The translations under genes and the position numbers were made by a program. Of a stretch of 64,000 nt of DNA, positions 1 to 64,000 are shown piece by piece. The stretch is taken from assembly GCF_005576615.1 (NCBI RefSeq), contig NZ_CP040330.1, positions 248,001 through 312,000 of the forward strand, read 5' to 3'. The notes beneath the pieces were generated by a model, which was given only the letters and a program-made list of their open reading frames with translations, was not told where the DNA came from and did no database searches. Within the stretch, counting starts at the first letter, position 1, and every line of letters starts with the position of its first letter. This DNA is from Natrinema versiforme. Lineage in GTDB: Archaea; Halobacteriota; Halobacteria; Halobacteriales; Natrialbaceae.

Positions 1-1161
1 ACCGTCAGCTTCGAGGCGGACGTCGCCGGGCTGCCGGAGGTCAAGCGGACCGCGGAGAACCTGCTCGCGCTGTTCGATCCCGACGTTCGCGACGAGGTCA
101 TCGACCGCTACGGCGACGAGTTCGCCTCGCGGGGCAACAGCATGCTGCTCTATGGACCGCCGGGCTGTGGCAAGACGCTCATCTCGGAGGCGATCGCCTA
201 CGAGGCGAAGTTCAACTCCCGCATCGAGGAGAGCTACGGCGAGGTCAAGTTCCTCGAGATCAAGGGCAGCGACGTGCTCTCGAAGTACTCCGGGGAGTCG
301 GAGAAACGCGTCGAGGCGATCTTCGAGAAGGCCCACGGGATCGCACAGGACGGCTTCGCGGTCCTCTTTTTCGACGAGGTCGACACCCTCATTCCGGACC
401 GCGGTGACGACTCCTTACAGCGCCACGAGCGGTCGCTGACAAACGCCTTCCTGCAGGAGATGAACGAGATCGAGGACAACCTGCTCGTGATCGGGGCGAC
501 GAACATGCCGTTTACCATCGATCCGGCGGCGACCCGCCGGTTCCCGATCCAGCAGTTCATTCCCCAGCCCGACGAGACGGTCATGGCGGAGGTCTGGCGC
601 AAACACCTCTCCGAGATGGCCGGCACGACGGCGGTCGATTACGATCGTATCGGGGAGCGATCGAAGGGGTACACCCCGGCCGAGATCGCCGACCGCGTCC
701 TCGGGAGCGAACTCCAGCGCGAACTCGTCGAGAGCGTCCACCTCCCCGATCGGGAGCCGATCGAACCGGACACCGACTACTTCCTCGAGCGCCTCGAGGC
801 GACCGAGCCGAAGACGATCCGCCAGTACGTCGCGAGCGTGCGGACCCAGATCGACGACCTCGAGGGCTACCCCGAACTCAAACGCTACGTCGAGGAGCAG
901 GCCGACCGGCTGGGGATGTCCCTCGGTTCAGAGCCGTCGTCGCTCGGCCAGTTGCTCGGCGGCGACCCGGCCGCGACGGACGGGGCCGCGACGCCGGCGG
1001 AGGTGGCTACGACGGACGGAACCGCGACATCGTCGGACGAACCGCCCTCGGAGCCGGCGGCGACGGACGACTCGAGTTCGGACATGGCGGAGATCGACAT
1101 CTCGGAGCCCGACGAGGCGGACGGGGACGCCGGCTCGAGCGGAGGTGAGGGCGATGAGTGA
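1..1161 (+). CDS. AAA+ ATPase of the FtsH/CDC48 type (5' end outside window)
   Basis: The frame is already open at base 1, so only the C-terminal 386 codons are in the window. It shows a complete AAA module: Walker A GPPGCGKT (about bases 154-177), Walker B VLFFDEVD (361-384), a sensor-1 strand LLVIGATNMP (481-510) and arginines in ATRRFP (about 526-546) that could be arginine fingers. After the AAA lid there is a helical segment and then an acidic Ser/Thr/Asp-rich tail from about base 940 that looks disordered. AAA proteins of this class remodel or unfold protein assemblies using ATP. It is translationally coupled to the next gene (stop and start overlap) and converges on the tubulin-like operon, which suggests, without proving, that it works on that system. 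The N-terminal substrate domain is not visible. ATPase assignment is sure; the role is inference. Confidence 0.9.
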   Translation, partial: TVSFEADVAGLPEVKRTAENLLALFDPDVRDEVIDRYGDEFASRGNSMLLYGPPGCGKTLISEAIAYEAKFNSRIEESYGEVKFLEIKGSDVLSKYSGESEKRVEAIFEKAHGIAQDGFAVLFFDEVDTLIPDRGDDSLQRHERSLTNAFLQEMNEIEDNLLVIGATNMPFTIDPAATRRFPIQQFIPQPDETVMAEVWRKHLSEMAGTTAVDYDRIGERSKGYTPAEIADRVLGSELQRELVESVHLPDREPIEPDTDYFLERLEATEPKTIRQYVASVRTQIDDLEGYPELKRYVEEQADRLGMSLGSEPSSLGQLLGGDPAATDGAATPAEVATTDGTATSSDEPPSEPAATDDSSSDMAEIDISEPDEADGDAGSSGGEGDE

Positions 1162-4102
1162 CGGCTACCGGCAGGTCGGCTCCTTCGAGAGCGGCCGCGT
1201 CGACGCCGTCGGCGTCGGCGACGGGGCGATCGCGCTCGGGACCGACGACCGCGTCGTCGTGGCCACGGGCGGAGACAGCCTCGAGATCGACCACGGCGAA
1301 CGGGTCGTCGACCTCGCGCTGGCCGATCGCGTGCTCGTCCTCTCGGCGGACGCGTTGACGACCTACTCGCGGGACGGCGACCGGATTCGACAGCAGCCGG
1401 TCGCGGACGCCCACGCGATTGCCGCCGTCCCCGAGACGGGACTCGTTGGCGTGCTCGGGCCGGACCGGCTCCGCGCCGTCGATATCGCGACCGGCCGCGA
1501 GCGGTTCGATATCGAGCGCACCCGGCCGGGCGGGCCGGCCGACGACGGCCTGCTCGGCACGCCCTCGGGCTTCGTGATCGCGACGTGGTCGTTCCTGACC
1601 CGGATCGACCCCGACGGCGAGGTCGCCTTCGACCGGAACCTCGAGGCCGTCGTGCGGAGTCTGGGGCGGTGTGACAACGCGATCGTCGCCGCCCTGCAGA
1701 ACGATCGGCTCGTCTCGGCCGACCTCGAGACCGGCGAGTCGTGCTGGCAGACGGAACTCGCGGCGGACCACGTCGCGCCGGTCGGCGACTCGTCGGTGCT
1801 GGTGACCACGGCGGACGGCATCCGCGCGGTCGACCCCGCGGGCGAGACGACCTCGGTTTCGGGCCTCTCGAGCGGCGACGGCTACGCGACGGCCGACGGG
1901 TCGCTCGTCTGTGCGATCCGGGACGGAACGGTGTCGATCCACGCGCACAGCCGCGACCGACTCCGGCTCGCGGTCCCGACCGACGGCGTCGGCGTCGGCG
2001 GGACGATCGATGTCGAGGTGACCAACGTCACCGACCGAGAGCGCCGCGTCTCACTGACCGCCGCCGTCGACGGGGCGACGCTCTCGCCGAACGAACGGAC
2101 CGCAGCGATCGAGGCGGGCGAGACGACGCTCGTGGACTTCCCGGTCGAATCGGTCAGGGCCGAAGGCGAGACGGAAGTCGAACTCGCCGTCGACGGCTCG
2201 GTCGTCGAGCGGGCGGCGATCGAACTCGACGACGCCGCGAGCGGCGGGATCGCCGTCGAAACCGATCTCGAGGTGACGGCGATCGACCACGGCGTCGCCG
2301 AACTCGCGGTCACCGTCGAGAACGTCGGCGGCGTGGCGCTCGAGGACGTTCGGCTCCGCGAGACGGACGCGGGAACGGACGCGCTCGAGCCCGGCGAGAC
2401 GTGGACGGGGACCGTCACGCGGCCGTACGAACCCGACCGGCGGGTCTCGGTCGGCCTCGAGGTCGCCCGCGGCGAGCGCCGCCGGGAGTACGCCCCGACG
2501 TGTACGCTGCCGCCGATGCCGACGATCGACGTCGAACCCGACGAGGACGCGATCCGTGCGACCGTCGAGATCGATGGTACGATCCCCGTCGTCGACCGGC
2601 TCGTGATCGAGCTTCCGGGGGCGGGCCGCGTCCGGACCGAGGTGACCGTCGAGGGCGACGACCTGCTGCTCGTCGTCCCCCGGTTCGAGGACGGCACCGC
2701 CCGGATCGGCCTCGAGTCGATCGACGTCGACGAGCGGGTCCGGCTCTCCGGCGCGGGTCCGGGAACGCTCTCGGGCTCGTCGGGGCTCGGCGGCGCGAGC
2801 CGGTCCCAATCGCCCCGATCTGCTCGGTCCGCCCGATCCGAGTCGACCGCCACGCCGTCCGCGACGGCCGACGATTCGGTCGGCGACGGCGGTGCTTCAG
2901 ACGGGTCGGCGGTCGGAACTGAGCCGGTGGACGGGGACGCGCCGGAGCCGGCGGACAGTATCGAAGACCGTCCCGAAACGGCCGTTGGCGGCCCCGCAGT
3001 CGCAGACGCCGAGGAACGCCCAAGCCCCGAGCCCGCCGAATCCGCGACCGCCGACGAGACCGCCGGCGGCCCTCGCATCGTCGCGACGCGGCGGCCCGAC
3101 GACGAGCGGGCCCCGGTCGGTCACGCGGTTCGCGACCGGATCGAACTCGAGAACGAGGGCGAATCGGCGGCGACCGTCGCCGTCGACATTGGTGATTCGA
3201 CCGTCGACGTCGGCCGGCTCGCGGGCGGTGAGCGGACGACCCTCGAGCGCTCGGTGGCGATTCTCTCGGGCGAGAGCACCACCCTGCCATCCGCGTCGAT
3301 CAGCGTCGACGGGGACGTTCGCGAGCGGCTTTCCGAGCGCACCATTACTGCCGGCGAGGACGGCGTCGCCGTTCGGGCCACCATCGATCCGACCGACGGG
3401 ACCGTCGTCGCCGACCTCGAGAACCGCGACGATCGGCCCCGTCGGGTTCGCGGGCTCGAGATCGCCGGCCGCGCGGTCCCGCTCGAGGCGCGCCTCGCCG
3501 CCGGCGAGTCGACGACCGCGACCGCCAGTCCCGAGCGATGGGACGCGGCGGGCGTGGGCGGGGCCGCGGACGCTATTGAGGGGACACTAAAAGTCACCGA
3601 CGGGGACGGCACCGAGCGCCGGATCGATATCGTCGCGACGGTCTCGTCCGTCGCGTCCGGCTCCGGCGATGACGGCGACCGGTTCCGGATCGCGATCGGC
3701 CCGGAGACGCAGGTCGCCGGCGAGTACGGAACCGTCGTGCTCGTCTTCGAGAACGAGGGCGACCGGCCGCTGTCGGACGTCGCGGTGTCGGCGACCGGCG
3801 AGCCGATCAACGAACTGTTCTACTCGGAAGCGCGCCGCGAACGCCTCGAGCCCGGCGATCGGATCGAGCACTTCGTCGACATCGAACCCGGCGTGTCCGA
3901 CCCCTCGTTCGACGCGACGGTGCGGTACGCGGTCGACGACGCCGAGCGCGAACACGCCGTTCGCGCGGCCGGCCCCTCGGTCGCGGACGAGGCCGACTGG
4001 ACCGACGCACACCGCGAGCGCTGGTCGATCGACCGCGTCGAAAACGAATCGTCGAATCGGAGCGTCCCGTCGTCGCTGTCGACGCCGTTCCGCCTCGAGT
4101 AG
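1154..4102 (+). CDS. Large cytoplasmic beta-propeller and Ig-like repeat protein
   Basis: This 982-residue acidic protein has no signal peptide and no membrane segment that I can see. Residues 1-270 are short beta-rich repeats of PQQ/WD propeller type (for example RLVSADLETGESCWQTEL), followed by several Ig-like/CARDB-like beta-sandwich units (pattern VEVTNVTDRERRVSLTA, later VTVENVGGVALEDVRL). A low-complexity Ser/Pro/Asp linker lies at about residues 535-640, and more beta units follow it. I chose ATG at 1154 over the in-frame GTG at 1145, because the strong ribosome site GGAGGTGA at 1141-1148 sits five bases before 1154; the ATG overlaps the stop of the AAA+ gene. Tight coupling to the ATPase suggests a shared complex, perhaps as scaffold or substrate adaptor. 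I do not recognise a named family. Confidence 0.85.
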   Translation: MSDGYRQVGSFESGRVDAVGVGDGAIALGTDDRVVVATGGDSLEIDHGERVVDLALADRVLVLSADALTTYSRDGDRIRQQPVADAHAIAAVPETGLVGVLGPDRLRAVDIATGRERFDIERTRPGGPADDGLLGTPSGFVIATWSFLTRIDPDGEVAFDRNLEAVVRSLGRCDNAIVAALQNDRLVSADLETGESCWQTELAADHVAPVGDSSVLVTTADGIRAVDPAGETTSVSGLSSGDGYATADGSLVCAIRDGTVSIHAHSRDRLRLAVPTDGVGVGGTIDVEVTNVTDRERRVSLTAAVDGATLSPNERTAAIEAGETTLVDFPVESVRAEGETEVELAVDGSVVERAAIELDDAASGGIAVETDLEVTAIDHGVAELAVTVENVGGVALEDVRLRETDAGTDALEPGETWTGTVTRPYEPDRRVSVGLEVARGERRREYAPTCTLPPMPTIDVEPDEDAIRATVEIDGTIPVVDRLVIELPGAGRVRTEVTVEGDDLLLVVPRFEDGTARIGLESIDVDERVRLSGAGPGTLSGSSGLGGASRSQSPRSARSARSESTATPSATADDSVGDGGASDGSAVGTEPVDGDAPEPADSIEDRPETAVGGPAVADAEERPSPEPAESATADETAGGPRIVATRRPDDERAPVGHAVRDRIELENEGESAATVAVDIGDSTVDVGRLAGGERTTLERSVAILSGESTTLPSASISVDGDVRERLSERTITAGEDGVAVRATIDPTDGTVVADLENRDDRPRRVRGLEIAGRAVPLEARLAAGESTTATASPERWDAAGVGGAADAIEGTLKVTDGDGTERRIDIVATVSSVASGSGDDGDRFRIAIGPETQVAGEYGTVVLVFENEGDRPLSDVAVSATGEPINELFYSEARRERLEPGDRIEHFVDIEPGVSDPSFDATVRYAVDDAEREHAVRAAGPSVADEADWTDAHRERWSIDRVENESSNRSVPSSLSTPFRLE

Positions 4103-4161
4103 GCGGGTTCGGTCGCCGGGACGGAATCGCCGTCACCGGCCGGCCGGCCGGAGACGGGATT

Positions 4162-6417
4162 TCAGACGAGGAAGTCGCCGCTGACCGACTCGCGCGCGTC
4201 CCGCAGATACCAGTACATCCCGCGTGCGGTCCGGAAGACGATCCCGACGACGAGCGCCGCGTACACCGCGACCGCGCCGAACAGCGACCAGCGGGTCACC
4301 TGCAGCGCGCTGGCCCGCTGCTCGTACTCCGCGGTCACCGCCTCCGCCCGGCTCGCCTCGCCGGCGTCCTCGAACGTCGCGGTCGCGTTCTCGTAGGCGG
4401 CGTTCATTTCGTCGACGCGCTCGTCGTACGCGTCGTACTCGGCCGGGTTCAGGAACAGCGGCTGCCCGGCGATCGTGAGGAACTGCTCCGTCTCCATCGC
4501 GGCCCACGTCTCGTCGGCCCGCTGGCGGGCCCGCTCGCCCGCAGACACTGACTCGGTATAGCTCTCGAAGGCCGATTCGGCGTCCGACTCGAGCGTCGCC
4601 GCTCGCTCGTCGTCGCCCTGCAACAGCGCGACGCGGGCGAGCTGGCGCTGGACCGTCGCCTCCTCGATCAGCGAGACGTTCTCGGACTCGAGGCGGTCCT
4701 CGTAGTAGGCCTCCTGTTCGGCGATCACCGCATCGAGGTCGCTCTCGGCGGCGGCCACCACCGCCGAACTGTCCGCCCGGAAGGCGTCGCCCTCGAGTTC
4801 GTTCGCGTAGAGAGTCATCGTATTGTAGGCGGCCGCGGCCTGGACGATCTCCCGCTGGGCGGACTTGTACTCGCCGGCGGCCTGTCGCTCGCGGGCGGTC
4901 TCCATCGACTCGAGGTAGAGCGAGGCGGCGCTCCCGTAGGAGAGGACCCGCGTGATGTCGTCGCCCGAAACGTCACCGGATCGCGACCGCTCGTCCATCG
5001 TGTCGATCATCGAGACGGTTCGGTCGGCGACGGTCCCGTCGTAGGACGACACCTCGGACCGGATCGGCCCGAGATCGAGCGGGACCGGCGACGCCGTGAC
5101 CGTCACGGTCTCTTCCTCGACGCCGGCGCCGTCGACGACGTACGTCCACTCGTAGCTGGTCCCAACCTCGGCGTCGGGTTCGAAGGCCATCCCGAAGACG
5201 ACCGGCCCGGAGTCGCCGGCGGCGAGCCGCGACGGGGACTCCTCGACCGTCAGCCACCTGTCCGGCCCGTCCTCGAGCGAGAGCTCGAAGTTCTCGACGT
5301 CGTTGTAGCCGAGCGATTCACCGACGGTCGTCGACCGCCGTTCGGGTTCGCCGATCGGCACGTCGCCGAGGTCGATCCGACTGGGAACGTCGAGTTCCGT
5401 TCCGTGCTCGATGTCGACGGTCCCGTCGTAGCTCGCGTCACTGACGCTGAAATCCGCCGCGCTGACCGAGCCCGTCACGTCGTAGGTCCCTTCAGAAAGG
5501 CCGGTGTCCGCCGTCACCGCCAGTTCGACCGTCCCGGTAGACTGTCCGTCGATCGTGTCCGGTCGGTCCGCGATCGAGACATCGAGCCCGCGGTTCGACG
5601 CGTACGCCGTCACACCGTCGAGATCCAACTCGAGGTCGCCGCTGTTCTCGACGTCGAGATCGACCGTCTTCGTGATCGTCGAGGACGACCCGCGGGGTTC
5701 GTCGAACGTCATCTCGTCGTCGAGCGTTACCTCGCCGAACTCGGCGGGGTAGATCACGCGGCTCTCGACCTCGACGGTTCGGGTCGTTCTGGAGTCGCCG
5801 TTCGCCTCGAGTTCCACCTCCCACTCGAGGTCCTCGTGCTGGTCGACGCCGCTGTCGGCGTAGACGTTCCAGTTCAGCGTGGTGCCGCTCACGCTGACGC
5901 CCAGATCGGCGTCCGGATCGGTACTGACGACGGTCGCGCTGGCGTAACTCAGCCCGCCCTCGCCGGTGAGCTCCTCGATATCGGCCTCACCGGATGTGCT
6001 CCCGCCGACGAGTACGTCACCGGTATCGAGCGGTTCGTCCTCGAGGCCGGCGATCGGGAGCCGGTCGACCTGAAAGCTGTCCGAGTCGCCGCCGGCGCTC
6101 ACGGTGACCGTTCCGCCGCTCGCATCGTCGTCGCCGCTGATCTCGAGGTCGATGGTTCGTGTCGACCCGCCGGGAACGCTTCGCTGCTCCGGATCGACGT
6201 CGATGCCCGACGGCGACGAGATGTCGAGTGAGACAGAGTTGTTCCCTCTGTTCTCGACTGTGACCGAGTGCGTCTCCGTCTCGGTCCCCAGATCGACCGG
6301 GCCGCTCTCCGCGTCGACGGTGACACTGCTCTGTGCTGTCGCCCCCGGGACGGCCGCCATCGTCAGGCCGATCGCGAGAACGAACGAGACGAACAGCACT
6401 CGTTTGCGCTTAGACAT
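4162..6417 (-). CDS. Secreted Ig-like repeat protein with C-terminal membrane anchor
   Basis: The protein has 751 residues when started at the ATG at 6417, which gives a clear signal peptide (MSKRKRVLFVSF, a hydrophobic core, then ATAQSS). A longer open frame upstream is arginine-rich and is rejected. The ectodomain begins with several beta-sandwich units of the NEW3/CARDB kind (such as TVENRGNNSVSLDISSPSG), continues with a helical segment (about residues 480-690), and ends with one membrane helix (about 705-725) and a short cytoplasmic tail ending GDFLV. It is the last gene of the eight-gene tubulin-like operon; its start overlaps the upstream stop by eight bases. The expected topology puts most of the protein outside the cell. 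No enzymatic motif is visible; a structural or envelope-contact role is inferred. Confidence 0.85.
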   Translation of the reverse strand: MSKRKRVLFVSFVLAIGLTMAAVPGATAQSSVTVDAESGPVDLGTETETHSVTVENRGNNSVSLDISSPSGIDVDPEQRSVPGGSTRTIDLEISGDDDASGGTVTVSAGGDSDSFQVDRLPIAGLEDEPLDTGDVLVGGSTSGEADIEELTGEGGLSYASATVVSTDPDADLGVSVSGTTLNWNVYADSGVDQHEDLEWEVELEANGDSRTTRTVEVESRVIYPAEFGEVTLDDEMTFDEPRGSSSTITKTVDLDVENSGDLELDLDGVTAYASNRGLDVSIADRPDTIDGQSTGTVELAVTADTGLSEGTYDVTGSVSAADFSVSDASYDGTVDIEHGTELDVPSRIDLGDVPIGEPERRSTTVGESLGYNDVENFELSLEDGPDRWLTVEESPSRLAAGDSGPVVFGMAFEPDAEVGTSYEWTYVVDGAGVEEETVTVTASPVPLDLGPIRSEVSSYDGTVADRTVSMIDTMDERSRSGDVSGDDITRVLSYGSAASLYLESMETARERQAAGEYKSAQREIVQAAAAYNTMTLYANELEGDAFRADSSAVVAAAESDLDAVIAEQEAYYEDRLESENVSLIEEATVQRQLARVALLQGDDERAATLESDAESAFESYTESVSAGERARQRADETWAAMETEQFLTIAGQPLFLNPAEYDAYDERVDEMNAAYENATATFEDAGEASRAEAVTAEYEQRASALQVTRWSLFGAVAVYAALVVGIVFRTARGMYWYLRDARESVSGDFLV

Positions 6418-7405
6418 CGCTATCACCCACCGCGACGACCGAGCCGACTCTGGACGCCTCGTAGGTCCGCCGCCAGAGGAAGAGCCGCCCGACGATGATC
6501 GTTCCCAACAGTCCGACAGCGACCCCGTAGCCGACCAGCACCGCGCTCGAGGCGATCGCGAGCGTCGTTCGGGTTTCGGCCACGTCGTCGGCCATCGCAC
6601 TCAGTTCCTCCTCGCGGTCGGCGAGTCCGTGGGTCGCCGCACGGTCGCGGGCGTCCCGAATCCGACTATCAGTCGCTCGGGCCTTCTCGTAGGCCGCGAA
6701 CGTCTCGAGGCCGTTGGCGCTGATGACGGCCTGTACGTCCGCACAGTCTGCGCAGTCTTCGACGAAGGTCGCGGTGGCGTTGCGCGCGGTCGCAATGGTC
6801 TCGCGGTCGCGCTCGTACTCCGCGGTCAACTGTTCGGCCTGCACCCGGAACTGGGCCGCCTCGTCGGGCATGTCCGCCCGCTCGTAGGCGGTCGCGGTCA
6901 TCTCGAGGCGCTCGATCCGGTCGGGCGTTCGGTTCACGGCGTCGGCCTCCTCGTAGAGCCCGTCGCCGAGTCGCTCGTAGAACCGCGTCAGCGCGAGTCC
7001 GGCGAGGGTCGCCTGCGTCTGGTCGTACCGCTCGAGGTCATCGATGTGTGCGCTGACGTTCTCGGCGGCGGCGAGACTCGCCTCGTACTCGCCGTCTTCG
7101 GCGCGGACGTAGGCGCGGTCGAACGCCCGCAGCGTGCCGGCGACGGCGTCGAACTCCGCGCGCTCGTCGGCCGAGAGGTCGCCGGTTACCTGCGTCTGAG
7201 ACACGGCAAAGGTTCGGACCGTCTCGAGTTCGTCGTACTCCTGGTAGGCCTCGGTCCCCTCCATCGCGCGGAACGTCTCGAAGTAGTCGTTCGCGCTCTC
7301 CTCCTGTGCGGCGGCAGTCCCCCCGAAGAGGGGCACCGTCGCGACCGTCGCGACGACGAGTATCGCCGCGAGTAGCATCGACCGTCGGGTTGATCGTGTG
7401 GGCAT
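6410..7405 (-). CDS. Signal-peptide helical protein with C-terminal membrane anchor
   Basis: This protein has 331 residues. It has an N-terminal signal peptide (MPTRSTRRSMLLAAILVVAT, cleavage near AAAQEES), a mainly helical, charged ectodomain of about 240 residues with TPR-like spacing (for example ERLGDGLYEEADAVNRTPDR), a CADCADVQ cysteine pair near residue 210, and a C-terminal membrane helix followed by a short tail. The layout matches the helical C-terminal half of the gene that follows it in the operon, so the two may be related partners. It begins three bases after the stop of the 972-residue membrane gene and overlaps the next gene. I do not recognise the family; an extracytoplasmic structural role in the tubulin-like system is inferred. 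Confidence 0.85.
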   Translation of the reverse strand: MPTRSTRRSMLLAAILVVATVATVPLFGGTAAAQEESANDYFETFRAMEGTEAYQEYDELETVRTFAVSQTQVTGDLSADERAEFDAVAGTLRAFDRAYVRAEDGEYEASLAAAENVSAHIDDLERYDQTQATLAGLALTRFYERLGDGLYEEADAVNRTPDRIERLEMTATAYERADMPDEAAQFRVQAEQLTAEYERDRETIATARNATATFVEDCADCADVQAVISANGLETFAAYEKARATDSRIRDARDRAATHGLADREEELSAMADDVAETRTTLAIASSAVLVGYGVAVGLLGTIIVGRLFLWRRTYEASRVGSVVAVGDSDV

Positions 7406-7408
7406 GGC

Positions 7409-10327
7409 TTAGAACACCGTCCGTGAGAGCCTATCGCGGAGGGGATCGCGCTCGAACACGGCCTCGACCGCGTCGAGCAACAGCAGGGCGGTGTAGATGG
7501 TGACGATCGCCTCGTCACCGCGACCGGCGTCGCTGCCCAGTTCCCAGGCGCGTCGCAGCATCTCCTCGGCGGGCGCGGCTTCCGAGACCGATTCGCGCTC
7601 GGTCTCAACCTGGGTCGTGACCTTCTCGTACCGGTCCTTGAGCGTGTTTCGTCGGCTCATCGCGTCGGACTCGAGCCACTCGAGGACCGTCTCGATATCG
7701 CAGTCGCCGTCCCAGCCGACGCCGGGATCGGGCATGTCCGCACAGGCGGCGAAGAGGTCGACGTTCCGCTTAGTCGTCATCGCGTCGTTGATCGCGTCGA
7801 TCGCCGCCTCGGCGGCGGCCAGCAGCGCGTCCGCGACGGCGTCGGGCTCCGCCTCGCTGTGGGCGAAGTGGTGGCCCGCGTCGGGGAGGGACTCGACCGT
7901 CTCGAGGATCGCGGTCACGACCGAGCCGTAGTACCGCGGGATGGTCGTGTCCCGCCCGCTGTGGTCGGACAGGGCCCGGACCTCGCGTCGTAGGTGATCG
8001 ATCCGATCCCGGTGGCTCGCGGACAGCGACCACGTAAAGCGGGCGTCGACCTCGACCTTCGTCGACCGGTCTTCGCGCACTGTCAGGACGGTTTTCCCGC
8101 CGTCGAACAGGTGATCGCGTCCCTCCGGCGCGCCGATCGCGGCCCGGTACTGCCCGATCAGGAGCCCGTCGCGGGTGGCGACCCCGTCGCTGTCGGTCGT
8201 CATGCTGACGGTCCCGTACCGATCGTCGAGCACCTTCTCCCGCGGGCTGAGTTGAAGCGGCATCGACGGCGTCTGCACACCGTCGATGCGGGAGACCAGC
8301 CGCACGCGTCCGGTGTGTGGGGTAAGCGCGAACTGTCTGTTCCCGTCCTGCGGGAAGTTGACCGACTCAGTTCGATCCTCGTACTTCTCGTGGGAAATCT
8401 CCACGTCGACGCTCGAGCCGCCATCTCCCGGTTCGATATTGGCGACTCCATTCGAGTTCGTCGATAGCGTGGCCCCGTCGTCGCCGCGCGTAACCGTCGC
8501 ACTGGGGATCGGCTCGCCGTCAGCTCGGTCGGTGACGACGAGCCCCGTCGACGGAAGCGATAGAGTAAGCGTGGCCTTCGGGTCGTGCTTACTCACCTCG
8601 ACGAGGTCGGAATAGTGTGAATCGATTTCCGCGACGACCTCCCACGGCCCTTGATCCGGCACTGTGATCCGCCCCTCTCCGTCTGAGATCGTCTTATTTC
8701 GCGAGTCCTTCTTGTCGTCGTCTACTCGTTTGTAATGAATCTCCGCTCGCTTGACCAGCGGATACTCTCCGTCGGTAACCGATACGTCGATCGTAAACCC
8801 GGTGTCCCGATCGGCACCGGCCGGGACGCCGAGGAGGTAGTAGGTCCCCGGTGCCAGCGCCGCTCCCAACACGACGCCGCCGACAGCCGGACCGTGGATG
8901 CCCAGCGCGGGAGATAGCGGGTCATCGGCGAGGCGGACGACGCTCACGATCGCGACCGTCAGCGCCGGTCCGACGGCGATGAGGGCGCTCAGACTGAGAC
9001 GCTCTTTGTTCCAATCCTCGCGGAACCAGTAGGCACAGTAGCCGACGACGAGTCCCGCCAGCCCCGGCAGCACCAGCGGCCCGCCGAGTTTGCCCGCTTG
9101 CCCGGCGCTCGCGGTAATCTTACTCAGTAGCCCGGGATTGGGGTCTTCTTCCGATCCGGCGTCGGGGGCGCTGAGCGACACTCTCGTGAGCCCCGCCTCG
9201 GTCGCCAGCAGGAGTTCGTCGTCTGCCGTCACCGTCGTCCCCTCGAGGTCGAGTGCGCCGTTCTCGATCGTCCCGTTCTCGAGCGCGAATCGCTCGAGGG
9301 ATCCATCGCTCGCGTTGACGACGACGGACGAGACCGCGAGCCCGTCGACGCTCTGCTCGAAGGCGACTGCCGAGCCGTCGTCCGCGACCGTCGCGGAGAG
9401 CGAGGCCGGCTCCGCGAGCGAGAGCGATTCGTCCTCGAGGAGCGCGTCGCTCCCGTCCGTCGCCGACAGGGTGACGCGAACGTCGTCCGCACTCGAGAGC
9501 GACGGCAGATCGATCTCGCCGGGTCGAACGGGGTCGACGCTGTTGTTCACGTACCGGTTCCCGTCGCCGTCCTCGGCCGCAACGTCGTACTGACTGCCGG
9601 TCTCGACCAGCGGGTGCCAGAGCACGAGGTCGTCGTCGATATCGCGCAGTTCCGGCTCGAGGGGTCGCTCCGTCGGGTCCCAGTCGCCGACGGACGCCTC
9701 GAGGGCGACCTCGTCGCCGGGCGCGACCGCGCCGACGAGCCACGAGTGGTCGATCGCGAGCTGGGTGCCGTTCGCCCGAATCTCGGCCTCGGTCTCGTCG
9801 CCGCCGGCGGAGACCGTGACCGTGTCGCTTTCCGTGATCCCGACCGTGTTGCGCTGCTCGAGCGGGAGCACGACCTGTGGCTCGTCGCCGCCGTCGATCC
9901 GAACCGGGACCCCGTCGCCCGCGAACGCGATCGTGCGCAGGTCGAGGGTCTCGTTCGCCGTCTGATCGCCGGCTGTGACCGTCACGGTCGCCTCGCGCAG
10001 CGACTCGTGGCCGATGCTGTCGGCCAGTTTGGCGATCGCCACCTCAGCCGAGCCGTCGCTGCTATTTTCGGTCGTCGAGGCGCTCTCGTTGGCCGCGGTG
10101 ACCTCGAGGGTCACCTCCTCGGGCCGGTCGTCGCCGAATTCCGAGAGGGAGACCTCGACGAAGTCGCCGGTCCGCTCGATACCGATCTCCCCGTTGCCGT
10201 CTTGGGCCGTCGCTGCCGCCGTCGCCGGTGCGACGGTCGCACCGGCGAGCGCGAGCGCGAGGACGACGGCGACGAGCGCGCGAGTCGCGGTCGAACGGTC
10301 GTCTGGATCGCGTGTCAGTGCCGTCAT
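7409..10327 (-). CDS. Large membrane protein with ectodomain, three TM helices and carboxypeptidase-regulatory-like domains
   Basis: The protein has 972 residues from the ATG at 10327; the open frame extends upstream but only through arginine-rich sequence antisense to the previous gene. It has a signal peptide or N-terminal membrane segment (about residues 16-40, ending ATAAATAQ), a beta-rich acidic ectodomain of about 400 residues, and three hydrophobic helices (about 445-540, beginning LVLPGLAGLVVGY). Beta-sandwich units of the carboxypeptidase-regulatory/CarboxypepD_reg type follow (for example TGLVVTDRADGEPIPSATV), then a long helical C-terminal region. With three TM helices after a cleaved signal, the beta/helical C-terminus should be cytoplasmic, so the protein could bridge the cell surface to the tubulin-like proteins. 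It starts two bases after the stop of the upstream tubulin-like gene. Function is inferred. Confidence 0.87.
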   Translation of the reverse strand: MTALTRDPDDRSTATRALVAVVLALALAGATVAPATAAATAQDGNGEIGIERTGDFVEVSLSEFGDDRPEEVTLEVTAANESASTTENSSDGSAEVAIAKLADSIGHESLREATVTVTAGDQTANETLDLRTIAFAGDGVPVRIDGGDEPQVVLPLEQRNTVGITESDTVTVSAGGDETEAEIRANGTQLAIDHSWLVGAVAPGDEVALEASVGDWDPTERPLEPELRDIDDDLVLWHPLVETGSQYDVAAEDGDGNRYVNNSVDPVRPGEIDLPSLSSADDVRVTLSATDGSDALLEDESLSLAEPASLSATVADDGSAVAFEQSVDGLAVSSVVVNASDGSLERFALENGTIENGALDLEGTTVTADDELLLATEAGLTRVSLSAPDAGSEEDPNPGLLSKITASAGQAGKLGGPLVLPGLAGLVVGYCAYWFREDWNKERLSLSALIAVGPALTVAIVSVVRLADDPLSPALGIHGPAVGGVVLGAALAPGTYYLLGVPAGADRDTGFTIDVSVTDGEYPLVKRAEIHYKRVDDDKKDSRNKTISDGEGRITVPDQGPWEVVAEIDSHYSDLVEVSKHDPKATLTLSLPSTGLVVTDRADGEPIPSATVTRGDDGATLSTNSNGVANIEPGDGGSSVDVEISHEKYEDRTESVNFPQDGNRQFALTPHTGRVRLVSRIDGVQTPSMPLQLSPREKVLDDRYGTVSMTTDSDGVATRDGLLIGQYRAAIGAPEGRDHLFDGGKTVLTVREDRSTKVEVDARFTWSLSASHRDRIDHLRREVRALSDHSGRDTTIPRYYGSVVTAILETVESLPDAGHHFAHSEAEPDAVADALLAAAEAAIDAINDAMTTKRNVDLFAACADMPDPGVGWDGDCDIETVLEWLESDAMSRRNTLKDRYEKVTTQVETERESVSEAAPAEEMLRRAWELGSDAGRGDEAIVTIYTALLLLDAVEAVFERDPLRDRLSRTVF

Positions 10328-10329
10328 GC

Positions 10330-11556
10330 TCACTCCGCGTTCCGTTCGACGTACGACTCGAGGTTGTCGACGATCCGGTCGAGTTGGGCGGTCGTCAGGT
10401 CCGAGCCCCCGCCGCGGGACTGGCCGGCGAGGCTGTCGCCGAGCATCTCGAAGTCGTCCCACGAGTGATCGAGCAGCGGGTTCAGATCGAAGCCGCCGAG
10501 CAACAGGAGCACGTCAACGTCGCTGCCGCGCCCGCGTTTCGGCGTGAGACTCGCCTGTCCGGCGACGTTGATGTCGTTCTTGCCGGTCCACTCGCGGAAC
10601 GCCTCGTAGACGTCCGGCTCGGTGATCTCCCCGTCGTCGATCATCTGCTCGGGCGCGCGAACGATGGCGTAGGCGGCCGTCGTCGTCTCCACGTCCATCG
10701 GCACGAACGCCCCCTCGGCCGCCTGATCGAGCATGTACTCGAGTTCGTAGACGGAGCCGTTGAGGTCCGTCGCGACGGCGGGCGTGAAGTGGTAGGCGTC
10801 CATCTGGGACGGGATCGTCACGTAGTCCTTGATATCGATGACGCTGTGGGTCTCCCGGCCGGCCCCGATCATCAGGTCGACCGCGGTGATGATCGCGTCG
10901 TTGATCGAGTCGTACTGATCGCCGGCGCCGGTCTCGTCGTCGTCGAGGTGGGAGTTCGACGCGAGCAACACCATGTCGGCGTTCTGCTCGTCGTCGTCGG
11001 TCCGGAGCAGCCGCGAGAGCCCGCAGATCGCGTTGAAGTGTCGCTGGGGCTGCTCGTAGTAGTAGGGCCAGACGCCCACGGCGGCGTGGATCACGCTGTC
11101 CATCCACTCCTCGGAGGCGTTGTCGTCGTTCAGGTCGCGCAACCCGTCTTTGAACTGGTCGACGACGTAGGGGATCGAGCCGTTGCCGGTCCCCCCGCCG
11201 AGCGTCGCGACGTGCATGAACGCGTCCGTCGTCCCGAACTCCGTGATCCGGTTGACGATCCGATCGAGGTCCTCCCGCGCGCAGGCCTCCCCGTTCGGGA
11301 AGAAGTTCCCCGCCCCCTGCTGGGAGCCGAACTCGAGGGCGTGGGATTCGATCACGTCCTCCTCTTCGCTGGCCCCCAGTTTCGACCGGAGTCGGTCGAT
11401 CGTGTTCCGCAGGTCCGCTCTGTTCGTGTTCATCACCAGAATCCGGTCGTCGATGCCCGGGTTCTCGGTGCGGTCGAAAAACTGCGATGCGATGCGGCCG
11501 CCACCCTCTCCCGAGGCGATGACGCTCCATCTCGTAAACGTGTCTGTCTGTCCCAT
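10330..11556 (-). CDS. Divergent tubulin/FtsZ-superfamily protein (copy 1, 408 aa)
   Basis: The N-terminal nucleotide-binding half of the tubulin fold is recognisable: a T1-like glycine loop ASGEGGGRIAS (residues 14-24), a T3-like strand and loop VMNTNRADL (41-49, compare FtsZ INTDAQDL), the hallmark T4 signature GGGTGNGS (120-127), a T5-like ADMVLLASNSHLD (193-205) and a T7-like VIDIKDYVTI (239-248) in place of the FtsZ NLDFADV. The protein therefore keeps both GTP-binding and possible synergy-loop acidic residues. It is clearly not canonical FtsZ1, FtsZ2 or CetZ, because the T1 loop is unusual and the C-terminal half is not FtsZ-like by eye. Expected role: a GTP-binding, perhaps polymerising, cytoplasmic protein. 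It lies in the middle of the membrane-protein operon, four bases after the upstream stop. Superfamily call is strong; subfamily is unknown. Confidence 0.88.
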   Translation of the reverse strand: MGQTDTFTRWSVIASGEGGGRIASQFFDRTENPGIDDRILVMNTNRADLRNTIDRLRSKLGASEEEDVIESHALEFGSQQGAGNFFPNGEACAREDLDRIVNRITEFGTTDAFMHVATLGGGTGNGSIPYVVDQFKDGLRDLNDDNASEEWMDSVIHAAVGVWPYYYEQPQRHFNAICGLSRLLRTDDDEQNADMVLLASNSHLDDDETGAGDQYDSINDAIITAVDLMIGAGRETHSVIDIKDYVTIPSQMDAYHFTPAVATDLNGSVYELEYMLDQAAEGAFVPMDVETTTAAYAIVRAPEQMIDDGEITEPDVYEAFREWTGKNDINVAGQASLTPKRGRGSDVDVLLLLGGFDLNPLLDHSWDDFEMLGDSLAGQSRGGGSDLTTAQLDRIVDNLESYVERNAE

Positions 11557-11559
11557 GAA

Positions 11560-13650
11560 TTACTTCAACTCGATCGCGTCGCCGCTGGTCGTCACGCTGT
11601 GCTCCTCGCTCAGGTCCGCGATAACGTCTCGAATGACCGACCGCGGGACCGGTGCCGTCAGGAAGTTCCGCTCGAGGTCGTCGAAGGAGAGCCGCTCGCC
11701 CGGCTCGAGGTTGTATCTGACCACGTTGGTCAGTTCGCGCTCGAGTCGATCGCGCTCGAAGACGACGATCTCGCCGTCGCCCGTCTCCGTCGCGTCGTAG
11801 CCGTCCGTCTCGGCCCACACGGCGAGCAGGCAGGGTGCGTGTGCGGACCGCACCGGCAGCTCCATCGCCGTCGACACGTGTCCCTCGTCCTCGAACAGTT
11901 CCTCGAGGCGCGGGCGGAGCTCCGACAGGTGCTCGCTCATGTCCGCGTCGGTGTCCGTACAGACCCGTTCGCGGAGGCTCTGTTCGGTGAACTCGAGATC
12001 GATCGCGGTCTCGCCGTCGACCCGGACCTCCCGCTCGATCGGCGCGAACGCGTCGTCGCCGGGCTCGGCCTCGAGCGCGTAGCTGCCGGCCGGCACGTCC
12101 GCGAACGTCGTCGTTCCGGCGACTCGCGTCTCGACGGTCGCGGTCTCGTCGTACCCCGATCCCGACAGCGACAGCGTCGCCGTCCGCTTCGAACCGCCTC
12201 GCTCGTAGGCGATGTCGACGGCGAGATCGTGGGTTTCGACGTCACCTGGCCGGAGCACCGGAACGTCGGGATCGAGCTCGACCGCCTCGTTGCGCCGGTA
12301 GTAGAGCCCGAGGAACTCGTCGGCGTTTCGCACCGGCAGGTCGTCGTCGGTGACCTCGCCCGACGCCTCGAGTTCGGCCTCGATGGTCTCGGCGACGTCG
12401 TCGTAGGCCCCCACGACGGCGGCCTTGGTGCTTGCAGTACCGACGGCGTCGGCGAGCGACTCGGCGACCTCCCGCCACCGCTCGGTGAACCGCTCGAAGT
12501 CGTCGATCCCCTCGAGTTCGTCGACGAACGTCTCGCCGGCGATCGCCGGCTCCGCGTAGTAGCCGGGCGGCAGGTCCGCGTCTCGGAGCGGCTCGACTTC
12601 GCCGGCGAGGGTGCGCTCGAGCGCCGCGACCACGTCGACGCAGGTCCGGCGGAGGTCGGCACGACGCCGGCTGACCTCCGACAGGTCGAGCGCCGAGTCC
12701 ATGCCGGTGACGGCCGACTCGACTTCATCGATCGCGTCGATGTACTCGGCGTCGACGTGTGCGGCCACGCCGGCGTCCTCGACGGCGTCGACGAGCGTCA
12801 GCACGGCGTCCCGTTCCGCGTTGAACGAGCCGGAGAACTGATCTCGAAGCCGGTCTCGCGCCTCGAGCACCGACTCGACGGCCCCGCCGAACTCGGTGCG
12901 GTCGAGGGCGTCTTCGGCCGCCTCGAGGTCCCGCTCGATCGCGTCGCTGTCGGCCGGTCGCTGGTCGCCCCGCCCCATCTCGCGGACGGTTTCGATCGCC
13001 GTCTCGATCGTCTCCGTCGCGGTCGCTCTGGCGGCGTCGACCGAATCCCGACAGGCCGGGACGGCCGCGTCCGGTTCTGGCTTGTCGATCGCCGCGTCGC
13101 GGCCCACGAGGTCGACCTCCTCGAGCCGGTCGAGGGCCCCGTCGATCCGCGACAGTTCGGCGGTCGCGAACGATCGGAACTCCGTCTCGACCTCCTCCTC
13201 GACGCGATCGATCTCGGCCGCGATTCCCTCGAAGGACTGCACGTCGGCGTTCTTGACGGATTTCGTGAGGTCGAACGCGCCCGACTCGAGGTCGAACGCG
13301 ACGCCCTCCGCCCGGAGATCGCCGGCGATCGACTCGAACTGTGCGTCCGCGGTGAACTCCCACCCGGGGTACGCGGTGTGGAGGTCGTTTCGCTCCCGGA
13401 CCGTTTCCTGGAAGTCCTGTGCGACGGCCCGCGCCCGCTTTTCGACGTACTGCTGTTCGCTCGTGCCGCTGCGGGAGACGACGCCGCGGACGTACAGCGC
13501 GATCCCGCCGACGACGATCAGCGGGATGCCGCCGATGACGAACCAGACCGCGATTTTGGAACCGTTCAAGACGAAGACGCCGGCACCGATCGCGGCCGCC
13601 AGCACGACCAGCCCGCCGATTCCGAGCGCGCTCTTCGCGTTCGATTTCAT
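11560..13650 (-). CDS. Membrane-anchored coiled-coil protein with C-terminal winged-helix-like end
   Basis: This is a 696-residue protein. Two hydrophobic helices lie at the N-terminus (about residues 8-28 and 34-54, GIGGLVVLAAAIG and WFVIGGIPLIVVGG). They are followed by a long acidic helical/coiled-coil region (60-440), a small beta-sandwich (about 455-545, VAGTTTFADVPAGSYALEAE is typical of PEGA/CarboxypepD_reg units), and a C-terminal 130-residue part ending in a winged-helix-like pattern (VPRSVIRDVIADLSEEHSV). The N-terminal anchor without a cleavable signal suggests that the long body is cytoplasmic, where it could contact the tubulin-like proteins. Its start overlaps the upstream stop by ATGA, and its stop is three bases before tubulin-like copy 1. 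The family is not recognised. Confidence 0.85.
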   Translation of the reverse strand: MKSNAKSALGIGGLVVLAAAIGAGVFVLNGSKIAVWFVIGGIPLIVVGGIALYVRGVVSRSGTSEQQYVEKRARAVAQDFQETVRERNDLHTAYPGWEFTADAQFESIAGDLRAEGVAFDLESGAFDLTKSVKNADVQSFEGIAAEIDRVEEEVETEFRSFATAELSRIDGALDRLEEVDLVGRDAAIDKPEPDAAVPACRDSVDAARATATETIETAIETVREMGRGDQRPADSDAIERDLEAAEDALDRTEFGGAVESVLEARDRLRDQFSGSFNAERDAVLTLVDAVEDAGVAAHVDAEYIDAIDEVESAVTGMDSALDLSEVSRRRADLRRTCVDVVAALERTLAGEVEPLRDADLPPGYYAEPAIAGETFVDELEGIDDFERFTERWREVAESLADAVGTASTKAAVVGAYDDVAETIEAELEASGEVTDDDLPVRNADEFLGLYYRRNEAVELDPDVPVLRPGDVETHDLAVDIAYERGGSKRTATLSLSGSGYDETATVETRVAGTTTFADVPAGSYALEAEPGDDAFAPIEREVRVDGETAIDLEFTEQSLRERVCTDTDADMSEHLSELRPRLEELFEDEGHVSTAMELPVRSAHAPCLLAVWAETDGYDATETGDGEIVVFERDRLERELTNVVRYNLEPGERLSFDDLERNFLTAPVPRSVIRDVIADLSEEHSVTTSGDAIELK

Positions 13651-14666
13651 CGGATCACCTCCAGTAGCTCGGCCCCGCCGAGGGTGACGAGCAACGCACC
13701 GCCGGCGACGGCCAGGACGAGCCCCACCAGAATCGGCACCAGCGCCGTCTTCCGGTCGTAGGACACGTTCCGGCTCAGCTTCATCGTCTCCTCGACGCGC
13801 CGCGCCGCGATCAGCGGGACCGCCGCCCCCGCGGCCACGCCGATGACGAGCCCGGCCGCGAGCGATCCCAGCGTCGCCATCCGGACCGTCGATTGAGCCT
13901 CGGCGCGCTCCGTTTCGACGGCAGTTTGGTATCGCTCGAGCGCCGTGTTCGTCTCGTTGCGTTGTTCGCTCGCGTCCGCCTGTACCGCCGCGAGCGCGCC
14001 GATCGCGCCGCTTTCGTTCCCGGCTTCGGCCTCCGCGAGCAGGTAGTTGCTCAGCGCGTCCGCCCGCTCGTTCATGGTCTCGTACGTCTCATCGAGTTCA
14101 TCTAGATCCTCCTCGGCGGCCGCGAAATCCGCGTCGCCCTCCTCGAGTGCCGCGGTCGTCTCGTTCAGCGCCGCCGTCGCGTTCGCGAGCGAGCGCCGCG
14201 CCTCGAGGTACTCCTCGACGCGCTCGTCCTCGAGGTCGGCGAGGGCCGCCTCGCCGGTCGGTTCGCCCGGAACGGTCACGACCAGCCCGGATTCGACGTC
14301 GTTGAGGGTGACGTACTCGTCGAATTCGACCCTCATTCCGGCATCGCCGGTGATCGCGACGGTGTAGACGCCCTCGTTCGTCGAACTCGGTTCGTTTCGG
14401 ATTTCGAAGCCGTCGGCACCGTCGTCGGTCAGCCAGTCGCCCTTGTATTTCGAGCCGTCGGTACAGTAGGCGACGTCGAACGTCGAGCCCTCGTACAGCC
14501 GCTCGTCGCCGTCGACCCACTCGCCGTCGACGTTGCCGACGACAGTCGAATCGGTACCGGGGCAGTCGACGTCAGTCACTGTCGCACCGGCTGTTCCCGT
14601 TCCGACGGCGAGTATCGCGCACACAACGACCGCGAAAAGCAGGAATCGTCGCATTCGAATCGTCAT
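13647..14666 (-). CDS. Secreted/membrane coiled-coil protein with two C-terminal TM helices
   Basis: The protein has 339 residues from the ATG at 14666, which overlaps the upstream stop by ATGA; the longer open frame is arginine-rich and antisense to the small upstream gene. It has a signal peptide (MTIRMRRFLLFAVVV, ending AGATVTD), a beta-rich domain of about 110 residues with two cysteines, a coiled coil at about residues 135-245 with several N-glycosylation-type sequons (NATAALNETT), and two membrane helices at about 250-275 and 300-325. Both ends of the helical hairpin would leave only a short loop inside. It is coupled to the preceding 87-residue gene and the following 696-residue gene. 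A structural membrane role is inferred; no catalytic motif is seen. Confidence 0.85.
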   Translation of the reverse strand: MTIRMRRFLLFAVVVCAILAVGTGTAGATVTDVDCPGTDSTVVGNVDGEWVDGDERLYEGSTFDVAYCTDGSKYKGDWLTDDGADGFEIRNEPSSTNEGVYTVAITGDAGMRVEFDEYVTLNDVESGLVVTVPGEPTGEAALADLEDERVEEYLEARRSLANATAALNETTAALEEGDADFAAAEEDLDELDETYETMNERADALSNYLLAEAEAGNESGAIGALAAVQADASEQRNETNTALERYQTAVETERAEAQSTVRMATLGSLAAGLVIGVAAGAAVPLIAARRVEETMKLSRNVSYDRKTALVPILVGLVLAVAGGALLVTLGGAELLEVIR

Positions 14667-14926
14667 TGCAGTCGCCCTCCGATTTCCCGATTCTTGTACC
14701 AGTACGTGATCCCGCTCGCGACCGCGGCCCCGAGCCCGAGCCCGAGTAGCGCACCGCCGGCCGCAAGCGGTAGCGTTTGCTCCGCGAGCGCCGTCGCGGT
14801 GTCTGCTCCAGTCGTCTCCTCGGCGGCCGTTCCCACGACGGAGTCGTCGGCTGCGACCGTCGCCGTGAGTCCGCCGAGGACGACGACGAGGACGAGCACG
14901 CACAGCGTGTACCGCCGTCGCGTCAT
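14663..14926 (-). CDS. Small membrane protein (87 aa) of the tubulin-like operon
   Basis: The protein has 87 residues with an N-terminal signal or membrane segment (MTRRRYTLCVLVLVVVLGG), a short acidic/Thr-rich outside loop and a second glycine-rich hydrophobic helix (LPLAAGGALLGLGLGAAVAS), ending with a basic tail. The ATG overlaps the tubulin-like copy 2 stop (ATGA), and a GGAGGAG ribosome site lies within the end of that gene, so its translation is coupled. Glycine-zipper-like spacing in the second helix suggests oligomerisation in the membrane. It could tether the tubulin-like protein encoded directly upstream. The family is not recognised. Confidence 0.8.
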   Translation of the reverse strand: MTRRRYTLCVLVLVVVLGGLTATVAADDSVVGTAAEETTGADTATALAEQTLPLAAGGALLGLGLGAAVASGITYWYKNREIGGRLQ

Positions 14927-16308
14927 GCGAGCAACTCCTCCGTTTCCGCTTCGTAGGCCTCGGCGGCCGCCTCGATATCCGCGATCCGGTCGAGGTCCTC
15001 GCGGCGGTAGGTCAGCAGCGTCGTCACCGACGCGAGGTTCCGGTCGCTCATCGCGACGCCGAGGTTGACCTCGCTCAGGTTACTGGTCCCCTCGAGGTAT
15101 CGCTTGACGGTCCCGATCTCGACGCTGTGGCCGCCGGACCCGAGGTTCGACTTCGGCGCCCTGATCAGCGAAATCGCCTTCTGTGCGTCCTCGACGTCGG
15201 CCTTCGCGAGCGTCTGCTTCGCCGCCGACAGCCGCGAGAGCGCCGCGCTGTCGATATTGCGCTTTCCGACGAACGGCAGCAGATAGCCCGACAGCGACCG
15301 CGTCATCGTCACCGAGCGACCGATCGCGGCGTAGCCCGGCTCCGACTCCTCGCCGGCGACGCCGAACGACAGCGACGTGACGATGTCCCGAACGTCGATG
15401 TCCGGCGTGTCGATGCCGTCGACCGCGCTCGGGTCGATCCCGCTCAACACCGGTCCGGCGACGAGATCGTAGATCGATGCGGCGACATACTCGTTGTACT
15501 CGCCGAACTCGCCGCCCGCCGAGTCGAGATACGAGATGCGCTGGTTGTCGACCAGCACGATCCCGTCGACTTCCTCCTCGAGGCGATCCAGACCGTACCG
15601 GGCGTTCCACGCCTGCCGGCCGGCGCTAACGTCGTCTTCGTCGTCTCCATCGTCGGCGGAACCGCCGACCGTGTCCGCATTCTGCGTGTTCGGCAGCACC
15701 GCCACCGCGACCACCTTGGTCCGCCCGTCGGTAAACGCCTTGATCTCGCGGGCGAGGTGCGGGCCGATCCCGCAGCCGGTTCCGCCCCCGAGTCCGAGGA
15801 ACAGGAACGCAAACTGGACGCCCGAGCCCGTCGGCTCGATCGCCGGTTCGGGATCGGTCTCGGCCGATGCGTCATCCTCGAGCGAGTCACCGTCGACCGG
15901 GTCGCCGTCCTCGTCTTCGGGCGCGTCGTCGAACGCCGCGCCGGCGTCGTTCGCGAACGAGGGATCGAACTTCTCGCCCAGGATCGTCTGGACCTGCGGC
16001 GCGTGCTCGGCCATCACCTCGTCGGCATCGACCGGATTCCGACCGAACCCGCCGGTCACCATCTCCTCGAACCCGGGCTCGGTCCCCTGGACGAGCCCGT
16101 GTTGCTCTGCGACTCCGTACTGATCTTCGGGCGGCACGTTCGAGAGGTTCTGGAGGTCCCGCATCGTCGAATTGAACACCAGCGGCCGACCGAGCGTCGA
16201 AATGTCGGCCGAATCGAACAACCCCAGCAGCGAATCGTCGGTGTAATCGAATATCGAATCGACGATCGCACCCCCCGCTTGTCCGGCCCCAACGAACAGG
16301 TACGTCAT
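14923..16308 (-). CDS. Divergent tubulin/FtsZ-superfamily protein (copy 2, 461 aa, CetZ/tubulin-like T1 loop)
   Basis: This is the first gene of the operon. It has a T1 loop VGAGQAGGAIVD (residues 6-17), where QAG is the CetZ/tubulin type rather than the FtsZ GGAG type, a T3-like VFNSTMRDL (44-52), the T4 signature LGGGTGCGIGP (173-183), a T5-like VLVDNQR (251-257), and DIDVRDIVTSL (303-313) matching a T7 synergy loop with three acidic residues. A roughly 35-residue acidic insertion (126-160) separates T3 from T4, and a second acidic loop lies at 213-228. The C-terminal half does not look like FtsZ or CetZ. It should bind, and might hydrolyse, GTP. A coupled small membrane protein follows. 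Superfamily confidence is high; polymerisation is untested. Confidence 0.88.
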   Translation of the reverse strand: MTYLFVGAGQAGGAIVDSIFDYTDDSLLGLFDSADISTLGRPLVFNSTMRDLQNLSNVPPEDQYGVAEQHGLVQGTEPGFEEMVTGGFGRNPVDADEVMAEHAPQVQTILGEKFDPSFANDAGAAFDDAPEDEDGDPVDGDSLEDDASAETDPEPAIEPTGSGVQFAFLFLGLGGGTGCGIGPHLAREIKAFTDGRTKVVAVAVLPNTQNADTVGGSADDGDDEDDVSAGRQAWNARYGLDRLEEEVDGIVLVDNQRISYLDSAGGEFGEYNEYVAASIYDLVAGPVLSGIDPSAVDGIDTPDIDVRDIVTSLSFGVAGEESEPGYAAIGRSVTMTRSLSGYLLPFVGKRNIDSAALSRLSAAKQTLAKADVEDAQKAISLIRAPKSNLGSGGHSVEIGTVKRYLEGTSNLSEVNLGVAMSDRNLASVTTLLTYRREDLDRIADIEAAAEAYEAETEELLA

Positions 16309-16685
16309 CTAGCTATCGAAAACCGTCTCGTTCAGCTCCAAATGTAGTTAACGGATCGTACATGTCTTGTCAGTCAGACCACTCGAGCATCATACAATAA
16401 AGCTAATGGCCACGTGTAGGACCGGGTTTCCGAGTGAGATGGCCGATAGTAACGATTTTTGACTGGCAACAGGATCGCGAGATATTTCACACTATTTTGA
16501 TGGAATATATCGACAATGTATGTCGGTTATAAGATAATTGGGCCCGAATTCGATTCGGCTCAGTGACTGGCGGTCGCGACCCCGCCGGCGACGGACGATC
16601 GCCGTCTCGTCCGGAGTCGGCCGAAAACTCGATCTGCATTCACCGATCCGCTTCGGACGCCAACCAGCGCGATCCGCGATTCGAC
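16309..16685. other. Intergenic, AT-rich upstream region of the tubulin-like operon
   Basis: This stretch of 377 bases has no convincing gene. It is markedly more AT-rich than its surroundings between about 16370 and 16540, and probably holds the promoter of the eight-gene minus-strand operon. A weak TATA-like GCTTTATTG (minus strand, about 16395-16403) lies about 90 bases upstream of the first start codon. The end near 16686 belongs to the terminator side of the next minus-strand gene. A 176-codon open frame covering part of it is a shadow with basic, low-quality sequence. Confidence 0.5.
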
Positions 16686-18704
16686 CTACCCCCGGAGCCG
16701 GCGGAGCATGACGCTGTACTCGTTTCGCTCGTAGAGCGCCTCGACGTGTCCGAGCACCTCGTCGGCCGCCGCACAGAGGCCGACCGCCCGCATCGGACTC
16801 TCGCCGTCGACGCGCTGGGCCTCGGCTCGGAGGTCGTCGGCCAGCGAGAGGAAGTGACGCGGAATGGTGTGGTTGTGATCGGCCCGTACGTCGATGTACT
16901 CGCGCTCGATCTCGTCGATCCGCTTCTCGAGATCCTCGATCAACCGCCCGGTATCTGCCCCGGTGTCTCCCCCGAGCGACCGCGACAGCCGCGGCAGCAG
17001 CGTCCGATCGTAGAACGTACACTCCTGATAGATCGCGTACAGCTGCACGTCGGTCACCCCGTCCCGCTCGAGCATCGCCTCGAGTTCCCGGACCCGGTCG
17101 GCGAGATGCCGGTAGACGTCGCCGTCCGCCCGCTGAAGTTCGTCATCGAGAGCGTCGAGCCGCCGTCGAACGTCGCGCTCGCCGATGTCCGCGATCGACG
17201 CTTGCAGGTCCGCGTACCCGTCGAGCGAGTCGACCGTCGACCGCAGGACCGGCGCGGTGTCGTCCGACGCCGGCTCGCCCAGCGTCTCGAGCAACTCCCG
17301 GGACTGTGGCGACTGCGGTCTGATCGAGCGCTCGAGATCGGCGGCAATCGATTCGACCGACATCTCGGTCGGTCCCGTCGCGTTCGGGTCCTCGAGCGCG
17401 ATGGCCCCGCTCTCGAGGGCGTCCGCAAGTTCCGCGGTTCGGTCGGCGATATCGTCCGCCCGGAACGCGAGCGCGTCGCTTCGGTCGGCTTCGCGACAGA
17501 CGGTCTCGGCCGCGGTCCGTATCCGCTCGTACTCTCTTCTGGACCGTTCCAGGTCGGCTTCGGTTTCCGAAAGTTCGGCCTCGGTCGCCGAGAGTTCGGC
17601 TTCGACCGACGCCGTTTCGCTGCCTTCGAGGACGCGATCGAACACCGGCTCGAGACCGGCGGCGATCGGCCCCTCACGCACGGACAGCGTTCGTTTCGCC
17701 GACTGGAGCTGTGCGTCGACCGTCGGGTCGTCGATGCTTTCGACGGCGTCGGCGATAGCCCCTGCGTGCTCGAGTCGGTCGACCGCATCCTCGAGAGCGT
17801 CCTCGAGTTGCTCCTCGTCCGGGTCGGGGTCCGAGAGAACCCGACACAGATCGTCGGCGATCGGATCGGTCGGTCGCGTCCGCGAGGTGACGGCATCGGC
17901 GACCGTCGTCACCGGATGGTCCGCCGTCTCTGTCGGCTCGTCGCGGTCGTCTCGAGGGGCCACCGGCTCGTCGTCGCGCGGCTGTTCGGTGACCGGTGAC
18001 GGTTCCGTCCCCTGTTCTCGTGATGGGTCTTCCTGGGCCGCTGGTGATCGAGAGTGACTTCGATTCGTCTGCGGTCCGGCGTTTCGTTCTCGATTCGAAC
18101 TGGGGTTTTTGAGTCGCCGAATGCGTTGCCGGATCTCGGAGACGAGTTCGTCGACAGTGTCGCTCGTATTCGAGTGTATCGTGGTCGAGTTCCCGCCCGA
18201 TGTCTGAATCTCGAGTTCGGTGTGGCCCTTGGTTTGCTTCGACTGAACACCGGTCAGTTGATCATAGTAGATCTCTTTGTCGGAACCGCCGTCTGTCCCC
18301 GATCGGGACTCCATATCGTATTGCGCTTTTCCATGCAGACTGATCGACGTATCAGTCAGGACGATAGAGGTGTTATAATACGTATCAGACGGTTTTACCA
18401 ACATCGGTGAACTGCCTGAACCGGACAACAGATTATAGATCTCGCCGCTATCGACTGCGATACCTTGCTTTGCCTTCCGTTCCGATTCGCTGACGAAGCC
18501 CTCGATAAACGGCTGGTAATTATTGTTGACTTCCCTGACGCCCCAGTACCAAATGCCGACTCCCCCAATCAAACCGAGACCGGCGAACAGTACCACGCTG
18601 TCTCCCATTACTCCGATGACAGTAAACGCGATTGTCACACCAATGGTCACGAGCCACGGTGACCACCCTATCTTCCATCGGAGTCCGTTAACCTCCCCTG
18701 CCAT
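16686..18704 (-). CDS. Membrane protein with PH-like domain and long coiled coil
   Basis: The protein has 672 residues from the ATG at 18704; an in-frame TTG at 18728 would add eight residues. Two membrane helices (about residues 16-32 and 36-56) are followed by a beta-rich domain of about 110 residues (Ser-rich, with SIVLTDTSISLHGK and YDQLTGVQSKQTKGHTELEI) that fits a bacterial-type PH fold. Next come a disordered Arg/Ser/Asp linker and about 400 residues of acidic coiled coil with heptad-like repeats (SATEAELSETEADLERSRRE). PH-like domains often bind membranes or partner proteins. The gene lies between tubulin-like copies 2 and 3 on the same strand, but has its own upstream region with a TATA-bearing palindrome. 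It is probably a membrane-linked partner of the system; the function is inferred. Confidence 0.8.
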   Translation of the reverse strand: MAGEVNGLRWKIGWSPWLVTIGVTIAFTVIGVMGDSVVLFAGLGLIGGVGIWYWGVREVNNNYQPFIEGFVSESERKAKQGIAVDSGEIYNLLSGSGSSPMLVKPSDTYYNTSIVLTDTSISLHGKAQYDMESRSGTDGGSDKEIYYDQLTGVQSKQTKGHTELEIQTSGGNSTTIHSNTSDTVDELVSEIRQRIRRLKNPSSNRERNAGPQTNRSHSRSPAAQEDPSREQGTEPSPVTEQPRDDEPVAPRDDRDEPTETADHPVTTVADAVTSRTRPTDPIADDLCRVLSDPDPDEEQLEDALEDAVDRLEHAGAIADAVESIDDPTVDAQLQSAKRTLSVREGPIAAGLEPVFDRVLEGSETASVEAELSATEAELSETEADLERSRREYERIRTAAETVCREADRSDALAFRADDIADRTAELADALESGAIALEDPNATGPTEMSVESIAADLERSIRPQSPQSRELLETLGEPASDDTAPVLRSTVDSLDGYADLQASIADIGERDVRRRLDALDDELQRADGDVYRHLADRVRELEAMLERDGVTDVQLYAIYQECTFYDRTLLPRLSRSLGGDTGADTGRLIEDLEKRIDEIEREYIDVRADHNHTIPRHFLSLADDLRAEAQRVDGESPMRAVGLCAAADEVLGHVEALYERNEYSVMLRRLRG

Positions 18705-18748
18705 TATATAGCGAACGAATGTACTCAAGTCCTGATTAAGCTTCTGCC

Positions 18749-18760
18749 CTGATATATCAG
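18749..18760. promoter_or_regulatory. Perfect 12-bp palindrome containing a TATA element
   Basis: CTGATATATCAG is a perfect palindrome whose centre is a good archaeal TATA box. It lies 45 bases upstream of the ATG at 18704, so transcription would start near 18728, exactly at the in-frame TTG. A repressor bound here would block TBP. Promoter function is inferred from position only. Confidence 0.45.
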
Positions 18761-18907
18761 TTCAAGATTGATTTCTATCGAAGAAAGTCGTTTCTGAAAA
18801 CGTGGCGGACGGAGAGTGCTATGAACCGAGTCCGAACGGTCCATATCGGTCCCGTGTGGCGGCTGCGGTCGAATCTCTGGCTGGGGGTATTGATCTCTGT
18901 CGCTGCC

Positions 18908-20503
18908 TCAAGCCATGTTCTCCCGTCCGAGCGAGGAAAACAATGCCTCGACCGCGTCCCACTCCTCGCGGACGTTCTCGGCCTGTTCGCTATTGCCCTC
19001 CTGTTTCAGCCGCTGGGCCTGATCGTACATGTCCGAAAGCGACGGCATCTCCGGGTTCCACAGCGTCCCCCAGAGGTAGACGTCGTCGAGGTCGGGCGTG
19101 ACGAGCTGTTTGACGTGGACGTCGACGGTTTCGATCCCCGAGACGTCGCCCGCGTCGAGGAACTCCTCGCCGGAGATGATCTCGGTCAGCGTGCCGTCGG
19201 CGACGAACTCCGAGACGTCGTCCATCTTCTCCGGAGGGCCGTACGCCAGGAACGTCCCACCCCACGCGGTCGTCGGATCGAACTCGGCCAGCTTGTTCTG
19301 GAACAGCGCGTTCCGGACGAGGATCTCGAGTTTCGATCGATCGATGGCGTTCGCCCGCGACCGCCCGAGCACCGGCGCGAGGATCACGGCCGGCGTGAAC
19401 GACACGTCGGGGTTCAGCTGGTACTTGTCTTCGACCGGCCGGAAGCTGTCGGCCGGATCGAACACGTCGCCCATGATCGACATCGTCGCGTCCCGATCGA
19501 GGAACTGCGGCACCGACGACATGGTAAACGCCTCGAGAAACGCCACGAGCGGCCGGTTGATCTCCGTGTACTGCGGCGGGTTGTACTCCTCGAGGCGGTC
19601 GATCCGCGGGCGGATGTCCGCCTGGACGTTCTCGAGGCGGTTGTTGTCGAAGGGGATGATCGCGTCGACCGCTCGCGAGGTGCGCGCGAGTCCGACGACC
19701 CCGTTTACCTTCGCGCGGCCGCCGTACTCCGAGTACTCGGTCCCCTCCGACGGGATAACGACGCTGCTGAACAGCGGCTTCGGGACGATCGTCTCGTCCG
19801 CGAGGACCTCCGTTCTGAGCTTCTCGGCGAGCACCGGCGTCGCGCCGCAGCCGGTGCCTTTCGTCACGCTGTGGACGAACATCACCGCTTGGGAATCTTT
19901 GATGTGATCGGTCCGCATGTCCCACCGCTCCCGGAACGGGTCGGCGTCCCCCTCAAAATCGGCCTCCATGAGCTGTCTGCCGATGTCCCATCGGTAGCCG
20001 GCCCCCGCGTAATCGTGTCGACCCGAGCCGATGATACAGTTCGGCAGCAGATCGTTGCGGCTGTAGTCGTTTTCCTCCTGTGCGTAGTAGGTCTGCTCGA
20101 GTTCGCTGACGTTCGTGTTCAGCGCCCCGTAGCCGGCGAGGCCGCCCTCCCAGATCCGCGCGCGGCGCTCGTTGTTCTCCGACAGCGTCTCGCGGCGCAA
20201 CAGGACCGCGTCGAGGAGGTTGTTCCCCGCGCCGCCGACGCCGATGAGGAACCACTTCTTGCCGTACGAGCTATCGAGCAACTCCTCGCTCGGCGTCTCG
20301 GGCGGCGTCCCCGGTTCGGGTCCGGGCCCGGGGTCGGTTGACTCCGACTCGGACTCCGCGGCGAAGACCTCCTCGCGCAACTCCGGATACACCTGTTCGA
20401 CGGAGGCCGGTTCGTCGCCGTGTGCGGCTCGGATGTGTTCGACGAGGGTCGCCCGCTCCCACTCACCCTCCCGCGCCATACAGATTTTACAGAGATTCGT
20501 CAT
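18908..20503 (-). CDS. Divergent tubulin/FtsZ-superfamily protein with N-terminal C2H2 zinc finger (copy 3, 531 aa)
   Basis: The N-terminus carries a zinc-finger pattern with C5, C8, H23 and H28 (CKICMA ... EHIRAAH), then an acidic/Pro linker to residue 80. The tubulin core follows: FtsZ-type T1 LIGVGGAGNNLLDAV (86-100), T3-like ALNTNVSEL (127-135), T4 SVTKGTGCGATPVLAEKL (212-229), where the first glycine pair of GGGTG is altered to KGTG, and T5-like IPFDNNRLEN (283-292). A possible T7 stretch is VFDPADSFRP (347-356). It is the most FtsZ-like of the three at T1 but has lost part of the T4 phosphate loop. It is monocistronic or leads its own unit; a TATA-like CTTTAGATA lies about 35 bases upstream. 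Function is unknown; a cytoskeletal regulator or scaffold is plausible. Confidence 0.88.
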   Translation of the reverse strand: MTNLCKICMAREGEWERATLVEHIRAAHGDEPASVEQVYPELREEVFAAESESESTDPGPGPEPGTPPETPSEELLDSSYGKKWFLIGVGGAGNNLLDAVLLRRETLSENNERRARIWEGGLAGYGALNTNVSELEQTYYAQEENDYSRNDLLPNCIIGSGRHDYAGAGYRWDIGRQLMEADFEGDADPFRERWDMRTDHIKDSQAVMFVHSVTKGTGCGATPVLAEKLRTEVLADETIVPKPLFSSVVIPSEGTEYSEYGGRAKVNGVVGLARTSRAVDAIIPFDNNRLENVQADIRPRIDRLEEYNPPQYTEINRPLVAFLEAFTMSSVPQFLDRDATMSIMGDVFDPADSFRPVEDKYQLNPDVSFTPAVILAPVLGRSRANAIDRSKLEILVRNALFQNKLAEFDPTTAWGGTFLAYGPPEKMDDVSEFVADGTLTEIISGEEFLDAGDVSGIETVDVHVKQLVTPDLDDVYLWGTLWNPEMPSLSDMYDQAQRLKQEGNSEQAENVREEWDAVEALFSSLGRENMA

Positions 20504-20744
20504 TCTCGATACTACCCTACCCGTACGTCGGAACTATCTAAAGGATTACGTGTGATCCGTCGGTGTTCGCGCATCGTACTCCTCCGTACACAGTGTTCGC
20601 GATTTACTGGGCTGTTATGTAGTAAAATTATTGATATTTGTCCGATAACGAAACCATTCGCTCGCTCACCGCCGTCGGCGCGCGGGTAACGCCGTCTCTC
20701 GCAGCGGTCGTCTTCCGCCGCCGACGCGTTTCGCAGTGATCGAC

Positions 20745-22295
20745 TCAGCCACCGTGGCGTTCCGCGAAGCGCTCCCGCAGCGTCTCGAGCCCGCCGATCG
20801 GCGTCGTTCGATCGGTGAACTCGATCTCGAGAAAGCCCGGTGGGGCCCCCTCTTGCAGGTCGACCGCGGCGACGATGTCCGTCTGTCGCCGGCAGAACGC
20901 GGCCAGTTCCTCGAGGACGGCCGGTTGTGCGACGCCCGTCGGGAGTCCGTCGGTTTGACACTGGACGGTGTCGCCGCCGGTCTCGCCGTCGAGTTCCCGG
21001 AGGACGAACAGGATCTCGTCGGCGACCGAGTCGGCCGTGACGCGGTTTCTGCTCCCCGCCGAGGCCGTCGACCCACCGGTCGGCGTCCGTTCGCGCGCCG
21101 ACGACCCGTCGCCGCCTCTCGCCGTCTCGCTCGTGACTCCCGTCGTGTCGCCCTCGCCGCCGAGCGCGTTCCGTTCGGAAATGACGATCGCATTCCCCTC
21201 GACCGACGCGTCCACGTCGTACTGCCGTTCGATGATCGGCGCGAGATCGGTCACCAGCGTCGTCGAGATGTCGGTCGGCAACTCGACCGTGCCGCTCCCG
21301 TGCTCAATCGTGCCGACCAGGCCGCCGAGGAGATCGACGGTGACGAGCAACTCGTCGGCGGCCTCGCGGGCGTCTCGGAGTTCCCGCTGTGCGTCGTCGA
21401 ACGAGCACCGGTGCAGCGACCGGGTCGCGTCCGATACGTCGCGTTCGATTTCGGCGACTCCCTCTACCTCGTCGTGTCGCCCCGCCAGTACGAAGTCGTC
21501 GACACGATCGGCCAGCGATCCCTCGAGTCGGTCGACCAGTTCGCGGACATCCCCCAGCGTCGCCTCGATTTCGTCCTGCAGGTTGACGATCTCCCCCTCG
21601 CGGCGACGGACGTATCGGTGGACCTCTTCGCGGTGTTCGTCGACCGCCGCGGCGGCCGCGGCCGCCTCTCGGAGCGTCCCGTTCTCGAGCCGGTCGCGGA
21701 CGGCCGCTTCTGCCGATTCGACGTGGACCGTCTCCCCCGACGGCGGCACCGCGAGTTCGCGGTACCGGCTCGGCAGATTCACGATCTCGTAGCGCTCGCC
21801 GTCCGGCGCGGTGAGTCCCACGTCGAGTCGGCCGTCGGCAAGGGCGTCCTCGAGCCCGCGACGGAGGTCCCGCTCGGCGCGATCGAGCGCCGCCCGATCC
21901 GGATCGCGATCGTCGGCCGCGACCTCGCGAACGCGGTCGACCGCGTCGGGAACGATCGGCTCGAGTCGCTCGAGGGTCGACTCCCCGATCCGATCCGCAA
22001 CCGTCTCGCGGCTGCGCTCGGTCTCGACGTCGCTCCCGGCCGGTTCGTCGCTCGAGCGATCGTCGGGACTGCCAGACCCGTCGGTCGCCGTCCCGGACCG
22101 AATCCGGACGACGACCGCGGCACCGACGACCGCGAGCACCGCCGCGACGAGTGCGAGCGCGGTCGGATCGTCCGCCAGCGACAGCACCGCGCCGGATCGC
22201 CCCGTCCACTCCGTCGCGCCGATCCACGTTTCGATGGCCCCACCCCCCGACCGCACCGCGGCCGCCGCCTCTCCCACCCGAAACTCGGTCTGCAT
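20745..22295 (-). CDS. Membrane-anchored acidic coiled-coil protein (516 aa)
   Basis: One membrane helix lies at about residues 44-63 (TALALVAAVLAVVGAAVVVR) after a short extracytoplasmic N-terminus. An acidic linker, a long helical region with coiled-coil character (about 95-320), a small beta segment, a disordered Ser/Thr/Gly linker (380-415), and a compact C-terminal domain of about 95 residues (starting ADEILFVLRELDGE) follow. The design (N-terminal anchor, cytoplasmic coiled coil, terminal adaptor domain) is like that of the 696-residue protein in the tubulin-like operon. It lies upstream of tubulin-like copy 3 on the same strand with a 241-base gap. The family is not recognised; membership of the same system is inferred from position and design. 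Confidence 0.8.
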   Translation of the reverse strand: MQTEFRVGEAAAAVRSGGGAIETWIGATEWTGRSGAVLSLADDPTALALVAAVLAVVGAAVVVRIRSGTATDGSGSPDDRSSDEPAGSDVETERSRETVADRIGESTLERLEPIVPDAVDRVREVAADDRDPDRAALDRAERDLRRGLEDALADGRLDVGLTAPDGERYEIVNLPSRYRELAVPPSGETVHVESAEAAVRDRLENGTLREAAAAAAAVDEHREEVHRYVRRREGEIVNLQDEIEATLGDVRELVDRLEGSLADRVDDFVLAGRHDEVEGVAEIERDVSDATRSLHRCSFDDAQRELRDAREAADELLVTVDLLGGLVGTIEHGSGTVELPTDISTTLVTDLAPIIERQYDVDASVEGNAIVISERNALGGEGDTTGVTSETARGGDGSSARERTPTGGSTASAGSRNRVTADSVADEILFVLRELDGETGGDTVQCQTDGLPTGVAQPAVLEELAAFCRRQTDIVAAVDLQEGAPPGFLEIEFTDRTTPIGGLETLRERFAERHGG

Positions 22296-22387
22296 GTCGG
22301 GAGTGTCGAGGGTAGAACCGCAAAGAAGTATCGGCTATCGAACGACTATCGAACAGTTACAGCCATCGTCGGATCGTCCTTCAGGGA

Positions 22388-24766
22388 TTACCGAACGCGA
22401 ACGGTCCGCGTGTCCGTAATCGGGACCAGCGGCTCCTCGGGGAAGGCGACGCTGACGGTAAACTCAAGTTCGTCTGCGTCGGCACCGAAGACGCCGATCG
22501 GGAGGGTTTCTTCGTCGCGCAGATAGGTGTTCGTGCTCGTCATCTCTACGCTATTGACGGTCACGCGGATGCCCGCTCGAGCGGGTTCGCCGACGTTTCG
22601 GACCGTGACCTCGCAGACTTCGTTCTCGCCCGTCGCGACGGTCTCGGGGAACTGGCCCCACTCGATATCGATCGCGGGCAGGGACTGTGCGCCCTCGTAG
22701 ACGCCGTCGGCGACGCCCTCCGAGAGGCCGGCGTCGACGAGGCCCTCGACGCCCGCGTCGACCACGTCGCCGGGCGTCGAGAGCCCCTCTTTCGCGAGTT
22801 TGCTCGCCCGACCCGAGCCGACGCCGTCGATGGCGGTCAGCCCGACCGCGTCCTCGGCGACGCCGTTCTCGATGCGGGCCTCGACCCGCCGCGCGAGGTT
22901 CGCGGCGTGGGGGCCGACGAACCGATCGAGGAAGGCTCCGAGCGCCGAGAGGAGCCGCGTGGCGTTCTGGCGGATGACCCACGCGTCGCTGCGGAGTTCG
23001 GAGGGGGTCGTCCCGCTGGCCGCGCTGCGGAGGATCGCCAGCACCTTCCGCTCGCCAGCCTCGAGGTCGTCGGTATCCTCGCCGACCAGGACCGCGCTGA
23101 TCGCGTCGCGTTCGTCCTGTCGCGACGAGACGGAGTCGAACTCCGCGGCGGTCGCGACCGCCTCGAGGATGGCGCCGGTCGTCAGTTCGTCGCCATTGGC
23201 GCTTCCGCCGTCTTCGCCGCCAACGCGGTCACACAGGGCCGCGAATCGGGCCGCGGTGTCGAGCCTGAGATAGTACTTCGAAGTGAGGACGCCACGCGGC
23301 GTCGCCTCGATCGAGAGGTCCTCGCCAGTCTCGACGAAGCCGCGGTCGACCAGCCCCTCGAGACAGTCCCGGACCCGCTGGCGGAGGTTCGGAAAGTCGT
23401 AGTCGTCGGGTTTGGACTGGCCGCGGACGTAGTAGAAGGTCGTCTCGAGCCAGTCCATCACGTCCTCGAGATCGGTGATCGTCCCCATCGCGATCTCGGC
23501 GTTGAGGTGGGTTTCGAGGCTCTCGGCCAGTCGGGACTCGATCTCCTTGCCGTCCCGGAGCAGCCGGCGGTACTTGTCGGCTTCCGCCGAGTTGGAGATG
23601 ACCCAGCCGTAGCCGACGTCGTCGTAGCCCGGGCGGCCGGCGCGGCCGAGCATCTGGAGCACGTCGAGGGGACTCATATCGACTTCGCCCTCGAGGGGGT
23701 CGTGGTGTTTCGTATCCCGAATCACGACACAGCGGGCGGGCAGGTTGACGCCCCACGCCAGCGTCGAGGTCGAGAAGAGGAGTTCGATATGGCCCTCCTT
23801 GAACCACTCCTCGACGAGGTCGCGGTCGTTCTTCGAGAGCCCGGCGTGGTGGAATGCGACGCCGTCGAGCACCGATTTCCGGAGCGTGCCGTCCTCGATC
23901 TTGTCTTTCGACTCGGTGTGGAAGTCGTAGTCGCCGCGGGCGCCGATGGGAATGTCACGTTCCGCGATCTCGTCGCGGGCCTTCTTGGCCGCCTGAACGG
24001 TGTCCTGTCGGGAGGAGACGAAGACGAGCGACTGGCCGTCCTCGCGGAGGTGGGGCTCGGCCAGGTCCAGCGCCCGGTAGAGCCGCCGGTACTTGTCCGC
24101 AAAGGAGTTGTCGCCGTGCGTATAGGTCTTGACGCCCGCGTTGAGTTCCACGGGTCGGTACTCCTCGCCGAACTCGAAGGTCGTCTCCTCGGGGGCGTCG
24201 AGCCACGCCGCCACGTCCTCGATGTTCGGCATCGTCGCCGAGAGCGCGACGACCCGGGGGTCACAGAGCCGGCGCAGGCGAGAGATCGTCACCTCGAGCA
24301 CCGAGCCCCGGCGGTCGGCGTCGAGCAGGTGGACCTCGTCGATGACACAGACGTCGATGTCGGTGACGAAGTCGTACCGTCGCGAATCGTGTTTACGGGT
24401 CGCCGAGTCGAGTTTCTCGGGGGTCATCACGAGGATGTCCGCCCGGCGCGCCCGGCGCGGGTTCAGATCGCGCTCGCCGGTGACGACGTAGACCGAGTAA
24501 TCCAACGCCTCGAACCGGTCCCAGTCGTCTTCCTTCTCGTTCGTCAGCGCTCGCATCGGGGCGATAAAGAGCGCGGTGCCCCCTTCGGCGAGCGACTTAC
24601 AGATCGCGAGTTCCGCGAGTGCCGTCTTCCCCGAGGCGGTGGGCGCGCTCGCGACCACGTTGTCCTCGGACTCGAGTAATGCGGGCAGTGCCTCGCGTTG
24701 CATCCGGTTGAACTCCTCGAAGGCAAAAGCGTCCGCGAATTCGGGGAGAACCTCGGCGACCTCCAT
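22388..24766 (-). CDS. Ski2-family (Hel308/Brr2-type) DExH helicase
   Basis: The protein has 792 residues from the ATG at 24766 (a GTG lies one codon earlier). The helicase motifs are complete: Walker A SAPTASGKTA (about residues 39-48), the DEVH box VIDEVHLLD, motif III ALSATMPN, and motif VI QMLGRAGRPG. A winged-helix/ratchet section follows, then a helix-hairpin-helix stretch (LTAIDGVGSGRASKLAKEG), and a C-terminal Ig/C2-like beta domain of about 90 residues (VTVRNVGEPARAGIRVTV) as in the Sec63 unit of Brr2. Hel308-type enzymes unwind forked DNA 3'-5' during replication restart. The Brr2-like tail makes this a Hel308-related paralogue rather than a certain Hel308. It is transcribed alone and is an ordinary haloarchaeal gene. 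Confidence 0.9.
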   Translation of the reverse strand: MEVAEVLPEFADAFAFEEFNRMQREALPALLESEDNVVASAPTASGKTALAELAICKSLAEGGTALFIAPMRALTNEKEDDWDRFEALDYSVYVVTGERDLNPRRARRADILVMTPEKLDSATRKHDSRRYDFVTDIDVCVIDEVHLLDADRRGSVLEVTISRLRRLCDPRVVALSATMPNIEDVAAWLDAPEETTFEFGEEYRPVELNAGVKTYTHGDNSFADKYRRLYRALDLAEPHLREDGQSLVFVSSRQDTVQAAKKARDEIAERDIPIGARGDYDFHTESKDKIEDGTLRKSVLDGVAFHHAGLSKNDRDLVEEWFKEGHIELLFSTSTLAWGVNLPARCVVIRDTKHHDPLEGEVDMSPLDVLQMLGRAGRPGYDDVGYGWVISNSAEADKYRRLLRDGKEIESRLAESLETHLNAEIAMGTITDLEDVMDWLETTFYYVRGQSKPDDYDFPNLRQRVRDCLEGLVDRGFVETGEDLSIEATPRGVLTSKYYLRLDTAARFAALCDRVGGEDGGSANGDELTTGAILEAVATAAEFDSVSSRQDERDAISAVLVGEDTDDLEAGERKVLAILRSAASGTTPSELRSDAWVIRQNATRLLSALGAFLDRFVGPHAANLARRVEARIENGVAEDAVGLTAIDGVGSGRASKLAKEGLSTPGDVVDAGVEGLVDAGLSEGVADGVYEGAQSLPAIDIEWGQFPETVATGENEVCEVTVRNVGEPARAGIRVTVNSVEMTSTNTYLRDEETLPIGVFGADADELEFTVSVAFPEEPLVPITDTRTVRVR

Positions 24767-24816
24767 CACACGGAAACGGGGGGTGCCGGGTCAAAGGCGT
24801 TTCCTTCGAGTCGCCG

Positions 24817-25416
24817 CTACTGTGCGTTGATGGCGGTGGCGGTCGCAGCCCCCACAGTGGCGAACACCAGCGGATAGAGAATCCCGCCAAGTACGATCGC
24901 GGGCAGGAGCGTCGGCCCGATCGAACTGGTCGTCTCGATTCCCCAAACGGACGCTTCGGTGTTGGCTTCTGCGACGACCGCGCCGAGACCGAGCACCACG
25001 GCGTACCCGATCGTTACCGGAGCACCAGCCATGACGGCATCGCCGAGATCAGTAGTCTCCCATCGCACGGCCAGAAACGCACCGACTGCGAACAGCACTA
25101 GGGGCGGGAGCACGTACAACACGTCGGCGCTTGCGCTGTTCGACTCAGCGATGAGATTGAGGATACCAGTTCCGCCGAACGAAGCGGCCTGTCTGGTAGC
25201 CTCGATATCGACCATGTGGGCTTCGTAGAAGTACCACGCGACGCCCTTCCAACTGGCGACTTCGCCGTCGAGGTTCTGTCGAACTTCGGCACCGATCAGC
25301 AAATATGTGAGGAGGTACCCGGTTGCGGCGGCAAAGACGCCGAGTCCCGCATTCGCCGCGACGCTCGAGCCGCGCGATACCGTGCTCTCTTCGGACGTTG
25401 CCAGCTGTGAAGACAT
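24817..25416 (-). CDS. Multi-pass membrane protein, unknown function
   Basis: This protein has 199 residues with about five hydrophobic helices (near residues 22-42, 95-115, 128-150, 165-190), a short Ser/Thr-rich cytoplasmic N-terminus and an outside loop after the first helix. No catalytic or transport signature is visible. A TATA-like ATTATATTA on the minus strand (about 25437-25447) lies 25 bases before the ATG, so the transcript is probably leaderless. The gene stands alone between the helicase and the PH-domain gene. Haloarchaeal orphan membrane proteins of this size are common. Confidence 0.75.
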   Translation of the reverse strand: MSSQLATSEESTVSRGSSVAANAGLGVFAAATGYLLTYLLIGAEVRQNLDGEVASWKGVAWYFYEAHMVDIEATRQAASFGGTGILNLIAESNSASADVLYVLPPLVLFAVGAFLAVRWETTDLGDAVMAGAPVTIGYAVVLGLGAVVAEANTEASVWGIETTSSIGPTLLPAIVLGGILYPLVFATVGAATATAINAQ

Positions 25417-25541
25417 TGTGTCACTGGTAGAATTCGGGTAATATAATGAGCTTTGTGTTTTCCCCGTTCCTCGGGCCTCGGTGCCACCTCCTCGGGACAG
25501 TCTTGCGTTCGGTGGCGACCACCCTCCGTCGGACCCGCCGT

Positions 25542-26057
25542 TCAGACGGCCGATTCGTCGGCCGCGACGTGCTCGAGCCGGTCGCTGAGCCGGCTGCTGG
25601 CCCGTTCGGGTTGGGGGACGCGTTCGAAGACCAGTTCCGGCTCGCCGGAGCCGGCGGTGTAGACGGTCAGGTCGCCGTAGCCCAGCAGGCGACCGATTCC
25701 GGACTGGCGCAGGCTGGTGTTCTGGACCCGATCGAGGCGGAACTGGGTCACGTCTCTCGAGATCACGCCCCGTTTCTTGTAGAGTTCCGTGGAGGTGATG
25801 ACGTAGCGCGTGTTCGTCCAGATGAGATACCGGGCGAGCGCGATAATCACCCCGGTCACCGTGACGAGGACGCCGAGTATCGTCAGGAGCCCGACGCCGT
25901 CGGTCCCGCTCCAGCCGGCGACCAGAATGCCCGCGAGCGCGAGCCCGATTCCGACCGGGAGCTCGGTCCCCATCGCGAACGGATGCGGACGGCTCTCCCA
26001 GACGATGCTCTCGTCGTCGCTGATATGAAACCAGTCGGGCGTCGAGCCGAAGGCCAT
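25542..26057 (-). CDS. bPH2/YdbS-like PH-domain membrane protein
   Basis: The 171 residues contain two adjacent membrane helices (about 32-52 and 55-78), followed by a PH-like domain with the typical bPH2 pattern (TRYVITSTELYKKRGVISRD, then a RLDRVQNTSLRQS helix-strand and GYGDLTVYTAGSG). Proteins of this YdbS/YdbT-like family are membrane proteins of unknown biochemical role, sometimes tied to envelope stress. It is transcribed alone, divergent from lipA. The family call is firm; the function is not known. Confidence 0.82.
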   Translation of the reverse strand: MAFGSTPDWFHISDDESIVWESRPHPFAMGTELPVGIGLALAGILVAGWSGTDGVGLLTILGVLVTVTGVIIALARYLIWTNTRYVITSTELYKKRGVISRDVTQFRLDRVQNTSLRQSGIGRLLGYGDLTVYTAGSGEPELVFERVPQPERASSRLSDRLEHVAADESAV

Positions 26058-26233
26058 CGGCCGCGCCTATTCCGTACCCGTCCGTAAAGCTATCGGGGGA
26101 ACGGACCGGTTACCCGCGACGTGGCCGATTTTCAGGCGGTTTGCTGCTCCATACCGACGTGTCACGACGGGGTCGGCTCGAAACGAGTCGCGGGACCACC
26201 ACGGTTTTTGACCGCGCGGGCCGATGAAGGGAT

Positions 26234-27202
26234 ATGAGCCGCGCGCGCAAGCCCGACTGGCTGAAGAGTCGCCCGCCGTCGGGACGGGAGTTCGCCGGCA
26301 TCCGGGAGACGCTACGGAAACACGACCTGCACACCGTCTGCGAGGAGGCCAACTGTCCGAATCTGGGCGAGTGCTGGTCGGGTAGAGGCGGGTCCGACGG
26401 CGATGGGTCGGGCGGCGGAACGGCCACCTTCATGCTGATGGGTGATCGCTGCTCTCGAGGCTGTAACTTCTGTGACGTTCGGACCGGCGGGATGGAGGCC
26501 CTCGACCCCGACGAGCCCGAAAACGTCGCCGAGGCGATCGCCGAAATCGGGCTGGACTACGTCGTCCTCACCAGCGTCGACCGGGACGACCTCCCCGATC
26601 AGGGCGCGGGCCACTTCGCCGAGACGATCCGCGAGATCAAGGCCCGACACCCCGGCATCCTCGTCGAGGTGCTGATTCCCGATTTCCAGGGCGAGGAGCG
26701 ACTCGTCCGGAAGATCATCGACGCCGAACCCGACGTGATCGCCCACAACGTCGAGACCGTCGAGCGATTGCAGTATCCCGTTCGTGACCGTCGTGCCGGC
26801 TACGAGCAGAGCCTGTCGGTCCTCGAGCAGGTCGATCGGGAAAGCGACATTTACACCAAAACCTCCGTCATGCTCGGCCACGGCGAGTACGACCACGAGG
26901 TCTACCAGACGCTCGCGGACCTGCGCGAACGCGGCGTCGATATCGTCACACTGGGGCAGTATCTGCAGCCCTCGCGGGACCACCTCGAGGTCCGGCGCTA
27001 CGACCACCCCGATAAGTACGAGACGTGGCGACGCGTCGCTGAAGCGGAGTTAGGCTTCCTCTATTGTGCCAGCGGGCCGATGGTGCGATCGTCGTATAAG
27101 GCCGGCGAACTGTTCGTCGACGCCGTCCTGCGGGAGGGCAAGAGCGTCGCGGAAGCGAGAGCCGACGCGCGCCGGACACGGCCACAGCAGACCGAGTCCT
27201 AA
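26234..27202 (+). CDS. lipA: Lipoyl synthase (radical SAM)
   Basis: LipA inserts two sulfur atoms into protein-bound octanoyl groups to make lipoyl cofactors. The 322-residue protein has the auxiliary cluster motif [12 protein letters not shown] (near residue 35) and the radical-SAM motif CSRGCNFC (about 73-80), both with the right spacing, and the conserved C-terminal RSSYKAGE segment holding the serine ligand. A short Gly/Ser/Asp insertion (about 52-64) lies between the clusters. It is 289 bases upstream of the 2-oxoacid dehydrogenase operon whose E2 protein carries the lipoyl lysine, so the context agrees. The start ATG at 26234 is well placed. Confidence 0.96.
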
Positions 27203-27491
27203 GAGCGCTCGCGACCGCGGCCGCCCGCCGGTGCGATGCTTCGTTCCGACCACAAGCCGCGGGGAGTCCGCCTCGTTCGGTCGCCCGCGCCGACGGTCGT
27301 CCACGCTCGAGAGTCACCTTCCACAACCGGAAGAAATCAGTCGACTTTGCGCACTTCTGTTCGCTGTTGTCGAGATCTGGGACGGAGGCGTACAGCCGTC
27401 CGGCAAAAATCCGACGAACAGTAACCTACTTTTGGGAAACTCCTTTATCCTGAGCGATAGTTCATTAGGGTATGTACAGGTGGGTTGTCCC

Positions 27492-28598
27492 GTGAGTACG
27501 TTACAGCGCGATCCCCGCGAGCGAGTACAGATACTCGACGAGGCGGGTCGGGTCCGAGAGGGTGCCGAGGTTCCGGACCTCACTGACGACCAACTCGTCG
27601 AGATGTACGAGCAGATGCGGCTCGTGCGCCGGTTCGACGAGCGAGCCGTCAGCCTCCAACGACAGGGGCGGATGGGCACCTATCCGCCGCTGTCCGGACA
27701 GGAGGGCGCACAGGTCGGCAGCGCCCACGCGTTGGCCGAGGAGGACTGGGTCTTCCCCAGTTACCGCGAACACGGCGTCGGGCTGGTTCGGGGCCTCTCC
27801 CTCGAGCGGACTCTGCTCTACTGGATGGGTCACGAGCGCGGAAACTACATGCCCGAGGATGTCAACATCTTCTCGGTCGCGGTCCCCATCGCGACCCAGA
27901 TTCCCCACGCGACCGGCGCGGCGTGGGCCTCGAAACTCCGCGACGAAAACAAGGCCTTCGTCTGTTACTTCGGCGACGGCGCGACCTCCGAAGGCGACTT
28001 CCACGAGGGGCTGAACTTCGCCGGCGTCTTCGACACGCCGAACGTGTTCTTCTGTAACAACAACCAGTGGGCCATCTCCGTGCCGCGCGAGCGCCAGACG
28101 GCGAGTGCCACGCTCGCCCAGAAGGCCACCGCCTACGGCTTCGAGGGTGTGCAGGTCGACGGGATGGACCCGCTCGCGGTGTACAAGGTCACGAAGGAGG
28201 CCCTCGAGAAAGCCAAGGATCCCGGCGAAGACGAACTGCGGCCGACGCTCATCGAGGCGGTCCAGTACCGGTTCGGAGCCCACACCACGGCGGACGATCC
28301 CTCCGTCTACCGGACCGACGACGAGGTCGAGCGCTGGAAGCAGAAGGATCCCATCCCGCGCCTCGAGACGTACCTGCGGTCGACCGGCGTCCTCGACGCG
28401 GAGCGGGTCGAGACGATCGAGGCGCGGATCGAGGAGGCCGTGGCCGACGCGATCGAGTCGGCCGAGTCGGTCGAACGGCCCGACCCCGAGGAGATCTTCG
28501 CCCATGTCTACGAGGGGATGCCCCGACGGTTACGAAAGCAACTCGAGTACTTCGAATCGATCCGCGAGGACCACGGCGACGACGCGCTCTTGGAGTGA
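27492..28598 (+). CDS. pdhA: 2-oxoacid dehydrogenase E1 component, alpha subunit
   Basis: The alpha subunit of the thiamine-diphosphate-dependent E1 enzyme decarboxylates a 2-oxoacid and passes the acyl group to the lipoyl arm of E2. The ThDP motif is present: [13 protein letters not shown], ending in [10 protein letters not shown] placed the start at GTG 27492 (VSTLQRDP), giving 368 residues; the open frame upstream runs into the lipA end and is not protein-like. An AGGTGG lies about 10 bases upstream, and a TTTAT element near 27444 could be the promoter. It is the first gene of pdhA-pdhB-pdhC-lpd. Haloarchaea oxidise pyruvate mainly with a ferredoxin oxidoreductase, so the true substrate may be a branched-chain or other oxoacid. 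Confidence 0.94.
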
Positions 28599-28602
28599 TA
28601 CC

Positions 28603-29598
28603 ATGGCTGTAGAATCAGGCTCGGAGAACCTCACGCTGGTACAGGCGGTACGGGACGGATTACACACCGAGATGGCTCGCGACGACGACGTCATCGTCAT
28701 GGGCGAGGACGTCGGCAAGAACGGCGGCGTCTTCCGGGCGACCGAAGGGCTCTACGACGAGTTCGGCGAGGACCGGGTCGTCGACACGCCGCTCGCGGAG
28801 TCGGGCATCGTCGGGACGGCGATCGGGATGGCCGCCTACGGGATGCGGCCGGTCCCCGAGATCCAGTTCATGGGCTTCATCTATCCCGCGTTCGACCAGA
28901 TCGTCTCCCACGCCGCGCGCCTGCGGACGCGCTCGCGCGGACGATACACGTGTCCGCTGGTCGTCCGCGCCCCCTACGGCGGCGGGATTCGAGCGCCCGA
29001 ACACCACTCCGAATCGACCGAGGCGATGTTCGTCCACCAGCCCGGGCTCAAGGTCGTCATCCCGTCGACCCCTTACGACACGAAGGGGCTGCTGACCAGC
29101 GCGATCCGGAGTCCCGATCCGGTGCTCTTCCTCGAGCCGAAGCTCATCTACCGGGCGTTCCGCGAGGAAGTCCCCGACGAATCGTACGAAGTCCCCCTCG
29201 GCGAGGCGGCCGTCCGTCGCGAGGGCAGCGACATCTCGGTCTACACGTGGGGCGCGATGACCCGGCCGACGCTCGAGGCCGCCGAGAACCTCGAAGACGA
29301 AGGGATCGACGCCGAAGTAGTCGACCTGCGAACGGTCTCGCCGCTGGACGAGGAGACGATCGTCGACTCGTTCAAGAAAACCGGCCGCGCCGCGGTCGTC
29401 CACGAGGCACCCAAGACCGGCGGACTGGGAGCCGAGATCACCGCGACCCTGCAGGAGGAAGCCCTACTGTATCAGGAAGCCCCGGTGGAGCGTATCACGG
29501 GTTTCGACACGCCGTTCCCGCTGTACGCGCTCGAGGACTACTATCTGCCCGAGCCGGCGCGCATCGAGGACGGCATTCGAGACGCCGTGGAGTTCTGA
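28603..29598 (+). CDS. pdhB: 2-oxoacid dehydrogenase E1 component, beta subunit
   Basis: The 331-residue transketolase-like beta subunit completes the E1 alpha2beta2 tetramer. Diagnostic stretches are VIVMGEDVGKNGGVFRAT near the N-terminus, the VRAPYGGGIRAPEHHSES loop, and the C-terminal half with VDLRTVSPLDEETI and VHEAPKTGGLGAEI. The ATG at 28603 is four bases after the pdhA stop, so the two are cotranscribed and made in equal amounts. The much longer open frame starting within pdhA is a shadow extension rich in Ser/Arg. Confidence 0.95.
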   Translation: MAVESGSENLTLVQAVRDGLHTEMARDDDVIVMGEDVGKNGGVFRATEGLYDEFGEDRVVDTPLAESGIVGTAIGMAAYGMRPVPEIQFMGFIYPAFDQIVSHAARLRTRSRGRYTCPLVVRAPYGGGIRAPEHHSESTEAMFVHQPGLKVVIPSTPYDTKGLLTSAIRSPDPVLFLEPKLIYRAFREEVPDESYEVPLGEAAVRREGSDISVYTWGAMTRPTLEAAENLEDEGIDAEVVDLRTVSPLDEETIVDSFKKTGRAAVVHEAPKTGGLGAEITATLQEEALLYQEAPVERITGFDTPFPLYALEDYYLPEPARIEDGIRDAVEF

Positions 29599-29600
29599 TC

Positions 29601-31271
29601 ATGGTCAGGGAATTCGAACTACCGGACGTCGGCGAGGGAGTCGCGGAGGGCGAACTGGTCTCGTGGCTGGTCGAAGCGGGCGAGACAGTCGAAGAGGACC
29701 AACCCGTTGCGGAGGTCGAGACGGACAAAGCCCTCGTGGAGGTTCCCGCGCCGGTCGACGGCACGGTCCGCGAGTTACACGTCGAGGAGGGTGCGGTCGT
29801 CCCCGTCGGGACGGTAATCATCTCCTTTGATGTAGCGGGAGAAACCGAAGGAGCAGCCGAGACGGAGACGGAATCGGAGCGAGAGCAGACGAGCGAACCC
29901 GCCGGCGTCGACGAACCGGGCGAGCCACAAGCGGAAACCGGTGACGCTGCCGGCGACCCCGGCGCGACCGGGGCGGACACCGAAGCGGTCGCGCCGCCCG
30001 ACGATCGCGTCTTCGCGCCCCCGCGCGTGCGCCGGCTGGCCCGCGAACGGGGAATCGACCTCTCGAGCCTCGAGGGAAGCGGTCCCGGCGGTCGGATCAC
30101 CGCGGCCGACGTGCAGGCCGCTACCGGCGGGGCCGGCGACGGATCGGTTCAGGTCCAGCCGGAGGCCGCTGAACCCGCATCCGATACGGCCGGCGCTGAA
30201 TCGAGCACGAGCGGCTCGAGCGCCACGAGTACCGGTGCCGGAACCGGCGAGGGATCGGCTTCCGCGGCAGGGGCCGAGGCCTCGAGCACCCAGCGAACCG
30301 AGACGCCGACACAGGTCGAAGCCGCGGATCGCGACAAGACACTGGCCGCGCCCGCGACCCGGCGGATCGCCGACGAGGAGGGGATCGACATCGATGCCGT
30401 CCCGGCGACCGAGGAGCGCGACGGTGAAGCGTTCGTCACGCCGGAAGCGCTGCAGGAGTACGCGGACGCCCAGCAGCGGGCACAGGAGGCGGATCGGGAC
30501 GCAGTCGAATCCGGTGAGGGGGTGGGAACGAAGGGGACCGAGTTCGCCGAGGGCGAGCGCGAACGCCGCGAGCCGTTCAGGGGCGTCCGCAAGCGGATCG
30601 CCGAGGCGATGGTCGAGTCCAAGTACAGCGCGCCCCACGTCACCCACCACGACGAAGTCGACGTGACCGAACTCGTCGAGGCGCGCGAGAAACTCAAACC
30701 GCGTGCCGAGGAGCGCGGCATTCGGCTCACTTACATGCCGTTCATCATGAAGGCCGTCGTCGCGGCGCTGAAAGAACACCCCGAGATGAACGCGGTCATC
30801 GACGAGGAGGCAGACGAAATCGTCTACCGCGACTACTACAACATCGGAGTCGCGACCGCGACCGACGTCGGACTGATGGTGCCGGTGGTCGAGGACGCCG
30901 ACCGGAAGGGACTGCTACAGCTCTCCTCGGAGATGAACGAGGTCGTCCAGAAGGCCCGCGACAGAACGATCAGCCCCGGCGAACTGCGCGGCTCGACGTT
31001 TACGATCACTAACGTCGGAGCGATCGGCGGCGAGTACGCCACCCCGATCATCAACTACCCCGAGGCGGGCATCCTCGCGATCGGCGCGATCAAGCGCAAG
31101 CCCCGGGTCGTGGTCGATGAGGAGACCGGCGAGGAGTCGATCGAACCCCGCTCGGTGCTGACGCTGTCGCTGTCGTTCGACCACCGGCTGATCGACGGGG
31201 CCGTCGGCGCGCAGTTTACGAACACCGTCATGGAGTACCTCGAGAACCCCAGCCTACTATTGCTCGAGTGA
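29601..31271 (+). CDS. pdhC: 2-oxoacid dehydrogenase E2 component (dihydrolipoamide acyltransferase)
   Basis: The protein has 556 residues. The N-terminal lipoyl domain has its lysine at K43 in VETDKALVEV, and a long acidic Ala/Thr/Ser linker follows. There are two peripheral-subunit-binding-like segments: APPRVRRLARERGIDL with GSGPGGRITAADV (about 133-172), and a less perfect one, APATRRIADEEGIDIDAV (about 249-266). The C-terminal catalytic domain ends with FDHRLIDGAVGAQF, containing the catalytic His and the DG pair. E2 forms the core and swings lipoate between E1 and E3. The start ATG is two bases after the pdhB stop. The duplicated binding segment is worth noting. Confidence 0.94.
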   Translation: MVREFELPDVGEGVAEGELVSWLVEAGETVEEDQPVAEVETDKALVEVPAPVDGTVRELHVEEGAVVPVGTVIISFDVAGETEGAAETETESEREQTSEPAGVDEPGEPQAETGDAAGDPGATGADTEAVAPPDDRVFAPPRVRRLARERGIDLSSLEGSGPGGRITAADVQAATGGAGDGSVQVQPEAAEPASDTAGAESSTSGSSATSTGAGTGEGSASAAGAEASSTQRTETPTQVEAADRDKTLAAPATRRIADEEGIDIDAVPATEERDGEAFVTPEALQEYADAQQRAQEADRDAVESGEGVGTKGTEFAEGERERREPFRGVRKRIAEAMVESKYSAPHVTHHDEVDVTELVEAREKLKPRAEERGIRLTYMPFIMKAVVAALKEHPEMNAVIDEEADEIVYRDYYNIGVATATDVGLMVPVVEDADRKGLLQLSSEMNEVVQKARDRTISPGELRGSTFTITNVGAIGGEYATPIINYPEAGILAIGAIKRKPRVVVDEETGEESIEPRSVLTLSLSFDHRLIDGAVGAQFTNTVMEYLENPSLLLLE

Positions 31272-31342
31272 TCGAAGCCAACGCTACCGACCATGGACGC
31301 ACACAGTTCACGCACGATACACGCGACGGAGGAGGATAACTG

Positions 31343-32812
31343 ATGGTCGTCGGAGACGTCACCACCGGAACCGACGTACTGGTCATCGGCGCGGGCCCCG
31401 CCGGCTACGTGGCCGCGATCCGCGCCGGCCAACTCGATCTCGACGTCACGCTCGTCGAGAAGGACGCCTACGGGGGGACCTGTCTGAACTACGGCTGTAT
31501 CCCCTCGAAAGCGCTGATCACCGCGACCGACGTCGCCCACGAGGCCGCCACCGCCGAGGAGATGGGCATCCACGCCGATCCCGCGATCGACCTCGGCGGG
31601 ATGATGGACTGGAAGGACGGCGTCGTCGATCAACTCACCGGCGGCGTCGAGAAACTCTGCAAGGCCAACCAGGTCACCCTGCTCGAGGGAACCGCCCGCT
31701 TCGCCGACGAGAACACCGTCCGCGTCTCCCACAGCGGCGAGGGGCAGGGCTCCGAGACCCTCGAGTTCGAACACGCCGTTATCGCGACCGGTTCGCGGCC
31801 CATCGAGATTCCGAACTTCGAGTACGGGGACGAACCGGTCCTCGACTCGAAACAGGCCCTCGCGCTCAAGTCCGTCCCCGACTCGCTCGTCGTCGTCGGG
31901 GCCGGCTACATCGGGATGGAACTCGCGAGCGTCTTCGCCAAACTGGGGACCGACGTGACCGCCCTCGAGATGCTCGACTCGATCCTCCCGGGCTACGACG
32001 ACGACCTCAAACGCCCGGTCAAGCAACGCGCAAACGATCTCGGAATCGACTTCGAGTTCGGCTATACCGCGACGGAGTGGCACGACCGCGACGACGCGGA
32101 CGGTATCCGCGTCGTTGCCGAGCCAGCCGAACGGGCCGCCGCCGACGGGGGAGGAGCCGAAGCCGTCGAAGACGAACGTCTCGAACTCGACACCGAAAAG
32201 GTACTCGTGGCCGTCGGCCGCCAACCGGTCTCGGACACGCTTGATCTTGCGGAAGCCGGACTCCAGACGGACGACCGCGGGTTCATCGAAACCGATTCGC
32301 GCGCACGCACGACCGTCGACCACATCTTCGCCGCGGGCGATGTCGCCGGCGAACCGATGCTCGCACACAAGGGCAGCGCAGAGGGCAAGGTCGCCGCCGA
32401 AGTGATCGCCGGCGAACCCGCCGCTCTCGACCACCAAGCAATGCCGGCCGCCGTCTTCACCGATCCCGAAATCGGAACCGTCGGCATGACCGAATCCGAG
32501 GCCGACGACGCCGGCTTCGAGACCGTGACCGGTCAGTTCCCGTTCCGCGCGAGCGGCCGCGCCCTCACGACCGGGAACTCCGACGGATTCGTCAAAATCG
32601 TCGCCGACGACGAAGACGGCTACGTCCTCGGAGCCTCGATCGTCGGCTCCGAAGCTTCGGAACTGATCGCCGAACTCAGCCTTGCGATCGAACTCGGCGC
32701 GACCCTCGAGGACGTCGCGTCGACGGTCCACACCCACCCGACGCTCTCGGAAGCGGTGATGGAAGCCGCCGAAAACGCGCTCGGACACGCGATTCACACG
32801 CTGAACCGCTGA
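31343..32812 (+). CDS. lpdA: Dihydrolipoamide dehydrogenase (E3)
   Basis: This 489-residue FAD flavoprotein reoxidises dihydrolipoamide with NAD. It has an N-terminal FAD motif GAGPAGYVAA, the redox-active disulfide in GGTCLNYGCIPSKAL (about residues 42-56), an NAD-binding GAGYIGMELASVFAK, a second FAD contact IFAAGDVAGEPML, and the C-terminal HTHPTLSEA with the catalytic His-Glu pair. GGAGGA lies 6-12 bases before the ATG. It is the last gene of the complex operon, 71 bases after pdhC. There is an acidic insertion near residue 265 compared with bacterial E3. The call is secure. Confidence 0.97.
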   Translation: MVVGDVTTGTDVLVIGAGPAGYVAAIRAGQLDLDVTLVEKDAYGGTCLNYGCIPSKALITATDVAHEAATAEEMGIHADPAIDLGGMMDWKDGVVDQLTGGVEKLCKANQVTLLEGTARFADENTVRVSHSGEGQGSETLEFEHAVIATGSRPIEIPNFEYGDEPVLDSKQALALKSVPDSLVVVGAGYIGMELASVFAKLGTDVTALEMLDSILPGYDDDLKRPVKQRANDLGIDFEFGYTATEWHDRDDADGIRVVAEPAERAAADGGGAEAVEDERLELDTEKVLVAVGRQPVSDTLDLAEAGLQTDDRGFIETDSRARTTVDHIFAAGDVAGEPMLAHKGSAEGKVAAEVIAGEPAALDHQAMPAAVFTDPEIGTVGMTESEADDAGFETVTGQFPFRASGRALTTGNSDGFVKIVADDEDGYVLGASIVGSEASELIAELSLAIELGATLEDVASTVHTHPTLSEAVMEAAENALGHAIHTLNR

Positions 32813-33068
32813 CGCGGGACCACGGATGGTCGCGTGCTCGCGGCTCGTTCTCATCGATTCGTTCGAATCTGTTTCTCTCGAGGGTGTCGCTTTCCGCTGG
32901 CGCGTTAGACGACGGGAAGCGGAGCGAACCCGACTGTCGGATGGCCCGAAAACGCGACCGGCGGGAACCGTGAACCCGCAGCGAACTGCGAGCCGACTGC
33001 TACGCGATCAGTGCCGGAACTGGCGCGCTCGCATAACAGTTCCCCGAGAGATAGACGGATCGTGCCGC

Positions 33069-33365
33069 TCACTGCACGTACAGCGAGTACGCGATCACCA
33101 CGAAGCCGGCCAACACGAGCAGACTCTCGAGCAGGATCCCCGTCGCGAGCTCGACGCCGAGGAGTTCGTACAACATGCCGGCGAGCACCAACCCGAGCGT
33201 GACGAGGCCGAACCCGCCCGCGAGATAGCCTAACGCGCGCTGGCGGGTCCGTCGATACGCCTTGAACGCGAAGTACGTAATAATGCCCCCGACCACGAGC
33301 ACGAGCGTCTTGACGACGGCCAGCGCGAGCATGATCTCGGCCGAGCCGGCGGGAAATGGATTCAT
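33069..33365 (-). CDS. Small four-helix membrane protein paired with a winged-helix regulator
   Basis: The protein has 98 residues from the ATG at 33365, which overlaps the regulator stop by ATGA. About three hydrophobic helices are visible (ALAVVKTLVLVVGGIITYFA, then LGYLAGGFGLVTLGLVLAG, then a C-terminal one ending SLYVQ). This matches a common haloarchaeal gene pair, a small membrane protein (DUF7521-like) directly behind a winged-helix DNA-binding protein. The role is unknown; coupling suggests that the two act together, for example as sensor and regulator. Confidence 0.75.
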   Translation of the reverse strand: MNPFPAGSAEIMLALAVVKTLVLVVGGIITYFAFKAYRRTRQRALGYLAGGFGLVTLGLVLAGMLYELLGVELATGILLESLLVLAGFVVIAYSLYVQ

Positions 33366-33739
33366 GTTTCCTTTCGCACCTCCGACCACAGGTCCGCAAG
33401 CCGTTCGTCCGCCGTCCGCGCCGGCCGATCGATCTGGACCGTCAGCGACCGGTCCTCGTCTAACCCGAGCGTGATCTCGTCGAACGCGACCGAGTACTTG
33501 CTCGCGTGATGTCCGTCCTGTCGAATCTCGGTCGACTCCTCGAGCAGCGTCGCCTCGGTCAACAACTCGAGTTTCCGGTACAGCGTCGACTGCGGGATCT
33601 CACACCGCTTCGATAGCTCCGATGCGGTCATGGGTTCCTCGAGGTTTCGGATGATTTCACGGCAGTCGGGATCGTCCAGCGCGGAGCAGATCTCCTCCGC
33701 AGCCGGCGTCGATTCCGAAGCGAACGGGTCCCGGACCAT
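33362..33739 (-). CDS. Winged-helix (ArsR/HTH-like) transcriptional regulator
   Basis: This 125-residue protein has a clear winged-helix pattern: helix EEICSALDDPDCREIIRNL, turn and recognition helix MTASELSKRCEIPQSTLYRK, and a wing with EIRQDGHHASKYSVAF. It resembles haloarchaeal small helix-turn-helix regulators of the ArsR superfamily. It is translated together with the following small membrane protein. The target genes cannot be told from the sequence. The divergent side is the rRNA promoter region. Confidence 0.85.
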   Translation of the reverse strand: MVRDPFASESTPAAEEICSALDDPDCREIIRNLEEPMTASELSKRCEIPQSTLYRKLELLTEATLLEESTEIRQDGHHASKYSVAFDEITLGLDEDRSLTVQIDRPARTADERLADLWSEVRKET

Positions 33740-33868
33740 TCGTCTCCCCCTTGCAACGCACGTGGTTTATCGGCATCGATGCGTTCCCCAGCCGCTGCCG
33801 TCGAGCCGTCGACACGAAGCCTTCTTGCGCGTGCGCGCTCGAGTGCGACTCACGCGGGTATCATTCGG

Positions 33869-33888
33869 TCCGACTCCCTACAAGGGCG
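33869..33888 (+). promoter_or_regulatory. Possible sixth, decayed rRNA promoter copy
   Basis: TCCGACTCCCTACAAGGGCG matches the repeating unit of the rRNA promoters downstream (TCCGAC..CCTTATA..GAGGGCG), but the TATA element is degenerate (CTACAA) and shortened. It probably does not start transcription; it may be a relic or a regulator site. Confidence 0.3.
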
Positions 33889-34033
33889 GGATGACCGGCC
33901 GACCTCCGCCCGCGTGACACCCGTTGCAGCCCTGAGTCGATTTGCTCGAGGAGCGACTGCATTTATTAGTATTAGTGATGCGACCCTCTCGTGGAAAACC
34001 GTGGCATGGTAGCGGGTTCCGATATCAGTCTGG

Positions 34034-34072
34034 TCCGACGGTCTTATATGTGTACCCGGCATCGATTGGAAT
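34034..34072 (+). promoter_or_regulatory. rRNA promoter P1
   Basis: The upstream box TCCGACGG is followed by TATA element CTTATATG (34043-34050). It is the first of five tandem copies before the 16S gene. Tandem strong promoters before rRNA operons are well known in haloarchaea. Confidence 0.75.
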
Positions 34073-34164
34073 GCGAACGACGTGGCGTACACCGCCATGT
34101 TCCCTCCGGCCGCAACCCGGCGCGGGGGATGTCTACATCCACCCCGGATAATCCGTCGGTTCGA

Positions 34165-34191
34165 TCCGACGGCCTTATCCGTACTCGAGGG
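34165..34191 (+). promoter_or_regulatory. rRNA promoter P2
   Basis: TCCGACGG, then CTTATCC and the downstream GTACTCGAGGG. It is the second tandem copy; its TATA element is weaker than those of P1, P3 and P4. Confidence 0.65.
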
Positions 34192-34236
34192 TTCCACTAT
34201 GGATGTGTTCGCGACCGGTGTTCCCGGTTGCGACAG

Positions 34237-34263
34237 TCCGGAGCCCTTATACGTGCGTGGGCG
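34237..34263 (+). promoter_or_regulatory. rRNA promoter P3
   Basis: TCCGGAGC is followed by CTTATACGTGCGTGGGCG. It is the third copy, 72 bases after P2, and carries the GTGGGCG initiation-side motif typical of haloarchaeal rRNA promoters. Confidence 0.75.
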
Positions 34264-34317
34264 TTCAGTTGTGATCGCACACGCCCTCGCCGGATGCGAT
34301 TTCCGGCTGGGCGGCGA

Positions 34318-34343
34318 TCCGACGCCCTTATATGTACGAGGGC
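34318..34343 (+). promoter_or_regulatory. rRNA promoter P4
   Basis: TCCGACGC is followed by CTTATATGTACGAGGGC. It is the fourth copy, 81 bases after P3, and the closest to a consensus of the set. Confidence 0.75.
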
Positions 34344-34414
34344 ATTCGGATGTGAACACGAAAGATGTGATCGACGGGACGTTCAACTCGTTCCGTCATC
34401 CCGGATGGCTCGAG

Positions 34415-34437
34415 TCCGAAGGGGTTATGTACCCCAG
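34415..34437 (+). promoter_or_regulatory. rRNA promoter P5
   Basis: TCCGAAGG followed by GTTATGTACCCCAG. It is the fifth and most 16S-proximal copy, 97 bases after P4, and it differs from the others in its TATA flank. Transcripts from it would still include the left strand of the 16S processing stem that starts at about 34507. Confidence 0.6.
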
Positions 34438-34506
34438 ACGGCTTAGAAATACATCCGCACGAGATGAGGATTCCACCCCTGCGGTCCGCCGTACAGATGG
34501 GATCTG

Positions 34507-34544
34507 ATGTTAGCCTTGGTAGTTCGGTGACGCCCGCTCGGTCG
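34507..34544 (+). other. 16S processing stem, left strand (bulge-helix-bulge)
   Basis: GTTAGCCTTGGTAGTTC (34509-34525) pairs with GAACTACCGAGGCTAAC (36216-36232). The 4-bp helix GGTG (34526-34529) pairs with CACC (36209-36212), with bulges TTT (36213-36215) and ACG (34530-34532); CCCG (34533-34536) then pairs with CGGG (36205-36208). This is the exact 3-4-3 bulge-helix-bulge cut by the archaeal splicing endonuclease. Confidence 0.9.
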
Positions 34545-34638
34545 TCGAGTCGGAGTCATCGAACGTGGACCATTATGTGTGAGTGTGTATTAACATTCAC
34601 CGCCAATAGACCCTCCCCAACTGGGGAGATCATATAGC

Positions 34639-36111
<1,473 letters not shown>

Positions 36112-36196
36112 ACAGACCGGGACCGGGGCGTCGCCCCGGCCCACCCTAACTCGTGGCGCGTTGCGCCACGCGGTGCACGTTCGATCGACCATCGGT

Positions 36197-36234
36197 TGGC
36201 CGATCGGGCACCTTTGAACTACCGAGGCTAACAT
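36197..36234 (+). other. 16S processing stem, right strand
   Basis: This strand pairs with 34507-34544 (see that entry). Bulge TTT at 36213-36215 holds one cleavage site. tRNA-Ala lies just outside the stem. Confidence 0.88.
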
Positions 36235-36266
36235 GATACGCGCTGTCCACCCACGTGGGTGGACGT

Positions 36267-36338
36267 GGGCCCATAGCTCAGTGGTAGAGTGCCTCCTTTG
36301 CAAGGAGGATGCCCAGGGTTCGAATCCCTGTGGGTCCA
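36267..36338 (+). tRNA. tRNA-Ala (anticodon TGC) in the 16S-23S spacer
   Basis: Acceptor GGGCCCA pairs with TGGGTCC, discriminator A. The anticodon stem CCTCC/GGAGG holds loop TTTGCAA, giving anticodon TGC. The T-arm has GGTTCGAATCC. CCA is not encoded. Its place between 16S and 23S is normal for haloarchaea. Confidence 0.98.
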
Positions 36339-36483
36339 TGGCTCGGTGCGGATCGAATCGTGCCCCTTAAGTAGGGCAGACGACTTCGATCTAATCCGAC
36401 GAAACTGATGCACCACTCCGCGTAAGTGCGAGTGGGAAGGGTTAATGCAGGCCGGCTGTCTACCGGCGTGCAGATGAGACCGT

Positions 36484-36519
36484 GTGTACGTGTAGTCCAG
36501 GCGTCCACTGGACCCGTTC
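36484..36519 (+). other. 23S processing stem, left strand (bulge-helix-bulge)
   Basis: GTGTACGTGTAGTCCAG (36484-36500) pairs perfectly with 39535-39551. The 4-bp helix GCGT (36501-36504) pairs with ACGC (39528-39531), bulges are CCA (36505-36507) and AAA (39532-39534), and CTGGACCCGTTC (36508-36519) then pairs with 39516-39527. It is a canonical 3-4-3 motif. Confidence 0.9.
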
Positions 36520-36562
36520 CCGGGTCACGATGTTGCGACTTTGTCGCAACGCCGATCCGATG

Positions 36563-39485
<2,923 letters not shown>

Positions 39486-39514
39486 ACACTACATCGCATT
39501 GGATCCGTGACGCG

Positions 39515-39551
39515 CGAACGGGTCCGGACGCAAACTGGACTACACGTACAC
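39515..39551 (+). other. 23S processing stem, right strand
   Basis: This strand pairs with 36484-36519 (see that entry). Bulge AAA lies at 39532-39534. It ends about 14 bases before the tRNA-like element. Confidence 0.88.
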
Positions 39552-39564
39552 TCGGTCATAGACA

Positions 39565-39610
39565 TGCCACCGATTACGGTTTGACGACGGTTCGAGTCCG
39601 TCGGTCGGCA
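39565..39610 (+). other. tRNA-like element directly 5' of 5S rRNA
   Basis: A 5-bp T-arm, GACGG-TTCGAGT-CCGTC (39586-39602), is followed by GGTCGGC and A (39603-39610), which pairs with GCCACC (39566-39571) as an acceptor-like stem lacking one base. There are no D or anticodon arms. In Haloferax volcanii the 5S 5' end is made by tRNase Z acting on such an element; here a cut after the discriminator-like A would leave 5S starting at 39611. Confidence 0.75.
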
Positions 39611-39732
39611 TTACGGCGGCCATAGCGGCGAGGTGCCTCCCGTACCCATCCCGAACACGGAAGATAAGCTCGCCTGCGTTACGGTTAGTACTGGAGTGGG
39701 CGACCCTCTGGGAACCCCGTTTCGCCGCCACC
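39611..39732 (+). rRNA. rrf: 5S ribosomal RNA
   Basis: It starts TTACGGCGGCCATAGCGGC and contains CCCGTACCCATCCCGAACAC and GAAGATAAGC, as in haloarchaeal 5S. The terminal stem CGGCGGC pairs with GCCGCC at the end. About 122 bases; the 3' end may be off by a few bases. Confidence 0.96.
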
Positions 39733-39755
39733 ACTCATACTCAGACTTTCACCCT

Positions 39756-39797
39756 CACAGAGCGGCTGCTAAAGCAGTCGCTCTGTGGGGGTTTCTG
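39756..39797 (+). terminator. Hairpin after 5S rRNA
   Basis: Stem CACAGAGCGGCTGC (39756-39769) pairs with GCAGTCGCTCTGTG (39774-39787, one G-U) around loop TAAA, followed by GGGG and TTTCTGTATTT. It is a likely end or attenuation point of the rRNA transcript before tRNA-Cys. Confidence 0.6.
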
Positions 39798-39877
39798 TAT
39801 TTCCCTGATCAGTGACAGCAACCACGATTGTGCCGTACCGCTATGCTTAAACGAACGCAGTGTCAACGGTAGGATGC

Positions 39878-39953
39878 GCCAAGGTGGCAGAGTCCGGCCG
39901 AACGCAGCGGCCTGCAGAGCCGCCCACCGCCGGTTCAAATCCGGCCCTTGGCT
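39878..39953 (+). tRNA. tRNA-Cys (anticodon GCA)
   Basis: Acceptor GCCAAGG pairs with CCTTGGC, discriminator T. The anticodon stem GCGGC/GCCGC encloses CTGCAGA, giving GCA. The T-arm is GCCGGTTCAAATCCGGC. It is the usual last gene of haloarchaeal rRNA operons, 146 bases after 5S. Confidence 0.98.
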
Positions 39954-40330
39954 TATACCAAATTCCTTACAATCCACGCGGATTGTAGGGTCCAGCCATC
40001 GCGAACGTCGGCTGGAACGCAGTTTTTCGATACTTCCGAGAAGCATCATGAACCACATCCCGCGATAGCGACGGCTAACGGAGATTTGCTGCGATCAGGT
40101 GACACTCTTACTCCGGCAACTCGAGCGGTGTCCCTTATCAGTATATCCTCGAGCGGCCAGCATTCAACGAGGAATTCGAGGGAATCGAGTGGTCGAATCG
40201 TACTTACTGAGACGATGATCTTGTGGGTGCCGCAAGAGCGCTACACTGCTTGTCAGAGGATATCCGTCTCGTAATTAGAATAACACAATAATACGATACT
40301 ACAGACAGCCAGAATATAATTATACCAATA
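39954..40330 (+). terminator. Intergenic region with two hairpins after tRNA-Cys
   Basis: TACAATCC-ACGC-GGATTGTA (39968-39987) is a perfect 8-bp stem-loop. It is followed by TCCAGCC/GGCTGGA (39991-40016) and then ACGCAGTTTTT, so transcription from tRNA-Cys probably ends near 40026. I see no gene between there and 40331; the part after 40260 is AT-rich and probably promotes the next gene. Confidence 0.55.
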
Positions 40331-41839
40331 GTGAAAAGTTGGGGACGGATGGTTTCTAGAAGAGTGGTCGTCGTGGGGCTGCTATTCGGGTCGATACTCT
40401 CTGCGGGTTTCGTTGGCGGGACTACGTTCGTTGATATCGATGGAGATGGAGAGTCTGCATTGAGTGAAGTTAGAGAGGGCACTGATCCCTCGTCTGCCGA
40501 CACTGACGAAGATGGCCTTGATGACGGGAAAGAGAAACAGTACGGGACCAACCCAATCAATGCGGATACTGACGGCGATGGGCTAGAGGACGGCCAAGAG
40601 GTGAACGAACTCGAGACAAATCCGTCCGATACAGACTCCGATGGAGATGGTCTGAGCGATCCAGCTGAAATACGAGAATACGAGTCGAACCCGAGAGCGA
40701 TCGATACGGATGGTGATGGACTCTCAGACGATGACGAAGTTTACGACTACGGCACTGACCCGACAGACACCGATACTGATGGGGATGGACTATCCGATCG
40801 CGAAGAAGTCGAAGCGTATGGGACGTCGCCGATAGATATCGATACAGACGACGACGGGGTCGGCGATGGTCTCGAGAGGAACGAGTACGGGACTGATCCG
40901 ACTCGAAATGATACGGACGATGATGGTATCAGTGATGGCGACGAGATAGAGATTTACGAGACTGAGCCAACGAGTACCGATACCGACGGCGACGGACTCG
41001 ACGATGATGACGAAATCTATACTCTCGAGACTGATCCAACGAACGTCGATACCGATACTGATGGCGATGGCGTCGACGATGCATCCGAAGTTGATGACTA
41101 TGAGACGAATCCTTACGATTCGGATTCCGACGACGATGGGCTGACTGACGGAGCGGAAATCATCGAGTACGGGACTGACCCGACTGATGAGGACACGGAT
41201 GGCGACGGACTTTCTGACGGCAAAGAGGTGAATCAGTCTGATCAATACCCGGGCGCGGATCCGCTTCGAACGGACGTCTTCGTCGAGGTAGACGAAATGG
41301 AGGGAACCGAATTACCGAAGCGGGAAACGGCTAAAATCGTACAACAGTTCGAAGACGCACCGATTGATAACCCGGATGGGTCGACCGGTATTTCGCTACA
41401 CGTCGAGTACGACGAGATCGTTCCGTCAGAGCCGCGAACGGAGTGGGACGGTTCGTATGAGGACTACCGGGACCAGTATCGGGATCAGAACGGAACGGGC
41501 TACCACTATCTGCTTATCGTTGAGACCGCCATCCACGATGGAAGAAGCGTCGGTGGCACTGCCGCAAGCGACTCGAGCGGTGCGATGATGGTCCGCCACT
41601 ATGAGTGGAGTGATATTACAGGAACGACTGCCATGCATGAGCTGGGTCATTCCCTCGGGCTAGCTGATGTTCACGAGGGAATCGATTCTAGAAGGTATTC
41701 GCACCAGGAGTACCCGAGCGTGATGAACTACAACCGGCCTAATAACTACTATGGGTACTCGACTGGTGGGTCTTCGAGGAATGACTTCGATGACTGGAGC
41801 TATCTCGAAGAACACCTCGAAACACCACAGATCGGATAA
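40331..41839 (+). CDS. Secreted metzincin-like protease with calcium-binding (TSP3-like) repeats
   Basis: The protein has 502 residues from GTG 40331, or 496 from ATG 40349. A signal peptide (MVSRRVVVVGLLFGSILSAG) leads into about 12 repeats of roughly 23 residues with DTDGDGLSD-type calcium loops followed by E..YGTDPT (residues 34-310). The last 190 residues are catalytic, with the zinc motif HELGHSLGLAD (HExxHxxGxxD, Asp as third ligand as in snapalysin-like enzymes) and a Met-turn-like SVMNY about 30 residues later. It should be an extracellular zinc peptidase whose stalk is rigidified by calcium. Codon use is more AT-rich than in its neighbours, which suggests acquisition. It stands alone between the rRNA operon and the tRNA-Lys region. 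Confidence 0.88.
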   Translation: MKSWGRMVSRRVVVVGLLFGSILSAGFVGGTTFVDIDGDGESALSEVREGTDPSSADTDEDGLDDGKEKQYGTNPINADTDGDGLEDGQEVNELETNPSDTDSDGDGLSDPAEIREYESNPRAIDTDGDGLSDDDEVYDYGTDPTDTDTDGDGLSDREEVEAYGTSPIDIDTDDDGVGDGLERNEYGTDPTRNDTDDDGISDGDEIEIYETEPTSTDTDGDGLDDDDEIYTLETDPTNVDTDTDGDGVDDASEVDDYETNPYDSDSDDDGLTDGAEIIEYGTDPTDEDTDGDGLSDGKEVNQSDQYPGADPLRTDVFVEVDEMEGTELPKRETAKIVQQFEDAPIDNPDGSTGISLHVEYDEIVPSEPRTEWDGSYEDYRDQYRDQNGTGYHYLLIVETAIHDGRSVGGTAASDSSGAMMVRHYEWSDITGTTAMHELGHSLGLADVHEGIDSRRYSHQEYPSVMNYNRPNNYYGYSTGGSSRNDFDDWSYLEEHLETPQIG

Positions 41840-41991
41840 CAATATGGCCGGTGACTACTAGTCGAGGTAGCGGATTATTTCGTGGTTTATTTTCCAACTC
41901 CTCTCCTCACTCGCTTCGCTCGTGAGACTTCGTTCTTCCGCGCTCAAACCGCGGTCGCTGCTCTGCCGGTTACGAATCGGTTCTCGCAGAA

Positions 41992-42014
41992 GCGGGCCAG
42001 GCGCGATCGTGAAC
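41992..42014 (-). repeat. Partial copy of tRNA-Lys 3' end (copy 1)
   Basis: On the plus strand GCGGGCCAGGCGCGAT matches the tRNA-Lys 3' terminus GCGGGCCGGGCGCGAT with one change, and the GAAC of the T-loop follows after small changes. A hairpin CTCTGC..GCAGAAG lies on its left, as does the hairpin beside the real tRNA. Confidence 0.6.
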
Positions 42015-42114
42015 TACGCCGAGACGTTCCTGCTCGCTCGCAGGCTGCGGCTCGTCTATTTCAACTCACTTCGGATCTGCGACCTGCTGCTCACATAGTG
42101 TTCGCAGCAGGAAA

Positions 42115-42138
42115 GTGGGCTGGGCGCGATTTGAACAC
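42115..42138 (-). repeat. Partial copy of tRNA-Lys 3' end (copy 2)
   Basis: The plus-strand sequence CTGGGCGCGATTTGAACAC repeats the T-arm and acceptor 3' strand of tRNA-Lys with one acceptor mismatch; the rest of the tRNA is absent. Spacing to the real tRNA is about 115 bases and to copy 1 about 123 bases. Confidence 0.65.
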
Positions 42139-42196
42139 ACGATCGGACGTGCTTACTCCGTTGTGCGCGATCTCCCTGCGATTCAAATCGCGGTGG

Positions 42197-42228
42197 TTTT
42201 GCCACTCGCGACCTTGCTCGTGGCAAAA
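42197..42228 (-). terminator. Hairpin directly after tRNA-Lys
   Basis: TTTTGCCAC (42197-42205) pairs perfectly with GTGGCAAAA (42220-42228), beginning two bases after the tRNA 3' end on the minus strand. It probably stops or protects the tRNA transcript. Confidence 0.5.
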
Positions 42229-42229
42229 G

Positions 42230-42303
<74 letters not shown>

Positions 42304-42382
42304 CGTGGTTTCCCTTTTCGGGGAGTAGCGGTTAAACGTTTCTTTCTCCGCTACGGATGTGTCCCGTTAGTTCGAGACGAGT

Positions 42383-43078
42383 TCACTCGAGGTACTGCTC
42401 GAGCGCCTCGGTGACGAGGTGGCCGGGGTCGATGTCTTCGACGGAGGCGCGACGCCGGAGGTCGCGGTAGGTGTGCGGTGAGAGGGTGAGCTCGAGTCGG
42501 CCGAGGGTGATATCGTGCTCGGCGAGCGCCTGATCGATGGATGTCCCGTCGTTGATCGAGCTGGCGACGCTTCGCACGTCGCGGACGGTGAGGTTTCCGT
42601 CGAGGGTGGCCCACGCGAGGAGGAGTCGTGCTTCACCGCCGACGCGGGCGATGTGTTTGGCGGCGGTCGGTGCGATCTGGCCGATCGCGACCTGCTTGCG
42701 GACCGATCTCGGGAGGTCGTGGACGCGGGCCCACTTGCGGATAAACGAGACGGTGGCGTCGCCACCGGCGCGTTCCGCGGCGGCTTTGTAGGAGCCTTCG
42801 CCACGGACGAGCGCGGCGCAGGCGGCCGCGCCGCGGAGCATGTAGAGGTGATCGTCGTTGGTGTTGCCGGCTGCAAACTGGCGGACGGTTTCGGCGGCGT
42901 CCGCGAGGCTGTCGGGGTCGTCGGGATCGAACTGGACGGCCTCGCGGGCGCGGGTCCCGGCGACCGATTCGTCGCCCCGGATAACTGGTGCACCGACGGG
43001 AGATTCGCGGTCCGTCGGGATCGATCGACCGTTCTCGCCGCGGCGGTGCGAACGATCACCGGGCCGGTTGTCGGTCAT
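42383..43078 (-). CDS. Conserved haloarchaeal protein (DUF7119-like), helical
   Basis: The protein has 231 residues from ATG 43078; a TTG nine codons upstream is less likely. After a polar N-terminus it has an all-helical body (DSLADAAETVRQFAAGN, then YMLRGAAACAALVRGEGSYK) and segments with helix-turn-helix-like spacing (GSYKAAAERAGGDATVSFIR), ending VTEALEQYLE. This looks like a widely conserved haloarchaeal family of unknown function; the DUF7119 name is from memory and unverified. A DNA-binding role is possible. It stands alone next to tRNA-Lys. Confidence 0.75.
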   Translation of the reverse strand: MTDNRPGDRSHRRGENGRSIPTDRESPVGAPVIRGDESVAGTRAREAVQFDPDDPDSLADAAETVRQFAAGNTNDDHLYMLRGAAACAALVRGEGSYKAAAERAGGDATVSFIRKWARVHDLPRSVRKQVAIGQIAPTAAKHIARVGGEARLLLAWATLDGNLTVRDVRSVASSINDGTSIDQALAEHDITLGRLELTLSPHTYRDLRRRASVEDIDPGHLVTEALEQYLE

Positions 43079-43135
43079 GCACCTCGTTACGGGTCTCGCA
43101 GTCAAAAAGGTCGTTGCCGTGGCGAAATTCTCGGG

Positions 43136-43276
43136 TTACTCCTCGCGCTGCTCTGCGAGGTGCTCCCAGATTTCCGTACAGCCGGCCCCTTCCTCGATGT
43201 CGTCGAGGTGGGCATCGTCGCGCTCCTCGGATTCCTGCTCGACCGGCTCTGGTTTGCATTCGGCTGTATCAGTCAT
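43136..43276 (-). CDS. Small acidic protein with two cysteines (46 aa)
   Basis: ATG 43276 to TAA 43136 encodes a 46-residue acidic protein starting MTDTAECKPEPVEQ and ending CTEIWEHLAEQREE, with Cys at residues 7 and 33. The ending (CTEIWEHL) looks conserved rather than random, and the codons follow the G/C third-position bias of real haloarchaeal genes. It is transcribed in the same direction as the gene before it at 42383-43078, with 57 bases between them. Function is unknown. Confidence 0.6.
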   Translation of the reverse strand: MTDTAECKPEPVEQESEERDDAHLDDIEEGAGCTEIWEHLAEQREE

Positions 43277-44044
43277 TGCCGGCCTTTCGAACCCCGTCGG
43301 CATAAGTATCGCTTCGGCTGCAAACGATACCCGTGCTCTGTCTTATGGGTTGATTATGCCGCTATCTCTGACGGATTGGGTCCTCGAGGTGTTCGGTTGT
43401 CGACGAGGACCTGCCGAATGACGCGGTGGAAGCCGATACTAATCGTGCCACCGGGTTCGGTGTCGACGGCTATCGACTGGTGAAATGCTGGGAGACGATC
43501 GTCCGTCAGGAGGGACCGCTCGAGAGAGTGGTGGCGCAGTCGAAGTCGTCCGGAGTGAGCGCATTCGGTAGCGAGGGGGCTCTCCATTGGGGAAGGGTCC
43601 ATTTCAGTTCCGTCGATCCGCGATCGACGTTTCGTATCGGGCCGCGTGGGAGGCCAGCGACTGACAGTCGAGTCGAGTATCACGAGCAGGCGGTCACCGA
43701 TTGCGTCGACCGTCGGTGATTCGAGAACGAAGTTTCTGCCCACCGTCTCGGTCGGGTGTTCGACTCGAATGGCCGATCGGTTTCTCACGACATTGTGGTG
43801 GCAAAAACGGCCGGTAAGTGTGGTGGTCGGTTCGGTGCCGTCGAGATCGGTAGACACGGGTGGTCTCAGCGCTTGCTATCTGGGGGCGTTCAAACATCGA
43901 ATTCCGCTACCGAATGGGAACCGGCGCTGAATTCACCGGGAAACTGTTCGCGACTGCACTCGAGTCCGGAGTCATTGCGGCTGGTCCGCTGTCGGTCGGA
44001 ACAGCCATCGGTATAAGTGAGCACGCCGCGAGTGTCGAACCGAT
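43277..44044. other. 768 bases without a convincing gene
   Basis: Open frames on both strands overlap here (the longest is 167 codons, minus strand), but they are rich in Arg, Pro, Thr and Ser and lack the acidic composition of the surrounding proteins. Decayed coding DNA is possible. GTATAAGTG at 44011-44019, 26-34 bases before the next ATG, is a good leaderless promoter for the following gene. Confidence 0.5.
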
Positions 44045-44326
44045 ATGTCCGATCGATTGATGACGGTCAACGCGTACACGACGCTGGACTACGTCGAGGG
44101 GAAGGCGGTGGGCGAGACCTTCGAGTGGGAGTCGGTCGCCGTCGTGAACGCGACCGCCGATCGCGAGGATCCCGAGGAGATCCGCCTCCAACTCGAGCTC
44201 GATAATCTGTCCGAGGAGCACGTGCCGAAGCATATGGAAGAACTCGAGTTGACGCCGGCACAGGCCCGTACGCTGGCTGCCGATCTCGAGAAACACGCCG
44301 ATCGCGTCGAGGACGCGACGGAGTAG
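44045..44326 (+). CDS. Small conserved haloarchaeal protein (DUF6360-like)
   Basis: The 93 residues form a beta-rich N-terminal half (TVNAYTTLDYVEGKAVGETF, VAVVNATADRED) and a helical acidic C-terminal half (LELTPAQARTLAADLEKHAD). The composition and size fit a conserved haloarchaeal small protein that I associate with DUF6360; the name is from memory. The TATA element GTATAAG lies 28 bases before the ATG. Function is unknown. Confidence 0.75.
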   Translation: MSDRLMTVNAYTTLDYVEGKAVGETFEWESVAVVNATADREDPEEIRLQLELDNLSEEHVPKHMEELELTPAQARTLAADLEKHADRVEDATE

Positions 44327-44426
44327 CCCGAGTCAGTTCTGACGGCGGGATCGACTCGCGGCGACACCTGCCGTCGCAGGCTCCCGTCTTTTTCGCTCGC
44401 CCGGTGAACGCTCGAGTGGATACACC

Positions 44427-44921
44427 ATGAGCATGGACACGATTCAGGACCTGTTCGAACACGGCTTGGAGGACATCTATCACGCGGAGCATCAGCTCCT
44501 CGACGCGCTCGAGGAACTCGAGTCAAACACGGAGCGCGAGGAAATCGTGCAGGCGTTTTCGGAACACCGCGAGGAAACGGAAGGACAGATCGACCGGCTC
44601 GAGGAGGTCTTCGACATGTTCGGCGAGCCGCCGGAGAAAGAGGAGTGTGAGGGCATCGAGGGCCTGCTCGAGGAGTACGAGGAGTTCGTGTCGATGGACC
44701 CCGACCAGGACGTAATGGACTATCACAACATGGCGGCCGCGGAGAAGACCGAACACTACGAGATCGCCGCCTACGGGAACCTGATCCCGCTCGCGGACCA
44801 GCTCGGTATGGACGACGCCGCCGACCTCCTCGAGGAGAATCTCCGTGAGGAGCAAGCCGCCCTCGAGGAGCTGACGGAACTGACCGAGGAGTTCGAAATG
44901 GACGCGATCCCGGCCGAGTGA
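44427..44921 (+). CDS. YciE/YciF-family (DUF892) ferritin-like protein
   Basis: The protein has 164 residues, nearly all helical, with the family pattern: N-terminal FEHGLEDIYHAEHQLLDALEE, central EHREETEGQIDRLEEVF, DYHNMAAAEKTEHYEIAAYG, and a last helix ENLREEQAALEELT. The Glu/His residues in ExxH-type positions (ED.YHAEHQ, EHREE, EKTEHYE, EEQ) fit a di-iron four-helix bundle. Such proteins are stress-induced in bacteria. The start is at 44427, with a second Met two codons later. The fold call is firm; the activity is unproven. Confidence 0.9.
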   Translation: MSMDTIQDLFEHGLEDIYHAEHQLLDALEELESNTEREEIVQAFSEHREETEGQIDRLEEVFDMFGEPPEKEECEGIEGLLEEYEEFVSMDPDQDVMDYHNMAAAEKTEHYEIAAYGNLIPLADQLGMDDAADLLEENLREEQAALEELTELTEEFEMDAIPAE

Positions 44922-44926
44922 TTCGC

Positions 44927-45061
44927 GTGACTGACGACGGCGATACCGAGGCCGACGACGAGGAGGAACAGACCCAGTACGGCGGTACCGAAGACGAGCA
45001 GCCGACGACCGATCTCGACGAGGGCGACGAGGACGGCGGAGACGGCGATACTGACGAGTAG
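44927..45061 (+). CDS. Very acidic 44-aa mini-ORF (doubtful)
   Basis: GTG 44927 to TAG 45061 encodes 44 residues of Asp/Glu/Gly/Thr (MTDDGDTEADDEEEQTQYGG at its start), five bases after the preceding gene's stop. The opposite strand of the same bases reads as a hydrophobic membrane helix (LLVFGTAVLGLFLLVVGLG), so one of the two strands may encode a small protein. I cannot decide between them without comparison. Confidence 0.3.
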   Translation: MTDDGDTEADDEEEQTQYGGTEDEQPTTDLDEGDEDGGDGDTDE

Positions 45062-45172
45062 CTCCCCGTTCCGCGCTGTTTCCCGCTGTCTCGAGCCGAC
45101 GCGATCGCCCGATTTCGCCGACGGCTGCCGAGACGCGTACGGCTTTTACTGTTCGGTGCGTTACTGCCGCGT

Positions 45173-45646
45173 GTGACAAGGCCCGCGCCGGAGGACGGCG
45201 AAGAAGTGACGGTCCGACCCGCGGAGCGCGCGGATCTGCTCGCGGTCGTTCGCATCGAGAACGCGTCGTTTTCCCAGCCCTGGCCCTACGACGCGTTCGA
45301 GCGGTTCCTCGGCAAGCCGGGATTTCTCGTCGCCGAGTGCGACGGCGAGGTCGCCGGCTACATCGTCGCCGACGTGACCCAGCAGATCGGCCGCGCGCTC
45401 GGCCACGTGAAGGATATCGCCGTCCACCCCGACCACCGCGGGGACGGCGTCGGCTCCACGCTCCTGTCCCGATCGATCGGCGTGCTCGCGGCTCACGGCG
45501 CGCAGACGGTCAAACTCGAGGTTCGGCGGTCGAACGACGGGGCGAAGCGCCTCTACCGGGAGTTCGGGTTCGATCCGCTCCGGCGGGTTCCCGAGTACTA
45601 CGGCGACGGCGAGGACGCGATCGTGATGATCCGGAAACTCGGCTGA
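45173..45646 (+). CDS. rimI: Ribosomal-protein-alanine N-acetyltransferase-like GNAT (RimI)
   Basis: This 157-residue GNAT acetyltransferase has VRPAERADLLAVVRIENASF, the RimI-typical SQPWPYDAFERFL, the acetyl-CoA motif HRGDGVGSTLL (Q/RxxGxG/A form), and the C-terminal LYREFGFDPLRRVPEYY. In archaea such proteins acetylate protein N-termini. I used GTG 45173; a CTTTTACT element about 30 bases upstream fits a leaderless transcript. It is transcribed just upstream of the DUF5810 gene. Confidence 0.88.
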   Translation: MTRPAPEDGEEVTVRPAERADLLAVVRIENASFSQPWPYDAFERFLGKPGFLVAECDGEVAGYIVADVTQQIGRALGHVKDIAVHPDHRGDGVGSTLLSRSIGVLAAHGAQTVKLEVRRSNDGAKRLYREFGFDPLRRVPEYYGDGEDAIVMIRKLG

Positions 45647-45700
45647 CTCGATACCGGTCGGTTGCGGGACGTTTTACCGTTCGCGGTCGTACGGTCTCCT

Positions 45701-46177
45701 ATGGGATACGCCTGTCCGGTCTGTGACGCCGAAGAGGCCGACGCGGTTCACCTCGCGAACCACCTCGCGATCACCGCGTCGCTCGGTCGCGAGGACCACC
45801 GCGAGTGGCTCGAGGAGTACGCGCCCGACTGGGGCGACTGCAGCCCTGAAGAACTCGGGGAACTCGTCAGCCCGCACGCGGACGAAATCGACACGCCGGA
45901 GTTCGAGGAGCGCGGCCACGGCCACGGCCACAGCCACGGTCACGAGCCCGGCCGACCCGATTCGCTCGAGGCGGGCATCTCCCGCCAGAGCCGCCAGCCC
46001 GGTCGTGGATCGATGACTGCCGAAGCCGAGAACGTCCTGCAGGAGGCCGCGGAGTTGACCCGCGAGATGCAGGACTCGAGCGAGGGCGAGGCGGCCGACG
46101 ACTCGGCCTCGAACGGCGACCCTGCGGACGACGCCGGCGACGCTGACGGCGACGCCGACGGGAACGGAAACGCGTAA
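45701..46177 (+). CDS. DUF5810-type zinc-binding protein
   Basis: The protein has 158 residues from ATG 45701 (a GTTTTACC element lies 27 bases upstream; the longer frame is discarded). The N-terminus MGYACPVCDAEEADAVHLAN carries C5, C8, H17 and H21, a C2H2 zinc knuckle. A His/Gly-rich patch HGHGHSHGHEPG follows at about residues 70-81, and then a helical stretch and an acidic, disordered tail. It resembles haloarchaeal DUF5810 proteins, and the next gene is DUF5809-like, the usual pair. Function is unknown; the His patch may bind metal. Confidence 0.82.
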   Translation: MGYACPVCDAEEADAVHLANHLAITASLGREDHREWLEEYAPDWGDCSPEELGELVSPHADEIDTPEFEERGHGHGHSHGHEPGRPDSLEAGISRQSRQPGRGSMTAEAENVLQEAAELTREMQDSSEGEAADDSASNGDPADDAGDADGDADGNGNA

Positions 46178-46202
46178 CTGGCCGTCGGCCGACTGTCCGG
46201 AT

Positions 46203-46613
46203 ATGCACACGGTGGGGACGTTCACCTTCGAATCGGCCGAAGCCGCGCGAGCACAGTACGAGTCGGTCGGCCCCGCGGCCCAGACGGTCGTCCGCGAGGT
46301 GGCCAAGGCCATGGAATTCGAGCGCGAGGAGTACGACGAACGCGTTACGGGCGACGTCATCGAGACCGCTCGAGACGCCCTCTTCGCGAGCCTGCTTGAG
46401 GTCCGCGTCGGGAGCCGCGAGGAGTTCGAGGACTGGCTCGAGAGCTACGACGGTGAGATGACCAAAACGGGCCACGAGGACGTCGATCACGTCGTCTGGC
46501 ACGCGGGGCCCGAGGAAACTGCCGTCGCGGCGACCTTCCAGAACGAGGAGGACGCGGCGGTCGCGACGCTTCGGCGGCAGGCGTTCGGACGGCTGTATCG
46601 AGAACTGGTGTAG
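46203..46613 (+). CDS. DUF5809-type conserved haloarchaeal protein
   Basis: The 136-residue alpha/beta protein starts MHTVGTFTFESAEAARAQYE and has a central DVIETARDALFASLLEVRVG and a C-terminal HVVWHAGPEETAVAATFQNE. It follows the DUF5810-like gene after 25 bases, as in other haloarchaea, so they form a two-gene unit of unknown function. Confidence 0.82.
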   Translation: MHTVGTFTFESAEAARAQYESVGPAAQTVVREVAKAMEFEREEYDERVTGDVIETARDALFASLLEVRVGSREEFEDWLESYDGEMTKTGHEDVDHVVWHAGPEETAVAATFQNEEDAAVATLRRQAFGRLYRELV

Positions 46614-46683
46614 CTCCGTCGCGAGACCCGACCAGAACGAGCGACCACTATCTATTATCCGCTCGAGCGCCCATTCTCCCACG

Positions 46684-47292
46684 ATGACTGCACCCGACGA
46701 GTGGGAGCTACTCGAGGAACGGACCGAGTACGAGACCGGCTGGTACGACGGCGGCTATGACCTGCTCGAACAGCCCGACGGGACGGAGAAACGCTACTAT
46801 TGGGCGACGCTGCCGGCCGCGGTCGTCGTGGTGGCGCGGATCGACGGCAGCGTCCTCGCGGACGCGGCGGGCGGTGCTGACACCGGTGACGGCGACGCTG
46901 GCGCTGGAACCGACGAAGACCGGCTCCTGTTCGTCGAACAGTACCGGCCGACGATCCGCGAGACCCACCTCGAGCTCCCCGCGGGGATCGTCGAGGACGG
47001 CGAGTCCTACACGCAGGCGGCGACGCGAGAACTCGAGGAGGAAACCGGCTTCCGGCCCACGAGCACCGCGCTCCTCCAGGAGTACGCCGTCGCCACCGGC
47101 GTCTTGCGCCACGACCGCGCCATCGTCTACGCCGAGGGGCTCGAGCCGGGCGAACGGGAACTCGATTCCAACGAGTTCCTCGAGGTGACGACGATACCGG
47201 TGAGCGAAGCGCTCGAGCGCGCCCGCGAACGGCCGACGAACGACGCGACGCTGTCGGGGTTGCTGTTAGCGAAAGAAGACGGACTGATTTAA
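46684..47292 (+). CDS. NUDIX hydrolase (ADP-ribose pyrophosphatase-like)
   Basis: The protein has 202 residues with an intact Nudix box, G-I-V-E-D-G-E followed by seven residues and RELEEETGF, which binds the catalytic metal. The N-terminal LLFVEQYRPTIRETHLELPA is the substrate-side pattern of ADP-ribose/NDP-sugar pyrophosphatases. An acidic Ala/Gly/Asp insertion (about residues 60-78) is a halophilic feature. A TATTATCC element lies about 30 bases before the ATG. The exact substrate is not determined. Confidence 0.9.
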   Translation: MTAPDEWELLEERTEYETGWYDGGYDLLEQPDGTEKRYYWATLPAAVVVVARIDGSVLADAAGGADTGDGDAGAGTDEDRLLFVEQYRPTIRETHLELPAGIVEDGESYTQAATRELEEETGFRPTSTALLQEYAVATGVLRHDRAIVYAEGLEPGERELDSNEFLEVTTIPVSEALERARERPTNDATLSGLLLAKEDGLI

Positions 47293-47340
47293 ATAGCGAC
47301 GCGGTCGATCGGTTCCCCGTCTCCGAGATTGGATCCTGCT

Positions 47341-47595
47341 CTAGAACTGGGTCCGGTGATCGGTCCGACTGCTCCGTCGGTCTCTGCCGATGAGGACATA
47401 CAGTAGGAGGCCAAGCAAACCCCCGAAGAATACGACGAGCGTCCAGAGTACTGCACTCTGGGGACTGTTCGTCTGCGCATCGCTGTAGACCCATATCAGC
47501 GCGGCGATCTGAATGACGAAAAACACCAAAGCGACGAAGAGAATGAAGCCACCGGCAGCGGCTTGCATCGGAACGAGGGCAGTTTCCGGAATCAT
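47341..47595 (-). CDS. Small membrane protein with PLDc_N-like domain
   Basis: The 84 residues contain two hydrophobic helices, the first before the motif IWVYSDAQTNSPQSAVLW and the second ending GLLLYVLIGRDRR, which is the PLDc N-terminal membrane domain pattern. It is a stand-alone small version without a phospholipase body. A TATA-like ACATATAGC on the minus strand lies about 27-33 bases before the ATG. Function is unknown. Confidence 0.82.
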   Translation of the reverse strand: MIPETALVPMQAAAGGFILFVALVFFVIQIAALIWVYSDAQTNSPQSAVLWTLVVFFGGLLGLLLYVLIGRDRRSSRTDHRTQF

Positions 47596-47748
47596 TACCG
47601 CAGCTATACCATAGACCAGCTATATGTTTTCCGTTCTGACTAGAGTACCACGGTCAGACAAGTTGCAACGGCTCGCAGTCGAACCACCAGCGGAGTCGCC
47701 CAGGTCGAACCCCTGTTCTTATTCGAGTCGACACCCAATCGCACAGTA

Positions 47749-48114
47749 ATGGACGGCGAAATCACCACCGACGAGGTCAAGGAACTCCTCGAGGACGATG
47801 CCGACGTTCGCATCGTCGATATCCGCGACGAGCGGAATTTCAAACACAGCCACATCCCCGGCAGCGAGAACATCCCCTTCCACGAACTCACGGATCGCGT
47901 CGACGAACTCGAGGACGACGAGCACATCGTCACCGTCTGTCCCCACGGCAAAGCGAGCGTGCAGGCCGCACAGCTCATCGGGTCCTACGACGGGACCGCG
48001 GACGCGCGGGTCGAGAGCATGGAGGGCGGCCTCGACAAGTACGGCATGAAGTTCGGACTCGTCCGCGAGGAGGACGACGAAGAGGAGCCGGCCGAACGCG
48101 AATCGCCGTTCTAA
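47749..48114 (+). CDS. Rhodanese-like sulfurtransferase
   Basis: The 121-residue single-domain rhodanese contains VRIVDIRDERNFKHSHIPGS (the HIPG loop) and the active-site cysteine in VCPHGKAS (about residues 64-71), and it ends with an acidic tail. It moves sulfane sulfur in cofactor or tRNA thiolation pathways. It stands alone, with a leaderless-type promoter TTCTTATTC about 30 bases upstream. Confidence 0.9.
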   Translation: MDGEITTDEVKELLEDDADVRIVDIRDERNFKHSHIPGSENIPFHELTDRVDELEDDEHIVTVCPHGKASVQAAQLIGSYDGTADARVESMEGGLDKYGMKFGLVREEDDEEEPAERESPF

Positions 48115-48224
48115 CCGGTCGCTCTCGGACACGGTGACGCGACTGGGCGGTATGCGGGTGAAAAAACGGCGGCGTTCTATGACGCGATCGTGGGTTCGGA
48201 AGTCGTCTCAGAGCATCGCGGGCA

Positions 48225-48518
48225 TCAGGCGACGTTGAAGCCGCGGTCCCGAAGGAACTCTTCGATGCGGCCGGTGTGGTTCCCTTGAAGTTCGATCTGG
48301 TCGTCCTCGACCGTCCCGCCGCAGGCGAACTTGGACTTGAGATCCGACGACAGACTGTCGAGATCGACGTCCTTCGGGTCGAATCCTTCGACGATCGTTA
48401 CCTCTTTTCCGTATCTGCGCTCGTCAATGCGGATGTTGAGTTGCTGTTGGCCCTTCGCCACGTCCTCGCAGACGCAGAGTTCCTGGGGCAGCCCGCACGT
48501 CGAGCAGACTTCCGACAT
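48225..48518 (-). CDS. Translation initiation factor SUI1/eIF1-like
   Basis: The 97 residues hold a zinc-ribbon-like start ([15 protein letters not shown]) and the SUI1 fold: [34 protein letters not shown] (the GG loop that touches mRNA-tRNA), [15 protein letters not shown]. Archaeal aIF1 helps to select the start codon. TTTAATATG (48541-48550, minus strand) lies 24-32 bases upstream, so the mRNA is leaderless. Confidence 0.95.
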
Positions 48519-48540
48519 TACGTTCGTAGCTATGAAACGG

Positions 48541-48550
48541 GCATATTAAA
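48541..48550 (-). promoter_or_regulatory. TATA box of the SUI1 gene
   Basis: TTTAATATGC on the minus strand, 23-32 bases before the ATG at 48518; a typical archaeal promoter position for leaderless mRNA. Confidence 0.6.
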
Positions 48551-48682
48551 CACTATCGGGACCCGCATGCCCTCGCGTGGTTCTTTTTGAGTGCAGGGGC
48601 GGATTTACCGGTCAATCGCGGCCGTTGAACGAACTCGAGTCCCCGTTGACCGAACCCGGCTCGGCTCTCGCGGAAAGCGGCG

Positions 48683-51007
48683 TCAGCGGAGCCGACCGAC
48701 TATCGGCAGCCGACTCCGGGCGAGGTCGCCGACGATCTCGATCGCCTCGTCGGCCTCCGCCCGGCTCACGCCGTCGCCGTAGATCGCCCGTTCGTAGGAC
48801 TCGAGTACCTGCTCGACCCGCGGATCGAGCGGGGCCGCGTTCTCGGTCTCGGCCTCGACCGCCGTCGAGAGCGCGGTCAGGTAGGCCCGCGCGGATTCCG
48901 ACCGACGGCGCGGTCGGTACTCCCGCGCGAGGAGTCGCTCGAGGCGGCGGAAGGCGCGCTCAGCGTCCTCGTCGGGTTCGGCGCGGAACCCGTGCCAGTA
49001 GATCCCGACGCCACGACGGAGCCGCGTCGCCGCGCCGGTTCGACGCGCGCCCGCGGCGAGACCGATGAGGAGGACGAGCCCGATCGCGCCCGTCTCGCGG
49101 ACGATCGCGACGAGGCGCTCGCCGAGTGATGTGCCCTCCGAGGCGTCACCGTCGACTCGATCACCGGGATCGTTCGGGGGGTTCGTTCCGTTGTCCGGGT
49201 CGTCAGGCCCAGTCCCGTTGTTCGGATCAGTTTCCGGATCCGTCCCGTTGTCCGTGTTCGGATCGGACGGCGAGCCGTTCGGATCGGACGGGTCGGACTC
49301 GGGTGGCTCGGCGGGGTCGTCTTCGTCGTCACCGATCGGAACGTCCTCACTTTCCTCGGTGTCCGCCGCCTCGTTGCCGTTCGCGCGGGCCTCCTCGAGT
49401 CGGTCGGTGTGGACGTCGGCGCGGGAGCCGCCGGGGGTCGGATCGAACCGGACCCAGCCGTGGTCGGGGAAGTAGACCTCGACCCACGAGTGGGCGTCGA
49501 GCCCGCGGACGACGTACTCGTCGTCGTCGACCTGCTGGCCGCTCGTGTAGCCGGTGACGTAGCGGGCCGGGACCCCCTCCTCGCGGAGCATCTGCGTCAT
49601 CGTCGTCGCGAAGTAGACGCAGTAGCCCTCGTCCATCTCGAGCAGGAACCCTTCGGCGACGTTGCCGGCGGGCTGGGTGACCTCGAGCGAGTAGTCCTTC
49701 GACGAGCGGAGGTGGCTCTCGATCGCGGCCGCCTTCTCGTAGGGATTGTCCGCCTCCGCCGTGATCTCGGCGGTACGCTCGCGGAACTCGCTCGAGGTGT
49801 CTTCGGGCGTCTGGAGGTGGCGGTCGCTGACCGCCTCGGGGTAGTTCGTCCCCGCGGCCCGGAGCGCGGCCGGGTCGGCGTCGATCTTCGCGCTCTCGAC
49901 GGTGTAGCTCTCGCCCGCCTCGAGCGGCGTTTCGGGCCGCGGCTGGCCGTGTCTGGAGACGGTGGTTTCCCGGGTCACGTCGCCGCCGAGAGAGAGCGGC
50001 TGGGGCGAGACGGGCATGATTCCCAGTTCCGTTTCGGCGGTGACGGTCTGCTCGACCGTCTCGTAGTTCCCCGGCGGCGATGCGAGCCGTCCGTCGTAGC
50101 GGCTGCTCTGACCGGTCCGGACCCACTCGTCGCCGGTAAAGCGGTCGTAGACTCCGGTCCGCCAGTAGGACCGCTGGTCGGACTCGACGGTGAACCGGAC
50201 CTCCGGCGAGAGGTCGACCTGTCCGGAGATCCCCGACCGCTGGGGCGAGGAATCGATCGTCGCCTCGAGGGAGCCGGCTTCGCCCTGGACGAGGTGGGTC
50301 GGCCCGCTCGGCTCGCCGGGGACGATCGTCACCGACAGCGAGAGGGCGACGATCACCGCGAACAGCACGGCGAGCAGGTCGGCCTGTGCGATCGAGCCGC
50401 CGCGGCGCTCGAGTTCGCCGAAGGCGACGGCCCCGATGGCCGCGAGGGTGCCGGTCAGGGTCGCGAGCGTGCCCGCGTCGCCGGTCAGGACGAGAAAGCC
50501 GAGCGCGATCCCGCCGGGGACGACGCCGAGTTCGTACCGTCCTCGCATGGCGAGATACCAGGAGAGGAAGACAGGTGCTGGCGCGAAGCCGAGCGTCCAG
50601 ATGCCAGCCTGCACCATCCGAAGCAGCGGGAGGCCGGTCGCGAGCGCGACGGTGTCCGAAACGAGCGCATCGGTCGCCGTGAAGACGACGCCGAGTTCGA
50701 CGCCGGCTGACGTGAGGTAGTAGGCGAAGCCGAACCCGGCTCCGACCAGCGCGAGAGCTCCCGCGGTCCGGGGACGGATCAACCGCGCGAGTCCCGTCGC
50801 CGCGAGGAGCATGACGCCGACGAGGGCGAGCAGCGACTGACTCCCACCGACGACCCGCGTTATGTCGTACAGGACGCTGACGTACGAGCCCGTCAGGACC
50901 AGTACGCAGCCGAGCGCGAGGAGGCGGACGGCGTCGGAGCCGATCGGCTCGTCCGTATCGATCGAGAGCGTTCGATCCCCGGCGTGACTGGACGAGTCCG
51001 TACTCAT
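48683..51007 (-). CDS. Transglutaminase-domain membrane protein (TgpA/DUF3488-like)
   Basis: The protein has 774 residues. About six hydrophobic helices occupy residues 25-230 (DUF3488-like), followed by an outside beta region and then a transglutaminase-like core with the catalytic triad: Cys in GYCVYFATTM, His in DAHSWVEVYF, Asp in VRFDPTPGG. A long Asp/Pro/Asn/Gly-rich linker follows, then a final membrane helix (about 650-670) and a cytoplasmic helical tail. It is the last gene of the MoxR - DUF58 - transglutaminase operon, joined by an ATGA overlap. The trio is common in archaea and bacteria and is thought to act together on the cell envelope; the substrate is unknown. Confidence 0.92.
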   Translation of the reverse strand: MSTDSSSHAGDRTLSIDTDEPIGSDAVRLLALGCVLVLTGSYVSVLYDITRVVGGSQSLLALVGVMLLAATGLARLIRPRTAGALALVGAGFGFAYYLTSAGVELGVVFTATDALVSDTVALATGLPLLRMVQAGIWTLGFAPAPVFLSWYLAMRGRYELGVVPGGIALGFLVLTGDAGTLATLTGTLAAIGAVAFGELERRGGSIAQADLLAVLFAVIVALSLSVTIVPGEPSGPTHLVQGEAGSLEATIDSSPQRSGISGQVDLSPEVRFTVESDQRSYWRTGVYDRFTGDEWVRTGQSSRYDGRLASPPGNYETVEQTVTAETELGIMPVSPQPLSLGGDVTRETTVSRHGQPRPETPLEAGESYTVESAKIDADPAALRAAGTNYPEAVSDRHLQTPEDTSSEFRERTAEITAEADNPYEKAAAIESHLRSSKDYSLEVTQPAGNVAEGFLLEMDEGYCVYFATTMTQMLREEGVPARYVTGYTSGQQVDDDEYVVRGLDAHSWVEVYFPDHGWVRFDPTPGGSRADVHTDRLEEARANGNEAADTEESEDVPIGDDEDDPAEPPESDPSDPNGSPSDPNTDNGTDPETDPNNGTGPDDPDNGTNPPNDPGDRVDGDASEGTSLGERLVAIVRETGAIGLVLLIGLAAGARRTGAATRLRRGVGIYWHGFRAEPDEDAERAFRRLERLLAREYRPRRRSESARAYLTALSTAVEAETENAAPLDPRVEQVLESYERAIYGDGVSRAEADEAIEIVGDLARSRLPIVGRLR

Positions 51008-52074
51008 GCGGTTACCCCCTGTCCGCCGGTCTCGCGGTCGCTTCGGCCGTCGCGTTCGGTTCGTTTCCGATCACCGCCTCGCTTGCTCCCGCTTTCGCGC
51101 CCGCAGAGCCGATCGAAGGGAATCTCGTGCCCGTCAACGACGACCGTCGTCCCGTCGTCGTCGGTTCGGACCAGTACGTCCGCGTCCCCGCGGGTCCGCT
51201 CGCCGAGTTCGCCGGGCCTGGCGACGGCCAGTAACTGGAGTAGATCGCGGTGGTGGTCCCGGCCCGATCCCGGCGGCCGCGTGCCGCCGGGGACGGTGAT
51301 CCCGACCGTCGCGCCCTGCTCGAGCAGGTACGTCGCGACGGTGGCGGCGGCCGACGCCATCTCGTCGTCGCGGTCGATGAGACAGTCGGCGGCGATCGTG
51401 ACGGCGCCGCCCTCCTCGTCGTCCGCGTACTCCGTGACGACGAGGTCGTCGTCCGGGCGCTTGGCCGCGGACTTCCAGTGGACGTCCCGCAGCGGATCCC
51501 CGCGGCGGTACTCCCGAAGGTGGTCGAACTCCTCGTGATCGCGCCGGTCCGCGACGCCGGCCAGCGCCTGGATGTCCGCAGCGGAGCCGCCGGCCAACTG
51601 CCGAACTCGCGGGTAGACGAGAACGGGCGTCGTCGCCTCGTACGCGAACCGTCGCTCGACGAGCCCGACGACGTCACTGACGGTGATCGAGAGCGGGCCG
51701 ACTCGGCGCTCGCCCCGCGCCTCGAGTCGCACGTCGTAGGAAACCGTCTCCTCGCCCTCGAGGGTCGTTTCCGCGAGCGGCTCCGTCGCCGCCGAGAGGC
51801 CGTCGCCGACGGTATCGCGGACGGTCGCGGCGGTCGCGCCGTCGGTTTCGATCGCGACCTCGACCGGGCGCTCCTCGCGGATGAACCCCTCCTCGACGGG
51901 GCGGCGGGTGACGCGCGGTCGGTCGGCGCGACCGATCGTGACCAGCCCGGCGAGTAACATGACGACCAGCGGGACGACGATGGCGTTCAACGCTCGCGGG
52001 CCGGACTGCCAGCTCAGCACGACGGCCCCACACACCACGACGACGACGGTCCACCCGCGGAGCGTGAGTCTCAT
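51004..52074 (-). CDS. DUF58 membrane protein
   Basis: The protein has 356 residues from ATG 52074, overlapping the moxR stop by ATGA; the longer open frame is antisense-type noise. Two N-terminal membrane helices (VVVVVCGAVVLSW and IVVPLVVMLLAGLVTI) are followed by beta segments and the DUF58 core HLREYRRGDPLRDVHWKSAAK (split here by only a few changes), ending with a von Willebrand-A-like region and a basic tail. DUF58 proteins are partners of MoxR ATPases. It is transcribed between moxR and the transglutaminase gene. Confidence 0.92.
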   Translation of the reverse strand: MRLTLRGWTVVVVVCGAVVLSWQSGPRALNAIVVPLVVMLLAGLVTIGRADRPRVTRRPVEEGFIREERPVEVAIETDGATAATVRDTVGDGLSAATEPLAETTLEGEETVSYDVRLEARGERRVGPLSITVSDVVGLVERRFAYEATTPVLVYPRVRQLAGGSAADIQALAGVADRRDHEEFDHLREYRRGDPLRDVHWKSAAKRPDDDLVVTEYADDEEGGAVTIAADCLIDRDDEMASAAATVATYLLEQGATVGITVPGGTRPPGSGRDHHRDLLQLLAVARPGELGERTRGDADVLVRTDDDGTTVVVDGHEIPFDRLCGRESGSKRGGDRKRTERDGRSDRETGGQGVTA

Positions 52075-53051
52075 TCGACGGGCACGCGCTCGAGTGCGTC
52101 CTCGACGACCGCGGTGCCGTCTCGGTCGTGACCGTTCGTCTTGATCCGGTGGGCCATCACCACGGGGGCTTCCGCACGTATATCGTCCGGAATCGCGTAG
52201 TCCCGGCCGTTCGTGACCGCACGGGCTTGGGCCGCTCGGAGGAGCGATATCGTCCCGCGGGGACTCACGCCGATGTGGGCGTTCTCGCGGGTGTCGGCCA
52301 CGAGCCGCGTCGCGTACTCCCGGACCGGCTCCGCGACCTGTACCGTCGATACCGTCTCGCGGGCGGCGACGAGGGTCTCGCGGTCGGTCACCGCCTCGAG
52401 GGATTCGATCGGGTGGTCGCCGACCGTACGGCCGAGCAGTTCGGCCTCCTCGTCGGGGTCGGGGTAGCCGAGGTGGAGTTTCTTCATGAAGCGGTCGAGT
52501 TCGGCGAACGGCAGGTCGTAGGTACGGTTCGGCTCGACGGCGTTTTGGGTGGCAATGACGATAAAGGGCGTCGGGAGTTCGCGTGTCGTGCCGTCGGTTG
52601 TGACCTGTCCTTCCTCCATGGCCTCGAGCAGGGAGCTCTGGGTCTTCGGCGGCGCGCGGTTGATCTCGTCGCCGAGGACGATGTTGCCGAAGACGGGGCC
52701 GGACTGGAACTCGAACTCGCGGGTCTTCTGGTTGAAGACGTTCACGCCGGTGACGTCGCTGGGGAGGAGGTCGGGCGTGAACTGGACGCGGCTGAACGTG
52801 CAGTCGACCGACGTGGCGATCGAGCGCGCGAGCATCGTCTTGCCGACGCCGGGCACGTCGTCGAGGAGGACGTGGCCGCGCCCGAGGACGGCGGTGATGA
52901 CGTGTTCGATAACGTCGTCGTGACCGACGATGACGCGGGACACGTTCGCCTCGATTTCGGCACACAACTGTTCGACCGTCGAAACCGGGAGCGAATCGTC
53001 GTCTTCCGCCGGTTCGGCGCTCCGTTCCGGTGTCGGATTGGCGTCAGTCAT
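52071..53051 (-). CDS. moxR: MoxR-family AAA+ ATPase
   Basis: This 326-residue AAA+ protein has Walker A DVPGVGKTMLARSIA (about residues 65-80), Walker B NIVLGDEINRAPPKTQSSLL, and sensor-1 PFIVIATQNAVEPN. MoxR proteins act as chaperones that mature metal or VWA-domain partners. First in the three-gene operon with DUF58 and the transglutaminase protein; the stop overlaps the DUF58 start. The call is secure and the partner is inferred from the neighbours. Confidence 0.96.
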   Translation of the reverse strand: MTDANPTPERSAEPAEDDDSLPVSTVEQLCAEIEANVSRVIVGHDDVIEHVITAVLGRGHVLLDDVPGVGKTMLARSIATSVDCTFSRVQFTPDLLPSDVTGVNVFNQKTREFEFQSGPVFGNIVLGDEINRAPPKTQSSLLEAMEEGQVTTDGTTRELPTPFIVIATQNAVEPNRTYDLPFAELDRFMKKLHLGYPDPDEEAELLGRTVGDHPIESLEAVTDRETLVAARETVSTVQVAEPVREYATRLVADTRENAHIGVSPRGTISLLRAAQARAVTNGRDYAIPDDIRAEAPVVMAHRIKTNGHDRDGTAVVEDALERVPVE

Positions 53052-53293
53052 CGTCTCGAGGAAGTCTGCGGGGCCCAGGCGAGCTATCCATTACTACGAC
53101 ATCCGGGGCTCCGGAACATATGTTTTGTGTCATACGAGTTACCCGTGACTCGAGACGTGTGGCGATTCCGCCTCCGGTGAGTCGAGACGCGGCTGGCGAT
53201 GAACTGTCGGCTCGAGTCAGGTGCGCGGTCCCATCGACAGTGCCGCCGCTCAGAACGTAGCAATCAGAAAACGATACCCCCGATTGGACCGGC

Positions 53294-53488
53294 CTAGAGC
53301 CGCTCGACGTTCGTCGCGCGTGGACCCTTCTCGGCCTCCTCGATGTCGAACTCGAGTTCCTGACCCTCCTCTAGGTCAGGACCGCCGATGTCCTCCATGT
53401 GGAAGAACACGTCCTCGTCCGCGTCGTCAGTCTCGATGAATCCATAGCCGCCAGTGTCGTTGAAGAAGTCGACCGTACCTTTCGCCAT
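53294..53488 (-). CDS. cspA: Cold-shock domain protein
   Basis: The protein has 64 residues from ATG 53488. It has the RNA-binding motifs GGYGFIETD (RNP1-like) and VFFHM (RNP2-like), and ends PRATNVERL. It binds single-stranded RNA or DNA as an RNA chaperone. CTTTATATC (53514-53522, minus strand) lies 26-34 bases upstream, so the mRNA is leaderless. Confidence 0.96.
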   Translation of the reverse strand: MAKGTVDFFNDTGGYGFIETDDADEDVFFHMEDIGGPDLEEGQELEFDIEEAEKGPRATNVERL

Positions 53489-53513
53489 TGCATCTGCATA
53501 GAACCACGACGGA

Positions 53514-53522
53514 GATATAAAG
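53514..53522 (-). promoter_or_regulatory. TATA box of the cold-shock gene
   Basis: CTTTATATC on the minus strand at the leaderless distance from the ATG at 53488. Confidence 0.65.
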
Positions 53523-53585
53523 CTTCGGGAGGAGACTCGCAAGCACTGCCCCGCGAAGTCAACTGTTACCGCTGTCTGTCACTGA

Positions 53586-53849
53586 TCACCACGATTTGCA
53601 GTCGGGACAGACCGGATCGGTCCCCTCGCCGTCGGCGCGCCACGCGCGCTCGGTCGGCGAGTCACACCGACTGCAGGTGTAGTCGCCCCACGCGTACGTC
53701 CAGCGGGCCGCGTCGCTCGTCCCTGTTTCCGCACTCGAATCTGCCGCTTCGGCGGGATCGGCGGCGGATTCCTCTCCCTCTCGTGATGCTTCCGTTGTCT
53801 TGTCGTCGCCGGCAGCATCGAAATCGGAGAGCGTCGCGTCGTCGGTCAC
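53586..53849 (-). CDS. Zinc-ribbon protein with disordered acidic N-terminus
   Basis: The 87 residues begin with about 45 disordered acidic residues and end with a zinc ribbon: CSRCDSPTERAW followed by CPDCKSW, two CxxC knuckles about 20 residues apart. It resembles haloarchaeal DUF7573-like small proteins. Nucleic-acid or protein binding is likely; the target is unknown. Confidence 0.8.
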   Translation of the reverse strand: MTDDATLSDFDAAGDDKTTEASREGEESAADPAEAADSSAETGTSDAARWTYAWGDYTCSRCDSPTERAWRADGEGTDPVCPDCKSW

Positions 53850-53933
53850 GGAAACCGGTACGACGGGGACCGGCTTAATCCCTCCTCATTCGGGACCGGC
53901 ACGGCCAAGTAGCACCGGTAACAACCCCCGAAC

Positions 53934-54128
53934 ATGGACACCGTCACACCGCTGAACGTCATCGTGGACAACCTCACCGAAATGACCAGCCTCTTCAGCG
54001 ACGTCGCGATGGGCGCGGGCCTCGCGCCGCTGCTGATCCTGATGGGCACGCTCCTCGTCGTCTTCTCGATGGGCGTCTTCGGCGTCCTCACCCTCGGTGC
54101 GGTCGCGGACCTCTTCACCGCGAACTAA
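53934..54128 (+). CDS. Small single/double-helix membrane protein (64 aa)
   Basis: The 64 residues have a polar N-terminus (MDTVTPLNVIVDNLTEMTSL) and one long or two short hydrophobic helices (LAPLLILMGTLLVVFSMGVF, then GVLTLGAVADLF). It has good codon bias and occurs in a 300-base space between opposing genes. Function is unknown. Confidence 0.7.
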   Translation: MDTVTPLNVIVDNLTEMTSLFSDVAMGAGLAPLLILMGTLLVVFSMGVFGVLTLGAVADLFTAN

Positions 54129-54143
54129 CCCTTCCGTTCTCGG

Positions 54144-55226
54144 TCAGTCGTTTTCGACCGCACGATCGAGCGCGTCGCTCGCTCGCTCTACCGCGTCCTC
54201 GAGGTCCGGACCCAGCGGCGAGCCGACGACGATTCCGTCGACGTGCTCGAGCGCCGCGGTGAATCGGTCCGCGACGGTCTCCGTTGTCCCCGCGATACAG
54301 AAGGCGTCGATCATCGCGGGCGTGACGCGGTCGAAGGCCTCGGGCAGGTCCCCCTGCTCGAGCGCCTCGCTTACCTCACTCGCCGCCTCCCGGTCGATAT
54401 CGTGGCGCTCGAGGACCGGCTCGGCGGCTCCGCCGACGATGAACGCGACGGGCGGTCGAGCCGCCTCGCGCGCGTCGCTCTCGTCGGCGGCGACGCTGAC
54501 GCTCGCGAAGGCAAGTGACTCGAACGCGCCGTCTCGCGGGTCACTTCGCTCCCCGCTCGGCTGTTCCGAGGCGCTTTGCGCCTCGCTCTCGTCCGGGCGC
54601 TCTGCAAGCCCCTGCTCGAGCTGACCCGCCGCCCACTCGAGGTCCCGCGGATGCGCGGCGTTTACCAGCACGCCGTCGGCGTGTTTCGCGCTCATCCGGA
54701 GCATGTGCGGCCCCTGCGCGCCGACGTAGACCGGAATGTCCGCCGAGGGCGGCTCGAGGTTGAGCGCCGCGTCCCGCGCGGTGAAGGTGCCCTCGTGGGT
54801 GACCGTCTCACCGTCCCAGAGGTCGCGAGCGAGGTCGAACGTCTCGAGGACGCGCCGGAGCGGGCTGTCGCGTTCGACCCCGAGGTTCGACAGCGAGGAG
54901 CGGTCGCCGGCACCGACGCCGAAGACGCCGCGTCCGTCGCTGATCTCGTCGATCGTCGCCGTCTGGGCGGCCAGTTTCACGGGATGGGTCTCGTAGGGGT
55001 TGACGACGCCCGGTCCGAGCCGGATCGCTTCGGTGGCGTCGGCCATCCGCGAGAGCACCACGAACGGATCCCGATTGAAGTAGTGGCTGCTCGCGAACGC
55101 GACGTCGAACCCCTCGTCTTCGGCGAGCGCGGCCAGATCGGCTACCCGCTCGGGCGGGTGCTCGGGCGTGAGTTCGATGCCTCGCGTCGGTCCGCCCGCC
55201 CCTCGATCCGGTGTCTTATCGCTCAT
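54144..55226 (-). CDS. F420-dependent LLM-class oxidoreductase
   Basis: The protein has 360 residues from ATG 55226, which overlaps the cofE stop (TAATG). It is a luciferase-like TIM barrel: ELTPEHPPERVADLAALAED at the start, AFASSHYFNRDPFVVLSRMA, IRLGPGVVNPYETHPVKLAA, and a DGRGVFGVGAGDRSSL loop, matching F420-dependent reductases such as methylenetetrahydromethanopterin reductase relatives. I associate it with the haloarchaeal TIGR04024 group from memory. Haloarchaea use F420 but are not methanogens, so the substrate is unknown. The tight link with cofE supports F420 as cofactor. An acidic insertion lies near residues 210-235. Confidence 0.9.
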   Translation of the reverse strand: MSDKTPDRGAGGPTRGIELTPEHPPERVADLAALAEDEGFDVAFASSHYFNRDPFVVLSRMADATEAIRLGPGVVNPYETHPVKLAAQTATIDEISDGRGVFGVGAGDRSSLSNLGVERDSPLRRVLETFDLARDLWDGETVTHEGTFTARDAALNLEPPSADIPVYVGAQGPHMLRMSAKHADGVLVNAAHPRDLEWAAGQLEQGLAERPDESEAQSASEQPSGERSDPRDGAFESLAFASVSVAADESDAREAARPPVAFIVGGAAEPVLERHDIDREAASEVSEALEQGDLPEAFDRVTPAMIDAFCIAGTTETVADRFTAALEHVDGIVVGSPLGPDLEDAVERASDALDRAVEND

Positions 55227-55996
55227 TATCCCTCGAACCTCCACTCCCGCAGCGCCTGTCGAACCATATCGTCCTCGACGGCCCGGAAGAGTTCGTCACT
55301 GCCCTCGTGGTCTCCGAACTCCCAGTCCCGGACGACCACGGCGGGCGTCCCGCCGGCCCCCTCGCCGGTGACGAGGTTCGCGGCGGCGGCGAGTTCGTCG
55401 ATCACGGATTGGACGGTGACACCGAGTTCGTGGCCGTCCCGGTCCTCCTCGCCGCGCCAGTCCCGGCTCGCGGGCATCCCCACCCAGCCGATCGCGACGC
55501 CGGTCTGGCCGTGCCGGAACGGTCGCCCGCAGGTGTCGGTGACGACTACCGCCACGTCTTCAATGCCCCGTTCCTCGAGCCCCGATCGAATTCGCTCGGC
55601 GCTTTCGTCCGGCCGCTTCGGCAGGAGCAACAGGTCGTGATCCGGCACGTTCGACCGGTCGATCCCCGCGTTCGGGCAGATGTGTCCGAATCGGGTCTCG
55701 GTCAGCAGGAACGGACAGTCGATCAGCAGCTCCGTGCTTTCCTCGATGATCGCCTGAGCGAACCGCGGGTCCTTCTCCTCGTCGGTGACCTCGGCGATCC
55801 GGTCGGCGATCTCCCGTGCGCGGCCACTGATCGGATAGTCCTCGAGGTCCGCCGTGCGGCCCTCGGCCTTCGAGACGACGGTGCTGGCGACGGTGAGCAC
55901 GTCGCCGGGTTCCAGATCGGCCCGATCCGCGACGAGGGCGGCGATGTCGTCGCCGGGGCGGATCTCGGGCAGGTCCGCCACGCCGTTGAGTTCCAT
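55226..55996 (-). CDS. cofE: Coenzyme F420-0:L-glutamate ligase
   Basis: CofE adds glutamates to F420-0 with GTP. The 256-residue protein has the family landmarks LEPGDVLTVASTVVSKAEGR, RFGHICPNAGIDRSNV, LLPKRPDESAERIR, VVVTDTCGRPFRHGQTGVAIG and the C-terminal LVTGEGAGGTPAVVVRDW. It forms a two-gene unit with the F420-dependent oxidoreductase that follows. No upstream operon partner; a 207-base gap separates it from the racemase gene. Confidence 0.96.
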   Translation of the reverse strand: MELNGVADLPEIRPGDDIAALVADRADLEPGDVLTVASTVVSKAEGRTADLEDYPISGRAREIADRIAEVTDEEKDPRFAQAIIEESTELLIDCPFLLTETRFGHICPNAGIDRSNVPDHDLLLLPKRPDESAERIRSGLEERGIEDVAVVVTDTCGRPFRHGQTGVAIGWVGMPASRDWRGEEDRDGHELGVTVQSVIDELAAAANLVTGEGAGGTPAVVVRDWEFGDHEGSDELFRAVEDDMVRQALREWRFEG

Positions 55997-56203
55997 ACCG
56001 GAGGGTGGGGAAGCGGCGTCAAAAACACCAACCTTTTGCGCTGCGGGTGCGCCTACGGCGCACCCTCGGCAAAATGTTGATCAAAAGCACTCCTCCTTCC
56101 TCTCCGCTCGTGTTACTCGCTCCGAGTCAGTCGTCGGCCCGCTCGCTCCCTTCGGTCACTCGCGGTGCAACGGCTTTGATTTCCGCTGACCGCCACGAGG
56201 TTC

Positions 56204-56929
56204 TCATTCGAACAGCGTTCCCGGGCCGTCGACCGCGAATCCGGCCGCCCCGCAGACGTCCCACAGCGTCGCGCCGTTGCTCGTGATGACCGGCACCTCC
56301 AGCTCCGCCTCGAGCCCCTCGACCGCGGCGAGCGAGCGGTAGTTCGTACAGGAGACGAAGACGGCGTCGAGATCGTCGACCGCGCCGACGCGCTCGAGGA
56401 CCTGCTGAGTCGCGTCCTCGGGGGTTAGCTCCCCGATCGCCGTGTTGGCCGCGAGGCCGCGGCCGTCGATCGAGGCGACCTCGAATCCCGCGGCCTCGAG
56501 GAAGTCCCGCTCCCGCTCGTCGAGGGCGTCGGTGTACGGCGTCGCGACGGCGATCCGGTCGGCCTCGAGGGTCTCGAGTGCCCGCACGACCGAGCGGGCC
56601 GTCGCGACCGCGGGGACGCCGGCCGCCTCGGCCAGCCGGTCCTCGAGTTCGGCGTCGAACCCCGGGCCGTGGATCAGGCTGCCGGTCGTACAGGCGTAGG
56701 CAACCGCGTCGACGTCGGCGTGGCCGAGCAGCGTCGCCGCCCGCGCCGCGTCGTCGCTCATCGCGTCGAGTTCGTCGACGGTGACCGACTCGAGGGCCAT
56801 CCGCGCGCCGTGGACGGTGATTGTCTCGGGGCAGAACGCCCGAAACCCCGGTTCGGCCGTCGCGTTCGACGAGGGGACGATCAGCCCCAGTCGGCCGCCG
56901 CGGTCGGCGTCGGCATCCGCGTCAGTCAT
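56204..56929 (-). CDS. Asp/Glu racemase-family protein (maleate isomerase/arylmalonate decarboxylase-like)
   Basis: The protein has 241 residues from ATG 56929, overlapping the hyuB stop by eight bases. The first catalytic cysteine is in YACTTGSLIHGPG and the second in FVSCTNYRS, as in two-cysteine racemases; the N-terminal LGLIVPSSNATAEPGF is typical of maleate cis-trans isomerase and arylmalonate decarboxylase relatives. In this operon it may racemise the hydantoin- or oxoproline-like substrate. The exact reaction is unknown. Confidence 0.87.
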   Translation of the reverse strand: MTDADADADRGGRLGLIVPSSNATAEPGFRAFCPETITVHGARMALESVTVDELDAMSDDAARAATLLGHADVDAVAYACTTGSLIHGPGFDAELEDRLAEAAGVPAVATARSVVRALETLEADRIAVATPYTDALDERERDFLEAAGFEVASIDGRGLAANTAIGELTPEDATQQVLERVGAVDDLDAVFVSCTNYRSLAAVEGLEAELEVPVITSNGATLWDVCGAAGFAVDGPGTLFE

Positions 56930-58553
56930 CGGCCCCACCATCGCCGCGCTCGTCCGGATCGCCGTGGCCGCCGCCGCCGGGCGTTTTGACTGTCACTGTC
57001 GTCCCGGCCGGAACGTCGACCGTCGTCTTCGCGGGCACGGGCTCGCCGTCGATCAGGTTCTCCCCGGTCGCGCCGTCCCCGCCGCCGGCGACGCCCGTCG
57101 GCGCGTGTCGCCGGCGCTCGGTCAGCAGCGACACCGTCGCGTCGGTCTCGACGGTCACCGAGCGCTCGAGACCCAGTCCGCCGCGGAATCGGCCGGGACC
57201 GCCGCTGCCGTCCCGGAGCGCGTAGCGCTCGACCCGCAGCGGGTACTCGGTCTCGAGGGATTCGATCGGCGTGTTGAGCGTGTTGGTCATCCCGACCTGG
57301 ACGCCGTCCATTCCGTCGCGGTCCGCGCGTGCGCCGAAGCCGCCGCCGATCGTCTCGTAGTAGGTAAAGGAACTGTCCCGCCCGCCGATGGTGAGGTTGT
57401 TCATCGTCCCCTGCCCTTGGGCGGGCACCCGGTCGGGCGCGGCCCGTGCGAGCGCGGTGAAGACCACGTCGGTGACCCGCTGGCTGGTCTCGACGTTGCC
57501 GCCGACGACGGCGGCCGGCGGGTTCGGATTCAACAGCGATCCCTCGGGTGCGCTGACGCTCACCGGGTCGTAGCAGCCGTGGTTCGGCGGGATCTCGGGG
57601 TCGGTGATACAGCGTACGACGAAGTAGACGGCACTCGTCGCGACCGCGATCGGTGCGTTGAGGTTCCCCGCGACCTGCGGTGCAGTTCCCGCGAAGTCCA
57701 CGTCGATCGTCTCGCCGGCGACGGTCACCGTCACCGAAATCTCGATGTCCTCGTCGGTCACGCCGTCGCCCTCGAGGACGTCGGTCGCCTCGTAGGTGCC
57801 GTCGGGAAGCGCCGCGATCTCCTCGGTGATCCGCTCGCGGGAGTAGTCGATCACGGCGTCGAAGCCGGAGAGAACGGTCTCGCGGCCGTGGTCCGCGAAC
57901 AGCGTCGCGAGCCGTTCCTCGGCGCGTTCGTTCGCCGCCTGCTGGGCCCGCAGATCGGCCCGGCGCTCGCGGGCGTTGCGGACGTTCGCCAGCACGAGCG
58001 AGCGGACCTCGTCCCGCGGCTCGCCGCCCTCGACGAGCCGCGTCGGGGGGAGCCGAAGCCCTTCCTGATAGATCTCCTGTGCGCCGGCCGGCATGCTGCC
58101 GGGGGTCATCCCACCCACGTCGGCGTGGTGGGCTCGAGAGACGGCGTAGCCGACTATTTCTCGGTTCTCGTCTCCCTCGCGACCGTCTCCGTCGTCGTGG
58201 CCGGGCGCGATCGGTGAGACCATCGTCACGTCCGGCAGGTGCGTTCCGCCGGTAAAGGGGTCGTTGAGCACGAACACGTCGCCCGGCTTCGGGTCGCGCT
58301 CGCGCACGGCGTCGACCGCGGCGGGCATCGCGCCGAGGTGGACCGGGATGTGTTCCGCCTGGGCGATCATCCGCCCCTCGGCGTCGAACAGCGCCGTCGA
58401 GCAGTCCCGGCGTTCCTTGATGTTCGGCGAGTACGCTCCCCGAATGAGGGTCTGTCCCATCTCCTCGGCGACGCTCTCGAGTTGGTTGCGCAGCACCTCG
58501 AGGGTCACCGGATCGATACCGTCGTCCGTCTCCGTCGTCGAGTCTGTCGTCAT
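56922..58553 (-). CDS. hyuB: Hydantoinase B/oxoprolinase B-type subunit
   Basis: The protein has 543 residues from ATG 58553 (ATGA with hyuA). Landmarks are PVTLEVLRNQLESVAEEMGQ, GAYSPNIKERRDCSTALFDA, VLNDPFTGGTHLPDV, SRAHHADVGGMTPGSMP and the C-terminal DGSGGPGRFRGGLGLERS with GGGGHGDP. With subunit A it hydrolyses a five-membered lactam or hydantoin ring in an ATP-dependent reaction. It is the third gene of the NRAMP - A - B - racemase operon. Confidence 0.94.
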   Translation of the reverse strand: MTTDSTTETDDGIDPVTLEVLRNQLESVAEEMGQTLIRGAYSPNIKERRDCSTALFDAEGRMIAQAEHIPVHLGAMPAAVDAVRERDPKPGDVFVLNDPFTGGTHLPDVTMVSPIAPGHDDGDGREGDENREIVGYAVSRAHHADVGGMTPGSMPAGAQEIYQEGLRLPPTRLVEGGEPRDEVRSLVLANVRNARERRADLRAQQAANERAEERLATLFADHGRETVLSGFDAVIDYSRERITEEIAALPDGTYEATDVLEGDGVTDEDIEISVTVTVAGETIDVDFAGTAPQVAGNLNAPIAVATSAVYFVVRCITDPEIPPNHGCYDPVSVSAPEGSLLNPNPPAAVVGGNVETSQRVTDVVFTALARAAPDRVPAQGQGTMNNLTIGGRDSSFTYYETIGGGFGARADRDGMDGVQVGMTNTLNTPIESLETEYPLRVERYALRDGSGGPGRFRGGLGLERSVTVETDATVSLLTERRRHAPTGVAGGGDGATGENLIDGEPVPAKTTVDVPAGTTVTVKTPGGGGHGDPDERGDGGADD

Positions 58554-60631
58554 TGTCCTTCGTCCTCCGTTCGCGTCATGACGAGCGTTCCGTCGGCGAG
58601 GATATCGCCGGTCCACGCGGGCGGCACGACGGTCGTGCTCTCCGCTTGCTCGAGGATCGCCGGTCCGTCGACGGCCGCGCCGGGCGCGAGTCGATCCCGG
58701 TCGTAGACGGTCGCCTCTCGCGGGTCGTCACCGGTTCCGGGAAAGTGAGCCTCCCGGGTGCCGACGACGGCGTCGCCCGCGCCCTCGTGGCGGATGGTCG
58801 GCTCCGAGCCGGGGATCGTCGCCGTCGCGCGGAGGTTGACGATCTCGATCGATTCGTCCATCGCGTAGCCGTAGGCCCGCTCGTGGGCCTCGCGGAACCG
58901 CTCGGCGACCGTCGCCGCGTCGAACTCGTCGTCGACGGGCACGGTCAGCTCGAAGCTCTGGCCCGCGTACCGGCAGTCGGCGGCCCGCTCGACCCGCGCC
59001 GCGTCGGGGTCGGACGCGTCCGCGAGCACGTCGGCCACGAGGCCGTCGTAGACCGACTCGAGGTCCCCCGTGTCGGCTGTCTCGAGGGAGACGCCGACGG
59101 TTCGAACGGCATCGTAGCTCTCGTCGGCCGCGAGCAGGCCGAACGCGGAGAGGACCCCGCCCGGGCGCGGGACGACGACGCGGTCGACCGACAGCGAGTC
59201 GGCGAGCGCCGCGGCGTGCATCGGTCCCGCGCCGCCGAACGCGACGAGCGCGAACTCGCGGGGGTCGTGGCCCCGCTCGACGGTCACCGAACGGATCGTC
59301 CGCGTCATCGTCGCGTTCGCGACGCGGTAGACGCCGCGGGCCGCCTCGAGCGCCCCGTCTAAGCCGGCCTCGTCGGCCAGTCGCTCGAGGGCGTCGCGAG
59401 CCGCGTCGACATCGAGGGTCATCTCGCCGCCGAGCGCGGTCTCGGGGCCGATGTAGCCCAGCACGACGTTGGCGTCGGTGACGGTCGGTCGCGTCCCGCC
59501 GCGGCCGTAGCAGGCGGGTCCGGGCTGAGCACCCGAGGACTCCGGCCCGACCCGGAGCGCGCCGCCGGCGTCGACCCACGCGATCGAGCCGCCGCCCGCG
59601 CCGACGGTGTTCACGTCCACCATCGGCGTTCGGATCGGGAGGCCGTCGATTTCGGCATCGGTCGTCCGCTCGGCCCGTCCGTCCCGGACGAGGCTCACGT
59701 CGCTCGAGGTGCCGCCCATGTCGAAGGTGACGAGCCCCTCGACGTCGTCGTCGTCGACGGTCGCCGCAGCGCCGACGACGCCCGCGGCCGGGCCGGAGAG
59801 CGTCGTCGTCACGGCGTGTTCTCGGACCGTCTCGGGGTCCGCGATGCCGCCGTTCGCCTGCATGATCCGCGGGGCCGGAACCCCGGCGTCGTCGGCCTCC
59901 TCGACCAGTCGGCCGACGTAGTGGTCGATCGCCGGCCGGACGTAGGCGTCGACCGCCGTGGTCGACGTGCGCTCGAACTCGCGGAACTCCGCGAGCACCT
60001 CGTGGGAGGCCGAGACCGGGACCGCGAGTTCCTCGCGCAGCGTCTCGGCGACGACCCGCTCGTTTGCGGGGTCGGCGTAGGAATGCAGCAGGGAGACCGC
60101 GACCGCCTCGACATCGCGCTCGCGCAGCGTCGCCGCGAGGTCGCGGATCTCCTCAGGGTCGACCGGTCGCTCGACGCCCTCGCCGGTCGTCCGCTCGTCG
60201 ACCTCGAACCGTCGCTCTCGAGGCACCAACGGTTCGGGTTTCTCGGCCTCGAGGTCGTACAGATCCGGCCGGTCCTGTCGCCCGATCTCGAGGACGTCGC
60301 GGAAGCCCTCGGTCGTGACGAGCGCGGTTTCGGCACCGCCGCGCTCGAGCAGGGCGTTGACCGAGACGGTCATCGCGTGGGCGAAGCCGTCGATTGCCGC
60401 GGGGTCGATGCCGGCGCTCTCGCAGGCCTTTTCGATCCCCTCGAGGACGCCGACGTGCTGGTCGTCGGTCGTGGGGACCTTCGCGGTGACGAGCCGGTCG
60501 TCGACGGTGAGCGCCACGTCGGTGAAGGTGCCGCCGACGTCGACGCCGACCCGCGTTCCGTCGTCGCCCGTCGCGTCGTGACTGTCCATCGATGCGTCCG
60601 AATTCGTGTCGCGTGCGTTTAAATCGGTCAT
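58550..60631 (-). CDS. hyuA: Hydantoinase A/oxoprolinase A-type subunit
   Basis: The protein has 693 residues from ATG 60631; 60589 is a second possible start. The open frame extends far upstream, but only as arginine-rich sequence antisense in frame to the transporter. The ATPase-like start VGVDVGGTFTDVAL is diagnostic, followed by GRQDRPDLYDLEAEKPEPLV, FDMGGTSSDVSLV and GAGGGSIAWVDAGG. It is joined by ATGA to hyuB. Members act on N-methylhydantoin, 5-oxoproline or acetone-type substrates; which one here is not known. Confidence 0.94.
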   Translation of the reverse strand: MTDLNARDTNSDASMDSHDATGDDGTRVGVDVGGTFTDVALTVDDRLVTAKVPTTDDQHVGVLEGIEKACESAGIDPAAIDGFAHAMTVSVNALLERGGAETALVTTEGFRDVLEIGRQDRPDLYDLEAEKPEPLVPRERRFEVDERTTGEGVERPVDPEEIRDLAATLRERDVEAVAVSLLHSYADPANERVVAETLREELAVPVSASHEVLAEFREFERTSTTAVDAYVRPAIDHYVGRLVEEADDAGVPAPRIMQANGGIADPETVREHAVTTTLSGPAAGVVGAAATVDDDDVEGLVTFDMGGTSSDVSLVRDGRAERTTDAEIDGLPIRTPMVDVNTVGAGGGSIAWVDAGGALRVGPESSGAQPGPACYGRGGTRPTVTDANVVLGYIGPETALGGEMTLDVDAARDALERLADEAGLDGALEAARGVYRVANATMTRTIRSVTVERGHDPREFALVAFGGAGPMHAAALADSLSVDRVVVPRPGGVLSAFGLLAADESYDAVRTVGVSLETADTGDLESVYDGLVADVLADASDPDAARVERAADCRYAGQSFELTVPVDDEFDAATVAERFREAHERAYGYAMDESIEIVNLRATATIPGSEPTIRHEGAGDAVVGTREAHFPGTGDDPREATVYDRDRLAPGAAVDGPAILEQAESTTVVPPAWTGDILADGTLVMTRTEDEGQ

Positions 60632-60639
60632 GCAGATCG

Positions 60640-61845
60640 TCAGAGGAACAGAACGTCGTAGAGCGTTCGGAGGCCGATACCGACCACGACGAGCGTGACG
60701 AGCCCGCCGAGGACGTTCTGGAGGGTGCTGTTCGTGTACTCGCCCAGCAGGTCCCGGTTGTTCATCGCGTAGATGAGGAAGACGGCCAGAATCGGCAACA
60801 GGAGGCCGTTGGCGACCTGTGCGAAGACGATCACCTGCACGGGGTTGTAGTCCAGCGCCGAGAAGACGATGCCGACGCCGAGGATCGTCATCCAGATCGC
60901 CCGGAACCGGGTCGAGGTCAGGTCCCGCTCCCAGCCCAGCGCGCCGGCAGTGGCGTAGGCCCCGGCCAGCGGCGCGCTCATCGCGCTCGTAAAGCCGGCC
61001 GCGAAGAGGCCGATCGCGAAGAAGGTCAGGGCGTAGCCGCCGAAGACGGGCTCGAGCTGGTCGGCCATCTCGCCGACGCCGGTGATCTGTGTTCCCGCGG
61101 GGAAGACGGCGGCGGCCGTGACGACGATCGCCGTCGTGATCAGGCCGCCGACGATGACCATCCCGATCGTGTCGGTGCGACACGCCGCGAGGTCGTCGGG
61201 ACCGTCCCACCGCTCTTGGACGGTGCTCGCGTGCAGGAACAGGTTGTAGCCGACGACGGTGGTTCCGACGAGGCCGGCGATGAGATACGCCGATCCGTCG
61301 GGGACGGTCGGAACGAGCCCGTTCGCCAGCGAGCCGAGGTCCGGTCGGACCATGATCGCGTTGAGCAGGAACGCCGCACCCATGATACTGACGAGACCGA
61401 TGAACACGCGCTCGATCAGCTTGTAGCTCCCCGTCCACAGCAGGCCGGCGGCGACCAGGCCGATGATCGGTCCCCAGACGTTCTCGCTGACGCCGGTGAT
61501 CGTCGACAGGCCGGCTGCGCCGCCGACGATGTTGCCCGTCTGGAACGCCGCCGTCCCGATCCCGATCGCGCTCACGACGAGCGCGACGGTGATCGCCTGC
61601 GGAATCGGATTGTTGAACTCGTTTCGAAACGCTTCCCCCAACCCTTCCTGCGTAATCAGCCCCAACCGCGCGCTCATTTCCTGTAGGACGATCGTCGCCA
61701 GAATCGAGAACGCGATCGTCCACACGAGCAGATAGGCGTGTTCTGCCCCGATCACGCTCGCGGTCGTTACCGTTCCCGGACCGATGAACGCCGCCGCGAC
61801 GAGCGCCCCCGGTCCGATCGCTTTGAGTCGGTCAATAACACCCAT
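60640..61845 (-). CDS. NRAMP-related transporter lacking the canonical metal-binding motifs
   Basis: The protein has 401 residues with about 11 membrane helices. The start GPGALVAAAFIGPGTVTTAS is the NRAMP TM1 pattern, but the metal-binding DPGN is replaced by GPGT. In TM6, MPHN is replaced by VGYN (TVVGYNLFLHAS). Both classical metal ligands are therefore absent, and it is unlikely to be a manganese or iron importer. In bacteria an NRAMP-like protein sits beside oxoprolinase genes (for example ycsG in Bacillus subtilis), so it may bring in the substrate of HyuAB. It is the first gene of the operon, nine bases upstream of hyuA; phased repeats lie upstream. Confidence 0.9.
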   Translation of the reverse strand: MGVIDRLKAIGPGALVAAAFIGPGTVTTASVIGAEHAYLLVWTIAFSILATIVLQEMSARLGLITQEGLGEAFRNEFNNPIPQAITVALVVSAIGIGTAAFQTGNIVGGAAGLSTITGVSENVWGPIIGLVAAGLLWTGSYKLIERVFIGLVSIMGAAFLLNAIMVRPDLGSLANGLVPTVPDGSAYLIAGLVGTTVVGYNLFLHASTVQERWDGPDDLAACRTDTIGMVIVGGLITTAIVVTAAAVFPAGTQITGVGEMADQLEPVFGGYALTFFAIGLFAAGFTSAMSAPLAGAYATAGALGWERDLTSTRFRAIWMTILGVGIVFSALDYNPVQVIVFAQVANGLLLPILAVFLIYAMNNRDLLGEYTNSTLQNVLGGLVTLVVVGIGLRTLYDVLFL

Positions 61846-61940
61846 GATGCGTATTCACACGCACCACTCTTCGAAATCCCCAAAAAGATTGTTAAGACCC
61901 GACCATACGAACACTTCGTCGGCTCGAGACAGTGTGGCTG

Positions 61941-61970
61941 ACGTATGAATCCGTATGAACTCGTGTGAAT
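61941..61970. repeat. Three 10-bp-phased direct repeats upstream of the NRAMP-hyu operon
   Basis: ACGTATGAAT, CCGTATGAAC and TCGTGTGAAT lie back to back, so the same face of the helix is presented three times. An inverted copy (GCGTGTGAATAC) lies at 61851-61862, next to the transporter start, and a looser copy (CATACGAACAC) lies at about 61903-61913. This pattern suits cooperative binding of a regulator, perhaps the ribbon-helix-helix protein at 62047-62592. Confidence 0.5.
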
Positions 61971-62046
61971 TCCGACTGCCGACACCGGTCGACGATCGCG
62001 CTCGATGCTCGCCCGTCGACCGCAACGGTCCGTCAGCAGCGACTCG

Positions 62047-62592
62047 TCAGTCGGCCGCCCGCTCGGTCACGATCACCTTCGAGACGCCGCCCTCGAGTTC
62101 GATCTCAGTCGGCAGATCGACGGTACTGCGCTCGATGAACCGGGTCATGAACCAGCGGACGGCCTCCGAAGGAAAGACGAGGTGATAGACGTCCTCGCCC
62201 TCCTCGCGGACATCGAGGAAGCCACAGAACGAGAGCCACTCGAGCAGGTCGCCGACCGCGTCGAACCGGGTGCCGTACTCGCGGGCGTGGTAGTCCGAGA
62301 CCCGGTCAGCCGCCTCGACGAACGCCGGATCTGGGTCGCCGCCGTCGTAGCAGTACTCGAGGAAGGCGTGCAGGAAGTCGATATCGAGCAGGACGTGCTC
62401 CCCGGAGGAGAGCATCCGATAGTACCGCTCGAGGTTGTCGCTCGGCCCGCCGTCGGCGGCTTCGAAGTTCGCCGCGTAGAACGTGAGCGCCCGGCGGACG
62501 ACCTCGCTCTGGCCGTTGCCCGTCTCGGCGACCAGCGTCTCGAGGGCCGCGGCCGAGTCGTCGTCGAGCGATACAGTCACACGCTGTGTCAT
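62047..62592 (-). CDS. Ribbon-helix-helix (CopG-type) regulator with C-terminal domain
   Basis: The protein has 181 residues from ATG 62592 (MTQRVTVSLDDDSAAALETL). The N-terminal 45 residues are a CopG-type ribbon-helix-helix (RVTVSLDDDSA, then QSEVVRRALTFYA). The C-terminal 130 residues are alpha/beta and acidic, containing HVLLDIDFLHAFLEYCYDGG, and probably sense a ligand or form dimers. Its 3' end is about 200 bases from the NRAMP-hyu operon start. It is a likely local regulator; the target is inferred only. Confidence 0.85.
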   Translation of the reverse strand: MTQRVTVSLDDDSAAALETLVAETGNGQSEVVRRALTFYAANFEAADGGPSDNLERYYRMLSSGEHVLLDIDFLHAFLEYCYDGGDPDPAFVEAADRVSDYHAREYGTRFDAVGDLLEWLSFCGFLDVREEGEDVYHLVFPSEAVRWFMTRFIERSTVDLPTEIELEGGVSKVIVTERAAD

Positions 62593-62729
62593 GGTCACAC
62601 GGGGGTTCCCGAGACGGGTATAGTTCACGCACTCGCGGCGACGGTCGCCGGTTGCGGGTCGCCGGTCGACGGTCGCCGATTAGCGGTCGGAAAGCGCCGA
62701 GTACCGACGGTCACCGGCTCTCCGGGCAC

Positions 62730-63236
62730 TCACTCGGTTCGTAGTTCGACCGTTAGCTCTCCGTCCTCGACGGTTGCGACGTACATCGTCGCCCGGTCGG
62801 CGGGGGCCGCGCCGGTCGCGCTGCCGGGGTTGAGCAGTCGAATCCCGTCGACGGTCGTCTCGACGACCTCGTGGGTGTGGCCCGCGACGGCGACCGGATC
62901 GGACGCCGACGTTTCGGCTCGAGCGGCCTCTATAACCCGCTGTCGCCAGCCGGTCGGCGAACCGGCTCCGTGGGTGACGGCGAAGGTTACGTCGCCGATC
63001 TCGAGGGTCGCGGCGCGGGGCGCGTCGATCGTCGGCGGATCCGTGTTCCCGCGGACGGCGGTCAGGTCTCGGTTCGCGAGGGCGGCGATCCGATCGTAGG
63101 TCTGTCGGGAGTCGAAATCACCCGCGTGGATCGTGTGGTCGGCCCGCGCGAGTTCGTCGACGACCCACTCGGGGAGCGCGCTCTCGCGGGAGGGGACGTG
63201 CGTGTCGGCGATGATCGCGATTCGTTTCACGGGCAT
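62730..63236 (-). CDS. YfcE/MJ0936-type metallophosphoesterase
   Basis: The protein has 168 residues from ATG 63236 (MPVKRIAIIADTHVPSRE). It has the complete calcineurin-like metal motifs: DTH (residues 10-12), GDFD, GNTD, and GHTH. It hydrolyses small phosphodiesters with a two-metal centre. The longer upstream frame is not protein-like. It is transcribed divergently from the NUDIX gene with only 55 bases between the starts. Confidence 0.93.
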   Translation of the reverse strand: MPVKRIAIIADTHVPSRESALPEWVVDELARADHTIHAGDFDSRQTYDRIAALANRDLTAVRGNTDPPTIDAPRAATLEIGDVTFAVTHGAGSPTGWRQRVIEAARAETSASDPVAVAGHTHEVVETTVDGIRLLNPGSATGAAPADRATMYVATVEDGELTVELRTE

Positions 63237-63291
63237 GGGTACGGCGGCCGGTCCCGAAAACGATTCCCTGCAAGCGGCCGTGGCTCCGCGT

Positions 63292-64000
63292 ATGAGCGAT
63301 TCACCGTCGGAGCGCGACGAGAGCGGCGACGAGGCGACCGCAAGCCACGTTGTCACCGCGTTCCTCCGCAACCGCGGGGAGGTCCTGTTACTGCGCCGGA
63401 GCGATGTGGTCGGCACCTACGCGGGCCAGTGGGGCGGCGTCTCCGGGTTCGCCGAAGGCCAGCCGGACGAGCAGGTCCGCGTCGAGATCCGCGAGGAAAC
63501 GGGCCTCGAGGACGACGCCGTTTCGCTCGTCCGCACCGGGCGGCCGGTCGAGTTCACTGACCCGGACCTTGAGCGCGAGTGGGTCGTCCACCCGTCTCTG
63601 TTCGACTGCGAGCACCGCGAGATCGACCTGAGCGAGGAACACGACAACTTCGAATGGGTCTCGCCGACGGAGATGCTCGAGGGCGTCGGGGACGATCGGG
63701 AGACGGTCCCGGAACTGCGGACCGCCTACGAGCGCGTGGCCCCTACCGTTCGCTCGATCGCGGCCGACGACGAGCACGGGGCCGCATATCTGTCCGTCCG
63801 TGCGCTCGAGGTACTTCGCGACCGGGCGGGCCTGCTCGTCGCCGAGCGACGCGAGTTCGGTCCGGACCCCGACGGCGAGCGGGACGAGCTCGCCGAACTC
63901 GCGGGCCGGTTGCTCGAGGCCCGGCCGTCGATGGCCGTCCTCCGGAATCGGGTGAACCGGACGATGGCCGGTGCGGCGGGGGCGGACGGCGGTGCGCCGG
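63292..64000 (+). CDS. NUDIX-domain protein fused to eIF2B-like region (3' end outside window)
   Basis: The frame from ATG 63292 stays open to the window edge, so 236 codons are seen. The N-terminal NUDIX domain (VVTAFLRNRGEVLLLRRSD, GGVSGFAEGQPDEQVRVEI, then REETGL) keeps E-x-x-E-E-x-G but has substitutions at other box positions. After about residue 160 the sequence changes to a helical part (AAYLSVRALEVLRDRAGLLV, LAGRLLEARPSMAVLRNRVN) typical of the N-terminal helices of eIF2B/ribose-1,5-bisphosphate isomerase-like proteins. Such NUDIX-eIF2B fusions are known in haloarchaea. The catalytic eIF2B-like core would lie beyond the window. Confidence 0.87.
   Translation, partial: MSDSPSERDESGDEATASHVVTAFLRNRGEVLLLRRSDVVGTYAGQWGGVSGFAEGQPDEQVRVEIREETGLEDDAVSLVRTGRPVEFTDPDLEREWVVHPSLFDCEHREIDLSEEHDNFEWVSPTEMLEGVGDDRETVPELRTAYERVAPTVRSIAADDEHGAAYLSVRALEVLRDRAGLLVAERREFGPDPDGERDELAELAGRLLEARPSMAVLRNRVNRTMAGAAGADGGAP

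Follow-up and report, generated by a model that had tools for sequence, protein, structure and literature searches.

Tubulin-type and ESCRT-type machines of archaea are usually treated as alternatives and studied apart, and we know of no equivalent of a cytoskeletal coat made of tubulin. The Halo_adaptin ESCRT system (Makarova et al. 2024, mBio, PMC10936438) is described, in the sections devoted to it, as comprising a Vps4-like ATPase without an MIT domain, a PspA-like protein, two wH proteins, and beta-propeller plus Ig proteins; that text names one CetZ-related protein and includes Haloquadratum walsbyi among the organisms. FtsZ-like 1 (FtsZl1) proteins are depicted in the part of the paper that introduces them as about 1000 aa long, with a long coiled coil and a vWA partner, and counterparts of T6-H7 could not be identified (Makarova and Koonin 2010, PMC2875224). 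For CetZ, deletions in Haloferax are reported in the text on these strains to leave vesicle production unaltered (PMC10927574); CetZ proteins are different tubulins from those described below. In this study, a 64,000-nucleotide stretch of Natrinema versiforme (GCF_005576615.1, contig NZ_CP040330.1, positions 248,001-312,000; hereafter the window) was analyzed, in which three tubulin genes, tubA, tubB, and tubC, lie next to a Vps4-like ATPase module.

Three distinct tubulin-superfamily proteins

An initial annotation of the window had placed three tubulin/FtsZ-superfamily genes there, and all three are open frames on the minus strand: tubA (10330..11556, 408 aa), tubB (14923..16308, 461 aa), and tubC (18908..20503, 531 aa, with an N-terminal CxxC...HxxxxH zinc-finger-like segment). 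Their third-position GC of 0.87-0.92 is gene-like. Against PF00091 the window proteins score 37.4 (TubA), 46.3 (TubB), and 47.1 bits (TubC), all above the Pfam cut-off of 33 bits, and at E<=0.01 the domain is matched in 107/107 aligned family members (TubA 34/34, TubB 35/35, TubC 38/38). The T4 loops already quoted for TubA, TubB, and TubC (GGGTGNGS, GGGTGCGIG, and KGTGCGAT, respectively) and the T1 segments (SGEGGGR, GAGQAGG, and GVGGAGNN) are present. T4 is near-invariant, with GGGTG kept in all 121 listed homologs of TubA and all 121 of TubB, and GTG in 108/108 for TubC. T7 acidic residues are required for hydrolysis at the subunit interface; with T1, T4, and T7 residues assigned by eye, the acidic pair is retained in 121/121 TubA and 121/121 TubB homologs listed, and in 107/108 and 106/108 for TubC. 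The T7 segments co-align in profile comparisons of TubA with TubB and of TubA with TubC, and do not align in that of TubB with TubC.

The whole tubulin fold, including the second domain, was found (by structure model for TubC alone of the three). The best solved relative is CetZ1 4b46 for TubA (E 1.2e-13) and CetZ 3zid for TubB (E 2.2e-12); CetZ provides the nearest solved structures by sequence for all three proteins and for TubC by fold as well. In the tree each family forms its own clade with a support of 100/100, on stems of 2.45-2.65 changes per column that are comparable to the FtsZ stem of 2.81. TubA, TubB, and TubC are thus three mutually distinct families of the tubulin superfamily, as had been read from their motifs. 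Public records label many of these proteins "cell division protein FtsZ" or "FtsZ/tubulin family protein".

The judgment that none of the three is a normal FtsZ1, FtsZ2, or CetZ is borne out by the C-terminal domains. Neither FtsZ_C (PF12327) nor CetZ_C (PF21011) was matched in any of the 107 aligned members, whereas each of the genome's six other PF00091 proteins carries one of these domains (FtsZ_C in 2/2 FtsZ proteins, CetZ_C in 4/4 CetZ proteins). Against TIGR00065, with a cut-off of 295.2 bits, window TubA, TubB, and TubC score 23.2, 27.0, and 34.5. An FtsZ identity was ruled out on the FtsZ_C and TIGR00065 results, and a CetZ identity on the missing CetZ_C match and the separate clades.

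The FtsZ-like families that Makarova and Koonin (2010) described had also been brought in for comparison; a connection to them was not supported. Tubulin_2 (PF13809) is matched at E<=0.01 in 0/34 TubA, 27/35 TubB (weakly, best 8e-6), and 2/38 TubC members, and in none of the three window proteins; a CetZ protein of the same genome reaches 1.5e-6, a level similar to that of the TubB family. No vWA match was obtained in 19 frames around the locus or in five upstream proteins. FtsZl1 was therefore rejected as an identity, Tubulin_2 being weak or absent and the vWA operon partner unmatched.

Membrane and secreted partners

The genes lie in the 16-kb span first proposed as the locus, but the conserved unit exceeds it, ending on the right at 22295 and continuing leftwards through 1145-4102 (+) past the start of the window. 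On the right the cluster's last conserved gene, present in 18 complete loci, encodes a protein with a single TM segment by hydropathy and a long soluble part that is predicted to be cytosolic (20745..22295, minus strand). Among 12 genomes followed beyond this gene, the helicase at 22388 was found in one.

Hydropathy of the window proteins agrees with the earlier proposal of seven membrane or secreted products encoded on the tub strand (ORFs 4162, 6410, 7409, 11560, 13647, 16686, and 20745). Among relatives, the simple count by hydropathy is sometimes under threshold, for instance with 0 segments in 4/20 members of the 4162 family and in 1/10 of the 16686 family. All coordinates below are on the minus strand. 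By hydropathy the 4162 protein (4162..6426) has a signal peptide-like segment, a large ectodomain, one TM segment, and a short tail; it gives a DUF7356 match below cut-off (0.0034), and by eye 17/20 members carry G[DE]FL close to the tail end. The 6410 protein (6410..7405), with a signal peptide-like segment, an ectodomain, and one TM segment by hydropathy, is its distant paralogue (hhalign A9 vs A10, probability 89.6, E 1.9e-6). The 7409 protein (7409..10327) is a large secreted or membrane protein with hydrophobic segments and a CarboxypepD_reg-like domain (PF13620 9.5e-6, below the curated cut-off). Directly upstream of tubA, the 11560 protein (11560..13650) has two N-terminal TM helices by hydropathy and in an AlphaFold2 model (pLDDT 86.5, pTM 0.53), which further shows a long helical region, a beta-sandwich, and a C-terminal helix/strand part; two TM segments occur in 20/20 family members. 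The 13647 protein (13647..14663) combines a signal peptide-like segment with two hydrophobic segments near the C terminus, again by hydropathy, and its profile is matched in 18 complete loci as well as in L030 and L037. For the 16686 protein (16686..18728), hydropathy gives two N-terminal hydrophobic segments followed by a long soluble part, predicted cytosolic; it has no Pfam match above cut-off (24.9 bits against the Rad50 model, whose cut-off is 1087) and no solved relative at E<=1. The start codons of 4162..6426, 7409..10327, and 13647..14663 were chosen in the present analysis. By coordinates, each gene in the run of six that starts with 13647 and ends with 4162 abuts or overlaps its neighbor.

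The adjacent ATPase module

To the left of the tubulin operon lies a Vps4-like ATPase module, which the initial annotation had overlooked; the two clusters are convergent (tail-to-tail). The ATPase has 587 aa in full, its 3' part occupying 1..1161 (+) and its gene start lying outside the window (G000:C2:247398). When the full protein was scanned, a single AAA domain was matched in one stretch (PF00004, 5.2e-32). MIT was not listed up to E 1, nor was CDC48_N in the Pfam scan; the published VAT-N link comes from more sensitive methods. A 985-aa protein (1145..4102, +) with a CARDB/Ig-like match below cut-off (CARDB 0.0029) is the convergent neighbor of the tubulin operon in 16/18 complete loci, and by position and this weak Ig match it would be the "adaptin-like" protein of Halo_adaptin systems. 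At the gene places expected for wH proteins, Pfam did not match wH, and Ig matches are weak only (CARDB 0.0029). Neither the profile of the wH/coiled-coil protein (A12, a small alignment of 9 sequences) nor that of the small protein upstream of the ATPase (A13, 8 sequences) matched an ESCRT-III/PspA chain in the PDB. By this adjacent ATPase module, which matches that of Halo_adaptin, the locus would fall within a system already described in print as ESCRT-like.

Gene order and co-retention

Of 22 haloarchaeal loci, 18 share one gene order, M20745-TubC-M16686-TubB-M13647-M11560-TubA-M7409-M6410-M4162; Haloquadratum walsbyi J07HQW1 (L027) shows this order on its tubulin side. The other four comprise two 3.5-kb contigs, a locus truncated at a contig end, and a Halobellus locus that lacks the TubC end and in whose genome full-length TubC was not found. 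The sample of the order comprises 117 genomes, counting the window's own; in it, full-length TubA occurs in 8, TubB in 8, TubC in 9, the ATPase in 9, and the wH/coiled-coil protein likewise in 9. Eight genomes recur in all five lists; the ATPase was accordingly found in 8/8 genomes with full-length TubA. For independent genomes, a TubA/ATPase overlap this large would arise by chance with a probability of 1.3e-11, but the genomes are not independent. Full-length TubA is absent from 109/117 genomes, and from 5/5 same-genus genomes sampled besides the window's own; other Natrinema species do carry TubA. The set is also kept where its halves have moved apart, by about 254 kb in G076 (5 ATPase-side and 10 tubulin-side genes, in the usual order) and by about 70 kb in Halopenitus malekzadehii (L022). 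In 17 TubA genomes, taken from 17 of 38 loci, hand-picked for spread and partly within the 117, full-length TubC and the wH/coiled-coil protein are both present in 11 and both missing in 6.

Partial sets were also encountered. TubC is not bound to the module without exception: in G006 a divergent copy (34%) sits next to 16686-, 20745-, and 7409-like genes, while TubB, the ATPase, and the wH/coiled-coil protein gave no match there and TubA was not found at full length. In G016, a 59%-complete MAG, the ATPase module is present and tubulins were not found; the contig stops inside the ATPase gene. Outside haloarchaea, ANME-2 and Methanoperedens have TubA and TubB without TubC, the ANME-2 stretches pairing TubA with a diverged TubB in the absence of the membrane genes. 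One Methanoperedens contig has, about 19 kb from TubB and 16 kb from the nearest core gene, a group made up of beta-propeller-like membrane proteins, a CDC48_N protein, and a Vps4 with AAA and Vps4_C as well as an MIT match below cut-off; this Vps4 linkage occurs in 1/2 genomes. The ATPase module is thus not universal, since the core in Halobellus and two Methanoperedens genomes lacks both TubC and the wH/coiled-coil protein, and the ANME-2 stretches keep TubA and a diverged TubB without the membrane genes. A multi-component, membrane-linked tubulin system, as put forward in the initial annotation, is supported; in haloarchaea its genes travel together.

Discussion

The explanation that we favor, at about even probability, is that the three tubulins form GTP-driven filaments at the inner face of the membrane, held by their own predicted anchors, and would bud or reshape the membrane with the Vps4-like module. 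Polymerization, joint assembly, and a vesicle function of TubA, TubB, and TubC are what we infer from the genes. We expect GTP to be bound by each of the tubulins, which would stack head to tail so that a subunit's T7 acidic pair completes its next neighbor's active site. Because TubA, TubB, and TubC are co-retained, one mixed or layered polymer is suggested. The 11560, 16686, and 20745 proteins, with N-terminal TM helices and long predicted-cytosolic parts, may anchor the filaments, while the secreted or single-pass 4162, 6410, and 7409 proteins may be exposed on the outside, where they would contact envelope proteins or cargo and relay signals inward via short tails. TubC, with its zinc-finger-like N terminus, is the candidate subunit for engaging the ATPase/wH module, as it is mostly present or absent together with that module; the ATPase would then dismantle or remodel the tubulin assembly. 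The product would be a membrane bud, vesicle, or envelope patch and not a division septum, since two ordinary FtsZ genes are kept elsewhere in the genome. A stronger version, which we hold tentatively, is a tubulin-ESCRT machine in which three obligate, non-interchangeable tubulins build one membrane-bound scaffold, transmembrane Ig-like proteins provide an outer grip, and TubC passes this scaffold on to the Vps4-like ATPase, whereupon membrane is pinched off or remodeled.

The closeness of CetZ in fold and sequence, the several secreted or single-pass proteins with weak Ig-like or related matches, the lack of a listed MIT domain in the ATPase, and the full set in Haloquadratum walsbyi would all suit a CetZ-like scaffold for cell shape or envelope, in which a cortical tubulin layer would set the pattern of surface proteins, with the ATPase acting like Cdc48 as an unfoldase that recycles tubulins. 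This is possible, at well under even probability; it leaves unexplained the tight co-retention with a wH/coiled-coil/ATPase set that the text on Halo_adaptin describes as ESCRT-like (PMC10936438), and the patchy occurrence of TubA, even within the genus, argues against a general shape determinant. Tubulins might instead organize an envelope complex that exports or inserts large secreted proteins. The operon is dominated by large secreted and single-pass membrane proteins and six of its genes abut or overlap, but the partners scanned include no channel, translocase, or peptidase match, and we regard such a machine as unlikely.

Neighboring tubulins with a separate job each would account for TubA and diverged TubB without TubC in ANME-2 and Methanoperedens and for the TubC that stands apart with 16686- and 20745-like genes in G006; given the strict gene order in 18 loci and the presence of all three in the same eight genomes, this is quite improbable. 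Least probable is a mobile-element or defense system, such as plasmid-partition (TubZ-like) or phage tubulins. Its patchiness would fit, and the ATPase matches the PADLOC AAA models IetA (2.2e-27) and TRIP13 (2.4e-18), yet these cover the AAA domain alone, PADLOC matches neither the three tubulins nor the six other partners scanned, and the locus sits on a 3.7-Mb contig that also bears an rRNA operon.

Under the favored explanation, the three tubulin families and the Vps4-like module, kept as a set even where the halves have separated in the chromosome, offer a concrete and testable case, in culturable organisms, of one machine using tubulin and ESCRT-type parts. They supply function hypotheses for genes often labeled as FtsZ and bear on the origin of multi-tubulin polymers outside eukaryotes. 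If the stronger version is true, a tubulin coat would be present in haloarchaea, with a reduced form in methane-oxidizing archaea.

Among known tubulins, CetZ is the nearest by solved structure, whereas CetZ_C was not found in any of the three proteins and their clades are separate. With FtsZl1, as described, they share a divergent tubulin, membrane partners, and a proposed role in membrane remodeling; in contrast, they have 408-531 aa, a weak or absent Tubulin_2 match, no vWA match, and a readable T7 (PMC2875224). The Halo.Tub group (Santana-Molina et al. 2023, PMC9871819), compared by description rather than accessions, probably overlaps these genes, but is presented there as one group instead of three families, and its description gives no partner genes and no ESCRT link. 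The Halo_adaptin system, as far as its text goes (PMC10936438), has in common with this locus a Vps4-like ATPase without MIT, a weak-Ig protein beside it, further membrane proteins, genes positioned like the PspA-like gene and the pair of wH genes, and one or more CetZ-related proteins, here three and co-retained. It differs in that one such protein is named, whereas here three families, each as divergent as FtsZ, share a locus with seven membrane or secreted genes whose order is fixed, and the TubA-TubB core is found in other archaea also without the wH/coiled-coil protein.

Identity of the three tubulins

The genes of the three tubulin-superfamily proteins, which the initial annotation placed at 10330-11556 (TubA), 14923-16308 (TubB) and 18908-20503 (TubC) on the minus strand, are intact open frames with gene-like GC content at third codon positions. 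A profile search of the N. versiforme genome (5 contigs, 4.67 Mb; window at C2:248001-312000) returned nine matches to PF00091. Two are FtsZ proteins (FtsZ_C 2.1e-36 and 1.2e-35). CetZ proteins account for another four (CetZ_C 5.2e-38 to 9.4e-81), one of them encoded 12 kb left of the window; the last three are TubA, TubB and TubC, all above the PF00091 cut-off. According to Pfam, neither FtsZ_C nor CetZ_C is present in these three proteins or in their aligned relatives (alignments A1-A3 with 34, 35 and 38 sequences, each the window protein plus part of the listed homologs), and the NCBI FtsZ model scored the window proteins at 23 to 35 bits with a cut-off of 295. The missing C-terminal domains confirm that none of the three is a normal FtsZ1, FtsZ2 or CetZ. 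In public records, many of their relatives are labelled "cell division protein FtsZ". The tree was calculated from 43 proteins. The N-terminus of TubC carries a CxxC...HxxxxH pattern, a candidate zinc-binding segment, with C5 retained in 90, C8 in 89, H23 in 102 and H28 in 99 of 108 homologs.

A suggested origin in FtsZl1, the Tubulin_2 family of Makarova and Koonin (2010), was dropped because the matches to Tubulin_2 are weak and are shared with a CetZ. The tubulin-family gene TubD, left of the window at C2:235195-236496, was also rejected as a fourth member, since its product carries CetZ_C (5.2e-38) and is a divergent CetZ; automatic locus labels had filed it as TubC at 22 bits, a label that was disregarded. 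The gene adjoining TubD is presumably tRNA-endonuclease-like. Interpretation of the locus as a defence system was considered as well. The ATPase encoded beside the tubulins matches the PADLOC AAA models IetA and TRIP13, but the tubulins have no PADLOC match, and this reading was discarded.

Gene order and extent of the tubulin operon

A single pattern-based scan across the species-genome collection yielded 38 TubA loci, comprising 22 from haloarchaea, 2 from Methanoperedens and 14 from ANME-2/Methanosarcinales. Of the 22 haloarchaeal loci, 18 keep the order M20745-TubC-M16686-TubB-M13647-M11560-TubA-M7409-M6410-M4162, in which M denotes a membrane or secreted protein named by its window start. 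This ten-gene order spans Natrinema, Halorubrum, Halorussus, Haloarchaeobius, Halopenitus, Natronomonas, Halobaculum, Halomicroarcula, Haloquadratum, Halobiforma and Halovenus. The four exceptions are two 3.5-kb contigs (L015 and L029), a locus truncated at a contig end (L030) and the Halobellus locus L037, in which the TubC end is missing. The 16686 gene appears as two open frames in L016 and L032. L015 and L030 are two TubA loci under one isolate name, reflecting either two systems or a mixed bin, and the metagenome-assembled genome of L030 (G129) holds two TubC and two wH/coiled-coil copies.

By their coordinates, neighbouring genes in the six-gene run between 14663 and 4162 touch or share at most 17 bases, which places tubA in a tight operon whose five other genes encode membrane or secreted proteins. 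Gaps of about 180-380 bases separate TubB, 16686, TubC and 20745. A sigma-70-type promoter scan of window positions 4000-4300, with a model unsuited to archaea, gave nothing.

Because the 38 loci mostly stop inside the 20745 gene, membership was decided by reading outward in 12 genomes for about 8 kb. Gene order past 20745 is not conserved. The adjoining DEAD-box (Ski2-like) helicase with Sec63 and winged-helix domains (22388-24769) and the bPH_2 protein at 25542 are each present in only one of the 12 genomes (G137) and the protein at 24817 in none, and all three were excluded as members. Further out, a complete rRNA operon (16S, tRNA-Ala, 23S, 5S, tRNA-Cys) occupies 34639-39953.

Among the partner proteins, those at 16686 and 20745 gave no solved-structure relative in a PDB search. 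The 11560 protein matched NOMO2 at 6.7e-5, but with no single stretch passing. Its structure model consists of two TM-length N-terminal helices, long helices, a beta-sandwich and a mixed C-terminal part, and resembles solved structures only through a transthyretin/CnaB-like beta-sandwich (best E 0.0036). Profile comparison identified the 4162 and 6410 proteins as distant paralogues. The motif G[DE]FL was counted by eye in the tail of 17 of 20 members of the 4162 family, whereas a regular expression for the tail gave 8/20 and 3/20.

Co-retention with the ATPase module

The plus-strand genes for a 985-aa protein (1145-4102) and a 587-aa AAA ATPase, the latter starting beyond the window edge, face 4162 tail-to-tail. 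The ATPase gene is preceded by those for a 242-aa protein, a wH/coiled-coil protein (A12) and another wH candidate, the last two named by position. In a sample of 117 genomes spread evenly over the order, the window genome counted, full-length TubA (E ≤4.9e-118) and TubB were each found in eight genomes, and TubC, the ATPase and the wH/coiled-coil protein each in nine. All five lists contain the same eight genomes. Of the extra genomes, G016 (59% complete) has the ATPase module alone on a contig that stops in the ATPase gene, and G006 has a divergent TubC (34%) with 16686-, 20745- and 7409-like flanks as a stand-alone module (L058, 8405-16680), while TubB, the ATPase and the wH/coiled-coil protein all gave no match there. 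Full-length TubA is missing from all five other sampled genomes of the same genus and present in further Natrinema species, which argues that loss or transfer of the set is frequent. In G076, both halves are complete although far apart, with the five genes of the ATPase module in order at C1:~246-254 kb and the ten of the tubulin operon in order at C1:~498-517 kb.

In 17 TubA-bearing genomes chosen from the 38 loci, full-length TubC occurs together with the wH/coiled-coil protein in 11; the other six, namely two Methanoperedens, Halobellus and three ANME-2, lack both. This co-occurrence points to TubC as the tubulin linked to the ATPase module and to TubA and TubB as the core, with G006 as the exception.

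Relatives outside the haloarchaea

Besides TubA and TubB, Methanoperedens has relatives of the 4162, 6410, 7409 and 11560 proteins and of the 985-aa protein, without TubC. A TubB-profile search of 12 genomes chosen from the 38 loci, nine of them outside the haloarchaea, gave a match in every genome. The seven matches of ANME-2 type, at ~1e-40 to 1e-50, lie in frames ~350-490 aa long, and two contain an internal stop.

The tubulin contig of the L048 genome, a Methanoperedens, encodes a Vps4 (AAA 2.4e-42, Vps4_C 2.9e-7, MIT 0.00029, the last below cut-off) and a protein with CDC48_N (1e-10) ~19 kb from TubB, with a run of beta-propeller-like membrane proteins in between. In the other Methanoperedens genome, covered by a search of 14 genomes chosen from the same loci, the contig has no such genes, and the linkage is therefore one observation. 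In the Methanoperedens stretches L059 and L062, the beta-propeller-like membrane proteins form an array in which two carry zinc-ribbon-like tails, accompanied by the CDC48_N protein and the Vps4 close to the tubulin core. A 212-aa protein adjoining the Methanoperedens Vps4 appeared ESCRT-III-like by eye, but was rejected with no Pfam match and, in the PDB, an unrelated kinase (E 0.83) as sole match.

Proposed function and relation to known systems

The data show that catalytic-site residues are conserved, that the tubulins have membrane partners in a kept gene order, and that the genes are retained together. The two FtsZ genes elsewhere in the genome suggest a role other than septation. TubA, TubB and TubC may form filaments, for which the 11560, 16686 and 20745 proteins would serve as anchors; the 4162, 6410 and 7409 proteins could sense outward, and the ATPase would take the assembly apart. 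Vesicle budding and envelope patterning are the two leading candidate products. Vesicle budding is only one of the two because CetZ deletions left vesicle output unchanged in Haloferax (PMC10927574).

The ATPase side invites comparison with Halo_adaptin, an ESCRT-like system. The published ESCRT-III, wH and propeller folds of its proteins were not recovered here by sequence searches but may be present. By the gene order in PMC10936438, the ESCRT-III-like label belongs not to the wH/coiled-coil protein but to a small protein encoded upstream of the ATPase. The three tubulin families are undescribed for a Halo_adaptin-type system in the titles and abstract openings covered by a literature search that took in few subscription papers and neither bioRxiv nor supplements. 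In its gene arrangement, the ATPase side found here matches the architecture termed Halo_adaptin (Makarova et al. 2024, PMC10936438).
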